Assembly (NCBI GenBank): GCA_015277795.1 | Contig: CP063848.1 | Span: 4,774,001-4,838,000 of the forward strand | Direction: 5' to 3' | Length of the DNA stretch: 64,000 nucleotides | Source: Massilia sp. UMI-21 | Lineage (GTDB): Bacteria > Pseudomonadota > Gammaproteobacteria > Burkholderiales > Burkholderiaceae_D | Part shown: positions 1 through 64,000 of the stretch, piece by piece | Layout: each line of letters opens with the position of its first letter | Numbering within the stretch: the first letter of the stretch is position 1 | Notes under the pieces: model-generated | Seen by the model: only the letters and a program-made list of their open reading frames with translations | Database searches by the model: none | Told to the model about the DNA's origin: nothing | Position numbers and translations under genes: made by a program

Positions 1-1001
1 AGATCGCCGAAGAGATCTGCCGCCTGCTGCCCTCGATCGAGCAGGTGCGCCTGGTCTCCTCGGGCACCGAGGCGACCATGAGCGCGCTGCGCCTGGCGCG
101 CGGCGCCACCGGGCGCGACAAGATCGTCAAGTTCGAAGGCTGCTACCACGGCCACGCCGACTCGCTGTTGGTCAAGGCCGGCTCCGGCCTGCTCACCTTC
201 GGCAACCCGACGTCCGCCGGGGTGCCGGAAGATTTTGTGAAGCACACCCTGGTGCTCGACTACAACAACGTCCCGCAGCTGGAAGACGCCTTTGCTTCGA
301 TGGGCGACACCATCGCCTGCGTGATCGTGGAGCCGGTAGCCGGCAACATGAACCTGATCCGCGCCACGCCGGAATTCCTGACCCGCATGCGCGAGCTGTG
401 CACGGAGCACGGCGCCGTGCTGATCTTCGACGAAGTGATGTGCGGCTTCCGGGTCGGCCTGCAAGGCGCCCAGGGCATGTACGGCATCAGCCCGGACCTG
501 ACCGCGCTGGGCAAGGTGATCGGCGGCGGCCTGCCGGTGGCGGCCTTCGGCGGCCGCGCCGAGCTGATGCAGCAAATGGCTCCGCTCGGCCCGGTGTACC
601 AGGCCGGCACCCTGTCGGGCAACCCGGTGGCGGTGGCGGCCGGCATGACCACCCTGAAACTGGTGCAGGAGCCGGGCTTCTACGAGAAGCTGGGCGCTGC
701 CAGCGCGCGCCTGGTGCGGGGCTTGACCGACGCCGCGCACGAACACGACATCCCCTTCTGCGGCGACGCGGTGGGCGGCATGTTCGGCTTTTATTTCTCG
801 AACAACATCCCGTCGACCTACGGCCAGATGATGGCGGGCGACAAGGAGCGCTTCAACCGCTTCTTCCACGGCATGCTCGACGAAGGCGTGTACTTCGCGC
901 CGGCCATGTTCGAGGCGGGTTTCGTGTCGGCCCAGCACACCGATGCGGTGATCGACGAGACCGTCGAGGCGGCGCGCCGCGTGTTCAAGAAAATCGGGTA
1001 A
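1..1001 (+). CDS. hemL: Glutamate-1-semialdehyde 2,1-aminomutase (5' truncated by window edge)
   Basis: PLP enzyme that converts glutamate-1-semialdehyde to 5-aminolevulinate in the C5 route to tetrapyrroles; cytosolic. The reading frame is open from base 3 to the stop at 999-1001, giving about 333 residues of a family that is usually near 430, so roughly 95 N-terminal residues lie outside the window. The motif [16 protein letters not shown] carries the PLP-binding lysine, and the [11 protein letters not shown] segment is the phosphate-binding region of class III aminotransferases. The gene is convergent with corA and shares a strong hairpin terminator with it. Identification is secure; only the start is missing. 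Confidence 0.96.
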
Positions 1002-1015
1002 ATCGATCCAAAAAA

Positions 1016-1050
1016 ACGGCGGTGAAATATCATTTCACCGCCGTCTCTTT
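1016..1050. terminator. Bidirectional rho-independent terminator between hemL and corA
   Basis: A perfect 13-bp stem (1016-1028 with 1032-1044) closes on a 3-base loop. It is followed by CTCTTTTTT on the plus strand and preceded by AAAAAA, which reads as a T-run for the minus strand. It can therefore stop both hemL and corA transcripts. Confidence 0.9.
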
Positions 1051-1064
1051 TTTGAAATTTTATT

Positions 1065-2030
1065 TCAGCGCAGCCAGCCGCGGCGCTGGAAGTACAGCAG
1101 CGGCGCCGCCATGGCCGCGACCATCAGCCCGATCGCCAGCGGATAGCCGAAACTCCAGTTCAGCTCCGGGAACACCTTGAAGTTCATGCCGTAGATACTG
1201 GCGATCAGGGTCGGCGGCAGGAAGGCCACCGAGGCCACCGAGAAGATCTTGATGATCTTGTTCTGGTTGATGTTGATGAAACCGACGGTGGCATCCATCA
1301 GGAAGTTCACCTTGTCGAACAGGAAGGACGTGTGGCCGTCCAGCGATTCGATGTCGCGCAGGATCTGGCGCGCTTCCTCGAACTGGTCGGCGTTCAGCAG
1401 GCGGCCGCGCATCAGGAAGCTGACCGCGCGCCGGGTATCCATCATGTTGCGCCGGATGCGGCCGTTCAAGTCTTCCTCGTGCGCGATCGCGTTCAGCGCC
1501 GCGGCTGCGTCCTGGTCGGTGAATTCCTTCTGCAGCACGCGGGTGGAGACTTCTTCCAGCGCTTCGTAGATGCCTTCCAGCGCGTCCGCCGAATACTCGG
1601 CGTCGGTCGCGTACAGGTCGAGCAGCACGTCCATGTAGTCTTCGATCGAGCCGGGGCGCGAGCGCGCGCGCAGGCGCACCAGGCGGAACACCGGCAGGTC
1701 GTCGTTGTGCACCGAGAACAGGATTTTCCCGGACAGGATGAACGCGACGGTGATCACGCGCGACGGCCCGTCTTCTTCTTCGAGCAGGAAGTCGGTGCGC
1801 AGGTGCAGGTCGCCGTTCTCGGCTTCGTAGTAGCGCGCCGAGGCCTCGATGTCCGACACCTCGTCCTCGCCCGGCAGCGTCACCCCATAGGTCGTCTTGA
1901 CCAGGGTGCGCTCCTCGTCGGTAGGTTCGTTCAGGTCGACCCAGACCGGCGTCACGTTCTCCAGGTCCTCGCGCGAGTCGACGCTGACCTGGTTCAGGCG
2001 GCCATTTTGTAGGACAAATACGTTGATCAT
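1065..2030 (-). CDS. corA: CorA-type magnesium/cobalt transporter
   Basis: Inner-membrane divalent cation channel that takes up Mg2+ (and Co2+/Ni2+) as a homopentamer. The 321-residue protein begins MINVFVLQNG and has a long, charged cytoplasmic domain. Two C-terminal membrane helices follow, separated by the diagnostic YGMNF loop just after the first helix. I chose the ATG at 2030; an open frame extends 25 codons further upstream, but that extension lacks family character. The length matches CorA (about 315-330 residues). It stands alone, convergent with hemL and downstream of mtgA with a gap of about 110 bp. Confidence 0.95.
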   Translation of the reverse strand: MINVFVLQNGRLNQVSVDSREDLENVTPVWVDLNEPTDEERTLVKTTYGVTLPGEDEVSDIEASARYYEAENGDLHLRTDFLLEEEDGPSRVITVAFILSGKILFSVHNDDLPVFRLVRLRARSRPGSIEDYMDVLLDLYATDAEYSADALEGIYEALEEVSTRVLQKEFTDQDAAAALNAIAHEEDLNGRIRRNMMDTRRAVSFLMRGRLLNADQFEEARQILRDIESLDGHTSFLFDKVNFLMDATVGFININQNKIIKIFSVASVAFLPPTLIASIYGMNFKVFPELNWSFGYPLAIGLMVAAMAAPLLYFQRRGWLR

Positions 2031-2138
2031 GCGCTTTTTCTCGGCCGGGATTCGAAATTTGACGCAAGTGTAACCGAGAGCCCCCGAACGCGGCCACCCC
2101 GTCACGACAATTTCGTGGCCCTCGGGCCTCGCGGCCGG

Positions 2139-2891
2139 TCAGGGCAGGTCGGCGAAGCGCATGCGGCGCTGGATCAGGGCGGTGCGGCGCACCAGGTAGC
2201 TGGTGGAGCGGTGCTTGTCGTAGTAGCGCGGATTGGGCAGCATCACCGCCAGGCGCGCGGCCTGCTGCGCGCTCAGCCTGGCCGCGGAGGTGCGATAGTA
2301 GTGGCGCGCCGCGGCTTCGGCGCCGAACACGCCGCGGCCGTATTCGACCACGTTCAGGTAGATTTCGAGGATGCGCTTCTTGCTCATCACGGTCTCCAGC
2401 ATGAAGGCGATGATCATCTCCTGCCCCTTGCGCAGGTAGCTGCGCGAGCCGGACAGGAACAGGTTCTTGGCCAGCTGCTGGGTGATGGTCGAGCCGCCGC
2501 CGACCACCTTGCTGCGCTTGTTGTTGCGCTCGTACGCTTTTTCCAGGGCCTCCCAGTCCACCCCGCCGTGCTCGGCGAAGCGCGAATCTTCCGAGGCCAC
2601 CACGGCCCGCTTCAGGTTCACCGAAATGCGCTCGTAAGGCACCCATTCGTGCTTGAGCTGCACGTCCGGGTTCTTTTCGCGCAGCTCCGACAGTTGCTGG
2701 CGCATGAAGCTGGTCGAGCCGGGATTGAACACCGCATACCAGCAGACCATGACGAAGAAGTAGAGCTGGACCAGCAGCACCAGCAGGATCGGGCCCAGGA
2801 TCAGCCATTTACGCCAGCGGCGCCCGCCCTTCGCCCCCGCTTTCCTCGTTTTCCCCCTCGCCATGGTGCTGTTGCCGGTACGTGTGCTCAT
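2139..2891 (-). CDS. mtgA: Monofunctional biosynthetic peptidoglycan transglycosylase
   Basis: Polymerises lipid II into glycan strands at the periplasmic face of the inner membrane (GT51 family). The 250-residue protein has a basic N-terminus, one membrane anchor at about residues 29-51, and then the GT51 domain. ASEDSRFAEHGG carries the catalytic glutamate at residue 101, and the GGGSTITQQLAKN motif is also present. Its ATG overlaps the aroE stop by four bases (ATGA), so translation is probably coupled to aroE. A second in-frame ATG at codon 10 is possible. Length and motifs are typical. Confidence 0.95.
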   Translation of the reverse strand: MSTRTGNSTMARGKTRKAGAKGGRRWRKWLILGPILLVLLVQLYFFVMVCWYAVFNPGSTSFMRQQLSELREKNPDVQLKHEWVPYERISVNLKRAVVASEDSRFAEHGGVDWEALEKAYERNNKRSKVVGGGSTITQQLAKNLFLSGSRSYLRKGQEMIIAFMLETVMSKKRILEIYLNVVEYGRGVFGAEAAARHYYRTSAARLSAQQAARLAVMLPNPRYYDKHRSTSYLVRRTALIQRRMRFADLP

Positions 2892-3697
2892 GCTCGCATC
2901 TTCTTGAATACCTCGGTTGTATCGGGCCGCACGCCGCGCCAGATGGCGAAGGCTTCGGCGGCCTGCTCCACCAGCATGCCCAGGCCGTCGCGCACCACGG
3001 CGCCATGGCCGGCCGCGACATCCATGAACACCGTCGGTTCGCTGCCATACATCATGTCCAGCGCCAGGCAGCCCGGGCCGAACACGGCGGCCGGTACCGG
3101 CGGCACCGCGCCGGCCAGGCTGCCGGAGGTCGCGTTGATCACGATGTCGAAGCTGCCGGGAACCTCCGCGAAGCCGCTCGCGGCGATCGGCACGCCGTAG
3201 CGAATGAAGTCCTGCGCCAGCCCTTGCGCGGTGGCGACGGTGCGGTTGGCGATGACGATCTCGCGCGGCCCTTGCCCGATGAGCGGCAGCAGCGCGCCGC
3301 GCGCCGCGCCGCCGGCGCCCAGCAGCAGCACGCGCTTGCCGGCAATGGCCACGCCGGCATTGCGGGTGATGTCGGCCACCAGGCCCGGGCCGTCGGTGTT
3401 GTCGCCGACGATCTCGCCGTGTTCGAAGCTCAGGGTGTTGACCGCGCCGGCCGCGCGGGCGCGCTGTTCCAGCCGGGTGCAGACCTGCGCCGCCTCGATC
3501 TTGAACGGCAAGGTGACGTTGGCGCCGCGGTAGCCTTCGTTCACCAGGCGCCGCACGGTGTCCGCGAAGCCGTCCAGCGGGGCGAGGCAGCGTTCGTAGA
3601 CCAGGTCCTGGCCGCTCAGGCGCGCAAACACGGGGTGGATCTCGGGCGATTTGCTGTGGGCGATCGGATTGCCGATCACGCAGTATTTGTCAGTCAT
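2888..3697 (-). CDS. aroE: Shikimate dehydrogenase (NADP+)
   Basis: Reduces 3-dehydroshikimate to shikimate with NADPH, the fourth step of aromatic amino acid synthesis. At 269 residues it has normal length. Visible motifs are NPIAHSKSP near the N-terminus (shikimate binding), NVTLPFK with the catalytic lysine at residue 66, NTDG with the partner aspartate at about 102, and the GAGGAARG dinucleotide loop at about 127-134. It overlaps mtgA by four bases downstream and follows the TonB-family gene by only six bases, so the three probably form one transcript. Confidence 0.96.
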   Translation of the reverse strand: MTDKYCVIGNPIAHSKSPEIHPVFARLSGQDLVYERCLAPLDGFADTVRRLVNEGYRGANVTLPFKIEAAQVCTRLEQRARAAGAVNTLSFEHGEIVGDNTDGPGLVADITRNAGVAIAGKRVLLLGAGGAARGALLPLIGQGPREIVIANRTVATAQGLAQDFIRYGVPIAASGFAEVPGSFDIVINATSGSLAGAVPPVPAAVFGPGCLALDMMYGSEPTVFMDVAAGHGAVVRDGLGMLVEQAAEAFAIWRGVRPDTTEVFKKMRA

Positions 3698-3703
3698 GCC
3701 CGG

Positions 3704-4588
3704 TCATCCTTCGTTGCCGCGCAATTCGGTCTGCATCTTTTCTTCACGGGTGAAGCGGAAACGCGTGATCACTTCCCACAGGTCGTCCTTGCCGCGGCTG
3801 CGCATGTTCGCCGGGAAGTTACCGAACGGCGCCGCGCGGCGCACGATCTGCAGGGCGGCCGCATCCAGCGCGCGGTTGCCGGAACTGCGTTCGACGCGCG
3901 GGCCGCCGTCCTTCGTGTACAGGCTGCCATCCTGGAACACCGGAATGTAGACCACCAGTTCGCCGTACAGCTTCTTGCCGTTCTGCTGCGGGAAGTTGAG
4001 GGTACCGACTTCCTCGATCCGCTTTTGCATCTCCTTGTAATAGAGGGCGTAGCCGACCTGGCGCGTGCTGGGCGTGATCTGGGTGCGCTTGGGACGCTTG
4101 TTCTGGTCTTCGATGCGCTCGATGACTTCGGCCGCGGCGCGCGAGATGGCGCGGCTGGTCTCGAACGCGTCGTTGCCGCTGCGGTCCGGATCGGGCTTGT
4201 CCTGCTCGGTCTTGGGGGGCGCCGCGAAGTTTGCGCTGCGCACGCGGGTCAGGACGTTCTGCTGTTGCTGCTCCAGTTCGGTGATGCGGCGCTGCAGGGC
4301 CTTGATGCTTTCGCCATTTTCCACCTTGCGCAGGTCGGGCAGCGGCGAACGCGCGCGCCCCGCGTCGGCGGTGCCGCCGCCCTCCAGGTTGGCCTGGGCC
4401 AGGGCGTCGGCCTTGGCCGGCGCGTTGGCATGCTTGGCGTTGACCAGGATGACTTCCAGCCCCGGGTCGGCCGGCCGGTGACGGAATGCCTCCGGCGCGG
4501 CGAAACGCACTGCCAGCAGCGCCGCGTGCGCGAGCACGGAGACGCCGAGGGCGATCATCAGGGGACGATTATTTTGCAAATACTTCAC
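3704..4588 (-). CDS. TonB-family energy transducer protein
   Basis: A 294-residue protein with one N-terminal membrane anchor (MIALGVSVLAHAALLAV, about residues 11-27) and an Ala/Gln/Lys-rich periplasmic linker with a coiled-coil-like stretch around ITELEQQQQ. Its C-terminal TonB-like domain contains YGELVVYIPVFQDGSL and RALDAAALQIVRRAAPFG. Such proteins carry energy from ExbB/ExbD to outer-membrane receptors or act in related envelope roles; no exbBD lies in this window, so the partner is unknown. It is the first gene downstream of the REPIN at 4682-4791 and lies six bases upstream of aroE. Confidence 0.85.
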   Translation of the reverse strand: MKYLQNNRPLMIALGVSVLAHAALLAVRFAAPEAFRHRPADPGLEVILVNAKHANAPAKADALAQANLEGGGTADAGRARSPLPDLRKVENGESIKALQRRITELEQQQQNVLTRVRSANFAAPPKTEQDKPDPDRSGNDAFETSRAISRAAAEVIERIEDQNKRPKRTQITPSTRQVGYALYYKEMQKRIEEVGTLNFPQQNGKKLYGELVVYIPVFQDGSLYTKDGGPRVERSSGNRALDAAALQIVRRAAPFGNFPANMRSRGKDDLWEVITRFRFTREEKMQTELRGNEG

Positions 4589-4681
4589 TGCGCGTGCCCG
4601 GACGGGCTGTTGGATCAGGGATGGGGCATTCTAACCTGCAACTGCGGGCGTGGGGAGATTGTGGCGGCCTGGTCGCGACAC

Positions 4682-4791
4682 GTAGCGTGGGCGGCTATGC
4701 CGCCCACGCGTTCACATCCCGTCCGAACAGATGCGCACCTTGCTCATCATGCACTGTCTGGACGCGTGGGCGGAAAATCCGCCCACCCTAC
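4682..4791. repeat. REPIN copy A: two inverted GTAG-headed REP hairpins
   Basis: The left hairpin (4682-4710) reads GTAGCGTGGGCGG, TAT-containing loop, CCGCCCACGCG. The right hairpin (4763-4791) is its inverted partner and ends in CCCACCCTAC. The variable stem pair is G-C in both arms. The element starts five bases beyond the stop of the RNB gene and lies before the TonB-family gene. Its layout matches the copies at 10738, 38449, 54436 and 63740. Confidence 0.85.
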
Positions 4792-4795
4792 AATA

Positions 4796-6850
4796 TCAAG
4801 CGGTGCCGGCGTTGGCGGGCACCTCGACACCGTCCTCGGTCGTGACGGCAGCGACGACACCCTCCGCTTCCACGACTTCGGCCAGCGCCGCTTCGCCGCT
4901 ATCGCCGCCCTCGCCCTCTTCTTCGATCTCGATCGAGGCGTCCGGCGCCGCCGCCGCCACCTCGAGCAGGCGCGCTTCGAGCGAGAGGTCGACCTCGTCC
5001 CAGCGCACGATGTCCAGCCTGACCTGGGCGCCGCGCGCCAGTTGCGGCATGCCGGCCAGGCGCGCCACCAGCGGGATCTCGACCAGGCGCACCACTTCGT
5101 CCTTGAGCACCACGGCGTCGACCTGACGGGCCTGCTCCTGGCCCAGCCAGCGCAGGCACCAGTAGCGTTCCATGTTCTGCTGGAAGTCGTTGTAGGCCGC
5201 ATAGGCCGCGTCGAAAGCCGAGACGATCGAGAACAGGGTCGCGTCGCGGTGCTTGAACGGGGCCACCAGCGGCGCGGTCACGCCGTGCGAGGCGCAGGCC
5301 AGGATCTGCCACTGGTTCACCAGGTCGGTATAGCGGCGCAGCGGCGAGGTGCTCCACGCGTACTGGTCCACGCCCAGGCCCTGGTGCGGCGCGGCGTGCG
5401 TCACCATGCGCACCTGGATCTTGGCGTTCCAGCCGCCCGCGCCCGGCCCCTGCGAGCGGTAGATGCCCGGCACGCCCGAGTCGTGCAGCAGCTTGCCCCA
5501 GGTGCTGTTGGCGAAGATCATCAGCTCGGCCACGATCTTGTCGAGCGGCGCGCCGCGCTTGCGGCGCACGATGCTGACCACGTCGTCTTCGACGTAGAAG
5601 TTGAAGTCCACGCGGTTGGCCTGTTCCGGCTTGAGGCCGAAGGCTTCGCGCTTTTTCATGCGGCCCGCTTCCAGCTGCAGCGCCCACTGCCACAGCAGGC
5701 CCAATTCATCCTTGTGGGGATATTCGCCAGCGCCGCTGGCCAGCGTCTCTTCGTTGACCAGGTCGTCGAGGTCGTTGTGGCGCAGGTTGCTTTTGATCGG
5801 CACGCGCTCGGCGCGGGTGGTGGTCGAGACCACGGTCCAGTCCTTCGGGTCGAGCACCGCGTACAGCGACAGCGCCGGGCAGTCCTTGCCTTCGGCCAGG
5901 GTGAAGGCGTCCACGACTTCGTCCGGCAGCATGGTGATCTTATCGCCCGGCATATACACGGTCGACATGCGCGCGCGCGCGATCTTGTCGATCGCGTCGT
6001 CCGGACGGATGCCCAGGCCCGGCGCCGCGATGTGGATGCCCACACGCACGGTGCCATCGTCGAGCCTGGCCACCGAGAAGGCGTCGTCGATCTCGGTGGT
6101 GGTCACGTCGTCGATCGAGAAGGCGGCGACGTCGGCCAGCGGCAGGTCGGCGGGCGCCGTTGGCAGGTCCACCTGGGGAAAGCCGGCGCCGCGCGGGAAG
6201 TGCTCGAACAGGAAGCGCGCCATGTGCAGTTCCTTCGGCGAGGCCAGCCCGCCCGTGCTCAGCATCAGGCGCGGCGCGCTGGTCTGCAGTTCGGAAGCGG
6301 CCGCCTCGAGCGCCTTGTACTCGATGGTGTTCTTTTCCGGCTTGAACAGCAGCTGGTGCACGAGCGCCTGCATGGCCTGCGGCAGCTTGCCCGCCTTGAG
6401 CTCGTCGACGTAGCCGGCCTGCACGATGGCCTGCTGCTTCTTCTTTTCGATGCCGGCCAGCGCCGCCTTCAGGGTCTGCTCGGGCGCGGCCTTGTAGCGC
6501 CCGCGGCCTTTCTTGTGGAAGTAGATCGGCGCCGCGTGCAGCGCCAGCACCAGGCCGGCGGCCTCGAGCGGCAGCGGCGCATGACCGAAGTACTCGAGGC
6601 CGAGTTCCGCAAAGCCGAATTCTTCCTGGCCCGCGACCTCCCACAGGAAGTCCAGGTCCACCTCGGCGGCGATGCCCTTGGCGGCGGCGAGCAGCACTTC
6701 GGGCTCGGGCTGCTCGAACTGGATCAGCACGTCCCTGGACTTGACCTTGGTGCGCTTGCCGCTGGCCAGCTCCACCTGGTAGGCCTCGCCCGCTTGCGAC
6801 AATACGGTGCCGACCTTGAAGTCGCCCGACTCTTCAAAAAAAAGATTCAT
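4796..6850 (-). CDS. RNB-domain 3'-5' exoribonuclease (RNase II-like)
   Basis: A 684-residue member of the RNase II/RNR superfamily, which degrades single-stranded RNA processively. The N-terminal 230 residues appear to form a small beta-barrel followed by a helical region. The RNB domain starts near residue 243, with FSIDDVTTTEIDDAFSV holding the metal-binding aspartates (247/248, 255, 256). HIAAPG, STVYMPGDKITMLP and SPLRRYTDLVNQWQ are further family motifs. The C-terminus after the RNB core ends in an acidic, low-complexity segment (EIEEEGEGGD), and I see no clear S1 domain. It lies directly downstream of ubiC. The specific name (rnb or rnr) cannot be settled by eye. Confidence 0.88.
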   Translation of the reverse strand: MNLFFEESGDFKVGTVLSQAGEAYQVELASGKRTKVKSRDVLIQFEQPEPEVLLAAAKGIAAEVDLDFLWEVAGQEEFGFAELGLEYFGHAPLPLEAAGLVLALHAAPIYFHKKGRGRYKAAPEQTLKAALAGIEKKKQQAIVQAGYVDELKAGKLPQAMQALVHQLLFKPEKNTIEYKALEAAASELQTSAPRLMLSTGGLASPKELHMARFLFEHFPRGAGFPQVDLPTAPADLPLADVAAFSIDDVTTTEIDDAFSVARLDDGTVRVGIHIAAPGLGIRPDDAIDKIARARMSTVYMPGDKITMLPDEVVDAFTLAEGKDCPALSLYAVLDPKDWTVVSTTTRAERVPIKSNLRHNDLDDLVNEETLASGAGEYPHKDELGLLWQWALQLEAGRMKKREAFGLKPEQANRVDFNFYVEDDVVSIVRRKRGAPLDKIVAELMIFANSTWGKLLHDSGVPGIYRSQGPGAGGWNAKIQVRMVTHAAPHQGLGVDQYAWSTSPLRRYTDLVNQWQILACASHGVTAPLVAPFKHRDATLFSIVSAFDAAYAAYNDFQQNMERYWCLRWLGQEQARQVDAVVLKDEVVRLVEIPLVARLAGMPQLARGAQVRLDIVRWDEVDLSLEARLLEVAAAAPDASIEIEEEGEGGDSGEAALAEVVEAEGVVAAVTTEDGVEVPANAGTA

Positions 6851-6851
6851 G

Positions 6852-7481
6852 TTATTTCGTGTTCTGTTGTGTTCCGGCCGGCTTCAGGTCCAGCACCGCC
6901 GGCAAGAATACCTCGGTGACCAGAAGCAGGCCTTGACGGCGGCGGTAGACGCAGCGCCGCGCATAATAAAGTGAGTCGTCGCTTCCGCCCAGGACTGCGC
7001 GCACGCGCCCCATCAGCGGATGGCCCGCGCGGATGCGCGCGTATTCCAGCTGGCCCCGGCGCACCAGCGGGTCGTAGAACAAGGTGGTGCCGAGCGAGCG
7101 TTCGCCCAGCGCCGAAAACAGCGGCCAGTCGCTGGCGGTGCATCCGACCGGCACCACCGTGTGGCCGAACACCCTCGGGATGCCGTCGCATTCGAGCAGC
7201 ACTTCGCGCTCCCACACGCGCCCCGGGCGCGCCAGGCCGATCGCGTGCGCCTCGTCCGCCAGGCAGGTGGCGCCGACCTGGTGCAGCCGGCGCACCCTGA
7301 AGCATTCGCTGTGCGCCATCAGGCGCGCCGTCAGCGAGCCTTCGGTGGTGAGCCAGTCGCGCATCGCGTCCGGCGCGCGCACCGCCCCGGCATGCGGCTG
7401 CCAGGCGGCCTGGCGCAGCGAGGCGCCTCTCATGCCAGGCTTCGTGCCGAGCTTCACGCCGGCCTTCACACCGGCCTTCAC
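6852..7481 (-). CDS. ubiC: Chorismate lyase (chorismate to 4-hydroxybenzoate)
   Basis: Removes pyruvate from chorismate to give 4-hydroxybenzoate, the ring precursor of ubiquinone. Motifs DWLTTEGSLTARL, REVLLECDG, FGHTVVP, LGTTLFYDP and VTEVFLP fit the UbiC fold. Two starts are possible. A GTG at 7481 overlaps the yqiA stop (GTGA) and adds a short Lys/Gly repeat encoded by roughly 12-bp repeats at 7451-7480. An ATG at 7433 gives 193 residues. The shorter form looks closer to the family, but the overlap favours coupled translation from 7481. The next gene, RNB, begins one base after the ubiC stop. Confidence 0.88.
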   Translation of the reverse strand: MKAGVKAGVKLGTKPGMRGASLRQAAWQPHAGAVRAPDAMRDWLTTEGSLTARLMAHSECFRVRRLHQVGATCLADEAHAIGLARPGRVWEREVLLECDGIPRVFGHTVVPVGCTASDWPLFSALGERSLGTTLFYDPLVRRGQLEYARIRAGHPLMGRVRAVLGGSDDSLYYARRCVYRRRQGLLLVTEVFLPAVLDLKPAGTQQNTK

Positions 7482-8077
7482 TGAGCCATGCCTGCGGTCC
7501 GCGTGCAGAAGGCCAGCACCTCGTCTACGTACTGCGGGAATTCCGAGATCGCATGGTCGCTGCCCTCGATCACGTGCTGTCTTGCCCCGGCGTAGTGCGC
7601 CACCATGTCGCGGTAGTCGAGCACTTCGTCGCCGGTTGCCGCGAGCAGGAAATAGCGTTCCGGCCTGGTGATGCGCTCGACCTTGAGCGCCGCCAGTTCG
7701 TCGATGTACTCGCGGCGGAACTCGAAGGGTTCGTCCGAATGCCAGCTGGTCGTCACGCCGACCTGGTGTTCCAGGTTCTTCAGGGGATTCACGGACGGGT
7801 TGAGCAGCACCGCCGGCACGCCCAGGCGCTCGGCCAGCCAGGTGGCGTAGAAGCCGCCCAGCGAGGAACCGATGATGGACAGCTTGTCCGGCGCATGCCG
7901 TTCGGCCAGCAGCAGGGCCAGGGCGATCGCCTCTTTGGGCGAGGCCGGCAGCTGCGGGCAGATCAGTTCGTTCGCCCGGCCCGCGTCGGTCAAGGCCTTC
8001 TGCACCACCCGCGCCTTGAACGACCTGGGCGACGAACGGAATCCGTGGAGGTACAGAACGTAGGCGTTCGCGGTCAT
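7478..8077 (-). CDS. YqiA/YcfP-type alpha/beta-fold esterase
   Basis: A small cytosolic hydrolase of 199 residues with LHGFRSSP at the N-terminus (oxyanion region). The nucleophile elbow IIGSSLGGF has its serine at residue 72. ATGDEVLDY supplies the acid and GSDHAISEF the catalytic histidine near the C-terminus. The closest known relative by motif is E. coli YqiA, which is active on acyl-CoA and short esters; the natural substrate here is unknown. It overlaps mpl by four bases (ATGA) and ubiC by four bases, so it is the middle gene of a tight mpl-yqiA-ubiC cluster. Confidence 0.85.
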   Translation of the reverse strand: MTANAYVLYLHGFRSSPRSFKARVVQKALTDAGRANELICPQLPASPKEAIALALLLAERHAPDKLSIIGSSLGGFYATWLAERLGVPAVLLNPSVNPLKNLEHQVGVTTSWHSDEPFEFRREYIDELAALKVERITRPERYFLLAATGDEVLDYRDMVAHYAGARQHVIEGSDHAISEFPQYVDEVLAFCTRTAGMAQ

Positions 8078-9456
8078 GATGCCAGCGCGTCCAGCAGTTT
8101 CTGGTGCACGCCGCCGAAGCCGCCGTTGCTCATCACGAGGATATGGTCGCCCGGCTGGGCCGCCTGCACGATGGCCTGCACCATGTAGTCGATCTGGTCG
8201 AAGCTGTGCGCGATGGCGCCCAGCGGCCGCAATGCGTCGGCCAGCGACCAGCCCAGCGCCTGCTGGCTGCCGAAGCCGAACACCAGGTCGGCGTCCTTCA
8301 GGCTGCCCGGCAGCGCGTCCTTCATGGCGCCCAGCTTCATGGTGTTCGAGCGCGGTTCGAGCACGGCCAGGATGCGGCCCGAGCTTGCGCCATTATTGCC
8401 GATCTTCTGGCGCAGGCCGCCCACGGTGGTGGCGATCGCGGTCGGGTGGTGCGCGAAGTCGTCGTACACGGTGATGTTGTTGACCGTGCCGCGCACTTCC
8501 ATGCGGCGCTTGACGCTCTGGAAGCGCGACAGCGAAGCGATCGCCTGCGAGGTCGGCACGCCGACGTGGCGCGCGGCCGCGATCGCGGCCAGCGCGTTCA
8601 GGCGGTTGTGGTGGCCGGTCAGCTCCCATTCGACGGTGCCCTGCGAAGCGCCGTCGAACAGGACGTCGAAGCTGCCGCCGCCGGGATGCTCGACCAGGCT
8701 CCAGTTGACGCCCTCGGCCGTACCGAAGCCTTCCTTCTCGCTCCAGCAGCCGCGCTTGAGCACGCGCGCGAGCGCGGCTTCGTCGCCGTTCACGACCAGG
8801 CGGCCCACGCCCGGCACGGTGCGCACCAGGTGGTGGAACTGGGTCTCGATGGCGCCGATGTCCGGGAAGATGTCGGCGTGGTCGTATTCCAGGTTGTTCA
8901 GCACCGCGGTCTTGGCGTGGTAATGGACGAATTTACTGCGCTTGTCGAAAAAGGCGGTGTCGTATTCGTCGGCCTCGATCACGAAGAAATCGCTCGGCTT
9001 GTCGCCATGCAGGCGCGCCGAGATGCCGAAGTTCATCGGCACGCCGCCGATCAGGAAGCCCGGCGCGTAACCCGCGTCTTCCAGGATCCAGGCCAGCATC
9101 GAGGTGGTCGTGGTCTTGCCGTGCGTGCCGGCCACGGCCAGCACCCATTTATCGCGCAGGATGTGCTCGCCGATCCACTGCGGGCCGGAAACATAGGGCA
9201 GCCCGCGGTTCAGGATCTCTTCGATCAGCGGATTGCCGCGCGTCATGACGTTACCGATCACATACAGGTCGGGATTCAGCGACACCTGCTCGGGACCGAA
9301 GCCCTGGATCAGCTCGATGCCCTGGGCTTCCAGCTGGGTGCTCATCGGGGGATAGACGTTGGCGTCGCAACCGGTGACGCGGTGGCCGGCTTCCTTGGCC
9401 AGGACCGCCAGGCCACCCATGAAGGTGCCGCAAATACCGAGAATGTGAATATGCAT
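8074..9456 (-). CDS. mpl: UDP-N-acetylmuramate:L-Ala-gamma-D-Glu-meso-DAP ligase
   Basis: Recycles the tripeptide released from old cell wall by joining it to UDP-MurNAc; cytosolic Mur-ligase family. The 460-residue length is typical. MHIHILGICGTFMGGLA is the N-terminal Rossmann start, AGTHGKTTTTSM (about 109-120) is the ATP loop, and FVIEADEYDTAFFDKRSKF is the family signature after it. It is the first gene of the minus-strand mpl-yqiA-ubiC-RNB run and is divergent from the gene at 9551 across a 94-bp gap. Confidence 0.95.
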   Translation of the reverse strand: MHIHILGICGTFMGGLAVLAKEAGHRVTGCDANVYPPMSTQLEAQGIELIQGFGPEQVSLNPDLYVIGNVMTRGNPLIEEILNRGLPYVSGPQWIGEHILRDKWVLAVAGTHGKTTTTSMLAWILEDAGYAPGFLIGGVPMNFGISARLHGDKPSDFFVIEADEYDTAFFDKRSKFVHYHAKTAVLNNLEYDHADIFPDIGAIETQFHHLVRTVPGVGRLVVNGDEAALARVLKRGCWSEKEGFGTAEGVNWSLVEHPGGGSFDVLFDGASQGTVEWELTGHHNRLNALAAIAAARHVGVPTSQAIASLSRFQSVKRRMEVRGTVNNITVYDDFAHHPTAIATTVGGLRQKIGNNGASSGRILAVLEPRSNTMKLGAMKDALPGSLKDADLVFGFGSQQALGWSLADALRPLGAIAHSFDQIDYMVQAIVQAAQPGDHILVMSNGGFGGVHQKLLDALAS

Positions 9457-9550
9457 GGTCGTGGAAGAAAAAGCCGCAGTAAATGAATTCGAAAGCGCGA
9501 TTCTACCCGACCCGCTGTCATTTTCCTCTTAAGAGTATGATTCGGGCATC

Positions 9551-10180
9551 ATGCCTACTCAGAACAATGACCTACTCCAGCTGCGCGCCGAAATCGCTGC
9601 CTTTGCTGCGCGCATGGTCGCCCAGGATGGCGCCGATTACGATACCGCGCGCCGCAAGGCGGCGCGCCAGGTGCTCGGGGTGGACCGCCCCAGTCCCAAC
9701 CTGATGCCCGACAACCTGCAGATCGAGGACCAGGTCCGTCAATACCAGGCCCTGTTCGGCGGTCCCGGCCAGGCCGAGCGCTTGCGCGCCCTGCGCGAGA
9801 CCGCCCTGCAGGTGATGGACCAGCTGGCCGACTTCCGCCCCTACCTCACCGGCGCCGTGCTCAACGGTACGGCGGGCGAGCACGACGAGATCCACCTGCA
9901 GCTGTTCGCCGACAGCGCCAAGGAGGTCGAGATCTTCCTGCTCAACCGCAACGTCGATATCGAGATCTCCGAAACGCCGCATTTCAAGGGCGGGCGGCAC
10001 GATCCGGTTGAAACGGTCAGCTTCCTGTGGCATAAGGAAACTATTCATGCCGAGTTATACGATTTTCATGATGTGCGCGGGGCCTTGAAACCGCGCGCCG
10101 ATGGCCGCCTGCAGCGGGTCGACGCAGCCGGGCTGCGTGCGCTGATGGCAAACGATGAGACTTTGGAACAGGACGAATGA
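9551..10180 (+). CDS. Conserved protein with nucleotidyltransferase-like core, function unknown
   Basis: A 209-residue soluble protein. The N-terminal half is helical (LRAEIAAFAARMVAQDG) and includes a dimetal-free, Asp/Arg-rich stretch. The central LTGAVLNGTAGEHDEIHLQ, followed by EVEIFLLNRNVDIEI, resembles the G-x-x-D/E strand pattern of nucleotidyltransferase folds. Proteins of this type sit next to mpl in related betaproteobacteria as I recall them, but I know no tested role. Its stop overlaps the next start by four bases (ATGA), so it forms a two-gene unit with the thioredoxin-like protein. Confidence 0.7.
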   Translation: MPTQNNDLLQLRAEIAAFAARMVAQDGADYDTARRKAARQVLGVDRPSPNLMPDNLQIEDQVRQYQALFGGPGQAERLRALRETALQVMDQLADFRPYLTGAVLNGTAGEHDEIHLQLFADSAKEVEIFLLNRNVDIEISETPHFKGGRHDPVETVSFLWHKETIHAELYDFHDVRGALKPRADGRLQRVDAAGLRALMANDETLEQDE

Positions 10181-10731
10181 ATAAGAAACACGTGGCTGCC
10201 TATGCGGCCGTTGCCGCCATGTTCGGCATCATGGGGGCCCTGGTTGCCATCAACAAGAAAGAAGTCCCTCCCTACACCACGGCCATCGCGCCGACCGGCG
10301 GCAAGCCGCACAGCGTCGTCGAGAACCTGTTCGCGCAGTCGCTCAACGACCTGCAGGGAATGCCGCAGCCGCTGTCCAGGTGGCGCGGCAAGCCCTTGCT
10401 GGTGAATTTCTGGGCAACCTGGTGCGCGCCCTGCGTGCAGGAGATGCCGGAGCTGTCCGAACTGGCCGCGCTTGATGCCGGCAAGCACTTCAATGTGATC
10501 GGCATCGGCATCGATTCACCCTCGAACATGCGCGAATTCGCCGCCAAGCTCAAGATCGCCTATCCGCTCTACGTGGCCGGCATGGGCGGCACCGAGCTGT
10601 CGCGCGCCTTCGGCAACAGCGCCGGCGGGCTGCCGTATACGGTATTGATCGGCGCGGACGGCCAGGTGCGCAAGACCTACCTGGGCAAGCTGAAGTTCGA
10701 CGAACTGCGGGCCGACCTGGCCGAACTTTGA
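10177..10731 (+). CDS. TlpA-type thiol:disulfide oxidoreductase
   Basis: A 184-residue protein anchored by an N-terminal hydrophobic segment (VAAYAAVAAMFGIMGALVA, about 5-23). The thioredoxin fold faces the periplasm. NFWATWCAPCVQEMPEL carries the active-site pair C83 and C86, and GLPYTVLIGADG contains the cis-proline. Such proteins reduce periplasmic disulfides, for example in cytochrome c or copper-protein maturation. No ccm genes adjoin it, so its partner is open. It is translationally coupled to the upstream gene by ATGA. Confidence 0.9.
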   Translation: MNKKHVAAYAAVAAMFGIMGALVAINKKEVPPYTTAIAPTGGKPHSVVENLFAQSLNDLQGMPQPLSRWRGKPLLVNFWATWCAPCVQEMPELSELAALDAGKHFNVIGIGIDSPSNMREFAAKLKIAYPLYVAGMGGTELSRAFGNSAGGLPYTVLIGADGQVRKTYLGKLKFDELRADLAEL

Positions 10732-10737
10732 GTTGCC

Positions 10738-10850
10738 GTAGAGTCCCAGGGTGGCCGGCTGCGCCGAGCGCGCGTTCAGCCACCGATAGAACAGCCGTGC
10801 AGGCAGTATCGGCATGATTCGAACGCGTGGCCGGCACCGCCGGCCACCCG
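10738..10850. repeat. REPIN copy B (degenerate)
   Basis: The left arm contains AGGGTGGCCGGC, loop, GCCGAGCGCGCG (about 10748-10774) behind a broken GTAGAGTCCC head. Its variable stem position is a C/A mismatch. The right arm (10821-10850) is intact through GGCCGGC..GCCGGCC but ends in CCCGGC instead of CCCTAC. This is the most decayed of the five copies and lies between the tlpA-like gene and aroQ. Confidence 0.7.
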
Positions 10851-10917
10851 GCGAGCGAACGATCGTTCTTTTCCGAACTGCGCCGAATATGCGTTCAACC
10901 CCCGGTAATTTTACCGC

Positions 10918-10946
10918 TTGCCAATAGTCGAGCTTGGCGGCACAAT
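10918..10946 (+). promoter_or_regulatory. Candidate sigma-70 promoter for aroQ
   Basis: TTGCCA (10918-10923) and CACAAT (10941-10946) are separated by 17 bases and lie 30 bases before the aroQ start. Directly upstream is a small inverted repeat, CGGTAA-tt-TTACCG (10903-10916), that could bind a regulator. Confidence 0.5.
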
Positions 10947-10976
10947 GCCTTCCTTTCGGGCTTCAGACTCTTCAAC

Positions 10977-11414
10977 ATGGCGAAAAAGCTACTGCTGCTT
11001 AACGGCCCCAACCTCAATCTACTGGGGACCCGGGAGCCCGAGGTGTACGGCGCGACGACGCTGGCCGACATCGAACAGGCGGCACTGGCACAGGCTCAGG
11101 CGGCAGGCGCAAGCCTCGACTGCTTCCAGAGCAACCATGAAGGAGCCCTGATCGACCGCATCCACGCCGCGCGCGGCGAAGGCGTGGACGCGATCGTCAT
11201 CAATCCGGGCGGCCTGACCCATACCAGCGTGGCCCTGCGCGATGCGCTTGCTGCGGTGGCAATCCCGTTCGTGGAGGTACACATCTCGAATGTCCATGCC
11301 CGCGAATCCTTCCGGCATCACTCGTACCTGTCGGCTGTCGCGCAAGGCGTGATCTGCGGACTGGGGCCGGACGGATACCGGTTTGCCATCGACTTTGCGC
11401 TTAAATCGCGTTAA
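10977..11414 (+). CDS. aroQ: Type II 3-dehydroquinate dehydratase
   Basis: Dehydrates 3-dehydroquinate to 3-dehydroshikimate in the shikimate route. The dodecameric type II enzyme is about 145 residues, as here. [17 protein letters not shown] contains the catalytic tyrosine at residue 24; [16 protein letters not shown] and [10 protein letters not shown] are the other active-site motifs. I placed the start at the ATG at 10977. The frame is open 50 codons upstream, but that part covers the promoter region and the edge of REPIN B. accB follows 95 bp downstream, an arrangement common in proteobacteria. Confidence 0.95.
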
Positions 11415-11509
11415 TCTACGTCAACTTCATGTATCAGCGGCCGCAGGCTTACCCGGCATCGCGTTGCCAGCTCTCTTAAAAACGAATAAAACATTCCAAG
11501 GGGTTTCAC

Positions 11510-11980
11510 ATGGATCTCAGAAAACTCAAGACTTTGATCGACCTGGTCGCCGAATCGGACATCGCTGAACTCGAAGTGACCGAAGGCGAAAGCAAGGTCC
11601 GCATCGTCAAGTCGTCCGCAAACCCGCAAAACCAGATGATGATGCTGCCGCAGCAGGCCGTGCAGCACTACGCCGCCCCGGCCCAGCAGGGCGCGGTCGC
11701 GGCCCCTGCGGCAGCCCCGGCCGCCGCGCCGGTCGCCGAGCAGACCGGCCACGTGGTCAAGTCGCCGATGGTCGGCACCTTCTACCGCTCTTCGGCCCCG
11801 GGCGCCCCGGCCTTCGTGGAAGTCGGCGCCAACATCAAGCAGGGCGATACCCTGTGCATCATCGAAGCGATGAAGCTCCTGAACGAGATCGATGCCGACG
11901 TCGCCGGCACGGTCACCAAGATTCTCGTGGAAAACGGCCAGCCGGTCGAATTTGGCCAGCCGCTGTTCGTCATCGGCTAA
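11510..11980 (+). CDS. accB: Biotin carboxyl carrier protein of acetyl-CoA carboxylase
   Basis: Carries the biotin that shuttles CO2 between AccC and the carboxyltransferase in fatty acid synthesis. The 156 residues comprise an N-terminal helical domain ([13 protein letters not shown]), an Ala/Pro linker (about 60-76) and the biotinyl domain. [12 protein letters not shown] holds the modified lysine at residue 122. AAGGGG precedes the ATG by a good ribosome-binding distance. accC follows after an unusually long 175-bp gap. Confidence 0.96.
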
Positions 11981-12155
11981 GATCGCCTGACAATCCCCCA
12001 TGGCGGCGTTGCACCGTCTCGCCGTAATGGTGTCTTGTTGGACGATCCGAACCCTCCGGCCGGGCGGCGTCCGCCGCCAGCCCATCCATGTCGTGTCCGG
12101 CGCGCTTTCTGATCCAGACTGTTGCGCCGGTTTTCACTGAAACACCGAACCTACC

Positions 12156-13571
12156 ATGTTTGAAAAAATCCTCATCGCCAACCGTGGTGAAATCGCGCTG
12201 CGTATCCAGCGCGCCTGCCGCGAACTGGGCATCAAGACGGTCGTCGTTCACTCCGAGGCCGACAAGGACGCGAAGTACGTGAAACTGGCGGACGAATCCG
12301 TCTGCATCGGCCCGGCCCAGTCGGCGCTCAGCTACCTGAACATGCCGGCGATTATCAGCGCCGCCGAAGTGACGGACGCCGAGGCGATCCACCCGGGCTA
12401 CGGCTTCCTGTCGGAGAACGCCGACTTCGCCGAACGCGTCGAGAAATCGGGCTTCGTCTTCATCGGCCCGCGCTCGGACTCGATCCGCCTGATGGGCGAC
12501 AAGGTCTCGGCCAAGCAGGCGATGATCAAGGCCGGCGTGCCTTGCGTGCCGGGTTCGGACGGCGCCCTGCCGGACGATCCGAAAGAGATCATCACGACCG
12601 CGCGCAAGATCGGCTACCCGGTCATCATCAAGGCCGCCGGCGGCGGTGGCGGCCGCGGCATGCGCGTGGTGCACACCGAAGCCGCACTGCTGGGCGCCGT
12701 GCAGATGACCAAAACCGAAGCCGGCACCGCCTTCGGCAATCCGGAAGTCTACATGGAGAAGTTCCTGGAAAATCCGCGCCACGTGGAGATCCAGATCCTC
12801 GCCGACGAACACAAGAACGCCGTCTGGCTGGGCGAGCGCGACTGCTCGATGCAGCGCCGCCACCAGAAAGTGATCGAGGAAGCGCCGGCGCCGGGCATCC
12901 CGCGCAAACTCATCGAGAAGATCGGCGACCGCTGCGCCGAAGCCTGCCGCAAGATCGGCTACCGCGGCGCCGGCACCTTCGAATTCCTGTACGAGAACGG
13001 CGAGTTCTACTTCATCGAGATGAACACCCGCGTGCAGGTGGAACACCCGGTCACCGAGATGATCACCGGGATCGACATCGTGCAGGAACAGATCCGCATC
13101 GCCTGCGGCGAGAAGCTGCGCTTCAAGCAGCGCGACATCATGCTGTCGGGCCATTCGATCGAGTGCCGCATCAATGCCGAAGACCCGTTCAAGTTCACGC
13201 CTTCCCCGGGCCGCATCACCGGCTGGCATCCGCCGGGCGGTCCTGGCATCCGTGTCGATTCGCACTCGTATGCAGGATATTATGTTCCACCTCATTACGA
13301 CTCGATGATCGGCAAGGTAATTTCTTACGGTGCGACGCGCGAGCAGGCAATTCGCCGCATGCAAATCGCGCTCTCGGAAATGGTGGTCGAAGGTATTCTC
13401 ACCAATATCCCGCTGCACCGTGAGCTGATGGTCGACGCCCGCTTCATCGAGGGCGGCACCAACATCCACTACCTGGAGCACAAGCTGGCCTCGAAGCCGG
13501 ACCTGCCGAAGGAAGGTGGCCTCGGCGCCAAATCGGAAACCAAGGTAGCGGACGTGAAGGCTGATCTATGA
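12156..13571 (+). CDS. accC: Biotin carboxylase subunit of acetyl-CoA carboxylase
   Basis: ATP-dependent carboxylation of biotin on AccB. The ATP-grasp protein starts [16 protein letters not shown], contains the glycine-rich ATP loop [14 protein letters not shown], and has the metal and substrate motifs [15 protein letters not shown] and ECRINAED. At 471 residues it is about 20 longer than E. coli AccC because of a charged tail ([13 protein letters not shown]). Its end overlaps prmA by four bases (ATGA). I see no strong ribosome binding site directly before the ATG. Between accB and accC lies a 6-bp GC hairpin (12063-12078). Confidence 0.96.
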
Positions 13572-14524
13572 GCTGGACCGAAGTCGTCATCGAAGTAGCC
13601 CGCGATCACGCGGAAGCCCTGTCGGACGCCCTGATGGAAGCGGGCGCCCTGTCGGTTTCCGTGGAAGACGCGGACGAAGGCACGGAGCTCGAGAAACCGC
13701 TGTTCGGCGAGCCGGGCATGGAGCCCACCGAGGCTGCCTGGGACCACTCGCGCGTGGTCGCGCTCACCGATACCGACGCCGACCAGTTCGCGATCGTGCA
13801 GGAAGCCGCCAACGCCATCAAGCTGCCCGTGCTGCCTTCGTTCACCACCCGCGCGGTGGCGGACGCCGACTGGGTGCGCCTGACCCAGTCGCAGTTCGAG
13901 CCGATCCACATCGGCAAGAACATCTGGGTCGTGCCGAGCTGGCACGAAGCGCCGGACCCGAACGGGCTCATCCTCGAGCTCGATCCCGGCCTGGCCTTCG
14001 GCACCGGCAGCCACCCGACCACCCGCCTGTGCATGGAATGGCTGGAAGCGCACCCCGCGCCCGGCAAGTCGGTGCTGGACTACGGCTGCGGTTCGGGCAT
14101 CCTGGCGATGGTCGCCAAGAAGCTCGGCGCGCAAGACGTCGCCGGGGTCGACATCGACCCGCAGGCGATCGAATCGGCGCGCAGCAACGCCGAACGCAAC
14201 AAGGTCAGCATCGACTACTACCTGCCGGACGACTTCGCGGCCGCGCCGAACACGCGCCATGCGCAGGGCCAGTTCGACATCGTGGTGGCCAACATCCTGT
14301 CGAGCCCATTGAAGCTGATGGCGCCGATGCTGTCCGGCCGCGTGGCGCCGGGCGGCAGCCTGATCCTGTCGGGCGTGCTGGCACGCCAGGCCGAGGAAGT
14401 GGCCGCCGCCTACGCACCTTTCATCAAGCTGGGCGTCTGGGCCGAGCAGGACGGCTGGGTCGCCCTTCACGGGACGCTCGGCCAGGACACCGCCCCCGCG
14501 CCGCGCTCCGCCACCGCCGCTTAA
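13568..14524 (+). CDS. prmA: Ribosomal protein L11 methyltransferase
   Basis: Trimethylates L11 using S-adenosylmethionine. The 318-residue protein has an N-terminal substrate-recognition domain and a class I methyltransferase domain. [12 protein letters not shown] (about 170-181) is SAM motif I, followed by [15 protein letters not shown] and [10 protein letters not shown]. It is coupled to accC by a four-base overlap, a neighbourhood also seen in other gamma- and betaproteobacteria. Confidence 0.94.
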
Positions 14525-14537
14525 GGGAAACCCAGGC

Positions 14538-15959
14538 ATGGCGCTCGCCACCCAATGTCCCCACTGCGGCACCATGTTCCGTGTCGCCGCGGACCAGCTG
14601 AAGCTGCGTGGGGGCATTGTTCGCTGCGGCGCCTGCACCCAGGTATTCGACGGCAGCGCCGCGCTGGTCGACATGGCCGCCGCGGCGCCCTCCTCCGCCC
14701 TTCCGTCCGCACGTCGCCGCCTTGCGGCGGAACCCGCATCCGCCGCCGCTGCCGTTCCTGAACCCGCACCCGCAACGGCGCCTGCGCCTGCGCCTGCGCC
14801 GCAGGAAGCGCCCGCGGTCGCCGCTGGCGCCGAAGAAAACGCCGCCGATCCCATCTACACCCTCGCGTTCGACCGTACTTTCGCGCCCTTCGGCATCCTG
14901 CCGCAGGTCAGCCGCGAGGACGGCCAGGACCTTGCTGCGCCACAGGAGCCGGAAGAAACCGGGGCCCTGGTGGCCGACGCCCGCCCGCAGCCGGCCGTGA
15001 CGGCAGCACCGCCGCAGGCCGAAGCACAGCCTGAAGCCGAGCCCGGGCCTGAACCTGAGCCTGAACCCGAGCCTGAACCGGCCCTGGCGCCGGCGCCGGA
15101 GGCCGTATCCGCGCCCGAAACGGAACCGGCGGCCGAGCCAGGCGTGGACGAAGCGCTGGTCGCCGCGCCGGTGACGGACCACGAAGACGAGCCCGGCGAA
15201 GCGCCCGCGGTACCGACAGCGGTTGCCGACTCCGCCCCGGCCAGGGCCACGTCATCCGCCCCGCCGCTGCTGCTGCGCGAATCCGGCCCGGCCACGGTCA
15301 CCATGCCGCTGCCGCCGAGCGCGCCGCCGGTGGCGCCAAGGACGCCGCGCGCCAAGGCCGCGGAAGCGCGCGCCGCGCGCCGCTCCAAGCTCACGCCGAC
15401 CCGGATCGAAGCGCCCAAGCTGCGCGTGCCGGAACCGGACGAGCCCGAATTCGTGCGGCGCGGGCGCCAGCGCGAGCGCTCGGGCAAGGCGGTGCGCATC
15501 GCGATGGCGGCCGGCAGCCTTGTGCTGCTGCTGTTGCTGGCGGCGCAGCTGGTCCGCAGCTTCGGCAGCACGCTGGCGGCGCGCCACCCGGACATGCGGC
15601 CCGCGCTGGTCAGCGCCTGCGCGACGCTGGGCTGCCGCATCGAGCTGCCGGCCCAGATCGACGAACTGGTGATCGACACCGGCGAACTGACCACGCTCGG
15701 CGGCAACGCCTATACCTTCAGCACCCAGCTGCGCAACCAGGGCAATGCCGTCCAGTCCTGGCCGAGCATCGAACTGACCCTGGTCGATGCCGACGACAAG
15801 CCGCTGGTGCGGCGTGTGTTCGGCCCGCGCGACTACCTGCCCACGGGTCCGCAGCTGGCTGCCGGCTTCGCGGCGCGCACCGAGCAAGCCGTCAAGCTGC
15901 ATTTCCGCGTCGAGGAGCCGGCGCCGTCCGGCTACCATATCGCGGTGTTCTATCCGTGA
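14538..15959 (+). CDS. Zinc-ribbon (MJ0042-type) and DUF3426 membrane protein
   Basis: A 473-residue protein with three parts. The N-terminal zinc ribbon has CPHC and CGAC pairs (C7, C10, C30, C33). A long, low-complexity region is rich in Ala, Pro and Glu and includes a run of Pro-Glu repeats encoded near 15040-15085. A single membrane helix at about residues 317-338 precedes the C-terminal DUF3426 domain, with LGCRIELPAQIDELVIDTG and FGPRDYLPTGPQLAAGF. The architecture is common in betaproteobacteria and the function is unknown. It sits 13 bp after prmA and 37 bp before the kinase gene. Confidence 0.88.
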   Translation: MALATQCPHCGTMFRVAADQLKLRGGIVRCGACTQVFDGSAALVDMAAAAPSSALPSARRRLAAEPASAAAAVPEPAPATAPAPAPAPQEAPAVAAGAEENAADPIYTLAFDRTFAPFGILPQVSREDGQDLAAPQEPEETGALVADARPQPAVTAAPPQAEAQPEAEPGPEPEPEPEPEPALAPAPEAVSAPETEPAAEPGVDEALVAAPVTDHEDEPGEAPAVPTAVADSAPARATSSAPPLLLRESGPATVTMPLPPSAPPVAPRTPRAKAAEARAARRSKLTPTRIEAPKLRVPEPDEPEFVRRGRQRERSGKAVRIAMAAGSLVLLLLLAAQLVRSFGSTLAARHPDMRPALVSACATLGCRIELPAQIDELVIDTGELTTLGGNAYTFSTQLRNQGNAVQSWPSIELTLVDADDKPLVRRVFGPRDYLPTGPQLAAGFAARTEQAVKLHFRVEEPAPSGYHIAVFYP

Positions 15960-15996
15960 CGCCTCGCCCCATTCTTTCCATTCCCGAGAGCCCCCC

Positions 15997-16938
15997 ATGA
16001 CCAAAACCGCCCTGATCTGCGGATCGATCGCCTTCGACAAGATCATGCAATACCACGGCCGCTTCGCCGAGACCCTGCTGGCCGACCAGCTGCATCGCGT
16101 GAACGTGTCTTTCCTGGTGCCGACCATGCGCCTGGAGTACGGCGGCTGCGCGGTGAACATCGCCTACAACCTCAAGCTGCTGGGCGGCGAGCCGCTGGTG
16201 ATGGGCACCATCGGCCAGGACGGCGGCGATTACCTCGAGCGCATGAAGAAACAGGGCATCGAGACCCGCGCGATCCGCAGCATCCCCGATGCCTACACCG
16301 CACAGTGCTTCGTCACCGCGGACCAGGACAACAACCAGATCAACGCCTTCCACCCGGGCGCGATGCAGTACTCGCACGAGAACAAGGTGGCTGAGCAGGG
16401 CGAACTGCGCGTGGCGATCATTTCGCCGGACGGCCGCGACGGCATGATCCAGCACGCCGCCGACTGCGCCGCGCAGGACATTCCCTTCATGTTCGACCCG
16501 GGCCAGCAGCTGCCGATGTTCTCGGGCGAAGAGCTGATCCGCTTTATCGAGCAGGCCAGCTACCTGGCCTGCAACGACTATGAATTCGAAGTCGTGATGG
16601 ACCGCACCGGCCTGAGCCTGGCGGACATCGCCGCGCGCCTGGACGCGCTGATCGTCACGCGCGGCGGCGACGGCTCGGACATCTACGCGGGCGGGGAGCA
16701 CTACCGCATCCCGGCGGTGAAGGCGGATGAAATCGTCGACCCGACCGGCTGCGGCGATGCCTACCGCGCCGGTTTGCTGTACGGGATTACCAGTGGCTTC
16801 GACTGGCCGACCACCGGCCGCATCGCCAGCCTGCTGGGCGCGATCAAGATCGGCAGCACCGGAGGCCAGAACCATACGTTCACGCCGCAAGAGGTCGAGC
16901 AGAAGTTTGAGGCGGCATTCGGATACAAGTTCCGCTGA
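15997..16938 (+). CDS. PfkB-family carbohydrate/adenosine kinase
   Basis: A 313-residue kinase of the ribokinase superfamily that phosphorylates a sugar or nucleoside. YGGCAVNIAYNLKLLGG and MGTIGQDGGDYLERM are the N-terminal substrate motifs; DPTGCGDAYRAGLLYG contains the anion hole and catalytic base (about residue 254). The YGGCAVNIA form is seen in adenosine-kinase-like members, so the substrate may be adenosine, but this is inference. The ATG at 15997 was chosen because family homology begins there. It is the last gene of the accB-to-kinase run and is convergent with yggT. Confidence 0.85.
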   Translation: MTKTALICGSIAFDKIMQYHGRFAETLLADQLHRVNVSFLVPTMRLEYGGCAVNIAYNLKLLGGEPLVMGTIGQDGGDYLERMKKQGIETRAIRSIPDAYTAQCFVTADQDNNQINAFHPGAMQYSHENKVAEQGELRVAIISPDGRDGMIQHAADCAAQDIPFMFDPGQQLPMFSGEELIRFIEQASYLACNDYEFEVVMDRTGLSLADIAARLDALIVTRGGDGSDIYAGGEHYRIPAVKADEIVDPTGCGDAYRAGLLYGITSGFDWPTTGRIASLLGAIKIGSTGGQNHTFTPQEVEQKFEAAFGYKFR

Positions 16939-16964
16939 GCACCGCCACCAGGTTCATACCGTGA

Positions 16965-16998
16965 ATAAAAAAATGGGTCCCCGCGGGGACCCATTCTT
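16965..16998. terminator. Terminator between kinase gene and yggT
   Basis: An 11-bp stem (16972-16982 with 16985-16995) is preceded by AAAAAAA, which gives a long T-run for minus-strand yggT. Downstream on the plus strand the sequence is only CTTGTTC, so it is stronger for yggT than for the kinase gene. Confidence 0.8.
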
Positions 16999-17014
16999 GT
17001 TCGTAGCGACGCTA

Positions 17015-17542
17015 TTAACCGTAAAACACCTGGCGCAATACAAACTGGATAACCTGGATCAGCACCAGGGCCACCAGTACCGATAAATCGATCCCGCCGA
17101 TGGGGGGCACCACGCGCCGGATCGGCCGCAGGATCGGGGTATTCAGCGCGTGCACGAACGGCGCCAGCGGCGCATGCGGATTCACCCAGCTGAAGATCGC
17201 CTCGATGATCAGGAGCGCCATGAAGCCGTACAGGATCCAGTTGAGGAAGCGGTGCAGCGCATGCAGCACCACCATCTCGCCCGACGCCCCGGCCAGCAGC
17301 AGCAGCGAGCTGGCCAGCAGCACCACCAGGAAGGCGCCGATCAGGCTTGCCCAGTCATAGCCGCCCATGCCCGGCACCAGGCGCCGTAGCGGCAATACCA
17401 GCCAGTCGGTCAGGGTAAAGGTGAACTGGCCGATCTGCTGCGGCGGACGCACCCGGATCGCCTGCATCCAGAAGCGCAGCAGGAGCAATCCTCCCAGCAG
17501 GCTGGCAGCGGTATCGACAATAAACTGGAGAATGGACAGCAC
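17015..17542 (-). CDS. YggT family integral membrane protein
   Basis: A 175-residue membrane protein with two YggT units, each with hydrophobic helices and a proline-containing linker (LVLPLRRLVPGMGGYDWASL and TPILRPIRRVVPPIGGIDLS). Members have been linked to osmotic tolerance and, in other lineages, to division and envelope processes; the exact job is not known. I chose the GTG at 17542 because AGGAG lies five bases upstream (17548-17552). The open frame runs further but through a terminator hairpin. The T-run of that terminator touches this ribosome binding site. Confidence 0.88.
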   Translation of the reverse strand: MLSILQFIVDTAASLLGGLLLLRFWMQAIRVRPPQQIGQFTFTLTDWLVLPLRRLVPGMGGYDWASLIGAFLVVLLASSLLLLAGASGEMVVLHALHRFLNWILYGFMALLIIEAIFSWVNPHAPLAPFVHALNTPILRPIRRVVPPIGGIDLSVLVALVLIQVIQFVLRQVFYG

Positions 17543-17547
17543 GTAGG

Positions 17548-17552
17548 CTCCT
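17548..17552 (-). promoter_or_regulatory. Ribosome binding site that fixes the yggT GTG start
   Basis: AGGAG on the minus strand lies five bases before the GTG at 17542 and directly abuts the eight-T tract of the upstream terminator at 17553-17560. Confidence 0.75.
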
Positions 17553-17588
17553 AAAAAAAAACCGCTGTGTGAACGATCACACAGCGGT
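17553..17588 (-). terminator. Strong terminator of the histone-like gene, immediately upstream of yggT
   Basis: A perfect 12-bp stem (17561-17572 with 17577-17588) with loop ACGA is followed on the minus strand by eight T residues. It sits 40 bp after the histone-like stop and leaves no room for a promoter between itself and the yggT ribosome binding site. Confidence 0.9.
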
Positions 17589-17628
17589 ATTTTGCCTGAT
17601 CCAGGCAAGACTCGCTACCGAGCCGGAA

Positions 17629-19050
17629 TTATGGGCGGCTGCTGGTCGGGAACGGCCAGGCGGCTGCCGGCGACAGCGTGGTTTTCGCTGCGGCGGCCGG
17701 TGCTGCTGCCTTGCTGTCCGATTTCGAATCGGCCTTGGCTTCCGGCTTGGCTTCGGCTTTCGATTCCGATTTGGACTCGGCTTTCACTTCCGGTTTGGCT
17801 TCGGCTTTGGCTTCCGGTTTCGCTTCCGCTTTCATTTCCGGCTTGGCTTCGGCTTTTACGGCCGGCTTTGCAGCAGGCTTGGCTGCGGCCGATTTGGTCG
17901 CAGCGGTTTTGGCCGGAGCGGCGGCTTTGGCAGCGGTTTTGGCCGGTGCAGCAGCTTTAGCTGGAGCGGAGACTTTTTTTTCGGCCGGTTTTGCAGCGGC
18001 TTTAGCCGGAGCGGCGGCTTTAGCTGGAGCAGCAGCTTTAGCCGGGGCGGCAGCGCTCGGTTTCGACACCGTCGAAACTCGCTTTGCAGCCGGTTTAGCG
18101 GCAGCCTTGGCTGGAGCAGCAGCTTTCTTGGCAGCCGGTTTAGCGGCGGCTTTGGCTGGAGCAGCAGCTTTTTTGGCAGCCGGTTTAGCGGCGGCTTTGG
18201 TTGGAGCAGCGGCTTTCTTGGCAGCCGGTTTAGCAGCGGCTTTGGCCGGAGCAGCAGACTTCTTTGCAGCAGGTTTAGCGGCTACTTTTTTTGCTGCCGG
18301 CTTGGCTGCCGATTTGCTCGCAGCGGCCTTGGCTGCCGGCTTAGCAGCAGCTTTCTTTGCTGCAGGCTTGGCTGCCGATTTGGTCGCAGCTTTTGCTGCC
18401 GGCTTGGCTGCCGACTTGGTGGCGGCCTTGGCTGCCGGTTTAGCAGTTGCTTTCTTTGCTGCCGGCTTGGCTGCTGCTTTCTTTGCTGCTGGCTTCGCTG
18501 CCGGCTTGGCTACTGCTTTCTTTGCAGCTGGCTTTGCTGCCGACTTGGTAGCGGCCTTGGCTGCCGGTTTAGCAGCCGCTTTCTTTGCTGCTGGCTTGGC
18601 TGCCGGTTTAGCAGCTGCTTTCTTTGCAGCAGGCTTGGCTGCCGGTTTAGCGGCTGCTTTCTTTGCCGCAGGCTTTGCTGCCGGTTTAGCAGCTGCTTTC
18701 TTTGCTGCAGGCTTTGCTGCCGGTTTAGCAGCTGCTTTCTTTGCCGCAGGCTTTGCTGCCGGTTTAGCAGCTGCTTTCTTTGCAGCAGGTTTTGCTGCCG
18801 CCTTGGTGGCGGTGGTCTTGGTGGCAGCGGTCTTGCTTGCTGCAGCGCTCGACTTCGACACTGTCGAAGCTCGCTTTGCTGCCGGCTTGGCGGCTGCCTT
18901 GGTCGCGCTGGCCTTGGCTGCCGGCTTCGCTGCGGCCTTTGCTGCCGGTTTCTCGGCTGCGGCCTTGGCTGCCGGTTTGGTGGCCTTCGTCACGGACGAA
19001 GGCGCGCTTTTTGCTGCTGCCTTTGCTGCTGGTTTCTTAGCGGTTGCCAT
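17629..19050 (-). CDS. Histone H1-like alanine/lysine/proline-rich DNA-binding protein
   Basis: A 473-residue, highly basic protein made almost entirely of A, K and P in KPAAKKAAAKPAAK-type repeats. It resembles bacterial H1-like or AlgP-type proteins, which bind and condense DNA without sequence preference. The final 100 residues change to alternating charged repeats (KAEAKPEAKAE, ESKSESKAE), ending in a hydrophobic WPFPTSS tail. AAGGAG lies seven bases before the ATG. The array at 18563-18796 repeats every 39 bp (13 residues), so length probably varies among strains. A 465-codon open frame on the opposite strand is a composition shadow. Confidence 0.85.
   Translation of the reverse strand: MATAKKPAAKAAAKSAPSSVTKATKPAAKAAAEKPAAKAAAKPAAKASATKAAAKPAAKRASTVSKSSAAASKTAATKTTATKAAAKPAAKKAAAKPAAKPAAKKAAAKPAAKPAAKKAAAKPAAKPAAKKAAAKPAAKPAAKKAAAKPAAKPAAKKAAAKPAAKAATKSAAKPAAKKAVAKPAAKPAAKKAAAKPAAKKATAKPAAKAATKSAAKPAAKAATKSAAKPAAKKAAAKPAAKAAASKSAAKPAAKKVAAKPAAKKSAAPAKAAAKPAAKKAAAPTKAAAKPAAKKAAAPAKAAAKPAAKKAAAPAKAAAKPAAKRVSTVSKPSAAAPAKAAAPAKAAAPAKAAAKPAEKKVSAPAKAAAPAKTAAKAAAPAKTAATKSAAAKPAAKPAVKAEAKPEMKAEAKPEAKAEAKPEVKAESKSESKAEAKPEAKADSKSDSKAAAPAAAAKTTLSPAAAWPFPTSSRP
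18563..18796 (-). repeat. Six tandem 39-bp repeats within the histone-like gene
   Basis: Six consecutive 39-bp units, each starting GCCGGTTTAGC on the plus strand, differ only at a few third-codon-like positions. Each encodes 13 residues of the KPAAKPAAKKAAA pattern. Less regular copies continue on both sides. Confidence 0.9.
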
Positions 19051-19272
19051 TTTGATTCTCCTTCATCTGCGATGAGAAATACGCTCAAGGTTAAAACCCG
19101 CCCACCCAAACGTGGCGGGCGAATTATTCATCGGACCAAACCGCCAGGCGATTTGGGCCAATGAATCCGGCACCGGCTGAACTGCTGCAACTCCTCACAA
19201 TTGCAGCGCTTCAGCCAACGTCGTCAGGCAACCGATTCAATGCGTTTTCACATCGCTACCCTTGCGGGCGCG

Positions 19273-19320
19273 AAAAGAAAAAGCCGCCTTGCCTGAACAC
19301 GGTCAGGCAGTGCGGCTTGT
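19273..19320 (-). terminator. Terminator, best read on the minus strand
   Basis: Two nested stems (19281-19287 with 19312-19318; 19290-19296 with 19303-19309) are followed on the minus strand by TTTTTCTTTT. The plus strand has GTTCTTTT. It implies a minus-strand transcript ending here, upstream of the histone-like gene. Confidence 0.75.
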
Positions 19321-19354
19321 TCTTTTCGCTTCGCTTACGTGCATACTGATTGAA

Positions 19355-19564
19355 TCAGTGTCCTATTATTCGATCGATTACTGCCCCGGATGGACGCGAC
19401 AATATCACATGTTCACGTTTTGACAAATTCAAACACGTAAAGTACACGAAAACTTTGTGAGCGCGCAACCGGAACACCGCAAAAGAAATCGTCTTTTCAC
19501 GCCAATCATGCGATTGCGCATTGGTCTCGTCTTGATCCCGCAATGATCGCTTTTTATTCATCAC
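19355..19564 (-). CDS. Possible small protein of 69 residues (doubtful)
   Basis: An open frame beginning GTG-ATG-AAT-AAA, with residues such as MNKKRSLRDQDE then EKTISFAVFRLRAHKVFVYF. GGG lies only a few bases before the first start, so the ribosome binding site is weak. I recognise no family. The reasons to list it are the lower GC content, the position just upstream (on this strand) of the terminator at 19273-19320, and the lack of any other explanation for that terminator. A small RNA is an equal alternative. Confidence 0.25.
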   Translation of the reverse strand: MMNKKRSLRDQDETNAQSHDWREKTISFAVFRLRAHKVFVYFTCLNLSKREHVILSRPSGAVIDRIIGH

Positions 19565-19812
19565 CCGAAATCCATTTCAACTGATCGGCAAACCATCTGC
19601 GCCGGTACCGGCCGCTGCGCTTTCGAGCGCAGCGCGCATTGAAAAAGCCGGGCCCGGCAATGAATGGGTTTTCGGCTGCAGCCTCGCCGGCGATCCATTG
19701 GCGATCCATCGGCAACCAAGGATCGCACCGCGCCACTGCACCTGCTTGGACATCGCCGCATACGAAACGGTGCCCTTTATTTTCGCGATCGCCGGCAGCC
19801 TGGCGCAGCTGC

Positions 19813-21459
19813 TCATTCGAGGACCCTGAGCAGATCCATCTTGCACAGCCAGGCCAGTCCGCGCAGCAGCGTGGGACGGTCGCAGGGACCGAGCGTGTCG
19901 ATCAGTTCCTCCACTTCCACCGGCCGCGGCCCGATCGCCCCGAACAGGCGGCCGAACTCCTCGAGCGTCGGCAGCGACGCCGAGGCGTAGCGGTTGATCG
20001 CCAGTTCCCGGTACTGGTTGACCAGCGCCAGCGAGGCATCCGGCGTCAACTCCACCAACGATGCCGCAGTCAGCGGACGCGTCGCATAGCTCGCGAACAG
20101 CCGGAATGGATCGGGGCGGTCCGGCGCGCGCGCGGGCAGCGGCGGCGCCAGTCGCGCATCGGCGCGGCGGCGCTCGGCCAGTTCGTCCCACAGCGCGCGG
20201 TAGCGTCCGAGAATCACGGCCCAGTCGAATTCCGTCTGCGCCCTCGTGCGCGCCTGCGCGCCCAGCTTGCGCCGCAAATCGGCGTCGCGCACCAGCCGAC
20301 TGTAAGCCTGCGCCAGCAGCGCGCCGTCCAGGGCCACCGCCTGGCTGGCGTGGCCGCAATACATGTCGAAGCTGTCGATGCCATCGTCGTAGCGCAGCGC
20401 CAGGTCGAGCCCTGCCCCGGGGCCCGGCATTACGGTCGGGATGCGGTAACCGTCGATGCCGTCGCGCACGGTGTCGCGGTAGCCGTTCCAGTCCGATACC
20501 ACGCACGGCAGCCCGGCCGCCATCGCCTCGATCGGAGTCAGGCCGAAGGTCTCCTGGACGTTGTCGGCCAGCGAGGTGAAGACGTCCGCGGCGGCCCAGG
20601 CATCGCGCCCGTTGCCCGCCGCGCGCCCGTCGAGCTCCACCAGGCGCACCGAGGGACAGAGCAGCGCGGCCGCCTCGCGGAAGGCGGCGCCGATGGCTTC
20701 GCCGGCATACCAGCCCGCGACGATCAGATGCACGCGGCGCCCGGCCTTGTCGGCGCGCTCCAGCGCGCTGAACATCTGCTGCGGGTGCGACTTGGCATGC
20801 AGGGACAAGCGCCCCAGATACAGGAAGGCGACATCGTCGGCGCCGATGCCGAGCCGTTCGCGCGCCTGCCGGCGCCGCGCCGCGTCCGGCGCCAGCTCCG
20901 CGCAGTGCACGCCGAGCGGAATCAGGGGCAGCTGCGGCAGCTCGAAGCGCTGCGCCGCCAGCCGTGTGCGCAGGTAGTCGGCCTGCTCCTCGATCAGGAC
21001 CCGCAGGCTGTCGCGCACCACGCGCGAGGTGCAGATGACGGCGTCCCAGCTGCGCACCGGCGCCACCAGCAGGGCGCTCACCATGCTCATCGTCTCGTGC
21101 GATGCGGTGGCGTGCGTGATGCCGCACAGGCTGTAGCGCTGCTCCCCCGCCGCCAGCCTGCGCCAGGCCAGGCGTTCGATGCCGGGGCCGGGATGGAACA
21201 GGCAGCCGAAGCGTTCGAGGCGCTGCGGCGCCGCCGGCGGCACCCAGGCCACCTCGCCCCCGAACCCCTCTTCGCGCAGGGCGGCCTCGAATGCATCGGC
21301 ATGGCTGCGCTCGGCCGCGAAGCAACCGACTTCGCACAGGCCCGCGTGGCGCGCGATCGCGCCCAGCAGGCCGACACCGGCCGACTGCCGGCCCATCAGC
21401 TTGTGGCCGGCGACGGAAAAAGATTCGGGAAGGTAATGCAGGGCAAAGCTTTCCGGCAT
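19813..21459 (-). CDS. GT4-family glycosyltransferase with C-terminal extension
   Basis: A 548-residue glycosyltransferase of GT-B fold. The Rossmann-like donor domain contains FLYLGRLSLHAKSHPQQM and the E-x7-E motif ETFGLTPIEAMAAGLPCVVS, typical of retaining GT4 enzymes. The N-terminal acceptor domain starts near PESFSVAGHKLMGRQSAG. About 130 residues after the transferase core (from about 420) form an extra domain with no family I know. GGAG lies five bases before the ATG. The acceptor and sugar are unknown, and no polysaccharide cluster surrounds it. Confidence 0.85.
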   Translation of the reverse strand: MPESFALHYLPESFSVAGHKLMGRQSAGVGLLGAIARHAGLCEVGCFAAERSHADAFEAALREEGFGGEVAWVPPAAPQRLERFGCLFHPGPGIERLAWRRLAAGEQRYSLCGITHATASHETMSMVSALLVAPVRSWDAVICTSRVVRDSLRVLIEEQADYLRTRLAAQRFELPQLPLIPLGVHCAELAPDAARRRQARERLGIGADDVAFLYLGRLSLHAKSHPQQMFSALERADKAGRRVHLIVAGWYAGEAIGAAFREAAALLCPSVRLVELDGRAAGNGRDAWAAADVFTSLADNVQETFGLTPIEAMAAGLPCVVSDWNGYRDTVRDGIDGYRIPTVMPGPGAGLDLALRYDDGIDSFDMYCGHASQAVALDGALLAQAYSRLVRDADLRRKLGAQARTRAQTEFDWAVILGRYRALWDELAERRRADARLAPPLPARAPDRPDPFRLFASYATRPLTAASLVELTPDASLALVNQYRELAINRYASASLPTLEEFGRLFGAIGPRPVEVEELIDTLGPCDRPTLLRGLAWLCKMDLLRVLE

Positions 21460-21691
21460 GCGGTCTCCTGCGGCCGAGCCACCCGCGACGGTGCGGGTGC
21501 TGCTGACCGGTCTGGACCATCATAGCGATGGCAACGATGACACGGCGCAAGCGTGCACGCACACAGCCCGTTCATCGAAGACCGTCCGCTGAACAAGGAG
21601 CTGGCTGTCCTCCATGCGCCGCTGGGCGCGCCGGCGTATCTCAGCAGGGTCTTGAACCTCGACCGGTTTCCGGTGCCGCTGAAGCGTTCAT

Positions 21692-22480
21692 CTAGCTGTC
21701 GCAGCCAGCGCCGCAGCCGCCACCACCGCAGGCACTGCCACAGGATACGGCGCCGTCGCTGTCGCCGTCGCCGCTGTCCACTGCCGCATCGCACCCGACA
21801 CCGATCCATTCCGCCTGCGTGGGTGAGCAGATCGGGCCGCGAACCCTGGCATAGTCGTCTTCGCCGATCAATCCGGCCCGCAGAAGGCCATGTGGCGTCA
21901 GCGCGTTCGGGAAGCTCGGCCGCCCTTCAGGATGCCCCAGTTCGTCCAACGCCGAGCAGGTGACCAGGCCGCCAGTGATCCCGTAGCCGAAACCGCGCGG
22001 CATGCCCAGCCGCGCATCCAGCGTGAACAGCCTTGGCAGGTCCGGTCCGGCCGCCGGCTTCGATGCGCGCCGGCGCGCCTGCACCAGGCACACCGCGAGC
22101 GCGCGGCCCATCTCGCCCTCGCCCATGCGGGCCCGCTCGAGGTGCGCAATGCTGCGGCCGAAATGGCGGATGCAGAAGCGTTCGAGCCCCGCCGCGTCCA
22201 TGCGCGTCCACGCATGCCAGACCGAGTCCGCCGCGCGCGAAGGCAAGGCGCAAGGGCGGCCGGCGGCGGCCGCGCAATCGAAGAACATCATCAGCCCTTC
22301 GGCCGCCTGGGCATAGAAAGCGGCGTCGCGCGCAATGCCGGGAAATTCCTGGTGCGCGCTGCGCGCCCAGCAGGTAAACAGCGCGGCCGGCACCTCGGCC
22401 AGCACCGACGCATAGGTCGACTGGGCGAATTCCCACGCCACGGTGCGTGCCGGCGCACGCGGGGTTTCCCTGACATTCAT
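21692..22480 (-). CDS. Glycine-rich-domain-like protein with Cys/Gly tail, unknown function
   Basis: A 262-residue protein from the ATG at 22480, chosen because GGAGG lies five bases before it; an ATG seven codons upstream is also open. The N-terminal half contains ALPSRAADSVWHAWTRMD followed by LERFCIRHFGRSI, resembling the W-H-x-x-x domain of GRDP/TIGR04222-type proteins. The C-terminus is acidic (DSGDGDSDG) and ends in a cysteine/glycine cluster (CGSACGGGGCGAGC). No catalytic motif is evident. It lies upstream of the glycosyltransferase, with a gap of 232 bp. Confidence 0.6.
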   Translation of the reverse strand: MNVRETPRAPARTVAWEFAQSTYASVLAEVPAALFTCWARSAHQEFPGIARDAAFYAQAAEGLMMFFDCAAAAGRPCALPSRAADSVWHAWTRMDAAGLERFCIRHFGRSIAHLERARMGEGEMGRALAVCLVQARRRASKPAAGPDLPRLFTLDARLGMPRGFGYGITGGLVTCSALDELGHPEGRPSFPNALTPHGLLRAGLIGEDDYARVRGPICSPTQAEWIGVGCDAAVDSGDGDSDGAVSCGSACGGGGCGAGCDS

Positions 22481-22554
22481 CGCATCCTCCGTTACGGGCA
22501 TCCGCTCACCTTAGTGCAGGGACGCCGGCCGGATGATGACCGAGCTCAACAATG

Positions 22555-22576
22555 AAAAAGCCCGCCGGGTGGCGGG
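22555..22576 (-). terminator. Terminator after the sorbosone dehydrogenase gene
   Basis: A 6-bp GC stem (22561-22566 with 22571-22576) is followed on the minus strand by CTTTTTC. It lies 15 bases past the stop of the dehydrogenase gene. Confidence 0.65.
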
Positions 22577-22590
22577 TCTCGATGGATGCT

Positions 22591-24300
22591 TCAGCGTTGC
22601 GGCGCGATCCGCCACACGGTGCCGCCGGCATCGTCCACCACCAGCAGTGCGCCGTCCGCCGCCACCGCCACGCCGGCCGGGCGGCCCCAGACCTCGCGGT
22701 CGCTCAGCACCATGCCGCTCATGAAGTCCTGGTACTGGCCGGTCGGCACGCCGTTCTTCATGAACACGCGTACCACCTTGTAGCCGGTGCGCACGCCACG
22801 GTTCCAGGAGCCGTGCAGGGCCACGAAGACGTCGCCCTCGTACTCCTTCGGGAAAGCATTCCGCGCGCCCTTCGGCGCCTGGTAGACCGCCATGCCGAGC
22901 GGCGCCGAGTGCGGCTGGATCAGCACGTCCGGCACGATGGCCTTGCCCTTCAGGTCAGGACGCTGCCCCTTGAGGCGCGGATCTTCATGCTCGCCGATGT
23001 AGTACCACGGCCAGCCATAGTAGCCGCCCTGCTTGACGCGGGTCAGGTAGTCCGGCGGCAGGTTGTCGCCCAGCGCGTCGCGCTCGTTCACCGTGCACAT
23101 CACATCGCCCGTGCTCGGGTAGACCAGCATGCCGACGCAGTTGCGCAGGCCGGTGGCCCAGGTGCGGCGGTTCTTGCCGTCGGGGTCGAAGGCCATCACG
23201 GTGGCGCGGTCGGTCTCCACGCCCCAGGCCGCGCCCAGGCCGTGCTTGGCTTCCCATTGCGCGATCGGCTCCGGCGGCGTGGCGCCGATCTCGGTGGCGA
23301 CGTTGGTGGCCGAACCGATCGACAGCAGCATGGTCTTGTCGTCCTTCAAGAAGGCCAGGCTGCGGGTGGTGTGGCCGCCGCTGGTGTCGGACAACTGCGC
23401 CACCACGGTCTCGGGCGCAGCGCGCGCGCTCAGGTCGCCGTTGCGGTAGGGGATGCGGACGATGGAATTGACGTTGGCGACGTACAGGTATTGCGGGTTG
23501 GCGCCGGACGGCCAGAAGGCCATGCCGTAGGGGCGACTCAAGCCGCTGGCGAATACCTCGGGCGTAGCCGATCGCTGCCCTTCCTTCGCACGCAGGACCT
23601 TGATCTCGCCCTTGGCGGTGGCGGCCAGGAAGATGTCGCCGTTGGGCGCGCGCAGCGGCAGGCGTGGCTTGTCGGCGTCAACGGCATAGATGCTGACCGC
23701 GAAGCCCGGCGGCACGCTCGGCATGCTGCCGTTCGGACGGGCCTCCACGCGCGGGCCGTTGCCGGCGCTGCTGGTGGCGAACGGCGGCGGCAGGTCGCTC
23801 AGCTTGATGTGGTGGATGCGGCCGGGCTGGCTGTCGTCCCAGGAGCCGTTGCGCTCCGCCGACGCGGCGCTCCTGGCAGGCGCCTCGGTTTGTGCGGCGA
23901 CTTTGACCGGGCCTTGCAGGCTGGCGAGGTAGTCGATGAGTGCGGCGCGGGTCGCCTTGTCCGGCACGCCGACCGGCATCGTGGTGCCGGGCACGTCTTT
24001 CGCCGGGTCGGCCAGGAACACATCCAGCTGTTCGCGGGTCCAGGTCTTGCCGGCGGCGCCGGCCTTGTTCAAGGCTTGCGAGTAGTTGTAGCCGGCAACG
24101 CTCCCCGCCTTGCGGCCGAGGACGCCGAACAGGCCGGGGCCGGCGCGCGAGGACAGGCTGGCATCGACACTGTGGCAGCTGGCGCAGTTGTTCTGGAAGG
24201 TGGTCCGGCCGGCGGCGGCCTGGGGCGCGGCGTGGGTGCTGGACGCCACTGCGAGGCCGGCGAGCAGCGCGGCCTGCAGCGTCAGGGTCTTGGCTTGCAA
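22591..24300 (-). CDS. Cytochrome c-sorbosone (PQQ-type sugar) dehydrogenase fusion
   Basis: A 569-residue periplasmic protein. I chose a TTG start at 24300 because AGGAG lies seven bases upstream and a clean signal peptide follows (LQAALLAGLAVASSTHA). Residues about 30-130 form a class I cytochrome c with CASCH and a TTMPVGVPD axial-methionine loop. The rest is a beta-propeller of the glucose/sorbosone dehydrogenase family (SGLSRPYGMAFWPSG, SGGHTTRSLAFLKDD, LHGSWNRGVRTGYKVV). It probably oxidises an aldose or aldehyde with PQQ and passes electrons to the fused haem. No PQQ synthesis genes lie nearby. Confidence 0.85.
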   Translation of the reverse strand: MQAKTLTLQAALLAGLAVASSTHAAPQAAAGRTTFQNNCASCHSVDASLSSRAGPGLFGVLGRKAGSVAGYNYSQALNKAGAAGKTWTREQLDVFLADPAKDVPGTTMPVGVPDKATRAALIDYLASLQGPVKVAAQTEAPARSAASAERNGSWDDSQPGRIHHIKLSDLPPPFATSSAGNGPRVEARPNGSMPSVPPGFAVSIYAVDADKPRLPLRAPNGDIFLAATAKGEIKVLRAKEGQRSATPEVFASGLSRPYGMAFWPSGANPQYLYVANVNSIVRIPYRNGDLSARAAPETVVAQLSDTSGGHTTRSLAFLKDDKTMLLSIGSATNVATEIGATPPEPIAQWEAKHGLGAAWGVETDRATVMAFDPDGKNRRTWATGLRNCVGMLVYPSTGDVMCTVNERDALGDNLPPDYLTRVKQGGYYGWPWYYIGEHEDPRLKGQRPDLKGKAIVPDVLIQPHSAPLGMAVYQAPKGARNAFPKEYEGDVFVALHGSWNRGVRTGYKVVRVFMKNGVPTGQYQDFMSGMVLSDREVWGRPAGVAVAADGALLVVDDAGGTVWRIAPQR

Positions 24301-24423
24301 GGGAGTTCTCCTGTTATTCGGACTGGACAATCCGCCATCATAGGACAACTCGTAGGGACGTGTGCGTCTCTGATGACGTTGCCGGCGAGAACGGAAGGCC
24401 GCCGACATGGCTGGCGGGCGAGA

Positions 24424-24459
24424 AAAGAAAAACCCGGCTGCCATTGCTGGCAGCCGGGT
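24424..24459 (-). terminator. Terminator of the nrdAB operon
   Basis: An 11-bp perfect stem (24432-24442 with 24449-24459) with a six-base loop is followed on the minus strand by TTTTTCTTTTC. It lies 26 bases past the nrdB stop. Confidence 0.9.
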
Positions 24460-24484
24460 CGATGTAGCAGTCAATGCGACGGGA

Positions 24485-25594
24485 TCAATCCCAGCTCAGC
24501 GCCCCACCCGTCTGGTACTCGGTCACGCGGGTCTCGAAGAAGTTACGCTCTTTCTTGAGGTCGATCATCTCGCTCATCCACGGGAACGGGTTCTCTTCGT
24601 TCGGGAACAGCGGATCGAGGCCGATCTGCACGGCGCGGCGGTTGGCGATGAAGCGCAGGTAGCCCTTGAACATCGGGGCGTTCAGGCCCAGCACGCCGCG
24701 CGGCATGGTGTCTTCGGCGTAGCGGTACTCCAGGTCGACCGCCTGCAGGAACAGGACCTTCAGCTCTTCGCGGAAGGCCGGGGTCCACAGCTGCGGGTTT
24801 TCCATCTTGATCGTGTTGATCAGGTCGATGCCGAAGTTCACGTGCATCGACTCGTCGCGCAGGATGTACTGGTACTGCTCGGCGGCGCCGGTCATCTTGT
24901 TCTGGCGGCCCAGCGCTAGGATCTGGGTGAAGCCGACGTAGAAGAACAGGCCTTCCATCAGGCAGGCGAACACGATGATCGACTTCAGCAGCTGCTGGTC
25001 GGCTTCCATGGTGCCGGTCTTGAATTCCGGGTCGGTCAGCACGTTGATGAACGGGATCAGGAACTGGTCCTTGTCGTGGATCGACGCGATCTCGTTGTAG
25101 GCGTTGAAGATTTCCTTCTCGTCCAGGCCGAGCGACTCGACGATGTACTGGTAGGCGTGGGTGTGGATCGCTTCCTCGAAGGCCTGGCGCAGCAGGTACT
25201 GGCGGCATTCCGGCGCGGTGATGTGGCGGTAGGTGCCCAGCACGATGTTGTTGGCGGCCAGCGAGTCGGCGGTGGTGAAGAAGCCGAGGTTGCGCTTGAC
25301 CAGGCGGCGCTCGTCTTCCGACAGGCCGTTCGGGCTCTTCCACAGCTCGATGTCGCGCTGCATGTTCACTTCCTGCGGCATCCAGTGATTCGCGCAGCCG
25401 GCCAGGTATTTGTCCCAGGCCCACTTATACTTGAACGGCACCAGCTGGTTGACGTCGGTCTGGCCGTTGATGATGCGCTTGTCGTCGGCGTTGACGCGCT
25501 TGGCGACTTCGGCGGCGGGCGGCGCGGCTTCGCCGGCGGCTTGCGGTGCGCGGGGCGCTGGTGCGGTGGTTTGTTCGTCGTCCCAGGATAGCAT
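24485..25594 (-). CDS. nrdB: Class Ia ribonucleotide reductase, beta (radical) subunit
   Basis: Holds the di-iron centre and tyrosyl radical needed by NrdA for deoxyribonucleotide synthesis. The 369-residue protein begins MLSWDDEQ, with AAGGAAT before it, and has an Ala/Pro-rich first 30 residues. Iron-ligand motifs [16 protein letters not shown] and [10 protein letters not shown] are present. The end ([18 protein letters not shown]) is the tail that binds NrdA. It is separated from nrdA by 111 bp that contain a strong hairpin (25667-25695), yet the two are surely one unit because nrdB has the only terminator. Confidence 0.96.
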
Positions 25595-25666
25595 GGTGGT
25601 ATTCCTTCTTTCGTGACTGCGTCCGCGCGGAGCGGACGGTCGAATTCGTTTGTTCGGTGAGTTACC

Positions 25667-25695
25667 GGTGCAGCCAGCCGGTGGCTGGCTGCACC
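25667..25695 (-). other. 13-bp perfect hairpin between nrdA and nrdB
   Basis: GGTGCAGCCAGCC (25667-25679) pairs perfectly with 25683-25695 around a GGT loop. No T-run follows in either direction, so it is not a simple terminator. It could shape transcript stability or the nrdA:nrdB ratio. A smaller hairpin (25621-25626 with 25632-25637) follows. Confidence 0.6.
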
Positions 25696-25705
25696 GCATG
25701 GTGCC

Positions 25706-28627
25706 TTATTGGCAAGCTTCGCACTCGTCGAAGCCGGCATCGCCCGGACGCAGGTAGCAGGCGGCGCCTTCCGTCACTTCCGGCGCTGCAGCAGGTGCCG
25801 CCGCCGCCGGAGCGCCGGCCGGCGCCGCATGGCCGCCCGACAGGCCGCCCGAGACCGGCACCGCGTTCAGCGCGCCGGTACGGGTGGTCGACTTCTCCAT
25901 GTGCGTCGCGGCGATGGTGCGCAGGTAGTAGGTGGTCTTCAGGCCGCGCAGCCAGGCCAGCTTGTAGGTTTCGTCCAGCTTCTTGCCCGAGGCGCCGGCC
26001 ATGTAGATGTTCAGCGACTGGGCCTGGTCGATCCACTTCTGGCGGCGCGAAGCCTGTTCCACCAGCCACTTCGGTTCGACTTCGAAGGCGGTGGCGTAGA
26101 TGTCGCGCAGGTCTTGCGGCACGCGGTCGATCTTGGAGAGCGATCCGTCGAAGTACTTCAGGTCGGCGATCATGACTTCGTCCCACAGGTCGCGCGCCTT
26201 CAGGTCGCGCACCAGGTAGGCGTTGATCTCGGTGAATTCGCCCGACAGGTTCGACTTCACGTACAGGTTCTGGAAGGTCGGCTCGATGCAGGCCGACACG
26301 CCGATAATGTTCGAGATGGTCGCGGTCGGAGCGATCGCCACGCAGTTCGAGTTGCGCATGCCGAACTGCTTGATGCGCTCGCGCACGAGGGTCCAGTCCA
26401 TCGCCGACGAGGTGTCCTGCTCCAGGTAGCCGCCGCGTTCTTCCGCCAGCAGCTTGATCGAGTCCTGCGGCAGGATGCCGCGGTCCCACAGCGAGCCGGT
26501 ATAGGACTCGTAGCGGCCGCGCTCCTCGGCCAGCTCGGTCGAGGCCAGGTAGGCGTAGTAGCAGACCGCTTCCATCGAGGTATCGGCGAATTCCACCGCC
26601 TTATCGGAAGCGAACGGCACGCGCATCATGTGCAGGCAGTCCTGGTGACCCATGATGCCCATGCCCACCGGGCGGTGGCGCATGTTCGAATTGCGCGCCT
26701 TGTCCACGGCGTAGTAGTTGATGTCGATGACGTTGTCCAGCATGCGCATCGCGGTGCGGATGGTCTTGGCCAGCTTGACGTGATCCAGGCCCTCGCCCTT
26801 CATGTGCTGCGGCAGGTTCACCGAGCCCAGGTTGCAGACGGCGATCTCGTCGGCGCTGGTGTTCAGGGTGATCTCGGTGCACAGGTTGGACGAGTGCACC
26901 ACGCCGATGTGCTGCTGCGGCGAACGGATGTTGCACGGATCCTTGAAGGTGATCCACGGGTGGCCGGTCTCGAACAGCATCGACAGCATCTTGCGCCACA
27001 GGTCGAGCGCTTCGATCTTCTTGTACACGGTCATTTCGCCGCGTGCGGCCTTGGCTTCGTAGGCGACATACGCCTCTTCGAAGGCCTTGCCGACCTTGTC
27101 GTGCAGGTCCGGGGTTTCGCTCGGCGAGAACAGGCTCCAGTGGCCCTTCTCCATCACGCGCTTCATGAACAGGTCCGGAATCCAGTTCGCGGTGTTCATG
27201 TCGTGGGTGCGGCGGCGGTCGTCGCCGGTGTTCTTGCGCAGGTCGAGGAATTCCTCGATGTCCATGTGCCAGGTTTCCAGGTAGGCGCAGACCGCGCCCT
27301 TGCGCTTGCCGCCCTGGTTCACCGCCACGGCGGTGTCGTTGACCACTTTCAGGAACGGCACCACGCCCTGCGACTTGCCGTTGGTGCCCTTGATGCGCGA
27401 GCCCAGTGCACGAACCGGGGTCCAGTCGTTGCCCAGGCCGCCGGCGAACTTCGACAGCAGCGCGTTTTCTTTAATGGCGTCGTAGATGCCTTCCAGGTCG
27501 TCGCCGACGGTGGTCAGGTAGCACGAGGACAGCTGCGAGCGGCGGGTGCCCGAGTTGAACAGGGTCGGGGTCGAGCTCATGAAGTCGAACGACGACAGCA
27601 GGTTGTAGAACTCGATGGCGCGCGCTTCGCGGTCGGCTTCGCGCAGGGCCAGGCCCATCGCGACGCGCATGTAGAAGGCCTGCGGCATCTCGATGCGGGT
27701 TTCGCGCACGTGCAGGAAGTAGCGGTCGTACAGGGTCTGCAGGCCGATGTAGCCGAACTGCAGGTCGCGGTCGGCGACGATGGCCTTGGCCAGGCGCTCG
27801 AGGTCGTAGGTGCCCAGCGCTTCGTCCAGCAGTTCGTTCTGGATGCCCTTGGCGATGTACTGCGGGAAGTAGGTGATGTATTCAGCAGCGGCGCCGGCTT
27901 GCGGCACTTCCTTGCCGAAGACTTCCTTGCGGATCGTGTGCAGCAGGATGCGCGCGGTAACCTGGCTGTAGGCCGGGTCTTTTTCCATCAGCGCGCGGGC
28001 GGCCAGGATCGCCGACTTGTGCAGTTCTTCGACCGGCACGCCGTCGTACAGGTTCTTCAGGGTCTCGGCGACGATCGCGTCGGCGTCGACATGCTTTTCC
28101 AGGCCCGAGCAGGCGGCGTTCACCAGGGCGTAGACGTCGTTCACGTCCAGCGCGCGGCGCTGGCCGCCGTCGACCACATGGATCTGCGGCGCGTCCACGG
28201 CGGCACCGCCCAGCGCCGCCTTGGCGGCCTTGCGTTCTTCCATGCGCTTGGCGCGGTACAGCACGTATTCGCGCGCGACGTCATGCTCGCCCGAGCGCAT
28301 CAGCGACAGTTCGACCTGGTCCTGCACGTCTTCGATGTGGAAGGTACCGCCGTTCGGCTGGCGGCGCACCAGCGCGGCCACCACGTTGTTGGTCAGCTGT
28401 TCCACCAGCTCGCGGATGCGGGCCGACGCCGCGCCCTGCCCGCCGGCGACGGCGAGGAAGGCCTTGGTCATCGCGACCGAGATCTTGTGCGGCTCGAAGG
28501 CGACCACGGCGCCGTTGCGGCGAATGACACGGTAGTCACCGCGCGCAGCGATCTCCGCCGGGGTGGCAGTGGCCGACGCGCTCGGTGCGACGTGCGGATT
28601 GATCGAAATGTCTTGTGCTGTTTGCAT
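25706..28627 (-). CDS. nrdA: Class Ia ribonucleoside-diphosphate reductase, alpha subunit
   Basis: Catalytic subunit that reduces NDPs to dNDPs. The 973-residue protein has an N-terminal ATP-cone (VIRRNGAVVAFEPHKIS, about 33-49) and a second cone-like segment around 140-220. The catalytic cysteines lie in SQLSSCYLTTVGDDLEG and SSNLCTEITLNT, and the C-terminal redox pair is in DECEACQ. GGAGG lies four bases before the ATG. At about 970 residues it is longer than the E. coli enzyme (about 760), as in other betaproteobacteria. A candidate promoter with two NrdR-like boxes lies about 260 bp upstream. Confidence 0.96.
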   Translation of the reverse strand: MQTAQDISINPHVAPSASATATPAEIAARGDYRVIRRNGAVVAFEPHKISVAMTKAFLAVAGGQGAASARIRELVEQLTNNVVAALVRRQPNGGTFHIEDVQDQVELSLMRSGEHDVAREYVLYRAKRMEERKAAKAALGGAAVDAPQIHVVDGGQRRALDVNDVYALVNAACSGLEKHVDADAIVAETLKNLYDGVPVEELHKSAILAARALMEKDPAYSQVTARILLHTIRKEVFGKEVPQAGAAAEYITYFPQYIAKGIQNELLDEALGTYDLERLAKAIVADRDLQFGYIGLQTLYDRYFLHVRETRIEMPQAFYMRVAMGLALREADREARAIEFYNLLSSFDFMSSTPTLFNSGTRRSQLSSCYLTTVGDDLEGIYDAIKENALLSKFAGGLGNDWTPVRALGSRIKGTNGKSQGVVPFLKVVNDTAVAVNQGGKRKGAVCAYLETWHMDIEEFLDLRKNTGDDRRRTHDMNTANWIPDLFMKRVMEKGHWSLFSPSETPDLHDKVGKAFEEAYVAYEAKAARGEMTVYKKIEALDLWRKMLSMLFETGHPWITFKDPCNIRSPQQHIGVVHSSNLCTEITLNTSADEIAVCNLGSVNLPQHMKGEGLDHVKLAKTIRTAMRMLDNVIDINYYAVDKARNSNMRHRPVGMGIMGHQDCLHMMRVPFASDKAVEFADTSMEAVCYYAYLASTELAEERGRYESYTGSLWDRGILPQDSIKLLAEERGGYLEQDTSSAMDWTLVRERIKQFGMRNSNCVAIAPTATISNIIGVSACIEPTFQNLYVKSNLSGEFTEINAYLVRDLKARDLWDEVMIADLKYFDGSLSKIDRVPQDLRDIYATAFEVEPKWLVEQASRRQKWIDQAQSLNIYMAGASGKKLDETYKLAWLRGLKTTYYLRTIAATHMEKSTTRTGALNAVPVSGGLSGGHAAPAGAPAAAAPAAAPEVTEGAACYLRPGDAGFDECEACQ

Positions 28628-28855
28628 TGGGCCTCCAGTGAGCAGCGGGTACCTGCTGTCGTTTGTCTTGAGCCGGACTTGTCAACCCGACAAAAATTTA
28701 AGCAAAGCGATGCCCCGCCAGTTGGCACTCCTCGCTGGCAAGCATGGAAGAAGTCAATGCGGCAGGGTAGAAATCGCTGTTGAATCAGTGGCTTGCAGAG
28801 CAAGCTTCAAGTCGAACCTGAAAGGTAATCAAAGACTTTTGCTTCCGGTTCAGTA

Positions 28856-28871
28856 CCACTACATCTAGTGT
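28856..28871. promoter_or_regulatory. Candidate NrdR box 1
   Basis: CCACTACATCTAGTGT agrees at 13 of 16 positions with the published NrdR consensus (acaCwAtATaTwGtgt) as I recall it, and its core CACTA-CATC-TAGTG is a perfect palindrome. It lies just downstream of the proposed nrdA start of transcription. Confidence 0.65.
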
Positions 28872-28885
28872 TTGATCTTGAGATG

Positions 28886-28901
28886 AGACTAATTGTAGTA
28901 C
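28886..28901. promoter_or_regulatory. Candidate NrdR box 2 overlapping the nrdA -10 element
   Basis: The core CTAATTGTAG matches 7 of 10 central positions of the NrdR consensus and lies exactly 30 bp from the core of box 1, close to the three helical turns usual for paired boxes. It covers the proposed -10. Confidence 0.55.
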
Positions 28902-28920
28902 CTGACCCAGGTCAGGGCAA
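28892..28920 (-). promoter_or_regulatory. Candidate sigma-70 promoter of nrdAB
   Basis: On the minus strand TTGCCC (28915-28920) and TACAAT (28892-28897) are separated by 17 bases. The spacer includes an inverted repeat CCTGACC-ca-GGTCAGG (28901-28916). The -10 lies within NrdR box 2, which fits repression by NrdR. Confidence 0.6.
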
Positions 28921-29161
28921 GTGAATACCTTCCCAATTTTTTCGGTTTTTTTTGGTGCATGGGCTTGACAACCCAGCTTCAGCCCAACGGCGGGCAGTAT
29001 GCGGTGAGTGGGCGCTAACCTCGCCAGGCGAGACTGCACAATGCTTCATCAGCGCCATGCGCCGCGCATCGTTCTTGTGCATTTTGCACTGGCGAAAAGA
29101 CAACAGGATGCGGCGCCGCTCTCCTGCTTTGGCAGGGTGGGCGGCCACCAGCATCGATCGA

Positions 29162-30625
29162 TCAGGCGTTGTCGTCCGGCGCGCAGATCTCCAGCTTCTG
29201 CATCTGGTAGCGCAGCTGGCGCACGCTGATGCCGAGCAGGCTGGCCGCCTGGGTGCGGTTGAACTGGGTCTGCTGCAGCGCGCGCCCGATGATGTCGCGC
29301 TCGACCTGGATCAGGTATTCCGGCAGGTTGCTGGGCAGCTCGTCCGGGCCGAGCATGGCGGCGCGTGCCGACGCGTCGACCGTTGCCGGCGCCGCTTCCG
29401 GTGCGGAAGCGGGAGCCACGGGCTCCGGCAGCTGCGCCGGCGCCGCGGCCCCTGGTTCGCGCGCCTGGCCGTCGGCCGGCCGCGCCGCCTTCAGCGACAG
29501 GTCGCCCACCTCGATCACGCCGTCGTTGGCGAAGGCCAGCGCCCGCTCCAGCACGTTTTCCAGCTCGCGGATATTCCCCGGGAAGGAATACGCCCGCAGC
29601 GCGTCGAGCACGCCCGCCCCCAGCCTGGCCTGTCCCGGCCCGGCCAGGCGCGCCAGGATCGCGTCCGCCAGCGGCGCCAGGTCGTCGATCCGCTCGCGCA
29701 GCGGCGGCAGCGACAGTTCGATCACGTTCAGGCGGTAGAACAGGTCTTGCCGGAACCGGCCCTGCTCCACGCAGCGGGCCAGGTCCTGGTGGGTGGCGCT
29801 GACGATGCGCACGTCCACCGGCTCTTCGTTGGTGGCGCCGATCTTGCGCACGCGCCGCTCCTGGATCGCGCGCAGCAGCTTGACCTGCATCGGCAGCGGC
29901 AGGTCGGCCACCTCGTCGAGCATCAGGGTGCCGCCGTTGGCCGCCTGGAAGAAGCCTTCGCGCTCCTCGGCGGCGCCGGTGAAGGCGCCCTTGCGGTAGC
30001 CGAAGAACTCGGCCTCCATCAGGGTTTCTGGAATCGCCCCGCAGTTCACCGCCACGAAGGGCTTGCTCGCGCGCGAACTCTGGGCGTGGATCTCGCGCGC
30101 GGCGAGTTCCTTGCCGCTGCCCGATTCGCCGGTGATCGAGATCGGCGCGTTCGAGCGCGCCAGCCGGCCGATCTGGGTGCGCAGCGCCGCCATCGCCGGC
30201 GAGCTGCCGATCATGCGCGAACCGGGGACGGCGCCGTCCGGCTGCGCCGCCGGGGCCTCGGACAACTTCAGCGCCGAGCGCACCATCACGCGCAGCGCGT
30301 CCAGCGCCACCGGCTTGGAAATGTAGTCGAAGGCGCCCGCCTTGAGCGCCACCACCGCGTTGTCGGCGCTGCCGTAGGCGGTGATGACGGCGATCGGGGT
30401 GCCCTTGTGCGAGGCGCTCACCTCGCGCACCAGCTCCAGCCCCAGGCCGTCCGGCAGGCGCATGTCGGTCAGGACCAGCGCGTAGTCGTGCTCCGCGAGC
30501 AGCCCGCGCGCCTGGCGCAGCGTGGCGGCGCTGTCGACGTCCAGCCCCATCTTGAGCAGGGTGATCTCGAGCAGTTCGCGCAGGTCGGCTTCGTCGTCGA
30601 CCACCAGGATGCGGGGTGCGGTCAT
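29162..30625 (-). CDS. pilR: Sigma-54-dependent response regulator, PilR type
   Basis: Activates sigma-54 promoters, classically the pilin gene, when phosphorylated by PilS. The 487-residue protein has a receiver domain (LVLTDMRLPDGLG holds the phospho-accepting aspartate), an AAA+ domain (GESGSGKELAAREIH Walker A, GAFTGA sigma-54 contact loop, GGTLMLDEVADLP Walker B) and a Fis-type helix-turn-helix at the end (TQAASLLGISVRQLRYQMQK). An Ala/Pro-rich linker of about 60 residues separates the last two. It follows pilS by 34 bases. No pilin gene is in the window. Confidence 0.92.
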   Translation of the reverse strand: MTAPRILVVDDEADLRELLEITLLKMGLDVDSAATLRQARGLLAEHDYALVLTDMRLPDGLGLELVREVSASHKGTPIAVITAYGSADNAVVALKAGAFDYISKPVALDALRVMVRSALKLSEAPAAQPDGAVPGSRMIGSSPAMAALRTQIGRLARSNAPISITGESGSGKELAAREIHAQSSRASKPFVAVNCGAIPETLMEAEFFGYRKGAFTGAAEEREGFFQAANGGTLMLDEVADLPLPMQVKLLRAIQERRVRKIGATNEEPVDVRIVSATHQDLARCVEQGRFRQDLFYRLNVIELSLPPLRERIDDLAPLADAILARLAGPGQARLGAGVLDALRAYSFPGNIRELENVLERALAFANDGVIEVGDLSLKAARPADGQAREPGAAAPAQLPEPVAPASAPEAAPATVDASARAAMLGPDELPSNLPEYLIQVERDIIGRALQQTQFNRTQAASLLGISVRQLRYQMQKLEICAPDDNA

Positions 30626-30659
30626 GGTTCTCCCTACTATATATACAGGCAGTCCGGCC

Positions 30660-32324
30660 TCAGGCCGGCTGCGAGAAGCTGATCACGAAGCGCCCGCTGG
30701 CGCGGCGCGGCCCCATGGCCGCGGCGTCGAAGCGGTATTCGTAGTCGAGCTTGGCGTCGTTGTTCAGGCACAGCTCGCGCGCCAGGTACAGGCCCAGCCC
30801 GGTGCCCTTGCTCGAGGTGGTGTAGAAGGGCTCGAACAGGTGGGCGCGCACTTCCGGCGTGATGCCCGGCCCGTCGTCCTGCACGTGCAGCTCGATGCGG
30901 CCGGCGGCGTCGCGCGCCGGGAAGATGCGGATGCTGGCGGGCGCGCGGCTGGCATAGCGTATCGCATTGCCCAGCAGGTTGAGCAGCACTTCGTGCAGGT
31001 GCAGCGGGTCGAAGCGCACCGTGTTCGCCCCGGCGTCGCCCAAGTAGACTATATCATCGGCCAGGCCGTGGGTTTCGCAGAATTCGGCTTTCAGCTCGGC
31101 CAGGAAAGCGGCCAACTGCAGCGGCTCGCCGTTCGGCTGCACCTTGCGCGACAGCTGCAGGATGTCCTCGACCATGCGGTTCACCCGGGTCACGTTGTCG
31201 CCCACGATCTTCAGCAGGCGCACCTCGGCCGGGCCGTGCAGGTCCTCGGCCAGCAGCGCGGTGGCGTGGCCGATCGCCGACAGCGGGTTGCGCACCTCGT
31301 GCGCGATGCTGGCGGTGAGGCGCCCCATCGAGGCCAGCTTGAGCTGCTGCGCCTGGTTTTCGATGGCGCTCACGTCCTGCATGAACACCACGCTGCGCCC
31401 CAGCGCCTCGTCGAGCGTGTCGACCCGCGCGAAGCGCAGCTTCAGGTGCACCGGCTGGTCGCGCCGACCGCGCAGCGGTCCTGCTTCTTCCTGGTAGGGC
31501 TTGACGGTGACGAAGGCTGCGCCCTCGCCCGGCGCGCCCAGCCAGGCGGCGAAGGCCTGGGCCAGCGGCTCCAGGCCCGGCGCCTCGCCGAGCCGGAAGG
31601 CCGCCACTTCGCCCTCGATCCCGAGCATGCGGCGCGCCGCCGGGTTGCCGGTGAAGACCGTGCTGTCGTCGCCGACCACCAGGATGCCGTCGCCGACGTC
31701 GGCGATCACGATCCCGTTGATCGCCTGCTGCACGCGCAGGTCGACGCCGCGTTGCGCCGCCAGTTCTTCCTGCTTGAGCAGGCGCGCCGCCAGCCGGTTC
31801 ACCAGCAGCGTGGCGGCGAAGAAGGCGGCGCCATACAGGCCGGCCTGCATCAGCGGCGGCTGGCGCGCCTGCATGAACACCTGCCAGGTGGCCTCGAGCA
31901 GCAGGAACATCGTGGCGACCGCGCTCGAGAACAGCGCCAGCGTCAGGGGCGCGAGGATGGCGGCGCCGGCCAGCGGAAACAGGTACAGGATCGCCAGGCC
32001 GCTGCGCATGCCGCCGGCTTCCAGGTAGAGCAGCGAGATCACGGCCAGGTCGAGCGCCACCTGGCAGCCCAGCTGCAGCGCGAAGCGGCGCTGCCACCAG
32101 GTGCCGAGGGCGCCGAACACCAGCGCCGCCGCCAGGTAGAACAGGCAGGTCCGGGTATTGGCGCCATCCAGGCGCAGTGCGCTGCCGGAGATGCTCACGC
32201 CCAGGTAGAGCAACAGCACCAGCGCGATGACGATGCGGGTGACGGTGAAGGTCTGGAGCGAGCGCCACAGGGTCGTGCGCGCTTCGCGGGACAGAGCCGC
32301 CCTGGGGGCGAGCGAGAGGGGCAT
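30660..32324 (-). CDS. pilS: Membrane sensor histidine kinase, PilS type
   Basis: Senses a membrane signal (pilin level in Pseudomonas) and phosphorylates PilR. From the ATG at 32324 the protein has 554 residues: about six N-terminal membrane helices, a PAS-like region (GILVVGDDSTVFTGNPAAR), HisKA with SIAHEVRNPLSAIGHA, and the ATPase motifs NLLGNAIRYA, DDGPGI and GTGLGLYLARE. The start was chosen because it follows the PP0621-like stop by eight bases; the frame is open upstream but overlaps that gene. It is in the same run as pilR. Confidence 0.92.
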   Translation of the reverse strand: MPLSLAPRAALSREARTTLWRSLQTFTVTRIVIALVLLLYLGVSISGSALRLDGANTRTCLFYLAAALVFGALGTWWQRRFALQLGCQVALDLAVISLLYLEAGGMRSGLAILYLFPLAGAAILAPLTLALFSSAVATMFLLLEATWQVFMQARQPPLMQAGLYGAAFFAATLLVNRLAARLLKQEELAAQRGVDLRVQQAINGIVIADVGDGILVVGDDSTVFTGNPAARRMLGIEGEVAAFRLGEAPGLEPLAQAFAAWLGAPGEGAAFVTVKPYQEEAGPLRGRRDQPVHLKLRFARVDTLDEALGRSVVFMQDVSAIENQAQQLKLASMGRLTASIAHEVRNPLSAIGHATALLAEDLHGPAEVRLLKIVGDNVTRVNRMVEDILQLSRKVQPNGEPLQLAAFLAELKAEFCETHGLADDIVYLGDAGANTVRFDPLHLHEVLLNLLGNAIRYASRAPASIRIFPARDAAGRIELHVQDDGPGITPEVRAHLFEPFYTTSSKGTGLGLYLARELCLNNDAKLDYEYRFDAAAMGPRRASGRFVISFSQPA

Positions 32325-32332
32325 CGGCCGGC

Positions 32333-32596
32333 TTACTGCGGCGGCAGGCGCACGTGGCCCGGCGAGCAGTAGTCGTGGCCGTCGGCGTGGACCGCTTCGG
32401 AGGCCGGGAAGTAGATGCCGCAGTGCGCGCACTGGGTCATGGTTTCGATCTCGGCGACCGGCGCCTGCGGCCGCGGCTCGCGCGCCTGTTGCCGATCCAG
32501 GGGCGGCTGCTGCCGATTAGCCAGCCCCTTGAGCTTGGCGCGCACGGCCATGACGATCAGCCCGATCAGCAGGATCCAGAACAGGATGCGGCTCAT
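32333..32596 (-). CDS. PP0621-family small membrane protein with zinc-binding motif
   Basis: An 87-residue protein with one N-terminal helix (RILFWILLIGLIVMAV) and a C-terminal cysteine/histidine cluster: CAHC, then HADGHDYCS. This matches a small betaproteobacterial/pseudomonad family (PP0621) that is regularly found beside pilS. Its function is unknown. The start overlaps the stop of the CcsA-like gene by four bases (ATGA), so translation is coupled. Confidence 0.82.
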   Translation of the reverse strand: MSRILFWILLIGLIVMAVRAKLKGLANRQQPPLDRQQAREPRPQAPVAEIETMTQCAHCGIYFPASEAVHADGHDYCSPGHVRLPPQ

Positions 32597-33396
32597 GCGA
32601 GCCCCCGGTGCAGGACGACTTCGAGCACGAAGCGGCTGCCGACATAGGCCAGCGCCAGCGTGGCGAAGCCCGCCAGCGTGAAGCGCAACGCGGTCTTGCC
32701 GCGCCAGCCCTGCCAGCGGCGGCCCGCCAGCAGCGCGGCGAACAGCAGCCAGGACAACAGCGCGAACACGCTCTTGTGGTCGAGCGGCAGCGCGCGCCCG
32801 AACAGCTGCTCGGAGAACACCACCCCCGACAGCACCGTGAGGCTGAGCAGGATGAAACCGATCCAGATCACGCGGAACAGCAGTTTTTCCATGGTCAGCA
32901 GGGCCGGCAACTGGTCGAGGGTGCTGCCGAGCCAGCCCCCGGCGGCGCCGCGCGTGTGCAGGCGTGCTTCCTGCAGCGCCATCAGGACCGCATGGAAGGC
33001 CGCGATGGTGAGCGTGCTGTAGGCCAGCACGGCGACCGCGACGTGCCAGCCGAAGGCCGGCGACTGGCCCTCCAGCTCCAGCAGGCTGCCCGGGAACGCC
33101 ACCGGCAGCAGCGCGGCGACAAAGGCGAAGGGCATCACCAGACGGCGCATGCCGTCCAGGGCGAAGTTGCGGTTCTCCAGCCAGTAGGCGGCCACCGACA
33201 CCCACAAGGCGCTGGACAGCATGAGGGCGAAACCGACGCGCAGGTGGCCGGGCGCGAGCACGTCGAGTCCGAGCGCGACGCCATGCGCCGCCCAGGCTGC
33301 GGCGGTGACGCCTGAGATAAGGGCACCCCGGCGCAACGGCAGCAGGGCGCACACCGCGTACAGCAGGGCCGCGGCGAGGAAAAGGGAATTCTGCAT
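32593..33396 (-). CDS. CcsA/YpjD-like cytochrome c assembly membrane protein
   Basis: A 267-residue protein with about eight membrane helices. It carries the family histidine and tryptophan features (PAFGWHVAVAVLAYSTLTIAA, VIWIGFILLSLTVLSG, LPLDHKSVFALLSWLLFAAL). The family includes CcsA/HemX haem-handling proteins and E. coli YpjD; the latter is often divergent to ffh. Here an ABC transporter operon lies between the two. It heads the ccsA-PP0621-pilS-pilR run. Confidence 0.85.
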   Translation of the reverse strand: MQNSLFLAAALLYAVCALLPLRRGALISGVTAAAWAAHGVALGLDVLAPGHLRVGFALMLSSALWVSVAAYWLENRNFALDGMRRLVMPFAFVAALLPVAFPGSLLELEGQSPAFGWHVAVAVLAYSTLTIAAFHAVLMALQEARLHTRGAAGGWLGSTLDQLPALLTMEKLLFRVIWIGFILLSLTVLSGVVFSEQLFGRALPLDHKSVFALLSWLLFAALLAGRRWQGWRGKTALRFTLAGFATLALAYVGSRFVLEVVLHRGLA

Positions 33397-33476
33397 ACTA
33401 AGAGTCTACACCATCGGGAAATGGCGGGGGCGGGCCCCTTCCCCGCCCCGCCGGCCGATGCAAGCCTGCGCCAGGC

Positions 33477-34304
33477 TCAGTCCACCGCCGCCAGCCGCAT
33501 CTCATCGGTATGATGGCGCCGCTGCTCTTCCATCACCAGCACCCCCAGCTCGCGCTTGAGCGCGTTGAACTCGGGCGCGGCCGGGTCGCGCAGGCGCCCC
33601 ATCTCGACCAGCAGGTCGCGCTTGACCGTCCCCGGGCGGTAGGTCATCACGACGATGCGGTCGGCCAGGAAGATCGCTTCCTCGATGCTGTGGGTCACGA
33701 AGATGATGGTCTTCTTCAGCGACGACCAGATGCGCAGCAGCTCTTCCTGCAGGTTGCGGCGGGTGAGCGCGTCCAGGGCGCCGAAGGGCTCGTCCATCAG
33801 CATGATCGGCGAATCGAGCGCCAGCACCCGGGCGATCGCCACCCGCTGGCGCATGCCGCCCGACAGGTCCTTGGGGAAGCGCTGGCGGAAGTCGCCCAGC
33901 GACAGCATCGACAGCAGCTCGCCCACCCGGTCGCGCACCGCCGCTTTCGACATGCCCTTGACGTGCAGGCCGAAGGCGATGTTGTCCTCCACCGTCATCC
34001 AGGGAAACAGCGCGTATTCCTGGAACACCATGCCGCGGTCCGGCCCCGGCGCCGTGACCGGCTGGCCGTCGACCGTGATCGTGCCGCTGCTGGGCAGCGA
34101 GAAGCCGGCCACCGCGTTGAGCAGCGTGGACTTGCCGCAGCCCGAGGGTCCGAGCAGGCAGGTGAACTGCCCGTGCGGGATGTCCAGGTGGATGTCCTGC
34201 AAGGCCGTGACCGTCCTGCCGCCGGTGGCGAAGACCTTGTCGACGCCATCGACCCGGATGTGCGGCGCCAGGGCCGACGGAGGAATTGCATGCGGTGCGT
34301 TCAT
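33477..34304 (-). CDS. ABC transporter ATPase (nitrate/sulfonate/taurine type)
   Basis: A 275-residue ATPase of the SsuB/TauB family that powers a three-gene importer. LLGPSGCGKSTLL is Walker A, FQEYALFPWMTVEDNIAFGL the Q-loop region, DLSGGMRQRVAIARVLALD the signature, LLMDEPFGALD-like MLMDEPFGALDALTRR the Walker B/D-loop, and FVTHSIEEAIFLADR the H-loop. It follows the permease gene by one base and is the last gene of the operon. Substrate cannot be read from the ATPase. Confidence 0.92.
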   Translation of the reverse strand: MNAPHAIPPSALAPHIRVDGVDKVFATGGRTVTALQDIHLDIPHGQFTCLLGPSGCGKSTLLNAVAGFSLPSSGTITVDGQPVTAPGPDRGMVFQEYALFPWMTVEDNIAFGLHVKGMSKAAVRDRVGELLSMLSLGDFRQRFPKDLSGGMRQRVAIARVLALDSPIMLMDEPFGALDALTRRNLQEELLRIWSSLKKTIIFVTHSIEEAIFLADRIVVMTYRPGTVKRDLLVEMGRLRDPAAPEFNALKRELGVLVMEEQRRHHTDEMRLAAVD

Positions 34305-34305
34305 G

Positions 34306-35154
34306 TCATTGCTCCAGGCCGCGGTGCCAGCGCAGCAGGTGGTTGTTGAGGCGGTTCATGGCGACGTCGATCGCCAGGCCGAGCATGCCGATGGTGATCA
34401 TCCCGGCGATGATCTTGTCGGACCAGAAGTACTCGCGCGCTTCCAGGATGCGGAAACCCAGTCCGTTGTTCACGGCGATCATCTCGGACACGATCACCAC
34501 GATGAAGGCGGTGCCGATCCCGATCCGCACGCCCGACAGGATGTAGGGCACGGCCGCCGGCAGGATCACGCGCAGGAACATGGTGACGGCGCCGGCGCCC
34601 AGGTTGCGCGCCGCCCGCAGGTAGATGCCGTCCACGTGGCGCACGCCCGCGATGGTGTTCATCAGGACCGGGAAGAAGGCCCCCAGCGCGATCAGGAACA
34701 CCGCCGGCGGGTTGCCGAGGCCGAACCACAGGATGGCCAGCGGGATGTAGGCGATCGGCGGGATCGGGCGCAGGATCTGCACCAGCGGATTCATCCAGGC
34801 ATACACGAGGCGGCTCGCGCCCATCGCCAGCCCGAGCGGCAACGCCAGCCCGGCGCCGATGGCGAAGCCCACCACCACCCGCAGCATGCTGGTGTAGATG
34901 TCGATCGGCAGCTCGCCCGACAGCGCCCACTTCCACCAGCCGCCCTCGGTGTACGCCTCGAACGGCACCAGCGGCAGCAGGTAGGCCACCCATTTGTGCC
35001 AGACGTCGAGCGGCGCCGGCAGCACCTGCGGATTGACCCAGCCGTTCATCGCCACCCATTGCCACAACAGGACGGCCGCCACCGGCACCACCGCGCCGAT
35101 CGCCATCTCGCGCCAGCGTTCCCGGAATTGGCTGCGCCGGTCCCTGGCCGTCAT
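34306..35154 (-). CDS. ABC transporter permease (SsuC/TauC type)
   Basis: A 282-residue inner-membrane permease with about six helices. The EAA-type loop that contacts the ATPase is visible as YLRAARNLGAGAVTMFLRVI followed by LPAAVPYILSG. PLVQILRPIPPIAYIPLAIL is typical of the sulfonate/taurine/nitrate branch. Its ATG overlaps the stop of the binding-protein gene (ATGA). The frame is open far upstream, but this extension is an out-of-frame reading of the binding protein. Confidence 0.92.
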   Translation of the reverse strand: MTARDRRSQFRERWREMAIGAVVPVAAVLLWQWVAMNGWVNPQVLPAPLDVWHKWVAYLLPLVPFEAYTEGGWWKWALSGELPIDIYTSMLRVVVGFAIGAGLALPLGLAMGASRLVYAWMNPLVQILRPIPPIAYIPLAILWFGLGNPPAVFLIALGAFFPVLMNTIAGVRHVDGIYLRAARNLGAGAVTMFLRVILPAAVPYILSGVRIGIGTAFIVVIVSEMIAVNNGLGFRILEAREYFWSDKIIAGMITIGMLGLAIDVAMNRLNNHLLRWHRGLEQ

Positions 35155-36134
35155 CGCGTCACCTCGGTCACGCCCAGGCTTTTCTTGGCCGCCGCCAGCA
35201 GGTCGGTGCGCACCCAGTCGCGCGCCAGCGGCGGCCTGGCCATGCGCCCTACCCCGGTGTTCGCCATGGTGTCGGTGGTGACCTGGATATGCTCGGGCGT
35301 GATGTCGAAGGAATACGGCGAATTGCGGATCGCGTCCTGGAAGTCGGCGCTCGTGATCTGGTTCTTGAACAGCACCTCGCGCACGTATTTCTCGGCCACG
35401 GCCGGCTTGTCGATGAAGGTCCTGGTGGCGTCGACGAAGCAGCGCATGAATTTTTCCGCTACCGGCCGCTGCTCGCGATAGAACTTCTCGGTCATGACCA
35501 TGGTGCGCACCGGCTCGCCGATCGGGGTGTCGTAGGGTTTCAGGACCTCGGCCCCGAAGCCCTTGTTGATGGCCTGCGAGGACTGCGGTTCGGACTGCAT
35601 CATGGCGTCGATCTGCCTGCCGAGCAGCGCTCCGTTCAGGTCGGCATAGGGCAGGTAGACCAGCTGCACGTCCTTGCCGGGCATGGCGTCGGCCTTGAGG
35701 CCGTGCTTGGCCAGCTGCGCCATCAGGAGCACTTCCTGGATCGCGCCGCGGGTGACGCCCACGCGCCGGCCCTTGAGCTGGCCAACGGTCCGGATCTGCA
35801 GCTCGGGCCGGGCCACCAGCCGCGCGCCGCCCCTGGCGAAACCGGCCACCACCACGATCGGCGCGCCGCCGGCGCGGCCCGCGATGGCGGCTTCCGACGC
35901 GGTGGCGCCGACGTCCAGCTCGCCGGCGATGATTGCCTGCATCACGTCCAGCCCCTTGGCGAAAATCTTTTCCTCGACCCGGATGCCGCATTGCGGGGCG
36001 ATCTCCTTGATGTACGACACGGCGCCGAAATGCGCGAACTTGAGATTCCCGAGCCGGACCACGTCCTGGGCCCCGGCGCCGCCTGCTGCCAGCAGGGCGG
36101 TCGCGGCGAGGATGCTGCCGAATACCTTGATCAT
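35151..36134 (-). CDS. ABC transporter substrate-binding protein (NMT1/SsuA-like)
   Basis: A 327-residue periplasmic binding protein, first gene of the importer. The ATG at 36134, with GGGGG upstream, gives a clean signal peptide (FGSILAATALLAAGGAGAQ). AGELDVGATASEAAIAGRAG and LKGRRVGVTRGAIQEVLL are typical of the NMT1/SsuA fold used for nitrate, sulfonates, taurine or thiamine precursors. The sequence alone does not identify the ligand. The region up to ffh (36135-36411) must hold promoters for both divergent units. Confidence 0.88.
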   Translation of the reverse strand: MIKVFGSILAATALLAAGGAGAQDVVRLGNLKFAHFGAVSYIKEIAPQCGIRVEEKIFAKGLDVMQAIIAGELDVGATASEAAIAGRAGGAPIVVVAGFARGGARLVARPELQIRTVGQLKGRRVGVTRGAIQEVLLMAQLAKHGLKADAMPGKDVQLVYLPYADLNGALLGRQIDAMMQSEPQSSQAINKGFGAEVLKPYDTPIGEPVRTMVMTEKFYREQRPVAEKFMRCFVDATRTFIDKPAVAEKYVREVLFKNQITSADFQDAIRNSPYSFDITPEHIQVTTDTMANTGVGRMARPPLARDWVRTDLLAAAKKSLGVTEVTR

Positions 36135-36347
36135 GCCTGTGTTCCCCCTTATGCAAGACAAATGGTGTCATCCGTGTCCGGCATGAGGAAACATGCGCGG
36201 CACAGTGGTCGATGCTGAGGGGAAATGGCCTTGAGGTATGTGATCTGTGTCAGAAGCGGCAAGATTTCCACGTGATCGGAAACATCACTCTTGAGGAAAA
36301 ACTGCGCTAGATCGCTGCCGCGGTCGAACTCGGCGGCCTGTGCAAGG

Positions 36348-36353
36348 TAAAAT
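36348..36353 (+). promoter_or_regulatory. Candidate -10 element for ffh
   Basis: TAAAAT, 59 bases before the ffh start, in the context AAGGTAAAATGGCGC. The -35 region (TCGAAC, 36324-36329) is weak. A second AT-rich tract, TATATATA at 36392-36399, is closer to the start. Confidence 0.4.
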
Positions 36354-36411
36354 GGCGCTTGATCGAATGCGCCCGTATTCGAATGCCGTCGTATATATAG
36401 TCAGGTAGAAC

Positions 36412-37779
36412 ATGCTAGATAACCTTACCCAACGCCTAGCCAAGGTCGTCAAGACGATGCGCGGCGAGGCGCGCCTCACCGAGGCGAACACCGCGGAGAT
36501 GCTGCGCGAAGTGCGCATGGCCCTGTTGGAGGCCGACGTGGCGCTGCCGGCGGTGCGCGAATTCATCGCCAAAGTGAAGGAAAAAGCGCTGGGCGAAGAA
36601 GTCATCGGCTCGCTCAGCCCCGGCCAGGCCCTGGTCGGCGTGGTGCAGCGCGAGCTGGCCGCCCTGATGGGCGCCGACCTCGGCCCCGACGCCACCCAGT
36701 TGTCCTTCGCCCAGCAGCCGCCGGCGATCATCCTGATGGCCGGCCTGCAGGGTGTGGGTAAAACCACCACCACCGGCAAGCTGGCCAAGTACCTCAAGGA
36801 ACAGAAGAAAAAGAAGGTCCTGACCGTCTCGGCCGACGTCTACCGCCCCGCCGCGATCGCGCAGCTGGAATCGGTCACCAAGCAGGTCGGCGCCGACTTC
36901 TTCCCGAGCACCGCCTCCGACAAGCCGGTCGACATCGCGCGCAACGCGCTGGACTGGGCCAGGAAGCACTATCACGACGTCCTGATCATCGACACCGCCG
37001 GCCGCCTCGGCATCGACGAAGCGATGATGCAGGAGATCGCCGCGGTGCACGCCGCCGTCAATCCGGTGGAGACCCTGTTCGTGGTCGACGCCATGCTGGG
37101 CCAGGATGCGATCAACACCGCCAAGGCCTTCAACGACGCGCTGCCGCTCACCGGCGTGGTGCTGACCAAGCTCGATGGCGATTCGCGCGGCGGTGCGGCC
37201 CTGTCGGTGCGCCACGTGACCGGCAAGCCGATCAAGTTTGCCGGCGTCTCCGAAAAGCTCGATGGCCTGGAAGCCTTCGACCCGAGCCGCATGGCCAACC
37301 GCGTGCTGGGCATGGGCGACATCCTGGCGCTGGTGGAAGAAGCGCGCAAGGGCGTCGATGCCGAGGCCGCGACCGAGCTGGCCAACAAGATCAAGGGCGG
37401 CGGCAAGTTCGACATGAACGACTTCAAGGCGCAGCTGACCCAGATGAAGAAAATGGGCGGCATGTCGGGCCTCCTCGACAAGCTGCCGGCGCAGTTCCAG
37501 CAGGCCGCCAGCGGCGCCAACATGGACCAGGCCGAGAAGCAGGTGCGCCGCATGGTCGGCATCATCGACTCGATGACGCCTGGCGAACGCGCCAAGCCGG
37601 AGCTGATCAAGGCCAACCGCAAGCGCCGCATCGCGGCCGGCGCCGGCGTGCAGGTGCAGGAAGTAAACCGCATGCTGAACCAGTACGAGCAGATGCAGAC
37701 CATGATGAAGAAGCTCAAGGGCGGCGGCTTGATGAAGATGATGCGCGGGATGAAAGGCATGATGCCCGGGATGCGCTAG
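36412..37779 (+). CDS. ffh: Signal recognition particle protein Ffh
   Basis: GTPase that with 4.5S RNA targets inner-membrane proteins to FtsY/SecYEG. The 455 residues comprise the N domain, the G domain (AGLQGVGKTTTTGKLA G1 loop, DTAGRLGIDEAMM, TKLDGDSRGGAAL) and a methionine-rich M domain that binds signal peptides and RNA (MKKMGGMSGLL, RMVGIIDSMTPGER, GLMKMMRGMKGMMPG). Length and motifs are standard. A clear terminator follows. Confidence 0.97.
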   Translation: MLDNLTQRLAKVVKTMRGEARLTEANTAEMLREVRMALLEADVALPAVREFIAKVKEKALGEEVIGSLSPGQALVGVVQRELAALMGADLGPDATQLSFAQQPPAIILMAGLQGVGKTTTTGKLAKYLKEQKKKKVLTVSADVYRPAAIAQLESVTKQVGADFFPSTASDKPVDIARNALDWARKHYHDVLIIDTAGRLGIDEAMMQEIAAVHAAVNPVETLFVVDAMLGQDAINTAKAFNDALPLTGVVLTKLDGDSRGGAALSVRHVTGKPIKFAGVSEKLDGLEAFDPSRMANRVLGMGDILALVEEARKGVDAEAATELANKIKGGGKFDMNDFKAQLTQMKKMGGMSGLLDKLPAQFQQAASGANMDQAEKQVRRMVGIIDSMTPGERAKPELIKANRKRRIAAGAGVQVQEVNRMLNQYEQMQTMMKKLKGGGLMKMMRGMKGMMPGMR

Positions 37780-37800
37780 GCGTCGACGCCGGCATCGAGG

Positions 37801-37833
37801 AAACCGCGCAGGCACGGGCTTTGCGCGGTTTTT
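37801..37833 (+). terminator. Terminator of ffh
   Basis: A nine-base stem (37801-37809 with 37823-37831) ends in TTTTT on the plus strand, 22 bases after the ffh stop. Confidence 0.85.
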
Positions 37834-38012
37834 GACATTCTGGAGGCGGGTTTTTTCGTCGAATGCGTTCCGAGTGTGCGCCAGCTCGCATTTCGGGGCT
37901 TACAAGAGTGAAAAATTTCGAAAAAGACTTGCATGAACAGTAAAAGGCCACCAATATAAGCCGGTGCGTCAATAACGCAACTTTCCCTGTGATCGTTTTA
38001 GGAGGCTAGAAG

Positions 38013-38372
38013 ATGGCAACAGCCAAAAAATCCACCGCAGCGCCGGCCAAGAAAGCAGCTGCCAAGCCAGCCGCAGCGGCCAAGCCTGCAGCAAAAGCAG
38101 CAGCAAAGCCGGCAGCGGCCCGTAAACCGAACGCCGCTTTCATGAAAGAGATGACGCCGTCGAGCGAACTGGCAGCAGTGGTCGGCAACAAGCCGCTGCC
38201 ACGCACCGAAGTCACCAAGAAAGTCTGGGACTACATCAAAAAAGAAAACCTGCAAGACGCATCGAACCGCCGCATGATCAATGCCGACGACAAGCTCAAG
38301 GCTGTCTTCGGCGGCAAGGCCCAGGTCTCGATGTTCGAAATGACCAAGCTCATTTCGGACCACCTGAAGTAA
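38013..38372 (+). CDS. SWIB/MDM2-domain protein with histone-like N-terminal tail
   Basis: A 119-residue basic protein. Residues 1-40 are an Ala/Lys/Pro tail (AAPAKKAAAKPAAAAKPAAK) like the large protein at 17629. The remainder is a SWIB domain (PSSELAAVVGNKPLPRTEV, VWDYIKKENLQD, DDKLKAVFGGKAQVSMFEM). In bacteria such proteins occur in chlamydiae and several proteobacteria and are thought to act in chromosome structure or topology; their role is unproven. GGAGG precedes the ATG by seven bases, and a good terminator follows. Confidence 0.9.
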   Translation: MATAKKSTAAPAKKAAAKPAAAAKPAAKAAAKPAAARKPNAAFMKEMTPSSELAAVVGNKPLPRTEVTKKVWDYIKKENLQDASNRRMINADDKLKAVFGGKAQVSMFEMTKLISDHLK

Positions 38373-38405
38373 GCACTGGCCGGCTGTCCAGTAGCCTTGC
38401 AAATG

Positions 38406-38437
38406 AAAAGCCCCGGGAGACCGGGGCTTTTTGTTTT
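38406..38437 (+). terminator. Terminator after the SWIB gene
   Basis: An 11-bp perfect stem (38406-38416 with 38421-38431) with a GAGA tetraloop is followed by TTGTTTTT. Confidence 0.92.
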
Positions 38438-38448
38438 TGATTCGGTCT

Positions 38449-38557
38449 GTAGGGTGGCCGGCTATGCCGGCCGCGCGTTCAACCCGTATGTAAATGGATG
38501 CAGCGCGTTTGAGCGCCGGTAAGTTGAACGCGCGGACGGCGAAGCCGTCCACCCTAC
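38449..38557. repeat. REPIN copy C: paired inverted REP hairpins
   Basis: The left arm starts GTAGGGTGGCCGGC (38449) with variable stem pair C-G. The right arm (38526-38557) ends GTCCACCCTAC with variable pair A-T. The element fills the space between the SWIB terminator and the convergent phosphatase stop, four bases away. Confidence 0.9.
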
Positions 38558-38561
38558 GCTC

Positions 38562-39932
38562 CTACAATCCCGCCGCGGCCTTCATCAGGTGGAACACCTG
38601 CGTGTTCTCCATCGTCCCCTTGAACGGCGCCGAGCCCGCCCCGGTCGCATACAGCTTCACGTCTCCGCCCCCGTGCGACTCGTACAGCGTGCGCACGCCC
38701 GCTTCCTGCTGGTAGTCGTCGGCCTGCGCCTGCGCGCTGTCCACGTCGGCGCGCGCATCCGGACGCATCGCGCCGTTGCCGAAGACGAGCGCGGTGAAGG
38801 TCTTGCCGTCGGCGTCCTTTTTCGGCTCGCCGCTGGCGTAGTCGTGCACGATGTCCAGCACCTTGCTGCCGCGCTTCGGATAGCCGTTCAGGACCATCGT
38901 GTGGTCATGGTCGGCGGTCACCACGATCAGGGTGTTTTCCAGCCCCGGATCGATCTGGCGCATGCGCTCGATCGCGGCCTGGATCGCCTCGTCGAAGGCC
39001 ACCGTGTCGGCCAGGGCGTTCTTGGCGTTGGTGTTGTGCAGGGCGTGGTCGATCTTGCCGCCCTCGACCATCAGGAAGAAGCCGTCCGGGTCCTTCGAGA
39101 GCAGCTCGATCGCCTTGAGCGCCATCTCGCTCAAGGAGGGCTGCTCCGGACGGCGCGCCAGCGCGTAGTCGAGGTGGTCGTCGGCGCTGTAGATGCCGAC
39201 GAACTTGCGGCCCGGACGCGCCGACATCATGTCGGCGCGGGTGCGGCCGACGGCGTAGCCCTGGGCGGCGAATTCCGCTTCCAGGTCGCGTCCGTCGGCG
39301 CGGCCCTTCGGGTTGCTGGCCTTGTCGTAGGGCGTGAAGTGGTGGCGTCCGCCGCCCATCAGGACATCCACGCCATCCTTCAATGCGCTGTTGTAGCCGG
39401 CGCCGCCCGGCACCAGCTGGCGCGCGATCGTGTAGCCGGCGTTGCGGTGGCACACGTGCGAGAAGGTCGACGCCGGCGTGGCATGGGTCAGTTCGGTGGT
39501 CGTCACCGCGCCGACGGCCTTGCCCTGCGCCTTGGCCAGCTCGAGGATGGTCGGGACCACCTGGCCGTTGTTCTCGCCGCACTGGTCGACCGTGCGGTTG
39601 CCGTTGGCGTCCTTGTCCGGGTCGATGGCGCGCGCGTCCTTGATCGAGATGCCCTCCTGGTTGATCTTCACGCCGGTCATGTAGGCGCCCATCGAGGGCG
39701 CGCTGTCGGTGGTCTGGAAGTCGTTCGAATAGGTCTTGATGCGCGCGGTGCGCTCGAGCCGTTCGAAGTTCAGGAGGCCGGCCTCGCCGTGCTTGTAGAT
39801 GCGCGCGGCGGTAATCGTGGTCGGGCCCATGCCGTCGCCGAGGAAGAAGATGATGTTCCTGGCCTGGGGCGCGGCGATCGCGGTGGCGCTGAACAGGCTG
39901 GCGGTCAGCAGGAGGGAAAGTCGTTTGTGCAT
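38562..39932 (-). CDS. Alkaline phosphatase, PhoA family (periplasmic)
   Basis: A 456-residue phosphomonoesterase with a signal peptide (LSLLLTASLFSATAIAAPQ). Metal and nucleophile motifs are NIIFFLGDGMG, TDSAPSMGAYMTG (nucleophile serine), MVEGGKIDHALH and VVTADHDHTMVLNGY. It releases phosphate from organic esters in the periplasm. It lies ten bases downstream of a second gene of the same family, evidently a tandem duplication. No Pho box is recognisable upstream of the pair. Confidence 0.92.
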   Translation of the reverse strand: MHKRLSLLLTASLFSATAIAAPQARNIIFFLGDGMGPTTITAARIYKHGEAGLLNFERLERTARIKTYSNDFQTTDSAPSMGAYMTGVKINQEGISIKDARAIDPDKDANGNRTVDQCGENNGQVVPTILELAKAQGKAVGAVTTTELTHATPASTFSHVCHRNAGYTIARQLVPGGAGYNSALKDGVDVLMGGGRHHFTPYDKASNPKGRADGRDLEAEFAAQGYAVGRTRADMMSARPGRKFVGIYSADDHLDYALARRPEQPSLSEMALKAIELLSKDPDGFFLMVEGGKIDHALHNTNAKNALADTVAFDEAIQAAIERMRQIDPGLENTLIVVTADHDHTMVLNGYPKRGSKVLDIVHDYASGEPKKDADGKTFTALVFGNGAMRPDARADVDSAQAQADDYQQEAGVRTLYESHGGGDVKLYATGAGSAPFKGTMENTQVFHLMKAAAGL

Positions 39933-39942
39933 GGTGGTTTCC

Positions 39943-41433
39943 TTACAGGCCGGCGGCAGTCTTGATCAGGCTGAAGACCCGGGTATTGTCGATGGTGCCG
40001 CGGAACAGCTCCGCGCCGGCGCCGGCGGCGCCCAGGTAGACGTCGGCGCCGCCGTGGGTCTCGGCCCCGGGACGGGTGCGCACCACGGCTTCCTGGTGGT
40101 AGTCGTCGCGCGTCACGATCTCGTCGGTGAGCACGGGCCGGCTGGCGCGCGGGCCATCGATGCGATGCTCGCCGGTGCCGAAGCCGATGATGGTGAAGGG
40201 GCGGCCTTCGCGGTCCAGTTTCGGGCTGCCGTCGAGATTGCGCACCAGGCCCAGCACGCCCGGATTGGTCGGCGTGGTCTTGCCGGTGCGGACCGTGTAG
40301 CCGTTCAGGAGCAGCGTGTGGTCATGGTCGGCGGTGGCCACGATCAGGGTGTTCTTCAGGCCCGGATCGAGCGCTTCCATCTTGTCCAGCGCGGCCTGCA
40401 TGGCGGCGTTGTAGGAGACGGTTTCCTGCAACGCGCGCTTGGCCAGGGTGGCATGCAGCGCGTGGTCGATCAGGCCGCCCTCCACCACCAGGAAGAAGCC
40501 CGCGCCATCCTTGCCGGCGTGCGGCGCCAGCAGGTCGATGGCCTTGCGCGTCATCTCGCTCAGGCTGGGCTGCTTGGCCGGATCGCGCACGGCGTCGTAG
40601 TCCATGTGGTTCTGGGCGAACAGGCCGATGGCCGGCTGTTGCGCAGGCGTGAGCGCGTTGAAGCCGGCGCTGTCGGCCACCACGCGGAAGCCCTGGGTCT
40701 TGAACTCGGCCAGCAGGTCGCGCTGGTCGGCGCGCTTGCCGCCGCGCGCGAAAGGCGCGAAGAACTGGGCGCCGCCGCCGAACAGGACGTCCAGTCCGCG
40801 CGCGCCGAGCGCGCCGTTGTAGCCGGCGCCGCCCGGCACCAGCATCGCGGCGAGCTCGGTTTCGAGCTTGCGGTGGCAGGCGTGGCCGTAGCTCGAGGCC
40901 GGCGTGGCGTCGGTGACGCTGGTGTTGGTGACCACGCCCAGCGCCATGCCGCGGCGGCGCGCCAGTTCCAGCAGCGTGGCGGCCGGCGATCCGCCGTCGG
41001 GACCGACTTCGCATTTGTCGACCGTGGCGTTGCCGTTGGCGTCCTTGCCCGGCGCGATCGAGCGGGTGCCGGCCGACATCGAGATCACGCCGTTGTTCTG
41101 CTTCACGCCGGTCATGTAGGCGGCCATGCCGGCGGCGCTGTCGGTGACCATCGCGTTGTTCGAGAAGGTCTTCACGAACGCCGATTCGGGCAGGCGGTCG
41201 ATGGTCAACTCGCCCGCTTCGCCGGCGTGGAAGATGCGCGCGGCGGTGAGCGTGTTCAGGCCCATGCCGTCGCCGAGGAAGAAGATCACGTTCCTGGCGC
41301 GCTGCTCGACCTGGGCTTGCTGCGCAAGCGGCTGGGAGGCGGACTGTGAAGCACCTGTTGAAGCGGGCGGCACGGCGGCGCAGCCGGCCAGCATGGCGGC
41401 CAGGGCGGCGCCGGCGAGAATGGACAATCGCAT
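39943..41433 (-). CDS. Alkaline phosphatase, PhoA family (lipoprotein)
   Basis: A 496-residue paralogue of the downstream phosphatase. It has a lipoprotein signal ending in LAGC (cysteine at about 18) followed by a Ser/Gln/Ala linker, so it is probably outer-membrane anchored whereas its neighbour is soluble. NVIFFLGDGMGLNTL, VTDSAAGMAAYMTG, VVEGGLIDHALHA and VATADHDHTLLLNGY carry the catalytic and metal residues. Both probably share a promoter upstream of 41433. Confidence 0.92.
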   Translation of the reverse strand: MRLSILAGAALAAMLAGCAAVPPASTGASQSASQPLAQQAQVEQRARNVIFFLGDGMGLNTLTAARIFHAGEAGELTIDRLPESAFVKTFSNNAMVTDSAAGMAAYMTGVKQNNGVISMSAGTRSIAPGKDANGNATVDKCEVGPDGGSPAATLLELARRRGMALGVVTNTSVTDATPASSYGHACHRKLETELAAMLVPGGAGYNGALGARGLDVLFGGGAQFFAPFARGGKRADQRDLLAEFKTQGFRVVADSAGFNALTPAQQPAIGLFAQNHMDYDAVRDPAKQPSLSEMTRKAIDLLAPHAGKDGAGFFLVVEGGLIDHALHATLAKRALQETVSYNAAMQAALDKMEALDPGLKNTLIVATADHDHTLLLNGYTVRTGKTTPTNPGVLGLVRNLDGSPKLDREGRPFTIIGFGTGEHRIDGPRASRPVLTDEIVTRDDYHQEAVVRTRPGAETHGGADVYLGAAGAGAELFRGTIDNTRVFSLIKTAAGL

Positions 41434-41518
41434 GGAAACCTCTACGTCGGGAAAGCGAAGAGTTTACACCTTGCCATGTGCATATGGCGGGTGGATTTGT
41501 TGCGGGATTGTTGGCGTA

Positions 41519-42154
41519 TTAGGCCGTGGGCTTGAACTCCCACTTCTTCCAGGCCGCCAGCACCGCGTTCGGGTACTTCGGCTTGCCGCGGCTACCGTTG
41601 TAGCGGCCGAGGGCGAGGTAGAGGTTGCCCTTCTCCATGTCGATGTACATGCGCAGGATCGAGCATCCGTAGCGCAGGTTGGTCTGCATGTTGAACAATG
41701 CCCGCCGGTCGCTGTCGCCGATTACCCTGGTCCAGAAGGGCATCACCTGCATGTAGCCGCGCGCGCCGGCGATCGAGATCGCGTACTTGCGGTAGGCCGA
41801 TTCCACCTGGATCAGGCCCAGCACCAGGCCCGGATCGAGGCCGGCGCGGGTCGATTCGTACCAGGCCGTTTCCAGGAATTCGGTGCGCGCGGAGGCATCG
41901 GGCATGCGCTTGGCCAGGCGGCGCGACATCTCGTCGAACCAGGCCTGGTAGCGCGCCCGCGCCGCCTCGTTGCGCAGCACCGGCCTGGGCGGCCGGCCGT
42001 CGTGGATGGCGCTGGCCAGCGCCAGCCGCACCGCGTCGGCCAGCCGCTCTTCTTTCTGGTTGCCGGCGTGCGCGGATCCGCTGAACAGCGCGCCGAGCAG
42101 CAGCGCGCCGGACAGCAGCGCGCTCGCCGCCAGGGGAAGCAACTGCGACAGCAT
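41519..42154 (-). CDS. Lytic transglycosylase (SLT domain)
   Basis: A 211-residue periplasmic muramidase-like enzyme that cleaves peptidoglycan strands. A signal peptide (LLPLAASALLSGALLLGALFS, then SAHA) precedes the SLT domain, in which VLGLIQVESAYRKYA holds the catalytic glutamate, with GARGYMQVMPFW and ALGRYNGSRG following. The start at 42154 is eight bases after the proS stop. It probably shares the proS transcript. Confidence 0.9.
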   Translation of the reverse strand: MLSQLLPLAASALLSGALLLGALFSGSAHAGNQKEERLADAVRLALASAIHDGRPPRPVLRNEAARARYQAWFDEMSRRLAKRMPDASARTEFLETAWYESTRAGLDPGLVLGLIQVESAYRKYAISIAGARGYMQVMPFWTRVIGDSDRRALFNMQTNLRYGCSILRMYIDMEKGNLYLALGRYNGSRGKPKYPNAVLAAWKKWEFKPTA

Positions 42155-42162
42155 CACTGCCT

Positions 42163-43881
42163 TCACTTGCCCAGCTTGCCCTTGATGAAGGCGAGCATGC
42201 CGTCGACCGGCACGCCGGTGGCGGCTTCGTCGCGGCGGCCCTGGTATTCGAGCTTGCCTTCCTTGAGGCCGCGCTCGCCGATCACGACGCGGTGCGGGAC
42301 GCCGATCAGCTCCCAGTCGGCGAACATCGCGCCCGGACGCAGGCCGCGGTCGTCGACGATCACGTCGATGCCGGCCGCCATCAGCTCGGCGTACAGCTGC
42401 TCGGTTTGTTCCTTGACCATCTCGCTGCGGTCCAGGCCCATCGGGCACAGCACCAGCTCGAACGGAGCGATCGCATCCGGCCAGATGATGCCCTTGTCGT
42501 CGTAGTTCTGCTCGATGGCCGCGCCCAGGATGCGGGTCACGCCGATGCCGTAGCAGCCCATCTGCAGCGGCGCCGGCTTGCCGGCTTCGTCAAGAAACGT
42601 CGCGTCCATGGCTTCCGAATAGGCGGTGCCGAGCTGGAACACGTGGCCCACTTCGATGCCGCGCTCGATCGCCAGCACGCCCTTGCCGTCCGGCGAAGCG
42701 TCGCCTTCGACCACGTTGCGCAGGTCGGCAACCAAGGGCTCGGCGCAATCGCGGCCCCAGTTGGCGCCCACGTAGTGGTAATCCGCTTCGTTCGCACCGC
42801 AGACGAAATCGGCCATGTTGGCGACGCTGCGGTCGGCCACCACGGTGACCGGCAGCTTGGTATTGATCGGGCCGAGGTAGCCCGGCACGGTGCCGTAGAC
42901 TTCCACGATCTCGGCTTCGGTCGAGAAGCGGAAGTCTTTCAGGCCGGCGACCTTGCTCACCTTGATCTCGTTGAGTTCATGGTCGGCGCGCAGCAGCAGC
43001 AGGAAGTAGCTCTTCTTGCCTTCGTTCTCGACGGTCAGGGCGATGCTCTTGACGTGCTGCTGCAGCGGAATGCCCAGCAGTTCGGCCACGGCTTCGCACT
43101 TGGTCTTGCCCGGGGTCGAGGTCTTGGTGAGCGACTGGGTGCCTGCGGCACGCTCGCCGCCGGCCAGCGCTTCGGCCGCTTCGATGTTGGCGGCGTAGTC
43201 GGAATCGGGGCAGTACACCAGCGCGTCCTCGCCGGTGCTGGCGATGACGTGGAACTCATGCGAGCCGCTGCCGCCGATGGCGCCGTTGTCGGCCGCCACC
43301 GCACGGAACTTCAGGCCAAACCGGGTGAAGATCCTGGTGTAGGCGTCGAACATGGTCGCGTAGGACTTCTGCATGCCCTCGACGTCGCGGTCGAACGAGT
43401 AGGCATCCTTCATCGTGAACTCGCGGCCGCGCATCAGGCCGAAGCGCGGACGGCGCTCGTCGCGGAACTTGGTCTGGATGTGGTAGAAGTTGATCGGCAG
43501 CTGGCGGTAGGACTTCAGCTCACTGCGCACCACGTCGGTCACGACTTCCTCGGAGGTCGGCTGGATGGCGAACTCGCGGCCGTGGCGGTCTTTCACGCGC
43601 ATCAGTTCCGGGCCCATCTTGTCCCAGCGGCCCGTCTCCTGCCACAGTTCGGCCGGCTGCACGAGCGGCATCAGGAGCTCGATCGCGCCTGCCTTGTTCA
43701 TTTCTTCGCGGATGATGTTCTCGACCTTGCGGATGATGCGCAGACCGGTCGGCATGTAGGTGTAGATGCCGGAACCGAGCCGCTTGATCATCCCGGCACG
43801 CATCATCAACTGGTGGCTGACGATTTCGGCATCGGAAGGCGCTTCTTTGAGAGTTGAAATAAAAAATCGTGAGGCACGCAT
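42163..43881 (-). CDS. proS: Prolyl-tRNA synthetase (bacterial type)
   Basis: Charges tRNA-Pro. The 572-residue class II enzyme has [19 protein letters not shown] (motif 1 region), [20 protein letters not shown] (motif 2) and [18 protein letters not shown] (motif 3). The middle third is the YbaK-like editing insertion ([20 protein letters not shown]). The C-terminal anticodon domain contains [18 protein letters not shown]. It is divergent from rppH across 216 bp. Confidence 0.97.
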
Positions 43882-43911
43882 ATCCGTGAATTCTTTTTAA
43901 AAAGAGAGGGT

Positions 43912-43917
43912 TATAAT
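43912..43917 (+). promoter_or_regulatory. Consensus -10 (TATAAT) for the rppH transcript
   Basis: A perfect TATAAT in an AT-rich stretch between proS and rppH. No convincing -35 lies at 17 bases. Transcription would start near 43924, leaving a leader of about 175 bases that contains a 37-codon frame. Confidence 0.55.
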
Positions 43918-43946
43918 CGACCTAATTTTAAAGGATTAGCTGGCTG

Positions 43947-44060
43947 ATGCGTCCAATCTTTCTACAAATGGGTCCGGAACAAGCAGAGGAACAGACAACC
44001 GCTGCCCCGTCGGCGTTGTACAAGCCAGGCGGGCAAGGCACTTTGTGGGTAAAAATATAA
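43947..44060 (+). CDS. Possible 37-residue leader ORF upstream of rppH
   Basis: ATG at 43947 to TAA at 44058-44060. Encodes a peptide starting [16 protein letters not shown] and ending [15 protein letters not shown] lies 11 bases upstream of the ATG, rather far. It sits wholly inside the proposed rppH leader, ending 37 bases before the rppH ATG. It could be a small protein, a regulatory upstream ORF, or chance. I recognise no family. Confidence 0.35.
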
Positions 44061-44097
44061 GGATCGTACGGCCGGCAGAAAGTTTCGAGGTGCACTT

Positions 44098-44805
44098 ATG
44101 CTCGATCGTGAAGGGTTTCGCCCCAACGTCGGCATCATCCTGCTGAACGCCAACAATGAGGTGTGGTGGGGCAAGCGGGTGCGCGAGCACTCGTGGCAAT
44201 TTCCGCAAGGGGGTATCAAATACGGCGAGACGCCGGAACAGGCGATGTACCGCGAGCTCGAGGAAGAAATCGGCTTGCGCCAGGAGCACGTCAAGATCGT
44301 TGGCCGCACCCGCGACTGGCTGCGCTATGAGGTGCCCGACCACTTCATCAAGCGCGAGATCCGCGGCCACTACCGTGGCCAGAAGCAGATCTGGTTCCTG
44401 CTACGCATGATGGCGCGCGATAACGACGTCAACCTGCGCCTGACCGACCATCCCGAGTTCGATGCCTGGCGCTGGCACGACTACTGGGTGCCGCTGGACG
44501 TGGTCATCGAGTTCAAGCGCGATGTCTACCAGCGCGCGCTGCAGGAACTGTCGCGCTTCCTCAGCTGGCCGGCAAGGGGTCAGCACGGCGAACGCCGCCA
44601 CAGCGCGCGCTACCTGCGCCAGCCCCATGGCCGCACGCAGGGCGGGGGCAAGGGCGCAACGCCGCAGCCGGCGAATCCGGTGTCGGTCTCGGTCACGGTC
44701 TCGGCCACGGTCTCGGCCACGGTCTCGGCCACCAAGCAGCAGGCCAGCGCGGCATCGGCCGACCCGTCCGCGCCGGACACCCTGGTCCTGACGCGAGAGA
44801 AGTAG
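44098..44805 (+). CDS. rppH: RNA pyrophosphohydrolase (Nudix)
   Basis: Removes pyrophosphate from 5'-triphosphate mRNA and so starts RNase E-dependent decay. [17 protein letters not shown] opens the protein, and the Nudix box [20 protein letters not shown] is complete. [20 protein letters not shown] is typical of RppH. At 235 residues it exceeds the E. coli enzyme (176). The extra 75 C-terminal residues are low-complexity, including a VSAT repeat encoded by four 12-bp units (44685-44732). Confidence 0.93.
44685..44732 (+). repeat. Four tandem 12-bp repeats in the rppH tail
   Basis: GGTCTCGGTCAC followed by three copies of GGTCTCGGCCAC. The unit is a multiple of three, so copy-number changes would keep the frame and alter only the length of a VSAT/VSVT tail. 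Confidence 0.9.
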
Positions 44806-44810
44806 GCAGG

Positions 44811-44854
44811 CGCCCGTCCTGCCCCGGCGGCGGGGCCGGCGGGCAGGACGGGCG
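44811..44854. other. Large GC-rich hairpin between rppH and the DUF1841 gene
   Basis: A perfect 14-bp stem (44811-44824 with 44841-44854) encloses a 16-base loop that can itself pair (CCGGC..GCCGG). No T-run follows. It may protect the 3' end of the rppH mRNA or act as a weak terminator. Confidence 0.65.
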
Positions 44855-44863
44855 GCATCGCGC

Positions 44864-44869
44864 TACAAT
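44864..44869 (+). promoter_or_regulatory. Candidate -10 (TACAAT) for the DUF1841 gene
   Basis: TACAAT lies 32 bases before the ATG at 44902 in the context CGCTACAATGCCGCC, a form frequent in betaproteobacterial promoters. The -35 position falls within the preceding hairpin and has no good match. Confidence 0.4.
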
Positions 44870-44901
44870 GCCGCCTCCCTTCTTTTTTCTCGTCCCTTCC
44901 C

Positions 44902-45330
44902 ATGTTTACTCCGTCCTCGCACGACGTGCGGCGCTTTTTCTGCGAAGCCCTGCGCAAGCAACGCAATGGCGAGATCCTGAGCCCGATGGATGCCATCGCG
45001 GCCGACTGGATCGTCCAGCATCCCGAATACCACCCCGAACTCGAGGACGTGGAAGCGGCGATCGCGCGCGACTATGCGGTCGAAGGCGGCAAGCCGAACC
45101 CTTTCCTGCACCTGTCGATGCACCTGTCGATTGCCGAGCAGGTATCGATCGACCAGCCGCGCGGCATCAAGGCCGCGCACGACCTGCTGGTCGGCCGCAT
45201 CGGGGAACACGAGGCGCACCACGAGATCATGGAATGCCTGGGCGAAATGATCTGGACCTCGCAGCGCAATGGCCTGCCGCCGGATACCGAGGCCTATATC
45301 GATTGCGTGCGCCGGCGCGCGACCCGCTAA
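44902..45330 (+). CDS. DUF1841 family protein
   Basis: A 142-residue soluble protein of a conserved betaproteobacterial family without a known function. NPFLHLSMHLSIAEQVSIDQ and VGRIGEHEAHHEIMECLGEM are its hallmark segments. The several histidines and acidic residues in the second half could bind a metal, but this is inference. It has its own terminator at 45346. Confidence 0.85.
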   Translation: MFTPSSHDVRRFFCEALRKQRNGEILSPMDAIAADWIVQHPEYHPELEDVEAAIARDYAVEGGKPNPFLHLSMHLSIAEQVSIDQPRGIKAAHDLLVGRIGEHEAHHEIMECLGEMIWTSQRNGLPPDTEAYIDCVRRRATR

Positions 45331-45345
45331 GGCGGTAAATGATTC

Positions 45346-45372
45346 AAAAATGCGGCATGCGCCGCATTTTTT
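45346..45372. terminator. Terminator after the DUF1841 gene
   Basis: An 11-bp perfect stem (45346-45356 with 45361-45371) with loop ATGC; AAAAA on one side and TTTTTT on the other. Confidence 0.9.
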
Positions 45373-45429
45373 GTATCATGTTCCTCGTTGCAACAGTCTT
45401 ATCGTTTTATGCATATGTCATTGCATTTA

Positions 45430-45443
45430 GGGAAAATTTTCCC
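45430..45443. promoter_or_regulatory. Perfect 14-bp palindrome just upstream of the aspartyl protease gene
   Basis: GGGAAAATTTTCCC lies 13 bases before the ATG at 45457 within an AT-rich stretch (45380-45456). A weak promoter (TTGCAA 45388-45393) lies upstream. The position between promoter and start suits an operator, but no regulator is known. Confidence 0.45.
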
Positions 45444-45456
45444 ATAGTATTGACGT

Positions 45457-46995
45457 ATGAACCAATTTCTCTGCCGCGCCGCAGTGCGCCTGTCCCTGGG
45501 CGCCGCCTTTGCCCTCCTCCCCGTCGCCCACGCCAGCGCCGAAGCCGCCAAGTGCACCTATACCCCGATCGGCCAGCTGCCGCTTCGGTACAGCGGCCCG
45601 GGCCTGGAAATCACCACCGAAGGCAGCATCAACGGCACGCCGGCCGAGCTGCTGGTCGATACCGGCGCCTACGCGACGATCCTCACCCGTACCGGCACCG
45701 AGCGCCGCGGCATTCGGCTCTACGCCACCGGCCGGCACGCCTCGGGCTTCGGCGGCACCTCGCCGATCTACGCCTCGATCGTCAACGAATTCATCGTCGG
45801 CCCGGTCCGCGCCGGCCGTAGCAACATGCCGGTGGTGGGCAGTTTCGGCGACACCCCCTCCTATGACGGCATCCTCGGGGCGCCCTTCCTGTTCCAGACC
45901 GACGTCGAGATCTCGCTGGCGGGCAAGCAGCTGACCTTCTTCGTCCCCGAGAAGTGTGGAGACGCCTGGCTCGGCTATTGGGCCCAGGACGTGCAGGAGG
46001 TTCCGCTGCGGCGCCATGACGAGCACCACAAGAACCCCAAGTTTTTCGTCCGCATCAACGGCAAGGAACTGGAGGCGATGATCGACACCGGCGCCGCCAT
46101 CAGCGTCATCACCGCCGATGCCGCCGGGCGCGCCGGTATCTCCCTCGACGGGCCGAATGCCAAGCGCGGCGGAGACCTGGTCGGGGTCGGCAAGCATACG
46201 ACCTCGCTGTGGCACGTGACGACCACCTTCCAGATTGGCGAGGAAACCGTCAAGAATGCCGACATGGGCGTGGAAAACTCCGGCATGAACATGGCCGACG
46301 TGATACTGGGCGCCGATTTCCTGCGCGCCCATCGGGTGCTGTTCGCCCTCAGCCAGAACAAGCTGTATTTCTCGTACGTTGGCGGCGAACCCTTCGGCCA
46401 GCGCCGCAAGCTCGAGCCGTGGGTGGTGGCCGAGGCCGAAGGCGGCAACGCCGATGCCCAGTTCGCGATGGCGCAGGCCTACCGCGAGGGGACACTCGTG
46501 GCGCAAGACAAGGCGCGCTCGGACGAATGGCTCGACAAGGCGGCCCGGGGCGGCAGCCCGTACGCCAACCTGTACAGCGGACAGCGGCTGCTGGTGCAAC
46601 GCGACTACGCCGGCGCCGCCAGCCGCCTGCGCAGCGCGCTCGACAAGCTGCCGGCCGAGCGCCACGGCGCCCTCTGGCTCTATCTTGCCCGCGTGCGCGC
46701 CGGCCAGGCCGAGCTGGCCAAGTCGGAGCTGGCGGCCACCTTCGGGCGCACCGAGCGCGACGAATGGCCGAAACCGATCGGCGAGTTCTATATCGGCACG
46801 CTCTCGGCCGACCAACTGCTGGCCGAGGCGGGCGGCGCCCGCAGCGAAGGCAAGCTGCGCCGCTGCGAAGCGCTGTCGGCGATGGGCGACTGGCACCGCG
46901 CGCACGGACAGGCGGAACGGGCCCTGGCGCTCGACAAGCAGGTCGCGGACGGCTGCGCCGACACCGGCCAGTCCTTCGTCAAGCTGGGCGACTGA
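45457..46995 (+). CDS. Periplasmic aspartyl protease with two retropepsin-like domains and Sel1/TPR tail
   Basis: A 512-residue exported protein (signal peptide about 1-28). The first protease-like unit has LLVDTGAYATIL (D68) and YDGILGAPFL. The second has AMIDTGAAISVIT (D210) and ADVILGADFL. Each pair is the DTG plus hydrophobic-Gly signature of retropepsin-like clan AA proteases, which usually work as homodimers; here both halves are in one chain. Residues about 325-512 are Sel1/TPR-like (NADAQFAMAQAYREGTLVAQ). The substrate is unknown. It is convergent with the amidohydrolase gene with no spacer. Confidence 0.8.
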   Translation: MNQFLCRAAVRLSLGAAFALLPVAHASAEAAKCTYTPIGQLPLRYSGPGLEITTEGSINGTPAELLVDTGAYATILTRTGTERRGIRLYATGRHASGFGGTSPIYASIVNEFIVGPVRAGRSNMPVVGSFGDTPSYDGILGAPFLFQTDVEISLAGKQLTFFVPEKCGDAWLGYWAQDVQEVPLRRHDEHHKNPKFFVRINGKELEAMIDTGAAISVITADAAGRAGISLDGPNAKRGGDLVGVGKHTTSLWHVTTTFQIGEETVKNADMGVENSGMNMADVILGADFLRAHRVLFALSQNKLYFSYVGGEPFGQRRKLEPWVVAEAEGGNADAQFAMAQAYREGTLVAQDKARSDEWLDKAARGGSPYANLYSGQRLLVQRDYAGAASRLRSALDKLPAERHGALWLYLARVRAGQAELAKSELAATFGRTERDEWPKPIGEFYIGTLSADQLLAEAGGARSEGKLRRCEALSAMGDWHRAHGQAERALALDKQVADGCADTGQSFVKLGD

Positions 46996-48468
46996 TCAGC
47001 GCGCGCCGGCCGCCAGCCGCGCGCGCTCGACCTGCCTGCCGCCCACCCACAGCGTGACGATGCTGTCGTAGGCCTGCACGCTCTCGAGCGGCGAGCGGGT
47101 CATCAGCAGCAGGTTGGCGCGCTTGCCTGCCTCGATGGTGCCGACCTGCTCGAGGATGCCGAAGGCGCGCGCATTGTCGATGGTCGCGGCACGCAATACC
47201 TGGGCCGGACTCATGCCGGCCTCCACCAGGTGCTGCATCTCCAGGTAGCCGTTCAGTCCCGGCAGGTTGCCGTAGGTCGGCGACGACGGGGTGTCGGTGC
47301 CGAACAGGATATTGGCGTTGCGCGCCGCCAGGTAGCCGACCACCTGGCGCAGCCGGCGCAGCGGCGCTTCGCTCGACTGCAGCATCTCCGCGTGGCTGTG
47401 CCCTTCGGCCAGCTCTTCCCCGAACCACTGGCCGCCCGGCGTCCCGAACCAGTCGGCCAAGGCCTTCGGCACCACCTTGCGCACGCCCGGATGGCGCAGG
47501 TAAGCCGGGTCGAAATAGGCGTTCAGGCCGGCCAGCACGCGCATGGTCGGCTGGTAGCCGGTGCGGTCGGCCACGATCCGGTCCAGCAGCGCGCGGATCT
47601 CCTCCGGCAGTTCGGCGTGCCCATTCAGGCCGCCCCAGTGCCACATGCCGTGCGCCAGCACGTCGGCCCGGTTCTCCACCGCGAAGCGCTGGCCTTCGAA
47701 GGAGTTGGCGTGGGTGACCAGGGTCATGCCCTGGTCAGTGGCGGCGGCGCGCACCTCGGCGAACAGCGCCGGGGTCCACACGGGCAGATTGCGCTCCCTG
47801 CCGAAGCCGCGCTCGAAGTGGGTCTTCACGCATACGCCGCCGTCGGCTTTTGCGCGCGCCACGCCGGCCGCCGGGGTGTGCTGCTCCGGCCGGTAGCCGG
47901 GCGGGACGGCGGTCGGCTGGGCCGGATCGTAGACCGAGTTCGGGAAGGCCGCGAAGCGCCCTGCCGCCGGCAGGAAGGACATCGGGTAGCCGTTCGCCAG
48001 CGGCAGCGGCTGCCCGCAATGGACCAGGTCCGGGTGCAGCGGCGCGGCGCGAAAGCGCGCGATCACCTGCATGTCGGCCACCGCCAGGTCGACCACGGTC
48101 GTGTAGCCGTAATAGAGGAAGGAGCGCGGCAGCTGCGCCGCATAGGCCTGGGCCAGCTCCCGCTCCTGCCGGGCCTGGTCCAGGCTCATGCCCGGCACGG
48201 CATGCAGGTGGACGTGGGAATCGATCAGCCCAGGCAGGAGGTAATAACCCTTGCCGTCGACGCGGCGGGCGCCGGGCGGCATGCGGCCACCCTTGCCGCG
48301 GTGGACGGCGGCGATGCGTCCATCCTCGACCAGCACGCTGCCCGGCTCGACGCGGTCGAGCTGTTCGGGCGACACCAGGGTGACGTTGGTGATCCAGACC
48401 GCCTCGGCGGCGGCGGCGGGAACGAGGGACAGCGCCAGCAGCGCGGCGAGCAATGCGTTGAACTTCAT
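46996..48468 (-). CDS. Exported amidohydrolase (imidazolonepropionase/prolidase-like)
   Basis: A 490-residue secreted metal-dependent hydrolase with a signal peptide (FNALLAALLALSLVPAAAAE). LLPGLIDSHVHLHAVPG carries the HxH metal motif, KTHFERGFG a likely bridging lysine position, LVTHANSF the next histidine, and LFGTDTPSSPTYG the metal aspartate. The end (GTIEAGKRANLLLMTRSP) is the usual closing strand region. The substrate is unknown; family members split cyclic amides or Xaa-Pro dipeptides. Its stop touches that of the protease gene. Confidence 0.82.
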   Translation of the reverse strand: MKFNALLAALLALSLVPAAAAEAVWITNVTLVSPEQLDRVEPGSVLVEDGRIAAVHRGKGGRMPPGARRVDGKGYYLLPGLIDSHVHLHAVPGMSLDQARQERELAQAYAAQLPRSFLYYGYTTVVDLAVADMQVIARFRAAPLHPDLVHCGQPLPLANGYPMSFLPAAGRFAAFPNSVYDPAQPTAVPPGYRPEQHTPAAGVARAKADGGVCVKTHFERGFGRERNLPVWTPALFAEVRAAATDQGMTLVTHANSFEGQRFAVENRADVLAHGMWHWGGLNGHAELPEEIRALLDRIVADRTGYQPTMRVLAGLNAYFDPAYLRHPGVRKVVPKALADWFGTPGGQWFGEELAEGHSHAEMLQSSEAPLRRLRQVVGYLAARNANILFGTDTPSSPTYGNLPGLNGYLEMQHLVEAGMSPAQVLRAATIDNARAFGILEQVGTIEAGKRANLLLMTRSPLESVQAYDSIVTLWVGGRQVERARLAAGAR

Positions 48469-48559
48469 GCGTGAACTCCAGTGAACTCGTTGAAACGGAG
48501 TATGGAGTGTGGCCCGGCCGGGGCCGTCCAGCGTCCCGGATCATGATCCGGGCCCTGGT

Positions 48560-49693
48560 TCAGGCCCTGGAGAGCGCCTGTTCCTGGCGACGGAATTCGC
48601 CCGGCGTCATCCCGCTATGCGCCTTGAATACCCGGTTCAGCGCGCTCTTGCTGTTGAAGCCCGCGGCCAGGGCCAGGTCGAGGATGGTGCGCTCGCACTG
48701 TGCCGGGTCGCGCAGCGCCTCCTTGAGCGCCTCGACCCGGTAGCGGTTCAGGTAATCCTGGAAGTTGGCGCCGCAGGCGCCGTTGATCAGCTGGGACAGC
48801 TCGTGCGGCGTCAGCGCCAGCCGCTCGGCCAGCTCTTCCAGTTTCAGCTCGCCCTGGCGCCAGGGCTGCTCATGACGCATGCAGGTTTCCAGCCGGGCCA
48901 GGAATGCGCTGCGCTGGGAGTCGGGCAGCGCCCGGTCCCCATAGCGCGGCCTGGGCGCCGGCGCCGCCGCAAGTACAGGTGCGGGGATGGGCGGCGGCCG
49001 GTATCCCAGCGGCTGGCGGATCGCCAGGTAGGCGGTCGCGTACAGGAAATACAGCAGCACCAGCGCGCCGGTCACGTCGGCGGACAGGGGCAGGCCGAGT
49101 GGCGCGAACTCCAGCGCCAGGGCCAGCATGCTCAGGGCCCCGCCGAACAGCCAGATTCCCAGCAGGCGGCGCAGGCCGGCCGCCAGCGGATGGGCACGGG
49201 CCTGGCCGACCAGGGCATGACAGGCACGCAGATAGGCCAGGAACAGCACCAGCTTCAGGACAGCGGCCACGCCGACGTACCAGGGCGGGCCGTCCAGGCC
49301 GCGCATCCAGGCCAGCTTGGCGGCCGCCGGTTGCAGGTAGAACGGCAGCAGCGCCAGCGTCGCCAGGGCAAAGGGCAGGAAATGCAGAAGCGCGCGCCGG
49401 CCCAGCGGCTGCTCGAGCAGGATGCGCGAACAGTACAGGTAGAGCAGCGGCCCGGTCGCAAAGCCCAGGGGCAGGACCAGCATGGCGCTGTGCGGCCAGG
49501 CCCGATACAGGCCGGCGATGCCGAGCCAGGCATGGGCCACCACGGCCACGCACAGCAGCATGAGGGCGGCCAGCAGGCCGTTGGCGGCCCGCACTTCCGG
49601 CCGGCGCACCCCCAGCAGCAGGAGCGTGGCGGCCAGGAACAGGCCCTGGCCGATGGCCAGCAGGAACAGTCCGGACAGGATGGTCGTCAGCAC
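48560..49693 (-). CDS. Membrane-bound AraC-family regulator
   Basis: A 377-residue protein with about seven N-terminal membrane helices (residues 1-235) and a C-terminal AraC helix-turn-helix pair: LKLEELAERLALTPHELSQL and LDLALAAGFNSKSALNRVFK with MTPGEFRR. This 7TM-AraC type presumably senses a membrane or periplasmic signal. The start codon is GTG at 49693 with no clear ribosome binding site. It lies 91 bp upstream of the amidohydrolase gene and may control it, which is inference. Confidence 0.85.
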   Translation of the reverse strand: MLTTILSGLFLLAIGQGLFLAATLLLLGVRRPEVRAANGLLAALMLLCVAVVAHAWLGIAGLYRAWPHSAMLVLPLGFATGPLLYLYCSRILLEQPLGRRALLHFLPFALATLALLPFYLQPAAAKLAWMRGLDGPPWYVGVAAVLKLVLFLAYLRACHALVGQARAHPLAAGLRRLLGIWLFGGALSMLALALEFAPLGLPLSADVTGALVLLYFLYATAYLAIRQPLGYRPPPIPAPVLAAAPAPRPRYGDRALPDSQRSAFLARLETCMRHEQPWRQGELKLEELAERLALTPHELSQLINGACGANFQDYLNRYRVEALKEALRDPAQCERTILDLALAAGFNSKSALNRVFKAHSGMTPGEFRRQEQALSRA

Positions 49694-49740
49694 GCGCGCG
49701 TCGATCGCCTACGATGGATGATCCGGCCATTCTGCCCGAT

Positions 49741-51261
49741 TCAGCCGAGCTTGTCGTCGGCAACGTGGTAGCGCGGATCTTCCAGCAGGTTCACTTCGAT
49801 CATGTCCCTGGCCTTGCCGAGCAGTTCGCGGCAGTCCGGGCTCAGGTGGCGCAGGTGCAGGCGCTTGCCCAGCGCGCGGTACCTGTCGGCCAGGGCGTCG
49901 ATCGCCTGGATCGCCGAATGGTCCACCACCCGCGCGCGCCTGAATTCGATCACTACGTCCTGCGGGTCGTCGCGCGGCGTGAACAGCTCACTGAAACTGG
50001 CGACCGAGGCGAAGAACAGCGTGCCTTCGAGCTCGTACACCTTCCAGCCCTGCGCGTCGGCGCCGGTCTTCACGCCGATCTGCTTGGCATGCTGCCAGGC
50101 GAACACAAGCGCCGAGACGATCACCCCTGCCAGCACCGCCACCGCCAGGTCGAAGGCCAGCGTGATGCCGGCCACCAGCACGATCACCAGCGCGTCGGCG
50201 CGCGGCACCTTGCCGAACAGGCGGAAGGTGCCCCATTCGAAGGTCTTCTCGCACACGAAGAACATCACGCCGATGAGGGCCGCCAGCGGGATCTGCTCGA
50301 TCCAGTGCGAGCCGACCAGGATGAACGCGAGCAGGGACAGGGAAGCCACGATGCCCGACAGGCGTCCGGTGCCGCCGCTGTTCACGTTGATCATGCTCTG
50401 GCCGATCAGGGCGCAGCCGCCCATGCCCCCAAAAAAGCCGGTCACGACGTTGGAGGCCCCCAGCGCCAGGCATTCGCGGTTGGGCTGGCCGCGGGTGTCG
50501 GTGATCTCGTCGATCAGGGTGAGCGTCAGCAGCGACTCGATCAGGCCGACCCCGGCCAGCACCAGCGCATACGGGAAGACGATGCGCAGGGTGTCCAGGT
50601 TCCAGGGCACTTCCGGCACCGCGAAGCTGGGCAGGCCGCCGGCGATCGAACCGAGGTCGCCCACGGTCTTGGTGTCGATGCCCAGCAGCGCGCAGGCCGC
50701 GGTGGCGGCCAGGATGCCGACCAGCGTGCTCGGTACCGCCCTGGTGAAGCGCGGCGTGATGTAGATCACCGCCAGGGTCGCGGCCACGACGGCCAGCATG
50801 GTGGCCAATTCAAGGCCGCCCATCCATTGCATGGTGCCGTCCGGGCCGGGGGTCTTGAAATGGCCGAACTGGGCCACGAAGATCACCAGCGCCAGGCCGT
50901 TGACGAAGCCGAGCATCACCGGGTGCGGCACCATGCGGATGAACTTACCGAGCCGCGCGGCCGCGAACAGCAGCTGCAGCACGCCCATCAGCACCACCGC
51001 GGCGAACAGGTACTGCGGCCCGTGCTGCACCACCAGCGCCACCATCACCACCGCCAGCGATCCGGCCGCGGCCGAGATCATGCCGGGGCGGCCGCCAAAG
51101 GCCGAGGTAATGAAAGAGACCAGCACCGCGGCGTACAGGCCGGTGAGCGGCGAGACCTGGGCCACCAGGGCGAAGGCGATCGCTTCGGGAACGAGTGCGA
51201 GGGCGACGGTCAGGCCGCTGAGCAGGTTGGTTTTGATGTGGGATGGGGACAGGGATGACAC
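49741..51261 (-). CDS. SulP-family anion transporter with STAS domain
   Basis: A 506-residue transporter. I chose the GTG at 51261, with GGAG five bases upstream. The membrane part begins NLLSGLTVALALVPEAIAFA, the first SulP signature, and includes GFFGGMGGCALIGQSMINVN and GVMFFVCEKTFEWG. The STAS domain occupies the last 100 residues (VIEFRRARVVDHSAIQAID). SulP proteins move sulfate, bicarbonate or dicarboxylates; which one here is not decided by the sequence. Confidence 0.9.
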   Translation of the reverse strand: MSSLSPSHIKTNLLSGLTVALALVPEAIAFALVAQVSPLTGLYAAVLVSFITSAFGGRPGMISAAAGSLAVVMVALVVQHGPQYLFAAVVLMGVLQLLFAAARLGKFIRMVPHPVMLGFVNGLALVIFVAQFGHFKTPGPDGTMQWMGGLELATMLAVVAATLAVIYITPRFTRAVPSTLVGILAATAACALLGIDTKTVGDLGSIAGGLPSFAVPEVPWNLDTLRIVFPYALVLAGVGLIESLLTLTLIDEITDTRGQPNRECLALGASNVVTGFFGGMGGCALIGQSMINVNSGGTGRLSGIVASLSLLAFILVGSHWIEQIPLAALIGVMFFVCEKTFEWGTFRLFGKVPRADALVIVLVAGITLAFDLAVAVLAGVIVSALVFAWQHAKQIGVKTGADAQGWKVYELEGTLFFASVASFSELFTPRDDPQDVVIEFRRARVVDHSAIQAIDALADRYRALGKRLHLRHLSPDCRELLGKARDMIEVNLLEDPRYHVADDKLG

Positions 51262-51312
51262 GACGGCTCCATTGACGCAGAATACGCGCCGATCCGTAAC
51301 GGCGGCGGCACC

Positions 51313-51354
51313 AAAAAACAAAATCCCCCCGCCGGCTGCCCGGTTCGGGGGGAT
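51313..51354 (-). terminator. Terminator of the cytochrome c pair
   Basis: A nine-base stem (51323-51331 with 51346-51354) with a 14-base loop is followed on the minus strand by TTTTGTTTTTTGG. It lies 43 bases past the cytochrome stop and shortly before the sulP start. Confidence 0.85.
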
Positions 51355-51396
51355 CGACAGTTTACCAGCTCGACGCCGGCAAGTCTGTATGAAGCT

Positions 51397-51747
51397 TTAC
51401 TTGGTCACGACCAGCTGCGACGGCAGGCTGCCCAGGTAGGCGCCGATGTCCGCCATGTCCTTGTTCGACAGCGGCTGCACCTGGGCGGCCATGATCGGGT
51501 TGATGCGGCCGTTCAGGCTGGCGCCGCGCTTGTAGGCATGCAGGGCGTGGGTGAGATAGTCGGGGTGCTGGCCGGCCAGCTTCGGATAGCTGGGGTCGAT
51601 CGGCTTGTTGAAGTCGGCGCCATGGCAGGACGCGCAGTTGTATTTCTTGACCAGCGCCTCGCCCTTGGCCACGTCGGCGGCGCAGGCAAGGCTGGCGCTG
51701 CCCATGCAGAAGGCGCCGGCAAGCAGCGCGGAGAACAGTTTTTTCAT
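51397..51747 (-). CDS. Small class I cytochrome c (c4/c553-like)
   Basis: A 116-residue periplasmic mono-haem cytochrome. Signal peptide LFSALLAGAFCMGSASLACA, haem site NCASCHGADF, and the axial-methionine region NPIMAAQVQPLSNKDMADIG. It lies ten bases downstream of a second small cytochrome with the same layout, so the pair probably carry electrons to the same oxidase or reductase. That partner is not in the window. Confidence 0.9.
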   Translation of the reverse strand: MKKLFSALLAGAFCMGSASLACAADVAKGEALVKKYNCASCHGADFNKPIDPSYPKLAGQHPDYLTHALHAYKRGASLNGRINPIMAAQVQPLSNKDMADIGAYLGSLPSQLVVTK

Positions 51748-51757
51748 TGGCTGGTCC

Positions 51758-52105
51758 TTAGCGTTTGGCGGTGGCGGGGGTCGCCTGCGCGTAGTAGGCG
51801 GCGACGTCGGCGATGTCCTGGTCGCTCAGCGAGGCGGCGATGCCCATCATCGACGGGTTCTTGCGCTCGCCCTTGCGATAGGCCTTCAGCGCGCTTTCGA
51901 TGTACTTGGCGGACTGGCCGCCGATCATGGGAACGCGGTAGACCTCGGGGAAACCCGACTTGTAGCCCGGGATGCCGTGGCAGCCGATGCACATTTCGAT
52001 CTTGGCCGGTGCTGCTTTCGGATCGCCGACGACTTCCGCCGCGGTGGCCGAGCTGGCGGTGGCGGCAGACGCTGCCAATACCAGTAGTGCTAAAGATGTT
52101 TTCAT
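51758..52105 (-). CDS. Small class I cytochrome c
   Basis: A 115-residue periplasmic cytochrome with signal peptide LALLVLAASAATASSATA, haem site MCIGCHGIPG, and axial region NPSMMGIAASLSDQDIADV. It is first in a two-gene unit with the cytochrome at 51397 and divergent from the MoxR gene; the 180-bp gap carries a possible -10 for each direction (TAGAAT on the minus strand near 52180, TATACT on the plus strand at 52255). Confidence 0.9.
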   Translation of the reverse strand: MKTSLALLVLAASAATASSATAAEVVGDPKAAPAKIEMCIGCHGIPGYKSGFPEVYRVPMIGGQSAKYIESALKAYRKGERKNPSMMGIAASLSDQDIADVAAYYAQATPATAKR

Positions 52106-52285
52106 GGGTGTGGCTCGTTAGTTGTAATTCGAATACCGCAAACGCACAAAAAGTTAGCAAACGGACTACCAACCTGTCGATTCTATCTGAAGAGTTGTCA
52201 CCAGTCTACAAACGCACGCGGCCGTCCAGGCCGGTCCGGGACGCGGTTCTGACTTATACTCGCCTTCATTTCACTCTCCTCCAGA

Positions 52286-53158
52286 ATGACCATGCCCGCG
52301 CCCATGCAAGCTTCCCCCCGCTTCGAAGGCAGCGACAAGTACGTCGCCACCGCCGACCTGAAACTGGCCGTCAACGCCGCCTTGAGGCTCGGCCGCCCGC
52401 TGCTGATCAAGGGCGAGCCGGGCACCGGCAAGACCATGCTGGCCGAAGAAGTGGCCGCCGCACTCGACATGCCGCTGCTGCAATGGCACGTGAAGTCGAC
52501 CACCAAGGCCCAGCAGGGCCTGTACGAGTACGACGCCGTGTCGCGCCTGCGCGACTCGCAACTGGGCGACGAGCGGGTGCGCGACATCCACAACTATATC
52601 GTCAAAGGCGTGCTGTGGCAGGCTTTCACGGCGCCGGAACCGGTCGTGCTCCTGATCGACGAGATCGACAAGGCCGACATCGAGTTTCCGAACGACCTGT
52701 TGCGCGAACTGGACCGCATGGAGTTCTACGTCTACGAGACCCGCGAGATGGTGGTCGCCAGGCACCGCCCGCTGGTGATCATCACCTCCAACAACGAGAA
52801 GGAACTGCCGGACGCCTTCCTGCGCCGCTGCTTCTTCCATTACATCAAATTCCCGGACCGGGAAACCATGGCCGACATCGTCAAGGTCCACTTCCCGACC
52901 CTGAAGCAGGACCTGCTGGCCGCCGCGCTGCAGAGCTTCTACGAGCTGCGCGAGGTGGCCGGCATCAAGAAGAAGCCCTCGACCTCGGAATTCCTCGACT
53001 GGCTCAAGCTGTTGCTGGCCGAGGACATCCCGGCCGAAGCCCTGCGCAGCCAGGCACGCGGCGCCATCGTGCCGCCGCTGCACGGCGCCCTGCTCAAGAA
53101 CGAGCAGGACGTGCACCTGTTCGAACGCCTGATCGCCATGTCGAGGATGAACCGATGA
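52286..53158 (+). CDS. MoxR-family AAA+ ATPase
   Basis: A 290-residue chaperone-like ATPase. LLIKGEPGTGKTMLAEEVA is Walker A, VLLIDEIDKADIEFPNDLL Walker B, ITSNNEKELPDAFLRRC the sensor 1/arginine-finger region. MoxR proteins work with VWA proteins to insert metals or assemble enzyme complexes. The next gene is exactly such a VWA protein, so the two are a functional pair; the client enzyme is not in view. Confidence 0.92.
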   Translation: MTMPAPMQASPRFEGSDKYVATADLKLAVNAALRLGRPLLIKGEPGTGKTMLAEEVAAALDMPLLQWHVKSTTKAQQGLYEYDAVSRLRDSQLGDERVRDIHNYIVKGVLWQAFTAPEPVVLLIDEIDKADIEFPNDLLRELDRMEFYVYETREMVVARHRPLVIITSNNEKELPDAFLRRCFFHYIKFPDRETMADIVKVHFPTLKQDLLAAALQSFYELREVAGIKKKPSTSEFLDWLKLLLAEDIPAEALRSQARGAIVPPLHGALLKNEQDVHLFERLIAMSRMNR

Positions 53159-53203
53159 TCCAGGCGATCCGGGTGCGGCTGGAGCGCCACGCAAGGAACT
53201 AGC

Positions 53204-54373
53204 ATGCTGATCGATTTCTTCTACACCCTGCGCGACGCCAAGGTCCCGGTCACGATCAAGGAATTCCTGACCCTGCTGGAAGCCATGCAGCAGGGCGTGA
53301 CCGCGCCCGCGCTCGACGAGTTCTATTACCTGGCGCGCCTGACCCTGGTGAAGGACGAAGCCCACTTCGACAAGTTCGACCGTGCCTTCGGCGCCTTTTT
53401 TCACGGCATCGAGGCGGTGTTCGACGAGAAGGCGGAGATCCCGCTCGACTGGCTGCTCAAGCGTTTCGAGCGCGAGCTCACGCCGGAGCAGAAAGCGGCG
53501 CTGGAAAAGCTCGGCTACGACAAGCTGCAGCAGCGCCTGCAGGAACTGCTGAAGGAGCAAAAGGAGCGCCACGAAGGCGGCAGCAAGTGGATCGGCACCG
53601 GCGGCACCTCTCCCTTCGGACACGGCGGCACCAACCCGGAAGGCATCCGCATCGGCGGTCAGGGGCGCAACCGCAGCGCGGTCAAGGTGTGGGAGCAGCG
53701 CAGCTACCGCGACTACGACGACCAGCGCGAACTGGGCACCCGCAACATCAAGGTCGCGCTGCGCCGCCTGCGCCGCTTCGCGCGCACCGGGGCGGCCGAA
53801 GAACTGGCGCTGGACGAGACCATCCGCGCCACCGCCAGCAATGCCGGCTACCTCGACATCCGCATGCAGCCGGAGCGCAAGAACCGCATCAAGGTGGTGA
53901 TGCTGCTGGACGTGGGCGGCTCGATGGACGACCACATCGAGCGCGTCGAGGAGCTGTTCTCGGCGGCCAAGGGCGAATTCAAGAACATGGAGTTCTACTA
54001 TTTCCACAACTGCGTCTATGACTACCTGTGGAAGAACAACCGGCGCCGCCACAGCGAACGCTTCCCGACCTGGGATGTGCTGCGCACCTACCCGCCCGAC
54101 ACCCGCCTGCTGTTCGTCGGCGACGCCACCATGAGCCCCTACGAGGTGCTGGCGCCGGGCGGCTCGGTCGAGTACAACAACGAGGAAGCCGGCGCGGCCT
54201 GGCTGGCGCGCCTCACCTCGACCTTCCCCAGGTTCGCCTGGCTCAACCCCGAGCCGGAGCACCTGTGGGAATACCGGCAGTCGGTCGCCGTCATCAAGCA
54301 GATCATGAACCACCGCATGTTCCCGATCACGCTCGAGGGGCTGGAACGGGCCATGCGGCTGCTCTCCAGATAG
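53204..54373 (+). CDS. VWA-domain protein (CoxE-like), partner of MoxR
   Basis: A 389-residue protein. The N-terminal 250 residues are helical and basic (FFYTLRDAKVPVTIKEFLTL; a glycine-rich linker follows near 125-155). The VWA domain from about 225 has the MIDAS motif VMLLDVGGSMDDHIE, with threonine and aspartate in FVGDATMSPYE. CoxE relatives help to mature molybdenum- or copper-containing enzymes, but orphan MoxR-VWA pairs are also common in betaproteobacteria. Gap to moxR: 45 bp. Confidence 0.9.
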   Translation: MLIDFFYTLRDAKVPVTIKEFLTLLEAMQQGVTAPALDEFYYLARLTLVKDEAHFDKFDRAFGAFFHGIEAVFDEKAEIPLDWLLKRFERELTPEQKAALEKLGYDKLQQRLQELLKEQKERHEGGSKWIGTGGTSPFGHGGTNPEGIRIGGQGRNRSAVKVWEQRSYRDYDDQRELGTRNIKVALRRLRRFARTGAAEELALDETIRATASNAGYLDIRMQPERKNRIKVVMLLDVGGSMDDHIERVEELFSAAKGEFKNMEFYYFHNCVYDYLWKNNRRRHSERFPTWDVLRTYPPDTRLLFVGDATMSPYEVLAPGGSVEYNNEEAGAAWLARLTSTFPRFAWLNPEPEHLWEYRQSVAVIKQIMNHRMFPITLEGLERAMRLLSR

Positions 54374-54435
54374 GCCGGCGCGCAGGTCAATCGTGCGCGT
54401 TGGTCCGTCTTGTAGAATTAGCAAAACGACTACAT

Positions 54436-54536
54436 GTAGGGTGGTCGGCTTCGCCGACCGCGCGTCCAGCTCGCGGACGCGCTGTAGCGACGCATCCTTT
54501 GCTTGAACGCGCGGACGGCACAGCCGTCCACCCTAC
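54436..54536. repeat. REPIN copy D upstream of the antiporter gene
   Basis: The left arm starts GTAGGGTGGTCGGC (54436) with variable pair T-A; the right arm (54505-54536) has variable pair A-T and ends CCACCCTAC. It occupies most of the gap between the VWA stop and the antiporter ATG. The antiporter ribosome binding site (GAGAGGAA) follows directly. Confidence 0.9.
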
Positions 54537-54548
54537 GAGAGGAACCCG

Positions 54549-55751
54549 ATGCCCGACCTGCTGCCCATCCTGACCAGCCTCGCGTGGCCGATCGCGCTCG
54601 CCATCGCCTGGCTGGCCGGCGAATTCGGCCAGCGCTGGACCGGCCTGCCGCGCATCAGTTTCTATGGCGTGGTCGGCTTCGTGCTGGCCGGGCCGCAGCT
54701 CGGCGTGCTGCCGGCGCCGGACGCCGGTCCGGTGGCGCTGCTGGCCGACGTCGCCTTCGGCCTGATCCTGTTCGAACTGGGCTACCGCATCAACCTGCGC
54801 TGGCTGCGCCACAACCCCTGGATCGGCGTGGCCGGACTGGCGGAAAGCCTGCTCACCTTCGTGCTGGTCTACCTGGTCGCCCTCGCCTTCGGCACGTCGC
54901 AGCTGATCGCCCTGATGATGGCCGCGCTCTCGATGGGCACCTCGCCGGCCACCATCGTGCGCGTCATCAACGAACAGCGCAGCTCGGGCCAGGTCACCGA
55001 GCGCGTGCTGCACCTCACGGCGCAGAACTGCGTGCTCGCGGTATTCGCCTTCAACGCCATCGTCGGGTTCTGGATCTTCCACACCTTCGATGCGGTGGGC
55101 GAAGCCCTGTGGCAGAGCCTCGTGATGCTGCTTGGGTCGGCGCTGGTCGGCGCGCTGTTCGGGGTATCGGTCCCGGCCCTGCTGCGCGCCATTCGCAACC
55201 CGCGCCAGGACGCCACCGTGGCCTTCGCGCTGGCCATCGTGCTGCTGGTGGCGCTGTGCGACGCCGGCACGCTGTCGCCCTATATCGCAGCGCTGTTCTT
55301 CGGCCTGACGGCGCGTCACCGCCGCATCGCGTTCAGCCAGGCGCAGCGCAACTTCGGCACACTGGGCGAGGTACTGACCGTGCTGCTGTTCCTGTACGCC
55401 GCCTCGACGCTCGACTGGCGCCAGGTGGCCGGCGGCAGCGCGCTCGCCATCGTCGTGGTGCTGGTGCGTCAGCTGGCCAAGACCGCCGGCGTCACCGCCT
55501 TCGCCCACTTGTCCGGCGTCTCGTGGCGCAAGGGCGCGCTCACCGGCCTGGGCCTGGCGCCGCTGTCGGTGTTCGTGATCCTGCTGATCGAGCATGCGCG
55601 CCACGCGGGCGTGCACGTGGTCGAGGAACTGCGCGCGATGGCCGCGGTGACCATGCTGCTCGAAGTGTTCGGTCCCGTCATCATCCAGCGCGCCCTGGTC
55701 TGGGCGCGCGAATCGTCCACCGACGTCGCGGAGCAGACCCATGCCGCTTGA
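54549..55751 (+). CDS. Cation:proton antiporter (CPA2/KefB-like membrane domain)
   Basis: A 400-residue membrane protein with about 12 helices and no C-terminal TrkA-N domain. [18 protein letters not shown] and [17 protein letters not shown] match the N-terminal CPA2 region; [20 protein letters not shown] and [17 protein letters not shown] follow. It presumably exchanges Na+ or K+ for H+. Its last 11 bases overlap the YbdK start, so the two proteins are co-translated. Confidence 0.87.
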
Positions 55752-56877
55752 CGCCTTCACCTCCTCGCAGCCGCTCACGTTCGGTGTCGAACTGGAACTG
55801 CAGCTGGTCAGCCTGTCGGACTTCGACCTGACCGCGGCCAGCCCCGACCTGATGCACCTGCTCAAGCGCAAGCCCTTCCCCGGCAACGTGACCCCGGAGA
55901 TCACCGAGAGCATGATCGAGATTAACTCGAGCGTGCACTCGTCGTATGGACCGCTGCTGGCGGAGCTGCGCGAGATCCGCGACACCCTGGTGGCGGCCAG
56001 CGACATGCTCAACATCGGCATCGCCGGCGGCGGCACCCATCCGTTCCAGCATTGGTCGGAACAGAAGATATCGAGCAAGCCGCGCTACGAATACCTGTCG
56101 CAGCTGTACGGCTACCTGGCCAAGCAGTTCACGGTGTTCGGCCAGCACGTGCACATCGGCTGCGCCAACGGCGACGATGCGCTCTACCTGCTGCACGCGC
56201 TGAACCGCTACCTGCCGCATTTCATCGCGCTATCAAGCTCCTCGCCCTTCGTGCAGGGCATTGATTCCGGCTTCGATTCGGCGCGCCTGAATTCGGTGTT
56301 CGCCTTCCCGATGAGCGGCCGCGCACCCTTCGTCCTGAACTGGCAGGAGTTCACCGACGTGTACTTCGCCAAGATGGAGCGCACCAACATCATCAAGAGC
56401 ATGAAGGATTTTTACTGGGACCTGCGACCCAAGCCCGAGTACGGCACCATCGAGCTGCGCGTGTGCGACACGCCGCTCACGGTGGAGCGCGCGGCGGCCC
56501 TGGCGGCCTACCTGCAGGCGCTGTGCCGCCACCTGCTCACCCGCGTCGATGCGCCGCCCGTCGAAGACGACTATCTGGTCTACAACTACAACCGCTTCCA
56601 GGCCTGCCGCTTCGGCCTGGAAGGCGCGCTCACGCACCCGAAGACCTACGCCAGCGTGCCGATGCGCGAAGACATCCTGGCCACGCTCGAGCAGATGATG
56701 CCGCATGCCGAGGCGCTGGGCAGCGTGGAAGCGCTGCAGCACCTGGCGGAGGCGGCGCGCGGCGGCAGCGATGCGGCCGCGCTGCGGCGGGTGTTTGCGC
56801 GCGACGGCAGCGTCGAGGGCATGGTCGACGCCGCCATCCGGCACTTCCGCGGCGACCGCCGCACGGGTCTCCGCTAG
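55741..56877 (+). CDS. YbdK-type carboxylate-amine ligase (glutamate-cysteine ligase 2 family)
   Basis: A 378-residue member of the GCS2 family. [54 protein letters not shown] and [16 protein letters not shown] are its conserved segments. E. coli YbdK has weak glutamate-cysteine ligase activity, but the usual substrate is unknown. It overlaps the antiporter gene and faces a gamma-glutamyl hydrolase-like gene, which suggests a gamma-glutamyl compound as product and substrate; this is inference. Confidence 0.88.
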
Positions 56878-56995
56878 CGTCTTCAGCCGTGCGCCGCGCG
56901 CGCGTCTGGCGGCGCCTGCGCGCGTTCGTGCATGCCGTAGTCGCGCAGCCCCTGCCTCGACTGGAGCGAACGGCGCCACCACCTTAGCGCGCGCC

Positions 56996-57997
56996 CTACA
57001 GCCTGGTTTCGCGCGCGGCGCGCAGGAACTCGTCGAGGACCGGTGTGCAGTCGAGCAGCTCGGTGCCGCCGGCCCGGTGGAATTCCGGATGCCATTGCAG
57101 GCCCATGACGAAGTCGGCGCGCTCGTAGCGGATCGCTTCGACGATGCCGTCGGGATCGGAATAGGCTTCGACGCGGATATTGCGCCCCAACTGCTTGACC
57201 GCCTGGTGGTGGATCGAGTTGACGATCGGCCGGTCGAGGTGGCCGAACATCTTGCCGAGCGAGGAACCCGGCGGGAAGCGCACCGCGTGCCGGTGCGCGT
57301 CGTACAGGTCGTGCACGTGCGCCATTGCCTCGGGCACATTGGTGGCGACGTCCTGGAACAGCGTGCCGCCGAAGGCGACGTTGATCAGCTGGCAGCCGCG
57401 GCATACGCCCAGCACCGGCTTGCCGGCATCGACGAATTCGTGCAGCAGTTCGAGCTCGTAGACGTCGCGCGCCCGGTCGCCATTCCACTCGGGCCGGGTC
57501 GGCACTTCGGAATAGGTCTGCGGCGCCACGTCCGCCCCGCCCTGCAACACCAGCCCGTCGAGGTGGCGCGCGTAGTGGCGCAGGGTGATGTTACTAGGGT
57601 GGAATAGTCCGTTTGTGTTTACGGTAGGAATCATGAACACCAGCACGTCGCGCGACATCACCCACTGGGCAATCGATTCTTCGAGATACTGGAGATTCTT
57701 GCTGAGCAAGCCCTTGGCGCCCGGCTCGGGGTGGAAGATGCGCGCCGATACCCCGATATGCAGGGTGCGATTCATGAAATCGCGGCCGAAACGGTCGCGC
57801 AGTGCACGCCAGCGCGAGCTCAGCACCCGACCGGCCAGCGCCAGCGGCGTGTCGCCGTCGCGTTGGTACTTGGCATGACCGCGCATGGTCTGACCCTGGG
57901 TCGCGCGCCGGTCCGGCACCCGCGTCGGGGTCTCAGCAAGCTTATCAACCGGCGGACCGGGCATTTCTTCGGATGGTATAGGTTCGCATTCCGCCAT
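56996..57997 (-). CDS. Class I glutamine amidotransferase, gamma-glutamyl-GABA hydrolase (PuuD)-like
   Basis: A 333-residue protein from the ATG at 57997; an ATG at 57886, with AGGG seven bases upstream, gives 296 residues and is a good alternative. The catalytic domain starts at MNRTLHIGVSARIF. LDGLVLQGGADVAPQ is the oxyanion strand, GVCRGCQLINVAFGG holds the nucleophile cysteine, and MGLQWHPEFH the histidine and glutamate. Relatives hydrolyse gamma-glutamyl amides. It is convergent with ybdK. Confidence 0.87.
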   Translation of the reverse strand: MAECEPIPSEEMPGPPVDKLAETPTRVPDRRATQGQTMRGHAKYQRDGDTPLALAGRVLSSRWRALRDRFGRDFMNRTLHIGVSARIFHPEPGAKGLLSKNLQYLEESIAQWVMSRDVLVFMIPTVNTNGLFHPSNITLRHYARHLDGLVLQGGADVAPQTYSEVPTRPEWNGDRARDVYELELLHEFVDAGKPVLGVCRGCQLINVAFGGTLFQDVATNVPEAMAHVHDLYDAHRHAVRFPPGSSLGKMFGHLDRPIVNSIHHQAVKQLGRNIRVEAYSDPDGIVEAIRYERADFVMGLQWHPEFHRAGGTELLDCTPVLDEFLRAARETRL

Positions 57998-58138
57998 AGG
58001 TATCAATATAGCCCTTGACACGGCCGCGCACGATTTAAAGTTGTTACAAAAAACCACGGAGGGCAGCGCATCCGCGCAACAGGCCCAGCTTGCGCGATTT
58101 TCATTTTCGGTTAATACTGTATGCAATTACAGTGGTTT

Positions 58139-59020
58139 TCACCCCGGCAGCGACAGCAGTTTCTGGAAGGTGGTCAGCAGATGACGGTCCGCGATCGGCT
58201 TGTCGAGCAGTCCACGCACGCCCGCATCGCGGGCGCGCAGGCTGTCGTACTTGAACGATTGCCCAACAAGAAGCAGCACGGCGGTACGACCTGCCCCTTC
58301 CTGTGACTTGATGGCGCTGCTCAGGCTGTAAGGTTCGATGCCGGGCGCGCAAGTGTTGATCATGACCAGCGACACCGGGGTCTCGTCGCACAGGCGCACC
58401 GCGGCGCGGCTGCTGTCGGTCCATTCGACCGGCCGGCTGGCCGAGCCCGGCGTCGCCGGCGTCGCACCGGGTGGATTGCCGAGGGTGTTGCCGATAGTAT
58501 TGGCAAAGACGCGCGCCACATGGTCGCGGAAGGCGCCGCCCTTGTCGATGATGAGCACGGCGCCGTCGGGCGGTCCATGGCGCAGGCGGGCATAATAGGC
58601 CGGCGCCTCGGTATCGGGCGCCAGCCTCGGCCTTCGTCGGCGCTCGGGCAGGCAACGCTGGCCGCGGGCTGCCAGGGTCGCCAGTGTCTGCACGCGGCTG
58701 TCGAGCAGTTCCGCCAAGACCTCGTACAGGCTGGCAGGGTCGACGGGACGCGGCAAGCTGCGGCGGCTGCTGGCGCCATCGCCGCCGATCAGCAGGATGG
58801 GTTGCGGCGCGCCGGGCGGCAGGCAAGACAGCCGCGCCAGCGCCGCCGGATTGCCGCCGTCGGCGATATACAGGTCCGGTTCTTGCAAACTGTCGTCGTG
58901 CAGGCAAAAATACGACGGCCCCGGCGACGGGGCTTGCGCCAGCAGACGCTCCAGCTGGGCGCATTCAGCCGGCGCGAACCCGACCAGGCGGAGGGTGAAT
59001 GGATATCTGGGTGCGTGCAT
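58139..59020 (-). CDS. Response-regulator-like protein with two receiver-type folds
   Basis: A 293-residue protein from the ATG at 59020. The C-terminal 120 residues look like a receiver domain (GAVLIIDKGGAFRDHVARV, SLVMINTCAPGIEP, AVLLLVGQSFKYDSLRARDA, GLLDKPIADRHLL). However, the usual phospho-acceptor aspartate position reads asparagine (MINTCA). The N-terminal half resembles a second degenerate receiver (RLVGFAPAECAQLERLL, DLYIADGG). No output domain is visible, so it may act as a protein-protein adaptor. Confidence 0.6.
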   Translation of the reverse strand: MHAPRYPFTLRLVGFAPAECAQLERLLAQAPSPGPSYFCLHDDSLQEPDLYIADGGNPAALARLSCLPPGAPQPILLIGGDGASSRRSLPRPVDPASLYEVLAELLDSRVQTLATLAARGQRCLPERRRRPRLAPDTEAPAYYARLRHGPPDGAVLIIDKGGAFRDHVARVFANTIGNTLGNPPGATPATPGSASRPVEWTDSSRAAVRLCDETPVSLVMINTCAPGIEPYSLSSAIKSQEGAGRTAVLLLVGQSFKYDSLRARDAGVRGLLDKPIADRHLLTTFQKLLSLPG

Positions 59021-59326
59021 CGCTTTTCCAGCCTTTCCTTGGGGCAGCTCAAAAAAACCTGCTGCGCTTGCACCGGCGGTAGAGGGGCACATGGCCCTGC
59101 GATGCGCGCCGTACGGCTGGTACAGCTGCGCTTCTCGACCACCATTGCCGCCGCTCGCGACGGTTTTTCGATTTGCCCTTGGCATCTTCCGGGCCACATC
59201 GTTTTAATCTAGCACAAGGGTGCAGACTAACAAGCACGTTTGGCATCTCGCTTGTCACGTAAAAAGGCCAAATTTTTCCGCCTGACAAGATAGAATGCGC
59301 AAGCATTGAACACCACACACATCAGC
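59021..59326. other. 306-bp divergent promoter region before parE
   Basis: No coding frame is convincing. TAGAAT (59291-59296) is a candidate -10 for parE, 31 bases before its ATG, without a clear -35. The stretch around 59250-59285 is AT-rich. On the other side GGAAAAG precedes the receiver-like gene. Confidence 0.5.
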
Positions 59327-61324
<1,998 letters not shown>

Positions 61325-61358
61325 CCTCGCCCCGTGCGCTGAACAGAACGACACGATC

Positions 61359-63686
<2,328 letters not shown>

Positions 63687-63705
63687 ACAAGCTGATTACG
63701 TCACC

Positions 63706-63737
63706 AAGAACGCCGGCTCGACGCCGGCGTTCTTTAT
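63706..63737 (+). terminator. Terminator of parEC
   Basis: A perfect 12-bp stem (63706-63717 with 63723-63734) followed by TATT only. The T-run is short, but the stem is strong and lies 20 bases after the parC stop. Confidence 0.75.
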
Positions 63738-63739
63738 TC

Positions 63740-63838
63740 GTAGGGTGGCCGGCTTTGCCGGCCGCGCGTTCGACCAGAAGATGCGCGCCACAATGCATCC
63801 GGCCTTGAACGCGCGGTCGACCGAGCCGACCATCCTAC
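63740..63838. repeat. REPIN copy E between parC and the terminal gene
   Basis: The left arm starts GTAGGGTGGCCGGC (63740), variable pair C-G. The right arm (63807-63838) has variable pair T-A, one further G-T wobble, and ends CATCCTAC. The copy is flanked by two terminators. Confidence 0.88.
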
Positions 63839-63867
63839 AAAAAACGCCGGCTTGAACGCCGGCGTTT
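63835..63867 (-). terminator. Terminator of the gene cut by the window end
   Basis: A ten-base stem (63842-63851 with 63858-63867) is followed on the minus strand by TTTTTTGTAGG. The T-run runs into the GTAG end of REPIN E. Confidence 0.85.
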
Positions 63868-63885
63868 CCGTTACAGCACGACAGC

Positions 63886-64000
63886 TCAGTGCTTCGCCGC
63901 CGCCTTGTGCACGTCGGCCATGGCTTCAGCACGCACCTGCTCGGTCTTGGCCGCGGCCGTCGCCTTGTCGGCGGCCGCGTCGACCTGGGTCTTGAGCAGC
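63886..64000 (-). CDS. C-terminal 37 residues of an Ala/Lys-rich protein (cut by window end)
   Basis: The minus-strand frame ends with stop at 63886-63888. The visible end reads LLKTQVDAAADKATAAAK followed by TEQVRAEAMADVHKAAAKH. It is alanine- and lysine-rich with a helical, amphipathic look, like phasins or small nucleoid-type proteins, but too short to assign. The dedicated terminator at 63835-63867 supports it as a real gene. Confidence 0.55.
   Translation of the reverse strand, partial: LLKTQVDAAADKATAAAKTEQVRAEAMADVHKAAAKH

Follow-up and report, generated by a model that had tools for sequence, protein, structure and literature searches.

Five paired hairpins lie between genes in the window

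The window, the whole 64-kb stretch of DNA analyzed here, contains five dispersed elements, each composed of two hairpin-forming arms (Table 1). All five had been described in an initial annotation, and a pattern search recovered their ten arms. Allowing up to two mismatches, the search gave 13 matches in the window, compared with a mean of 2.6 (maximum, 8) in 100 shuffles, and ten of the 13 are the arms of copies 1 to 5; an earlier pattern, GTAGNGGTGGNCGGC, carried one base too many and missed the arms. Both arms of every element had been said to open with GTAG-GGTGG-x-CGGC. This head is exact in 5/10 arms and has one mismatch in 3/10, but both arms of copy 2 have two mismatches and have lost the GTAG. 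The ends given for copy 2, 10738 to 10850, were slightly off; the GTAG at 10738 is not part of the arm but falls outside it by 8 bp. The left arm of this copy is degenerate, with an A opposite x = C. In the nine other arms, x forms G-C, C-G, A-T, or T-A pairs and is complementary in every case, in agreement with the annotation. The loop of the copy 1 right arm is closed by A-T rather than C-G, and the copy 5 right arm has one G.T wobble. When the five copies were folded as single-stranded DNA, 0/200 shuffles folded as well for any of them (z, -4.2 to -8.9).

Table 1. Paired hairpins of the window, named for the reading that we consider very probable
Feature	Position	Strand	Length (bp)	Left arm (+)	x, left	Right arm (-)	x, right	Remark
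REPIN copy 1	4682..4791		110	4682-4715	G-C	4758-4791	G-C	
REPIN copy 2	10746..10852		107	10746-10779		10819-10852		decayed
REPIN copy 3	38449..38557		109	38449-38482	C-G	38524-38557	A-T	
REPIN copy 4	54436..54536		101	54436-54469	T-A	54503-54536	A-T	
REPIN copy 5	63740..63838		99	63740-63773	C-G	63805-63838	T-A	

Judged by open reading frames whose proteins match Pfam, all five copies are intergenic, as had been annotated. Copy 1 has a TonB-like gene on one side and, on the other, an RNB nuclease gene whose stop codon it follows by 4 bp; copy 2 lies between a thioredoxin-like gene and a dehydroquinase gene. Copy 3 likewise follows a stop codon by 4 bp, that of an alkaline phosphatase gene convergent with a SWIB gene; copy 4 lies between a CoxE-like gene and a Na-H antiporter gene, ending 12 bp ahead of the listed antiporter start; and copy 5 lies 53 bp past a gene for subunit A of gyrase/topoisomerase IV, the only side examined. 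The GTG start (10827) of the listed dehydroquinase open reading frame falls within the right arm of copy 2; since the domain begins only at residue 54, the true start is probably further in.

The elements belong to an abundant family of inverted doublets

As checks on a REP/RAYT reading, the initial annotation had proposed counting copies genome-wide and searching for a Y1/RAYT gene flanked by the same hairpin. In the 5.30-Mb genome, the arm head GTAGGGTGGNCGGC, with at most one mismatch, occurs 284 times (141 + 143), compared with 15 (8 + 7) for the reversed control, and exact head-to-head doublets occur 22 times, compared with none. The list of heads seemed to show a strand bias between 1.2 and 3.0 Mb, but it omits exact minus-strand arms present there, and we claim no such bias.

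From the window and 76 stretches at places given by the head and exact-doublet searches, we assembled 125 arms. The sampling patterns fixed positions 1 to 9 and 11 to 14 of at least one arm per stretch and left x and x' free, so that x is unbiased and the conservation of positions 1 to 14 is inflated; arms with a head decayed by more than one base are omitted, and the omitted arms include both arms of copy 2. Head-to-head doublets hold 92/125 arms, with one other inverted arrangement and two same-strand neighbors within 150 bp. Lengths cluster among the 46 doublets (101 bp in 13 and 107 to 109 bp in 22). One of the 46, at 3842139 (119 bp), lacks a stem in its left arm and is probably spurious; two others, at 3442158 and 4271703, have the same 10-base flanks and probably represent a single duplicated segment that entered the count as two. 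Pair counts exclude 11/125 arms with loops other than 3 bases. In the 114 arms counted, the first loop base is T in 109, and each position of GTAG is at least 98% conserved, the selection anchor being GTAGGGT with at most one mismatch. High copy number (284 heads), inverted doublets with preferred spacing, GTAG (in some families GTGG) directly 5' of a short palindrome, and extragenic placement (5/5 window copies) are marks of REPs and REPINs, and each is found here. None of the 46 doublets has identical arms (shuffle mean, 1.1), so very recent copies are not evident. Loop sequences match between the arms of 2/46 (mean, 6.3; P = 0.027), perhaps because a founder doublet had unlike loops.

The middle pair varies but stays complementary within arms

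Complementarity at x persisted in this larger sample, in which arms were chosen by their outer ends only: x is complementary in 111/114 arms (shuffle mean, 46.6; standard deviation, 5.0). Five of the 114 are not Watson-Crick at x, and wobble-type intermediates are found in only four (two G.T and two A.C).

It is very unlikely that what is preserved is the long hairpin formed between the two arms, from which the small hairpins would simply follow. The best DNA fold is one long hairpin for the copies at 38449, 54436, and 63740, and largely so for copy 2, but copy 1 folds best as two small hairpins. Within arms, x forms a Watson-Crick pair in 88/92 arms of doublets, whereas between the arms of one doublet x agrees in 20/46 (mean, 14.0; P = 0.04) and, in the main subfamily, in 12/35, compared with 12.9 expected by chance. 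Positions 25, 45, and 48 also agree between arms more than chance predicts, but inner positions 31 to 39 show no such excess, and position 25 is diagnostic of a subfamily associated with x = G (x = G with A25, 17/29 compared with 2/85). The slight agreement at x is in line with this linked subfamily; a preference for hetero-doublets was also tested and rejected, x agreeing slightly more than chance. Because doublet arms hardly covary at x, the preserved fold seems to be each small arm hairpin, judging from the sequences.

A RAYT gene is framed by the same hairpin

The window was said to lack a RAYT gene, and the three Y1 transposases of the genome are indeed all elsewhere. About 325 kb from the window, on the same chromosome, a RAYT gene (L032, the same locus as L204) lies between two outward-facing arms (+ and -), a flanked cognate RAYT being a further mark of REPs and REPINs; the x pair of the upstream arm is broken (G opposite G). 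Its protein scores 195.3 bits against NF047646 (cutoff, 80), which places it in the family, and retains the HUH and Tyr motifs intact (HLH at residue 59 and DYIHFNP with Tyr130). Escherichia coli TnpA-REP (4er8), likewise an HUH and Tyr enzyme, was the sole PDB match at an E value of ≤0.001 (E = 5.6e-47; residues 3 to 169). With hundreds of genomic copies and this flanked gene, the REP/RAYT reading of the initial annotation is supported. Going by the named relatives of its RAYT, the host is a Massilia-like betaproteobacterium, neither a pseudomonad nor a Stenotrophomonas.

Related RAYTs gave 60 matches of at least 130 bits in 39 genomes, and 30 loci, including our own, were examined. An outward GTAG hairpin lies within 200 bp of the RAYT at 30/30 loci and on both sides at 22/30 (one locus, L210, is truncated where its contig stops). 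For RAYT-like genes of other types, the figures are 0/23 on both sides and 1/23 on a single side, that one hairpin being terminator-like, so that no REP was found beside these 23 genes; for random placements, they are 0/300 and 28/300. An HxH match is absent in 1/29 RAYTs tested (L209). Similarity among arms rises with identity among the RAYTs (Mantel r = 0.49; 0/5,000 permutations as high; 29 of 30 loci), a correlation that could come from shared descent alone.

Genomes with this RAYT type are more often REP-rich, defined as at least three times the control, than those without it (34/39 versus 9/23; Fisher P = 1.4e-4, kinship not corrected). The 9/23 argue against a strict RAYT-REP link: in these genomes (G005, G012, G025, G027, G036, G039, G040, G042, and G055), which lack the RAYT type at an E value of 1e-20, NF047646 yields only other RAYT-like genes of at most 152 bits. 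Conversely, 5/39 genomes that carry the RAYT do not count as REP-rich when the head pattern is used. Two of these, G020 and G024, have an arm with another stem next to the RAYT, and their repeats may thus escape the pattern.

Orthologous sites are filled in some species and empty in others

Some orthologous sites are filled in one species and empty in another; the copy 4 site is empty in some relatives, and the arm subfamily at one site differs between species. Eleven alkaline phosphatase sites were scored as "occupied," among them L297, which is probably not a REP. These counts are approximate, as each of the two sets of 30 includes our own genome, the count missed a decayed doublet that the alignment shows in L265, and flanks are truncated at L301 (42 bp) and L311 (295 bp). 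Divergence of the flanks keeps the empty sites from being defined to the base, and no target duplication, excision footprint, or excision or insertion event was observed at the sites compared.

These comparisons bear on whether the repeats are an old population inherited passively from an extinct mobilizer, with the flanked RAYT a bystander. The nine REP-rich genomes without the RAYT type and the lack of identical arms within doublets would fit such a history, which we nevertheless consider unlikely: RAYT and arm types vary in parallel, the catalytic motifs of the genome's own RAYT are intact, this genome has 22 exact doublets, and species differ both in whether a given site is occupied and in which arm subfamily is found there.

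Nor is it at all likely that the hairpins persist chiefly for a role in RNA (as terminators, mRNA 3'-end stabilizers, or attenuators), their spread being incidental. The intergenic position of the window copies, two of them 4 bp past a stop codon, suits such a role, as does an enrichment just outside GTAG of T-tracts (20/123 versus 18/738) and terminator-like hairpins (6/123 versus 0/615), for which the background windows lie 60 to 360 nucleotides further out and may be coding DNA. However, an RNA role leaves unexplained the shared nonstem parts (GTAG and CGCGTTCAA), the fixed doublet plan, and the RAYT flanks at 30/30 loci; wobble-type intermediates at x are few, and Rfam gave no match in the window at the gathering score.

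Proposed mechanism and significance

The elements are very probably REPINs, head-to-head pairs of REP hairpins that are nonautonomous and spread by a RAYT (TnpA-REP) encoded elsewhere on the chromosome. The sequences show the high copy number, the paired plan with its preferred lengths (101 and 107 to 109 bp), and the hairpin-framed RAYT; across the genus, RAYT and hairpin vary in parallel, and orthologous sites carry an element in some genomes but not in others. On sequence evidence, the same-chromosome RAYT probably copies the repeats. Replication would expose one strand, on which each arm would fold into a small hairpin, GTAGGG T GGxCGGC-Tnn-GCCGx'CC R CGCG. The RAYT would recognize the GTAG head, the stem shape, and the loop T, its HUH/Tyr site would nick near GTAG, and the doublet would be carried into a new intergenic site. 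The stem would matter mainly as a duplex, so that its middle pair x would drift as a pair.

We offer more tentatively, as a possibility that is rather less than even, that the RAYT reads an arm as a shape, namely, the GTAGGGT head, a duplex with any of four middle pairs, the loop T, and a foot of CGCGT. Pairing constraint would then act on the single arm, and not on the long doublet hairpin, and half-changed intermediates would be few owing to templated repair between arm halves (strand switching inside the hairpin), not to slow selection on two separate mutations. The freely varying x pair separates two rival folds within one chromosome; the data favor the small arm hairpin, and the substrate of the enzyme is thus open to direct testing. 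The repeat-rich genomes in which no cognate RAYT was found offer a natural way to ask whether persistence of the repeats depends on the enzyme.

Comparison with known systems

REPINs and RAYTs are already known as a kind; what is described here is a system spread through a Massilia-like genus, which adds a RAYT-linked REPIN system across one genus of Betaproteobacteria. In the portions consulted of a 2010 survey, RAYTs with abundant REPs were found only in gammaproteobacteria, bar one acquired by Thauera (PMC2817692). Within the literature collection searched, no paper has both of the words RAYT and Massilia, and a search for Massilia with "repetitive extragenic palindromic" gave no title on genomic REPs of Massilia.

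As described in the relevant sections of Bertels and Rainey (2011; PMC3116915), the REPINs of Pseudomonas fluorescens SBW25 are likewise dispersed, intergenic inverted REP doublets with preferred distances, a variable spacer, a linked RAYT, and some tandem clusters. Unlike those, the Massilia repeats have the head GTAGGGTGG and the tail CGCGTTCAA, and they covary within an arm and little between arms, whereas those sections report compensatory changes across the long hairpin, a point in favor of the long hairpin as the unit preserved. The GTAG-tagged REP families of Di Nocera et al. (2013; PMC3733652) share the tag, a short stem, a 2- to 3-base loop, subfamilies with complementary stem changes, head-head dimers, hetero-dimers, and a flanked RAYT; the main text of that paper does not name Massilia, Janthinobacterium, or Herbaspirillum, and the Massilia repeats may or may not be identical with one of its 24 families. 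Haemophilus REPs (GTAGGGTGGGCTTnAGCCCACC), as listed in Table 1 of Nunvar et al. (2010; PMC2817692), have the same first ten bases, GTAGGGTGGG, a short palindrome, and a cognate RAYT, but belong to another class of proteobacteria; the Massilia repeats differ in having CGGC-Tnn-GCCG in the stem and a conserved CGCGTTCAA tail. In published RAYT systems, GTAG is required for cleavage, according to the portions consulted of PMC8266576. By the grouping given there, the Massilia RAYT aligns almost to the C terminus with the E. coli enzyme (group 2), while the Massilia REP fits the description of group 3 in being an almost perfect palindrome whose loop T is conserved.

REPINs in the window and in the genome

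All five REPIN-like elements proposed in the initial annotation are present in the window, and ORF and Pfam analysis places each of them between genes, as had been claimed. Each consists of two inverted, short, outward-facing hairpins (arms) with the plan GTAGGGTGGxCGGC-Tnn-GCCGx'CC-R-CGCGTTCAA, and overall lengths are 99 to 110 bp. Copy 2, which had been placed at 10738-10850, is a genuine but decayed element with GTAG missing from both arms, and its arms occupy 10746-10779 and 10819-10852. The nine intact arms are all complementary at the stem mid-pair x, as originally described, with all four pair types present. When folded as single-stranded DNA, each of the five elements outscored all 200 shuffles, with z scores between -8.9 and -4.2. 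GC-rich hairpins beside T- or A-runs (ACGCCGGC...GCCGGCGT), terminator-like by eye, flank copy 5 on both sides (63710-63868).

The window is positions 4774001-4838000 of a single 5,302,561-base contig. A genome-wide search for the arm head, allowing one mismatch, gave 141 forward and 143 reverse matches, compared with 8 and 7 for a reversed control, and the exact two-arm pattern has 22 matches versus 0 for the control. The window and 76 stretches around matched places yielded 125 arms, for which the outer ends alone served as selection criteria (GTAGGGT and CGCGTYC, up to one mismatch each), with the remaining stem unused. A 3-base loop is found in 114 of these arms, and 92 of the 125 are held in head-to-head doublets, whose lengths (n = 46, including one probably false member) peak at 101 bp (13) and 107 to 109 bp (22). 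The doublets at 3442158 and 4271703 have identical 10-base flanks on both sides and probably represent a duplicated segment.

Long-loop relatives of about 170 bp also occur; by eye, the GGGCGGC/GCCGCCC stem is retained wholly or partly in their arms, and their loops are roughly 35 bases, several starting with TCCACC. At one locus (4599708-4600830), a long-loop element forms a tandem array of several near-identical copies with a 187-bp period. In the right arms at 349750, 505070, and 3928598, the loop forms a hairpin of its own (GGTAATTnnGGCC...GGCCnnAATTAC), the partner arm being ordinary in each case.

Locations of REPINs, long-loop relatives, and RAYT-type genes
Feature	Location	Remarks
REPIN copy 1	window 4682-4791	
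REPIN copy 2	window 10746-10852	
REPIN copy 3	window 38449-38557	
REPIN copy 4	window 54436-54536	
REPIN copy 5	window 63740-63838	
RAYT gene	genome 4448104-4448634	~325 kb from window; REP-associated tyrosine transposase family, 195 bits
Second RAYT-type gene (L033)	G000:C1:334549-334995	137 bits; 39% identity to REP-linked RAYT
Long-loop relatives (~170 bp)	genome 311102-311271, 782562-782730, 927557-927728, 3722430-3722607, 3882577-3882745, 3882787-3882955	by eye

A RAYT gene flanked by arms

The genome contains three Y1 transposase genes, none of them inside the window, which agrees with the reported absence of a RAYT there. The REP-linked RAYT has HLH and DYIHFNP motifs, and E. coli TnpA-REP is its only PDB match at E <= 0.001. 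Arms lie on both sides of this gene, as the initial proposal of RAYT mobilization would have it: the upstream arm, mismatched at x, begins 88 bp before the gene's predicted start, and immediately beyond the gene is a second arm in inverted orientation. No arm (up to two mismatches) was found within ~1.5 kb on either side of the other two Y1 genes. Genes like L033 are present in 56 of 62 same-genus genomes (manual count), and L033 itself has no REP alongside.

Among the matches listed, the best five named relatives of this RAYT are Massilia records. The head pattern has 8313 matches in all across the 62 same-genus genomes (own included) versus 948 for the control, and 39 of these genomes together contain 60 RAYT matches scoring 130 bits or more. 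Genomes with head matches at least three times the control make up 34 of the 39 with this RAYT type versus 9 of the 23 without, kinship being ignored. Five genomes (G025, G012, G027, G036, and G055, the last 83% complete) have 101 to 219 head matches with no cognate RAYT found, possibly orphan populations. We examined the flanks of 30 of the 60 RAYT matches, one locus per genome and own included; an outward GTAG hairpin lies within 200 bp in all 30 loci and on both sides in 22, with one locus (L210) cut by a contig end. Nine genomes supplied 23 loci with RAYT-like genes of other types for comparison; none of these is flanked on both sides and one has a single hairpin, judged by eye to be a terminator. 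Random placements gave 0/300 both-sided and 28/300 single cases, the latter rate being inflated because the 60 loci used were taken beside the genome's own REPINs. RAYT identity correlates with arm similarity (Mantel r 0.49, 0/5000 permutations, 29 of 30 loci), a correlation that could also be obtained from shared descent. Outside the genus (family sample of 110 genomes, 43 genera), there is almost no excess of the head, the exceptions being G104 (12+9 versus 1+3) and possibly G155 (12+8 versus 8+4).

Turnover and insertion context

A GTAG- or GCAG-headed hairpin lies upstream of a Na/H antiporter gene in 7 of 30 orthologues and downstream of alkaline phosphatase in 11 of 30 (one doubtful), own included in both counts and two flanks being incomplete. 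In an alignment of the antiporter site from 12 close genomes, complete or decayed arms are present in eight and belong to different subfamilies (for example, with tails CGCGTTCAA or CGCGGTGAT); the site is empty in G003, G025, and G053 and ambiguous in G047. Mobile or replaceable elements would give such occupancy, the breakpoints being inexact. TTTT occurs within 20 nt before GTAG in 20/123 arms versus 18/738 background windows, and terminator-like hairpins occur within 60 nt in 6/123 versus 0/615; the background windows were placed at greater distances and could include coding DNA, so ordinary intergenic base composition may account for some of the enrichment. The elements may insert next to terminators or be tolerated at such sites.

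Compensatory change and the preserved fold

The complementarity at x extends to the larger set: positions 10/22 form a standard pair in 111 of 114 arms (TA 48, AT 27, GC 26, CG 8, GT 2), against a shuffled-partner expectation of 46.6 (sd 5.0), and none of 2000 shuffles exceeded 62. At the loop-closing positions 14/18, 108 of the 114 arms have a standard pair versus 82.5 expected (sd 2.8), among them 14 arms with G-C replacing C-G. Pairs 8/24 and 11/21 are nearly invariant across the 114 arms and uninformative on covariation, and pair 7/25 is T.G in 94 and T-A in 19. T is the first loop base in 109 of 114. In one published study, single loop bases were decisive for two group 3 RAYT enzymes, and a stem mismatch impaired cleavage by one (PMC8266576); the loop T and stem conservation seen here would fit these requirements, as an analogy rather than proof.

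Two folds are available to a doublet: a pair of small hairpins or a single long one. By folding energy, the long hairpin is favored in three of the five window copies, copy 2 is largely long, and copy 1 forms two small hairpins. Within doublets, x is Watson-Crick inside its own arm in 88 of 92 arms and alike between partner arms in 20 of 46 doublets (chance 14.0, P 0.04); in the G25 subfamily, partners are alike in 12 of 35 versus 12.9 expected. Partner arms agree above chance at positions 25, 45, and 48, position 25 marking a subfamily linked to x = G, and show no excess agreement at the inner variable positions 31-39. Because x pairs within arms and agrees between partners little more than by chance, positions 31-39 lack a between-arm excess, and position 25 is tied to the x = G subfamily, it is chiefly the individual arm that is under pairing constraint.

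On the sequence features tested, these elements belong among REPIN/RAYT systems; they may be mobile, and we infer that the RAYT acts on the repeats of its own genome. The kind of element is already known; what is new is the lineage and the telling apart of the two folds. In the SBW25 study, compensatory changes in REPINs are described, qualitatively, across the long hairpin (PMC3116915), whereas in this genome covariation lies mainly within the arm.
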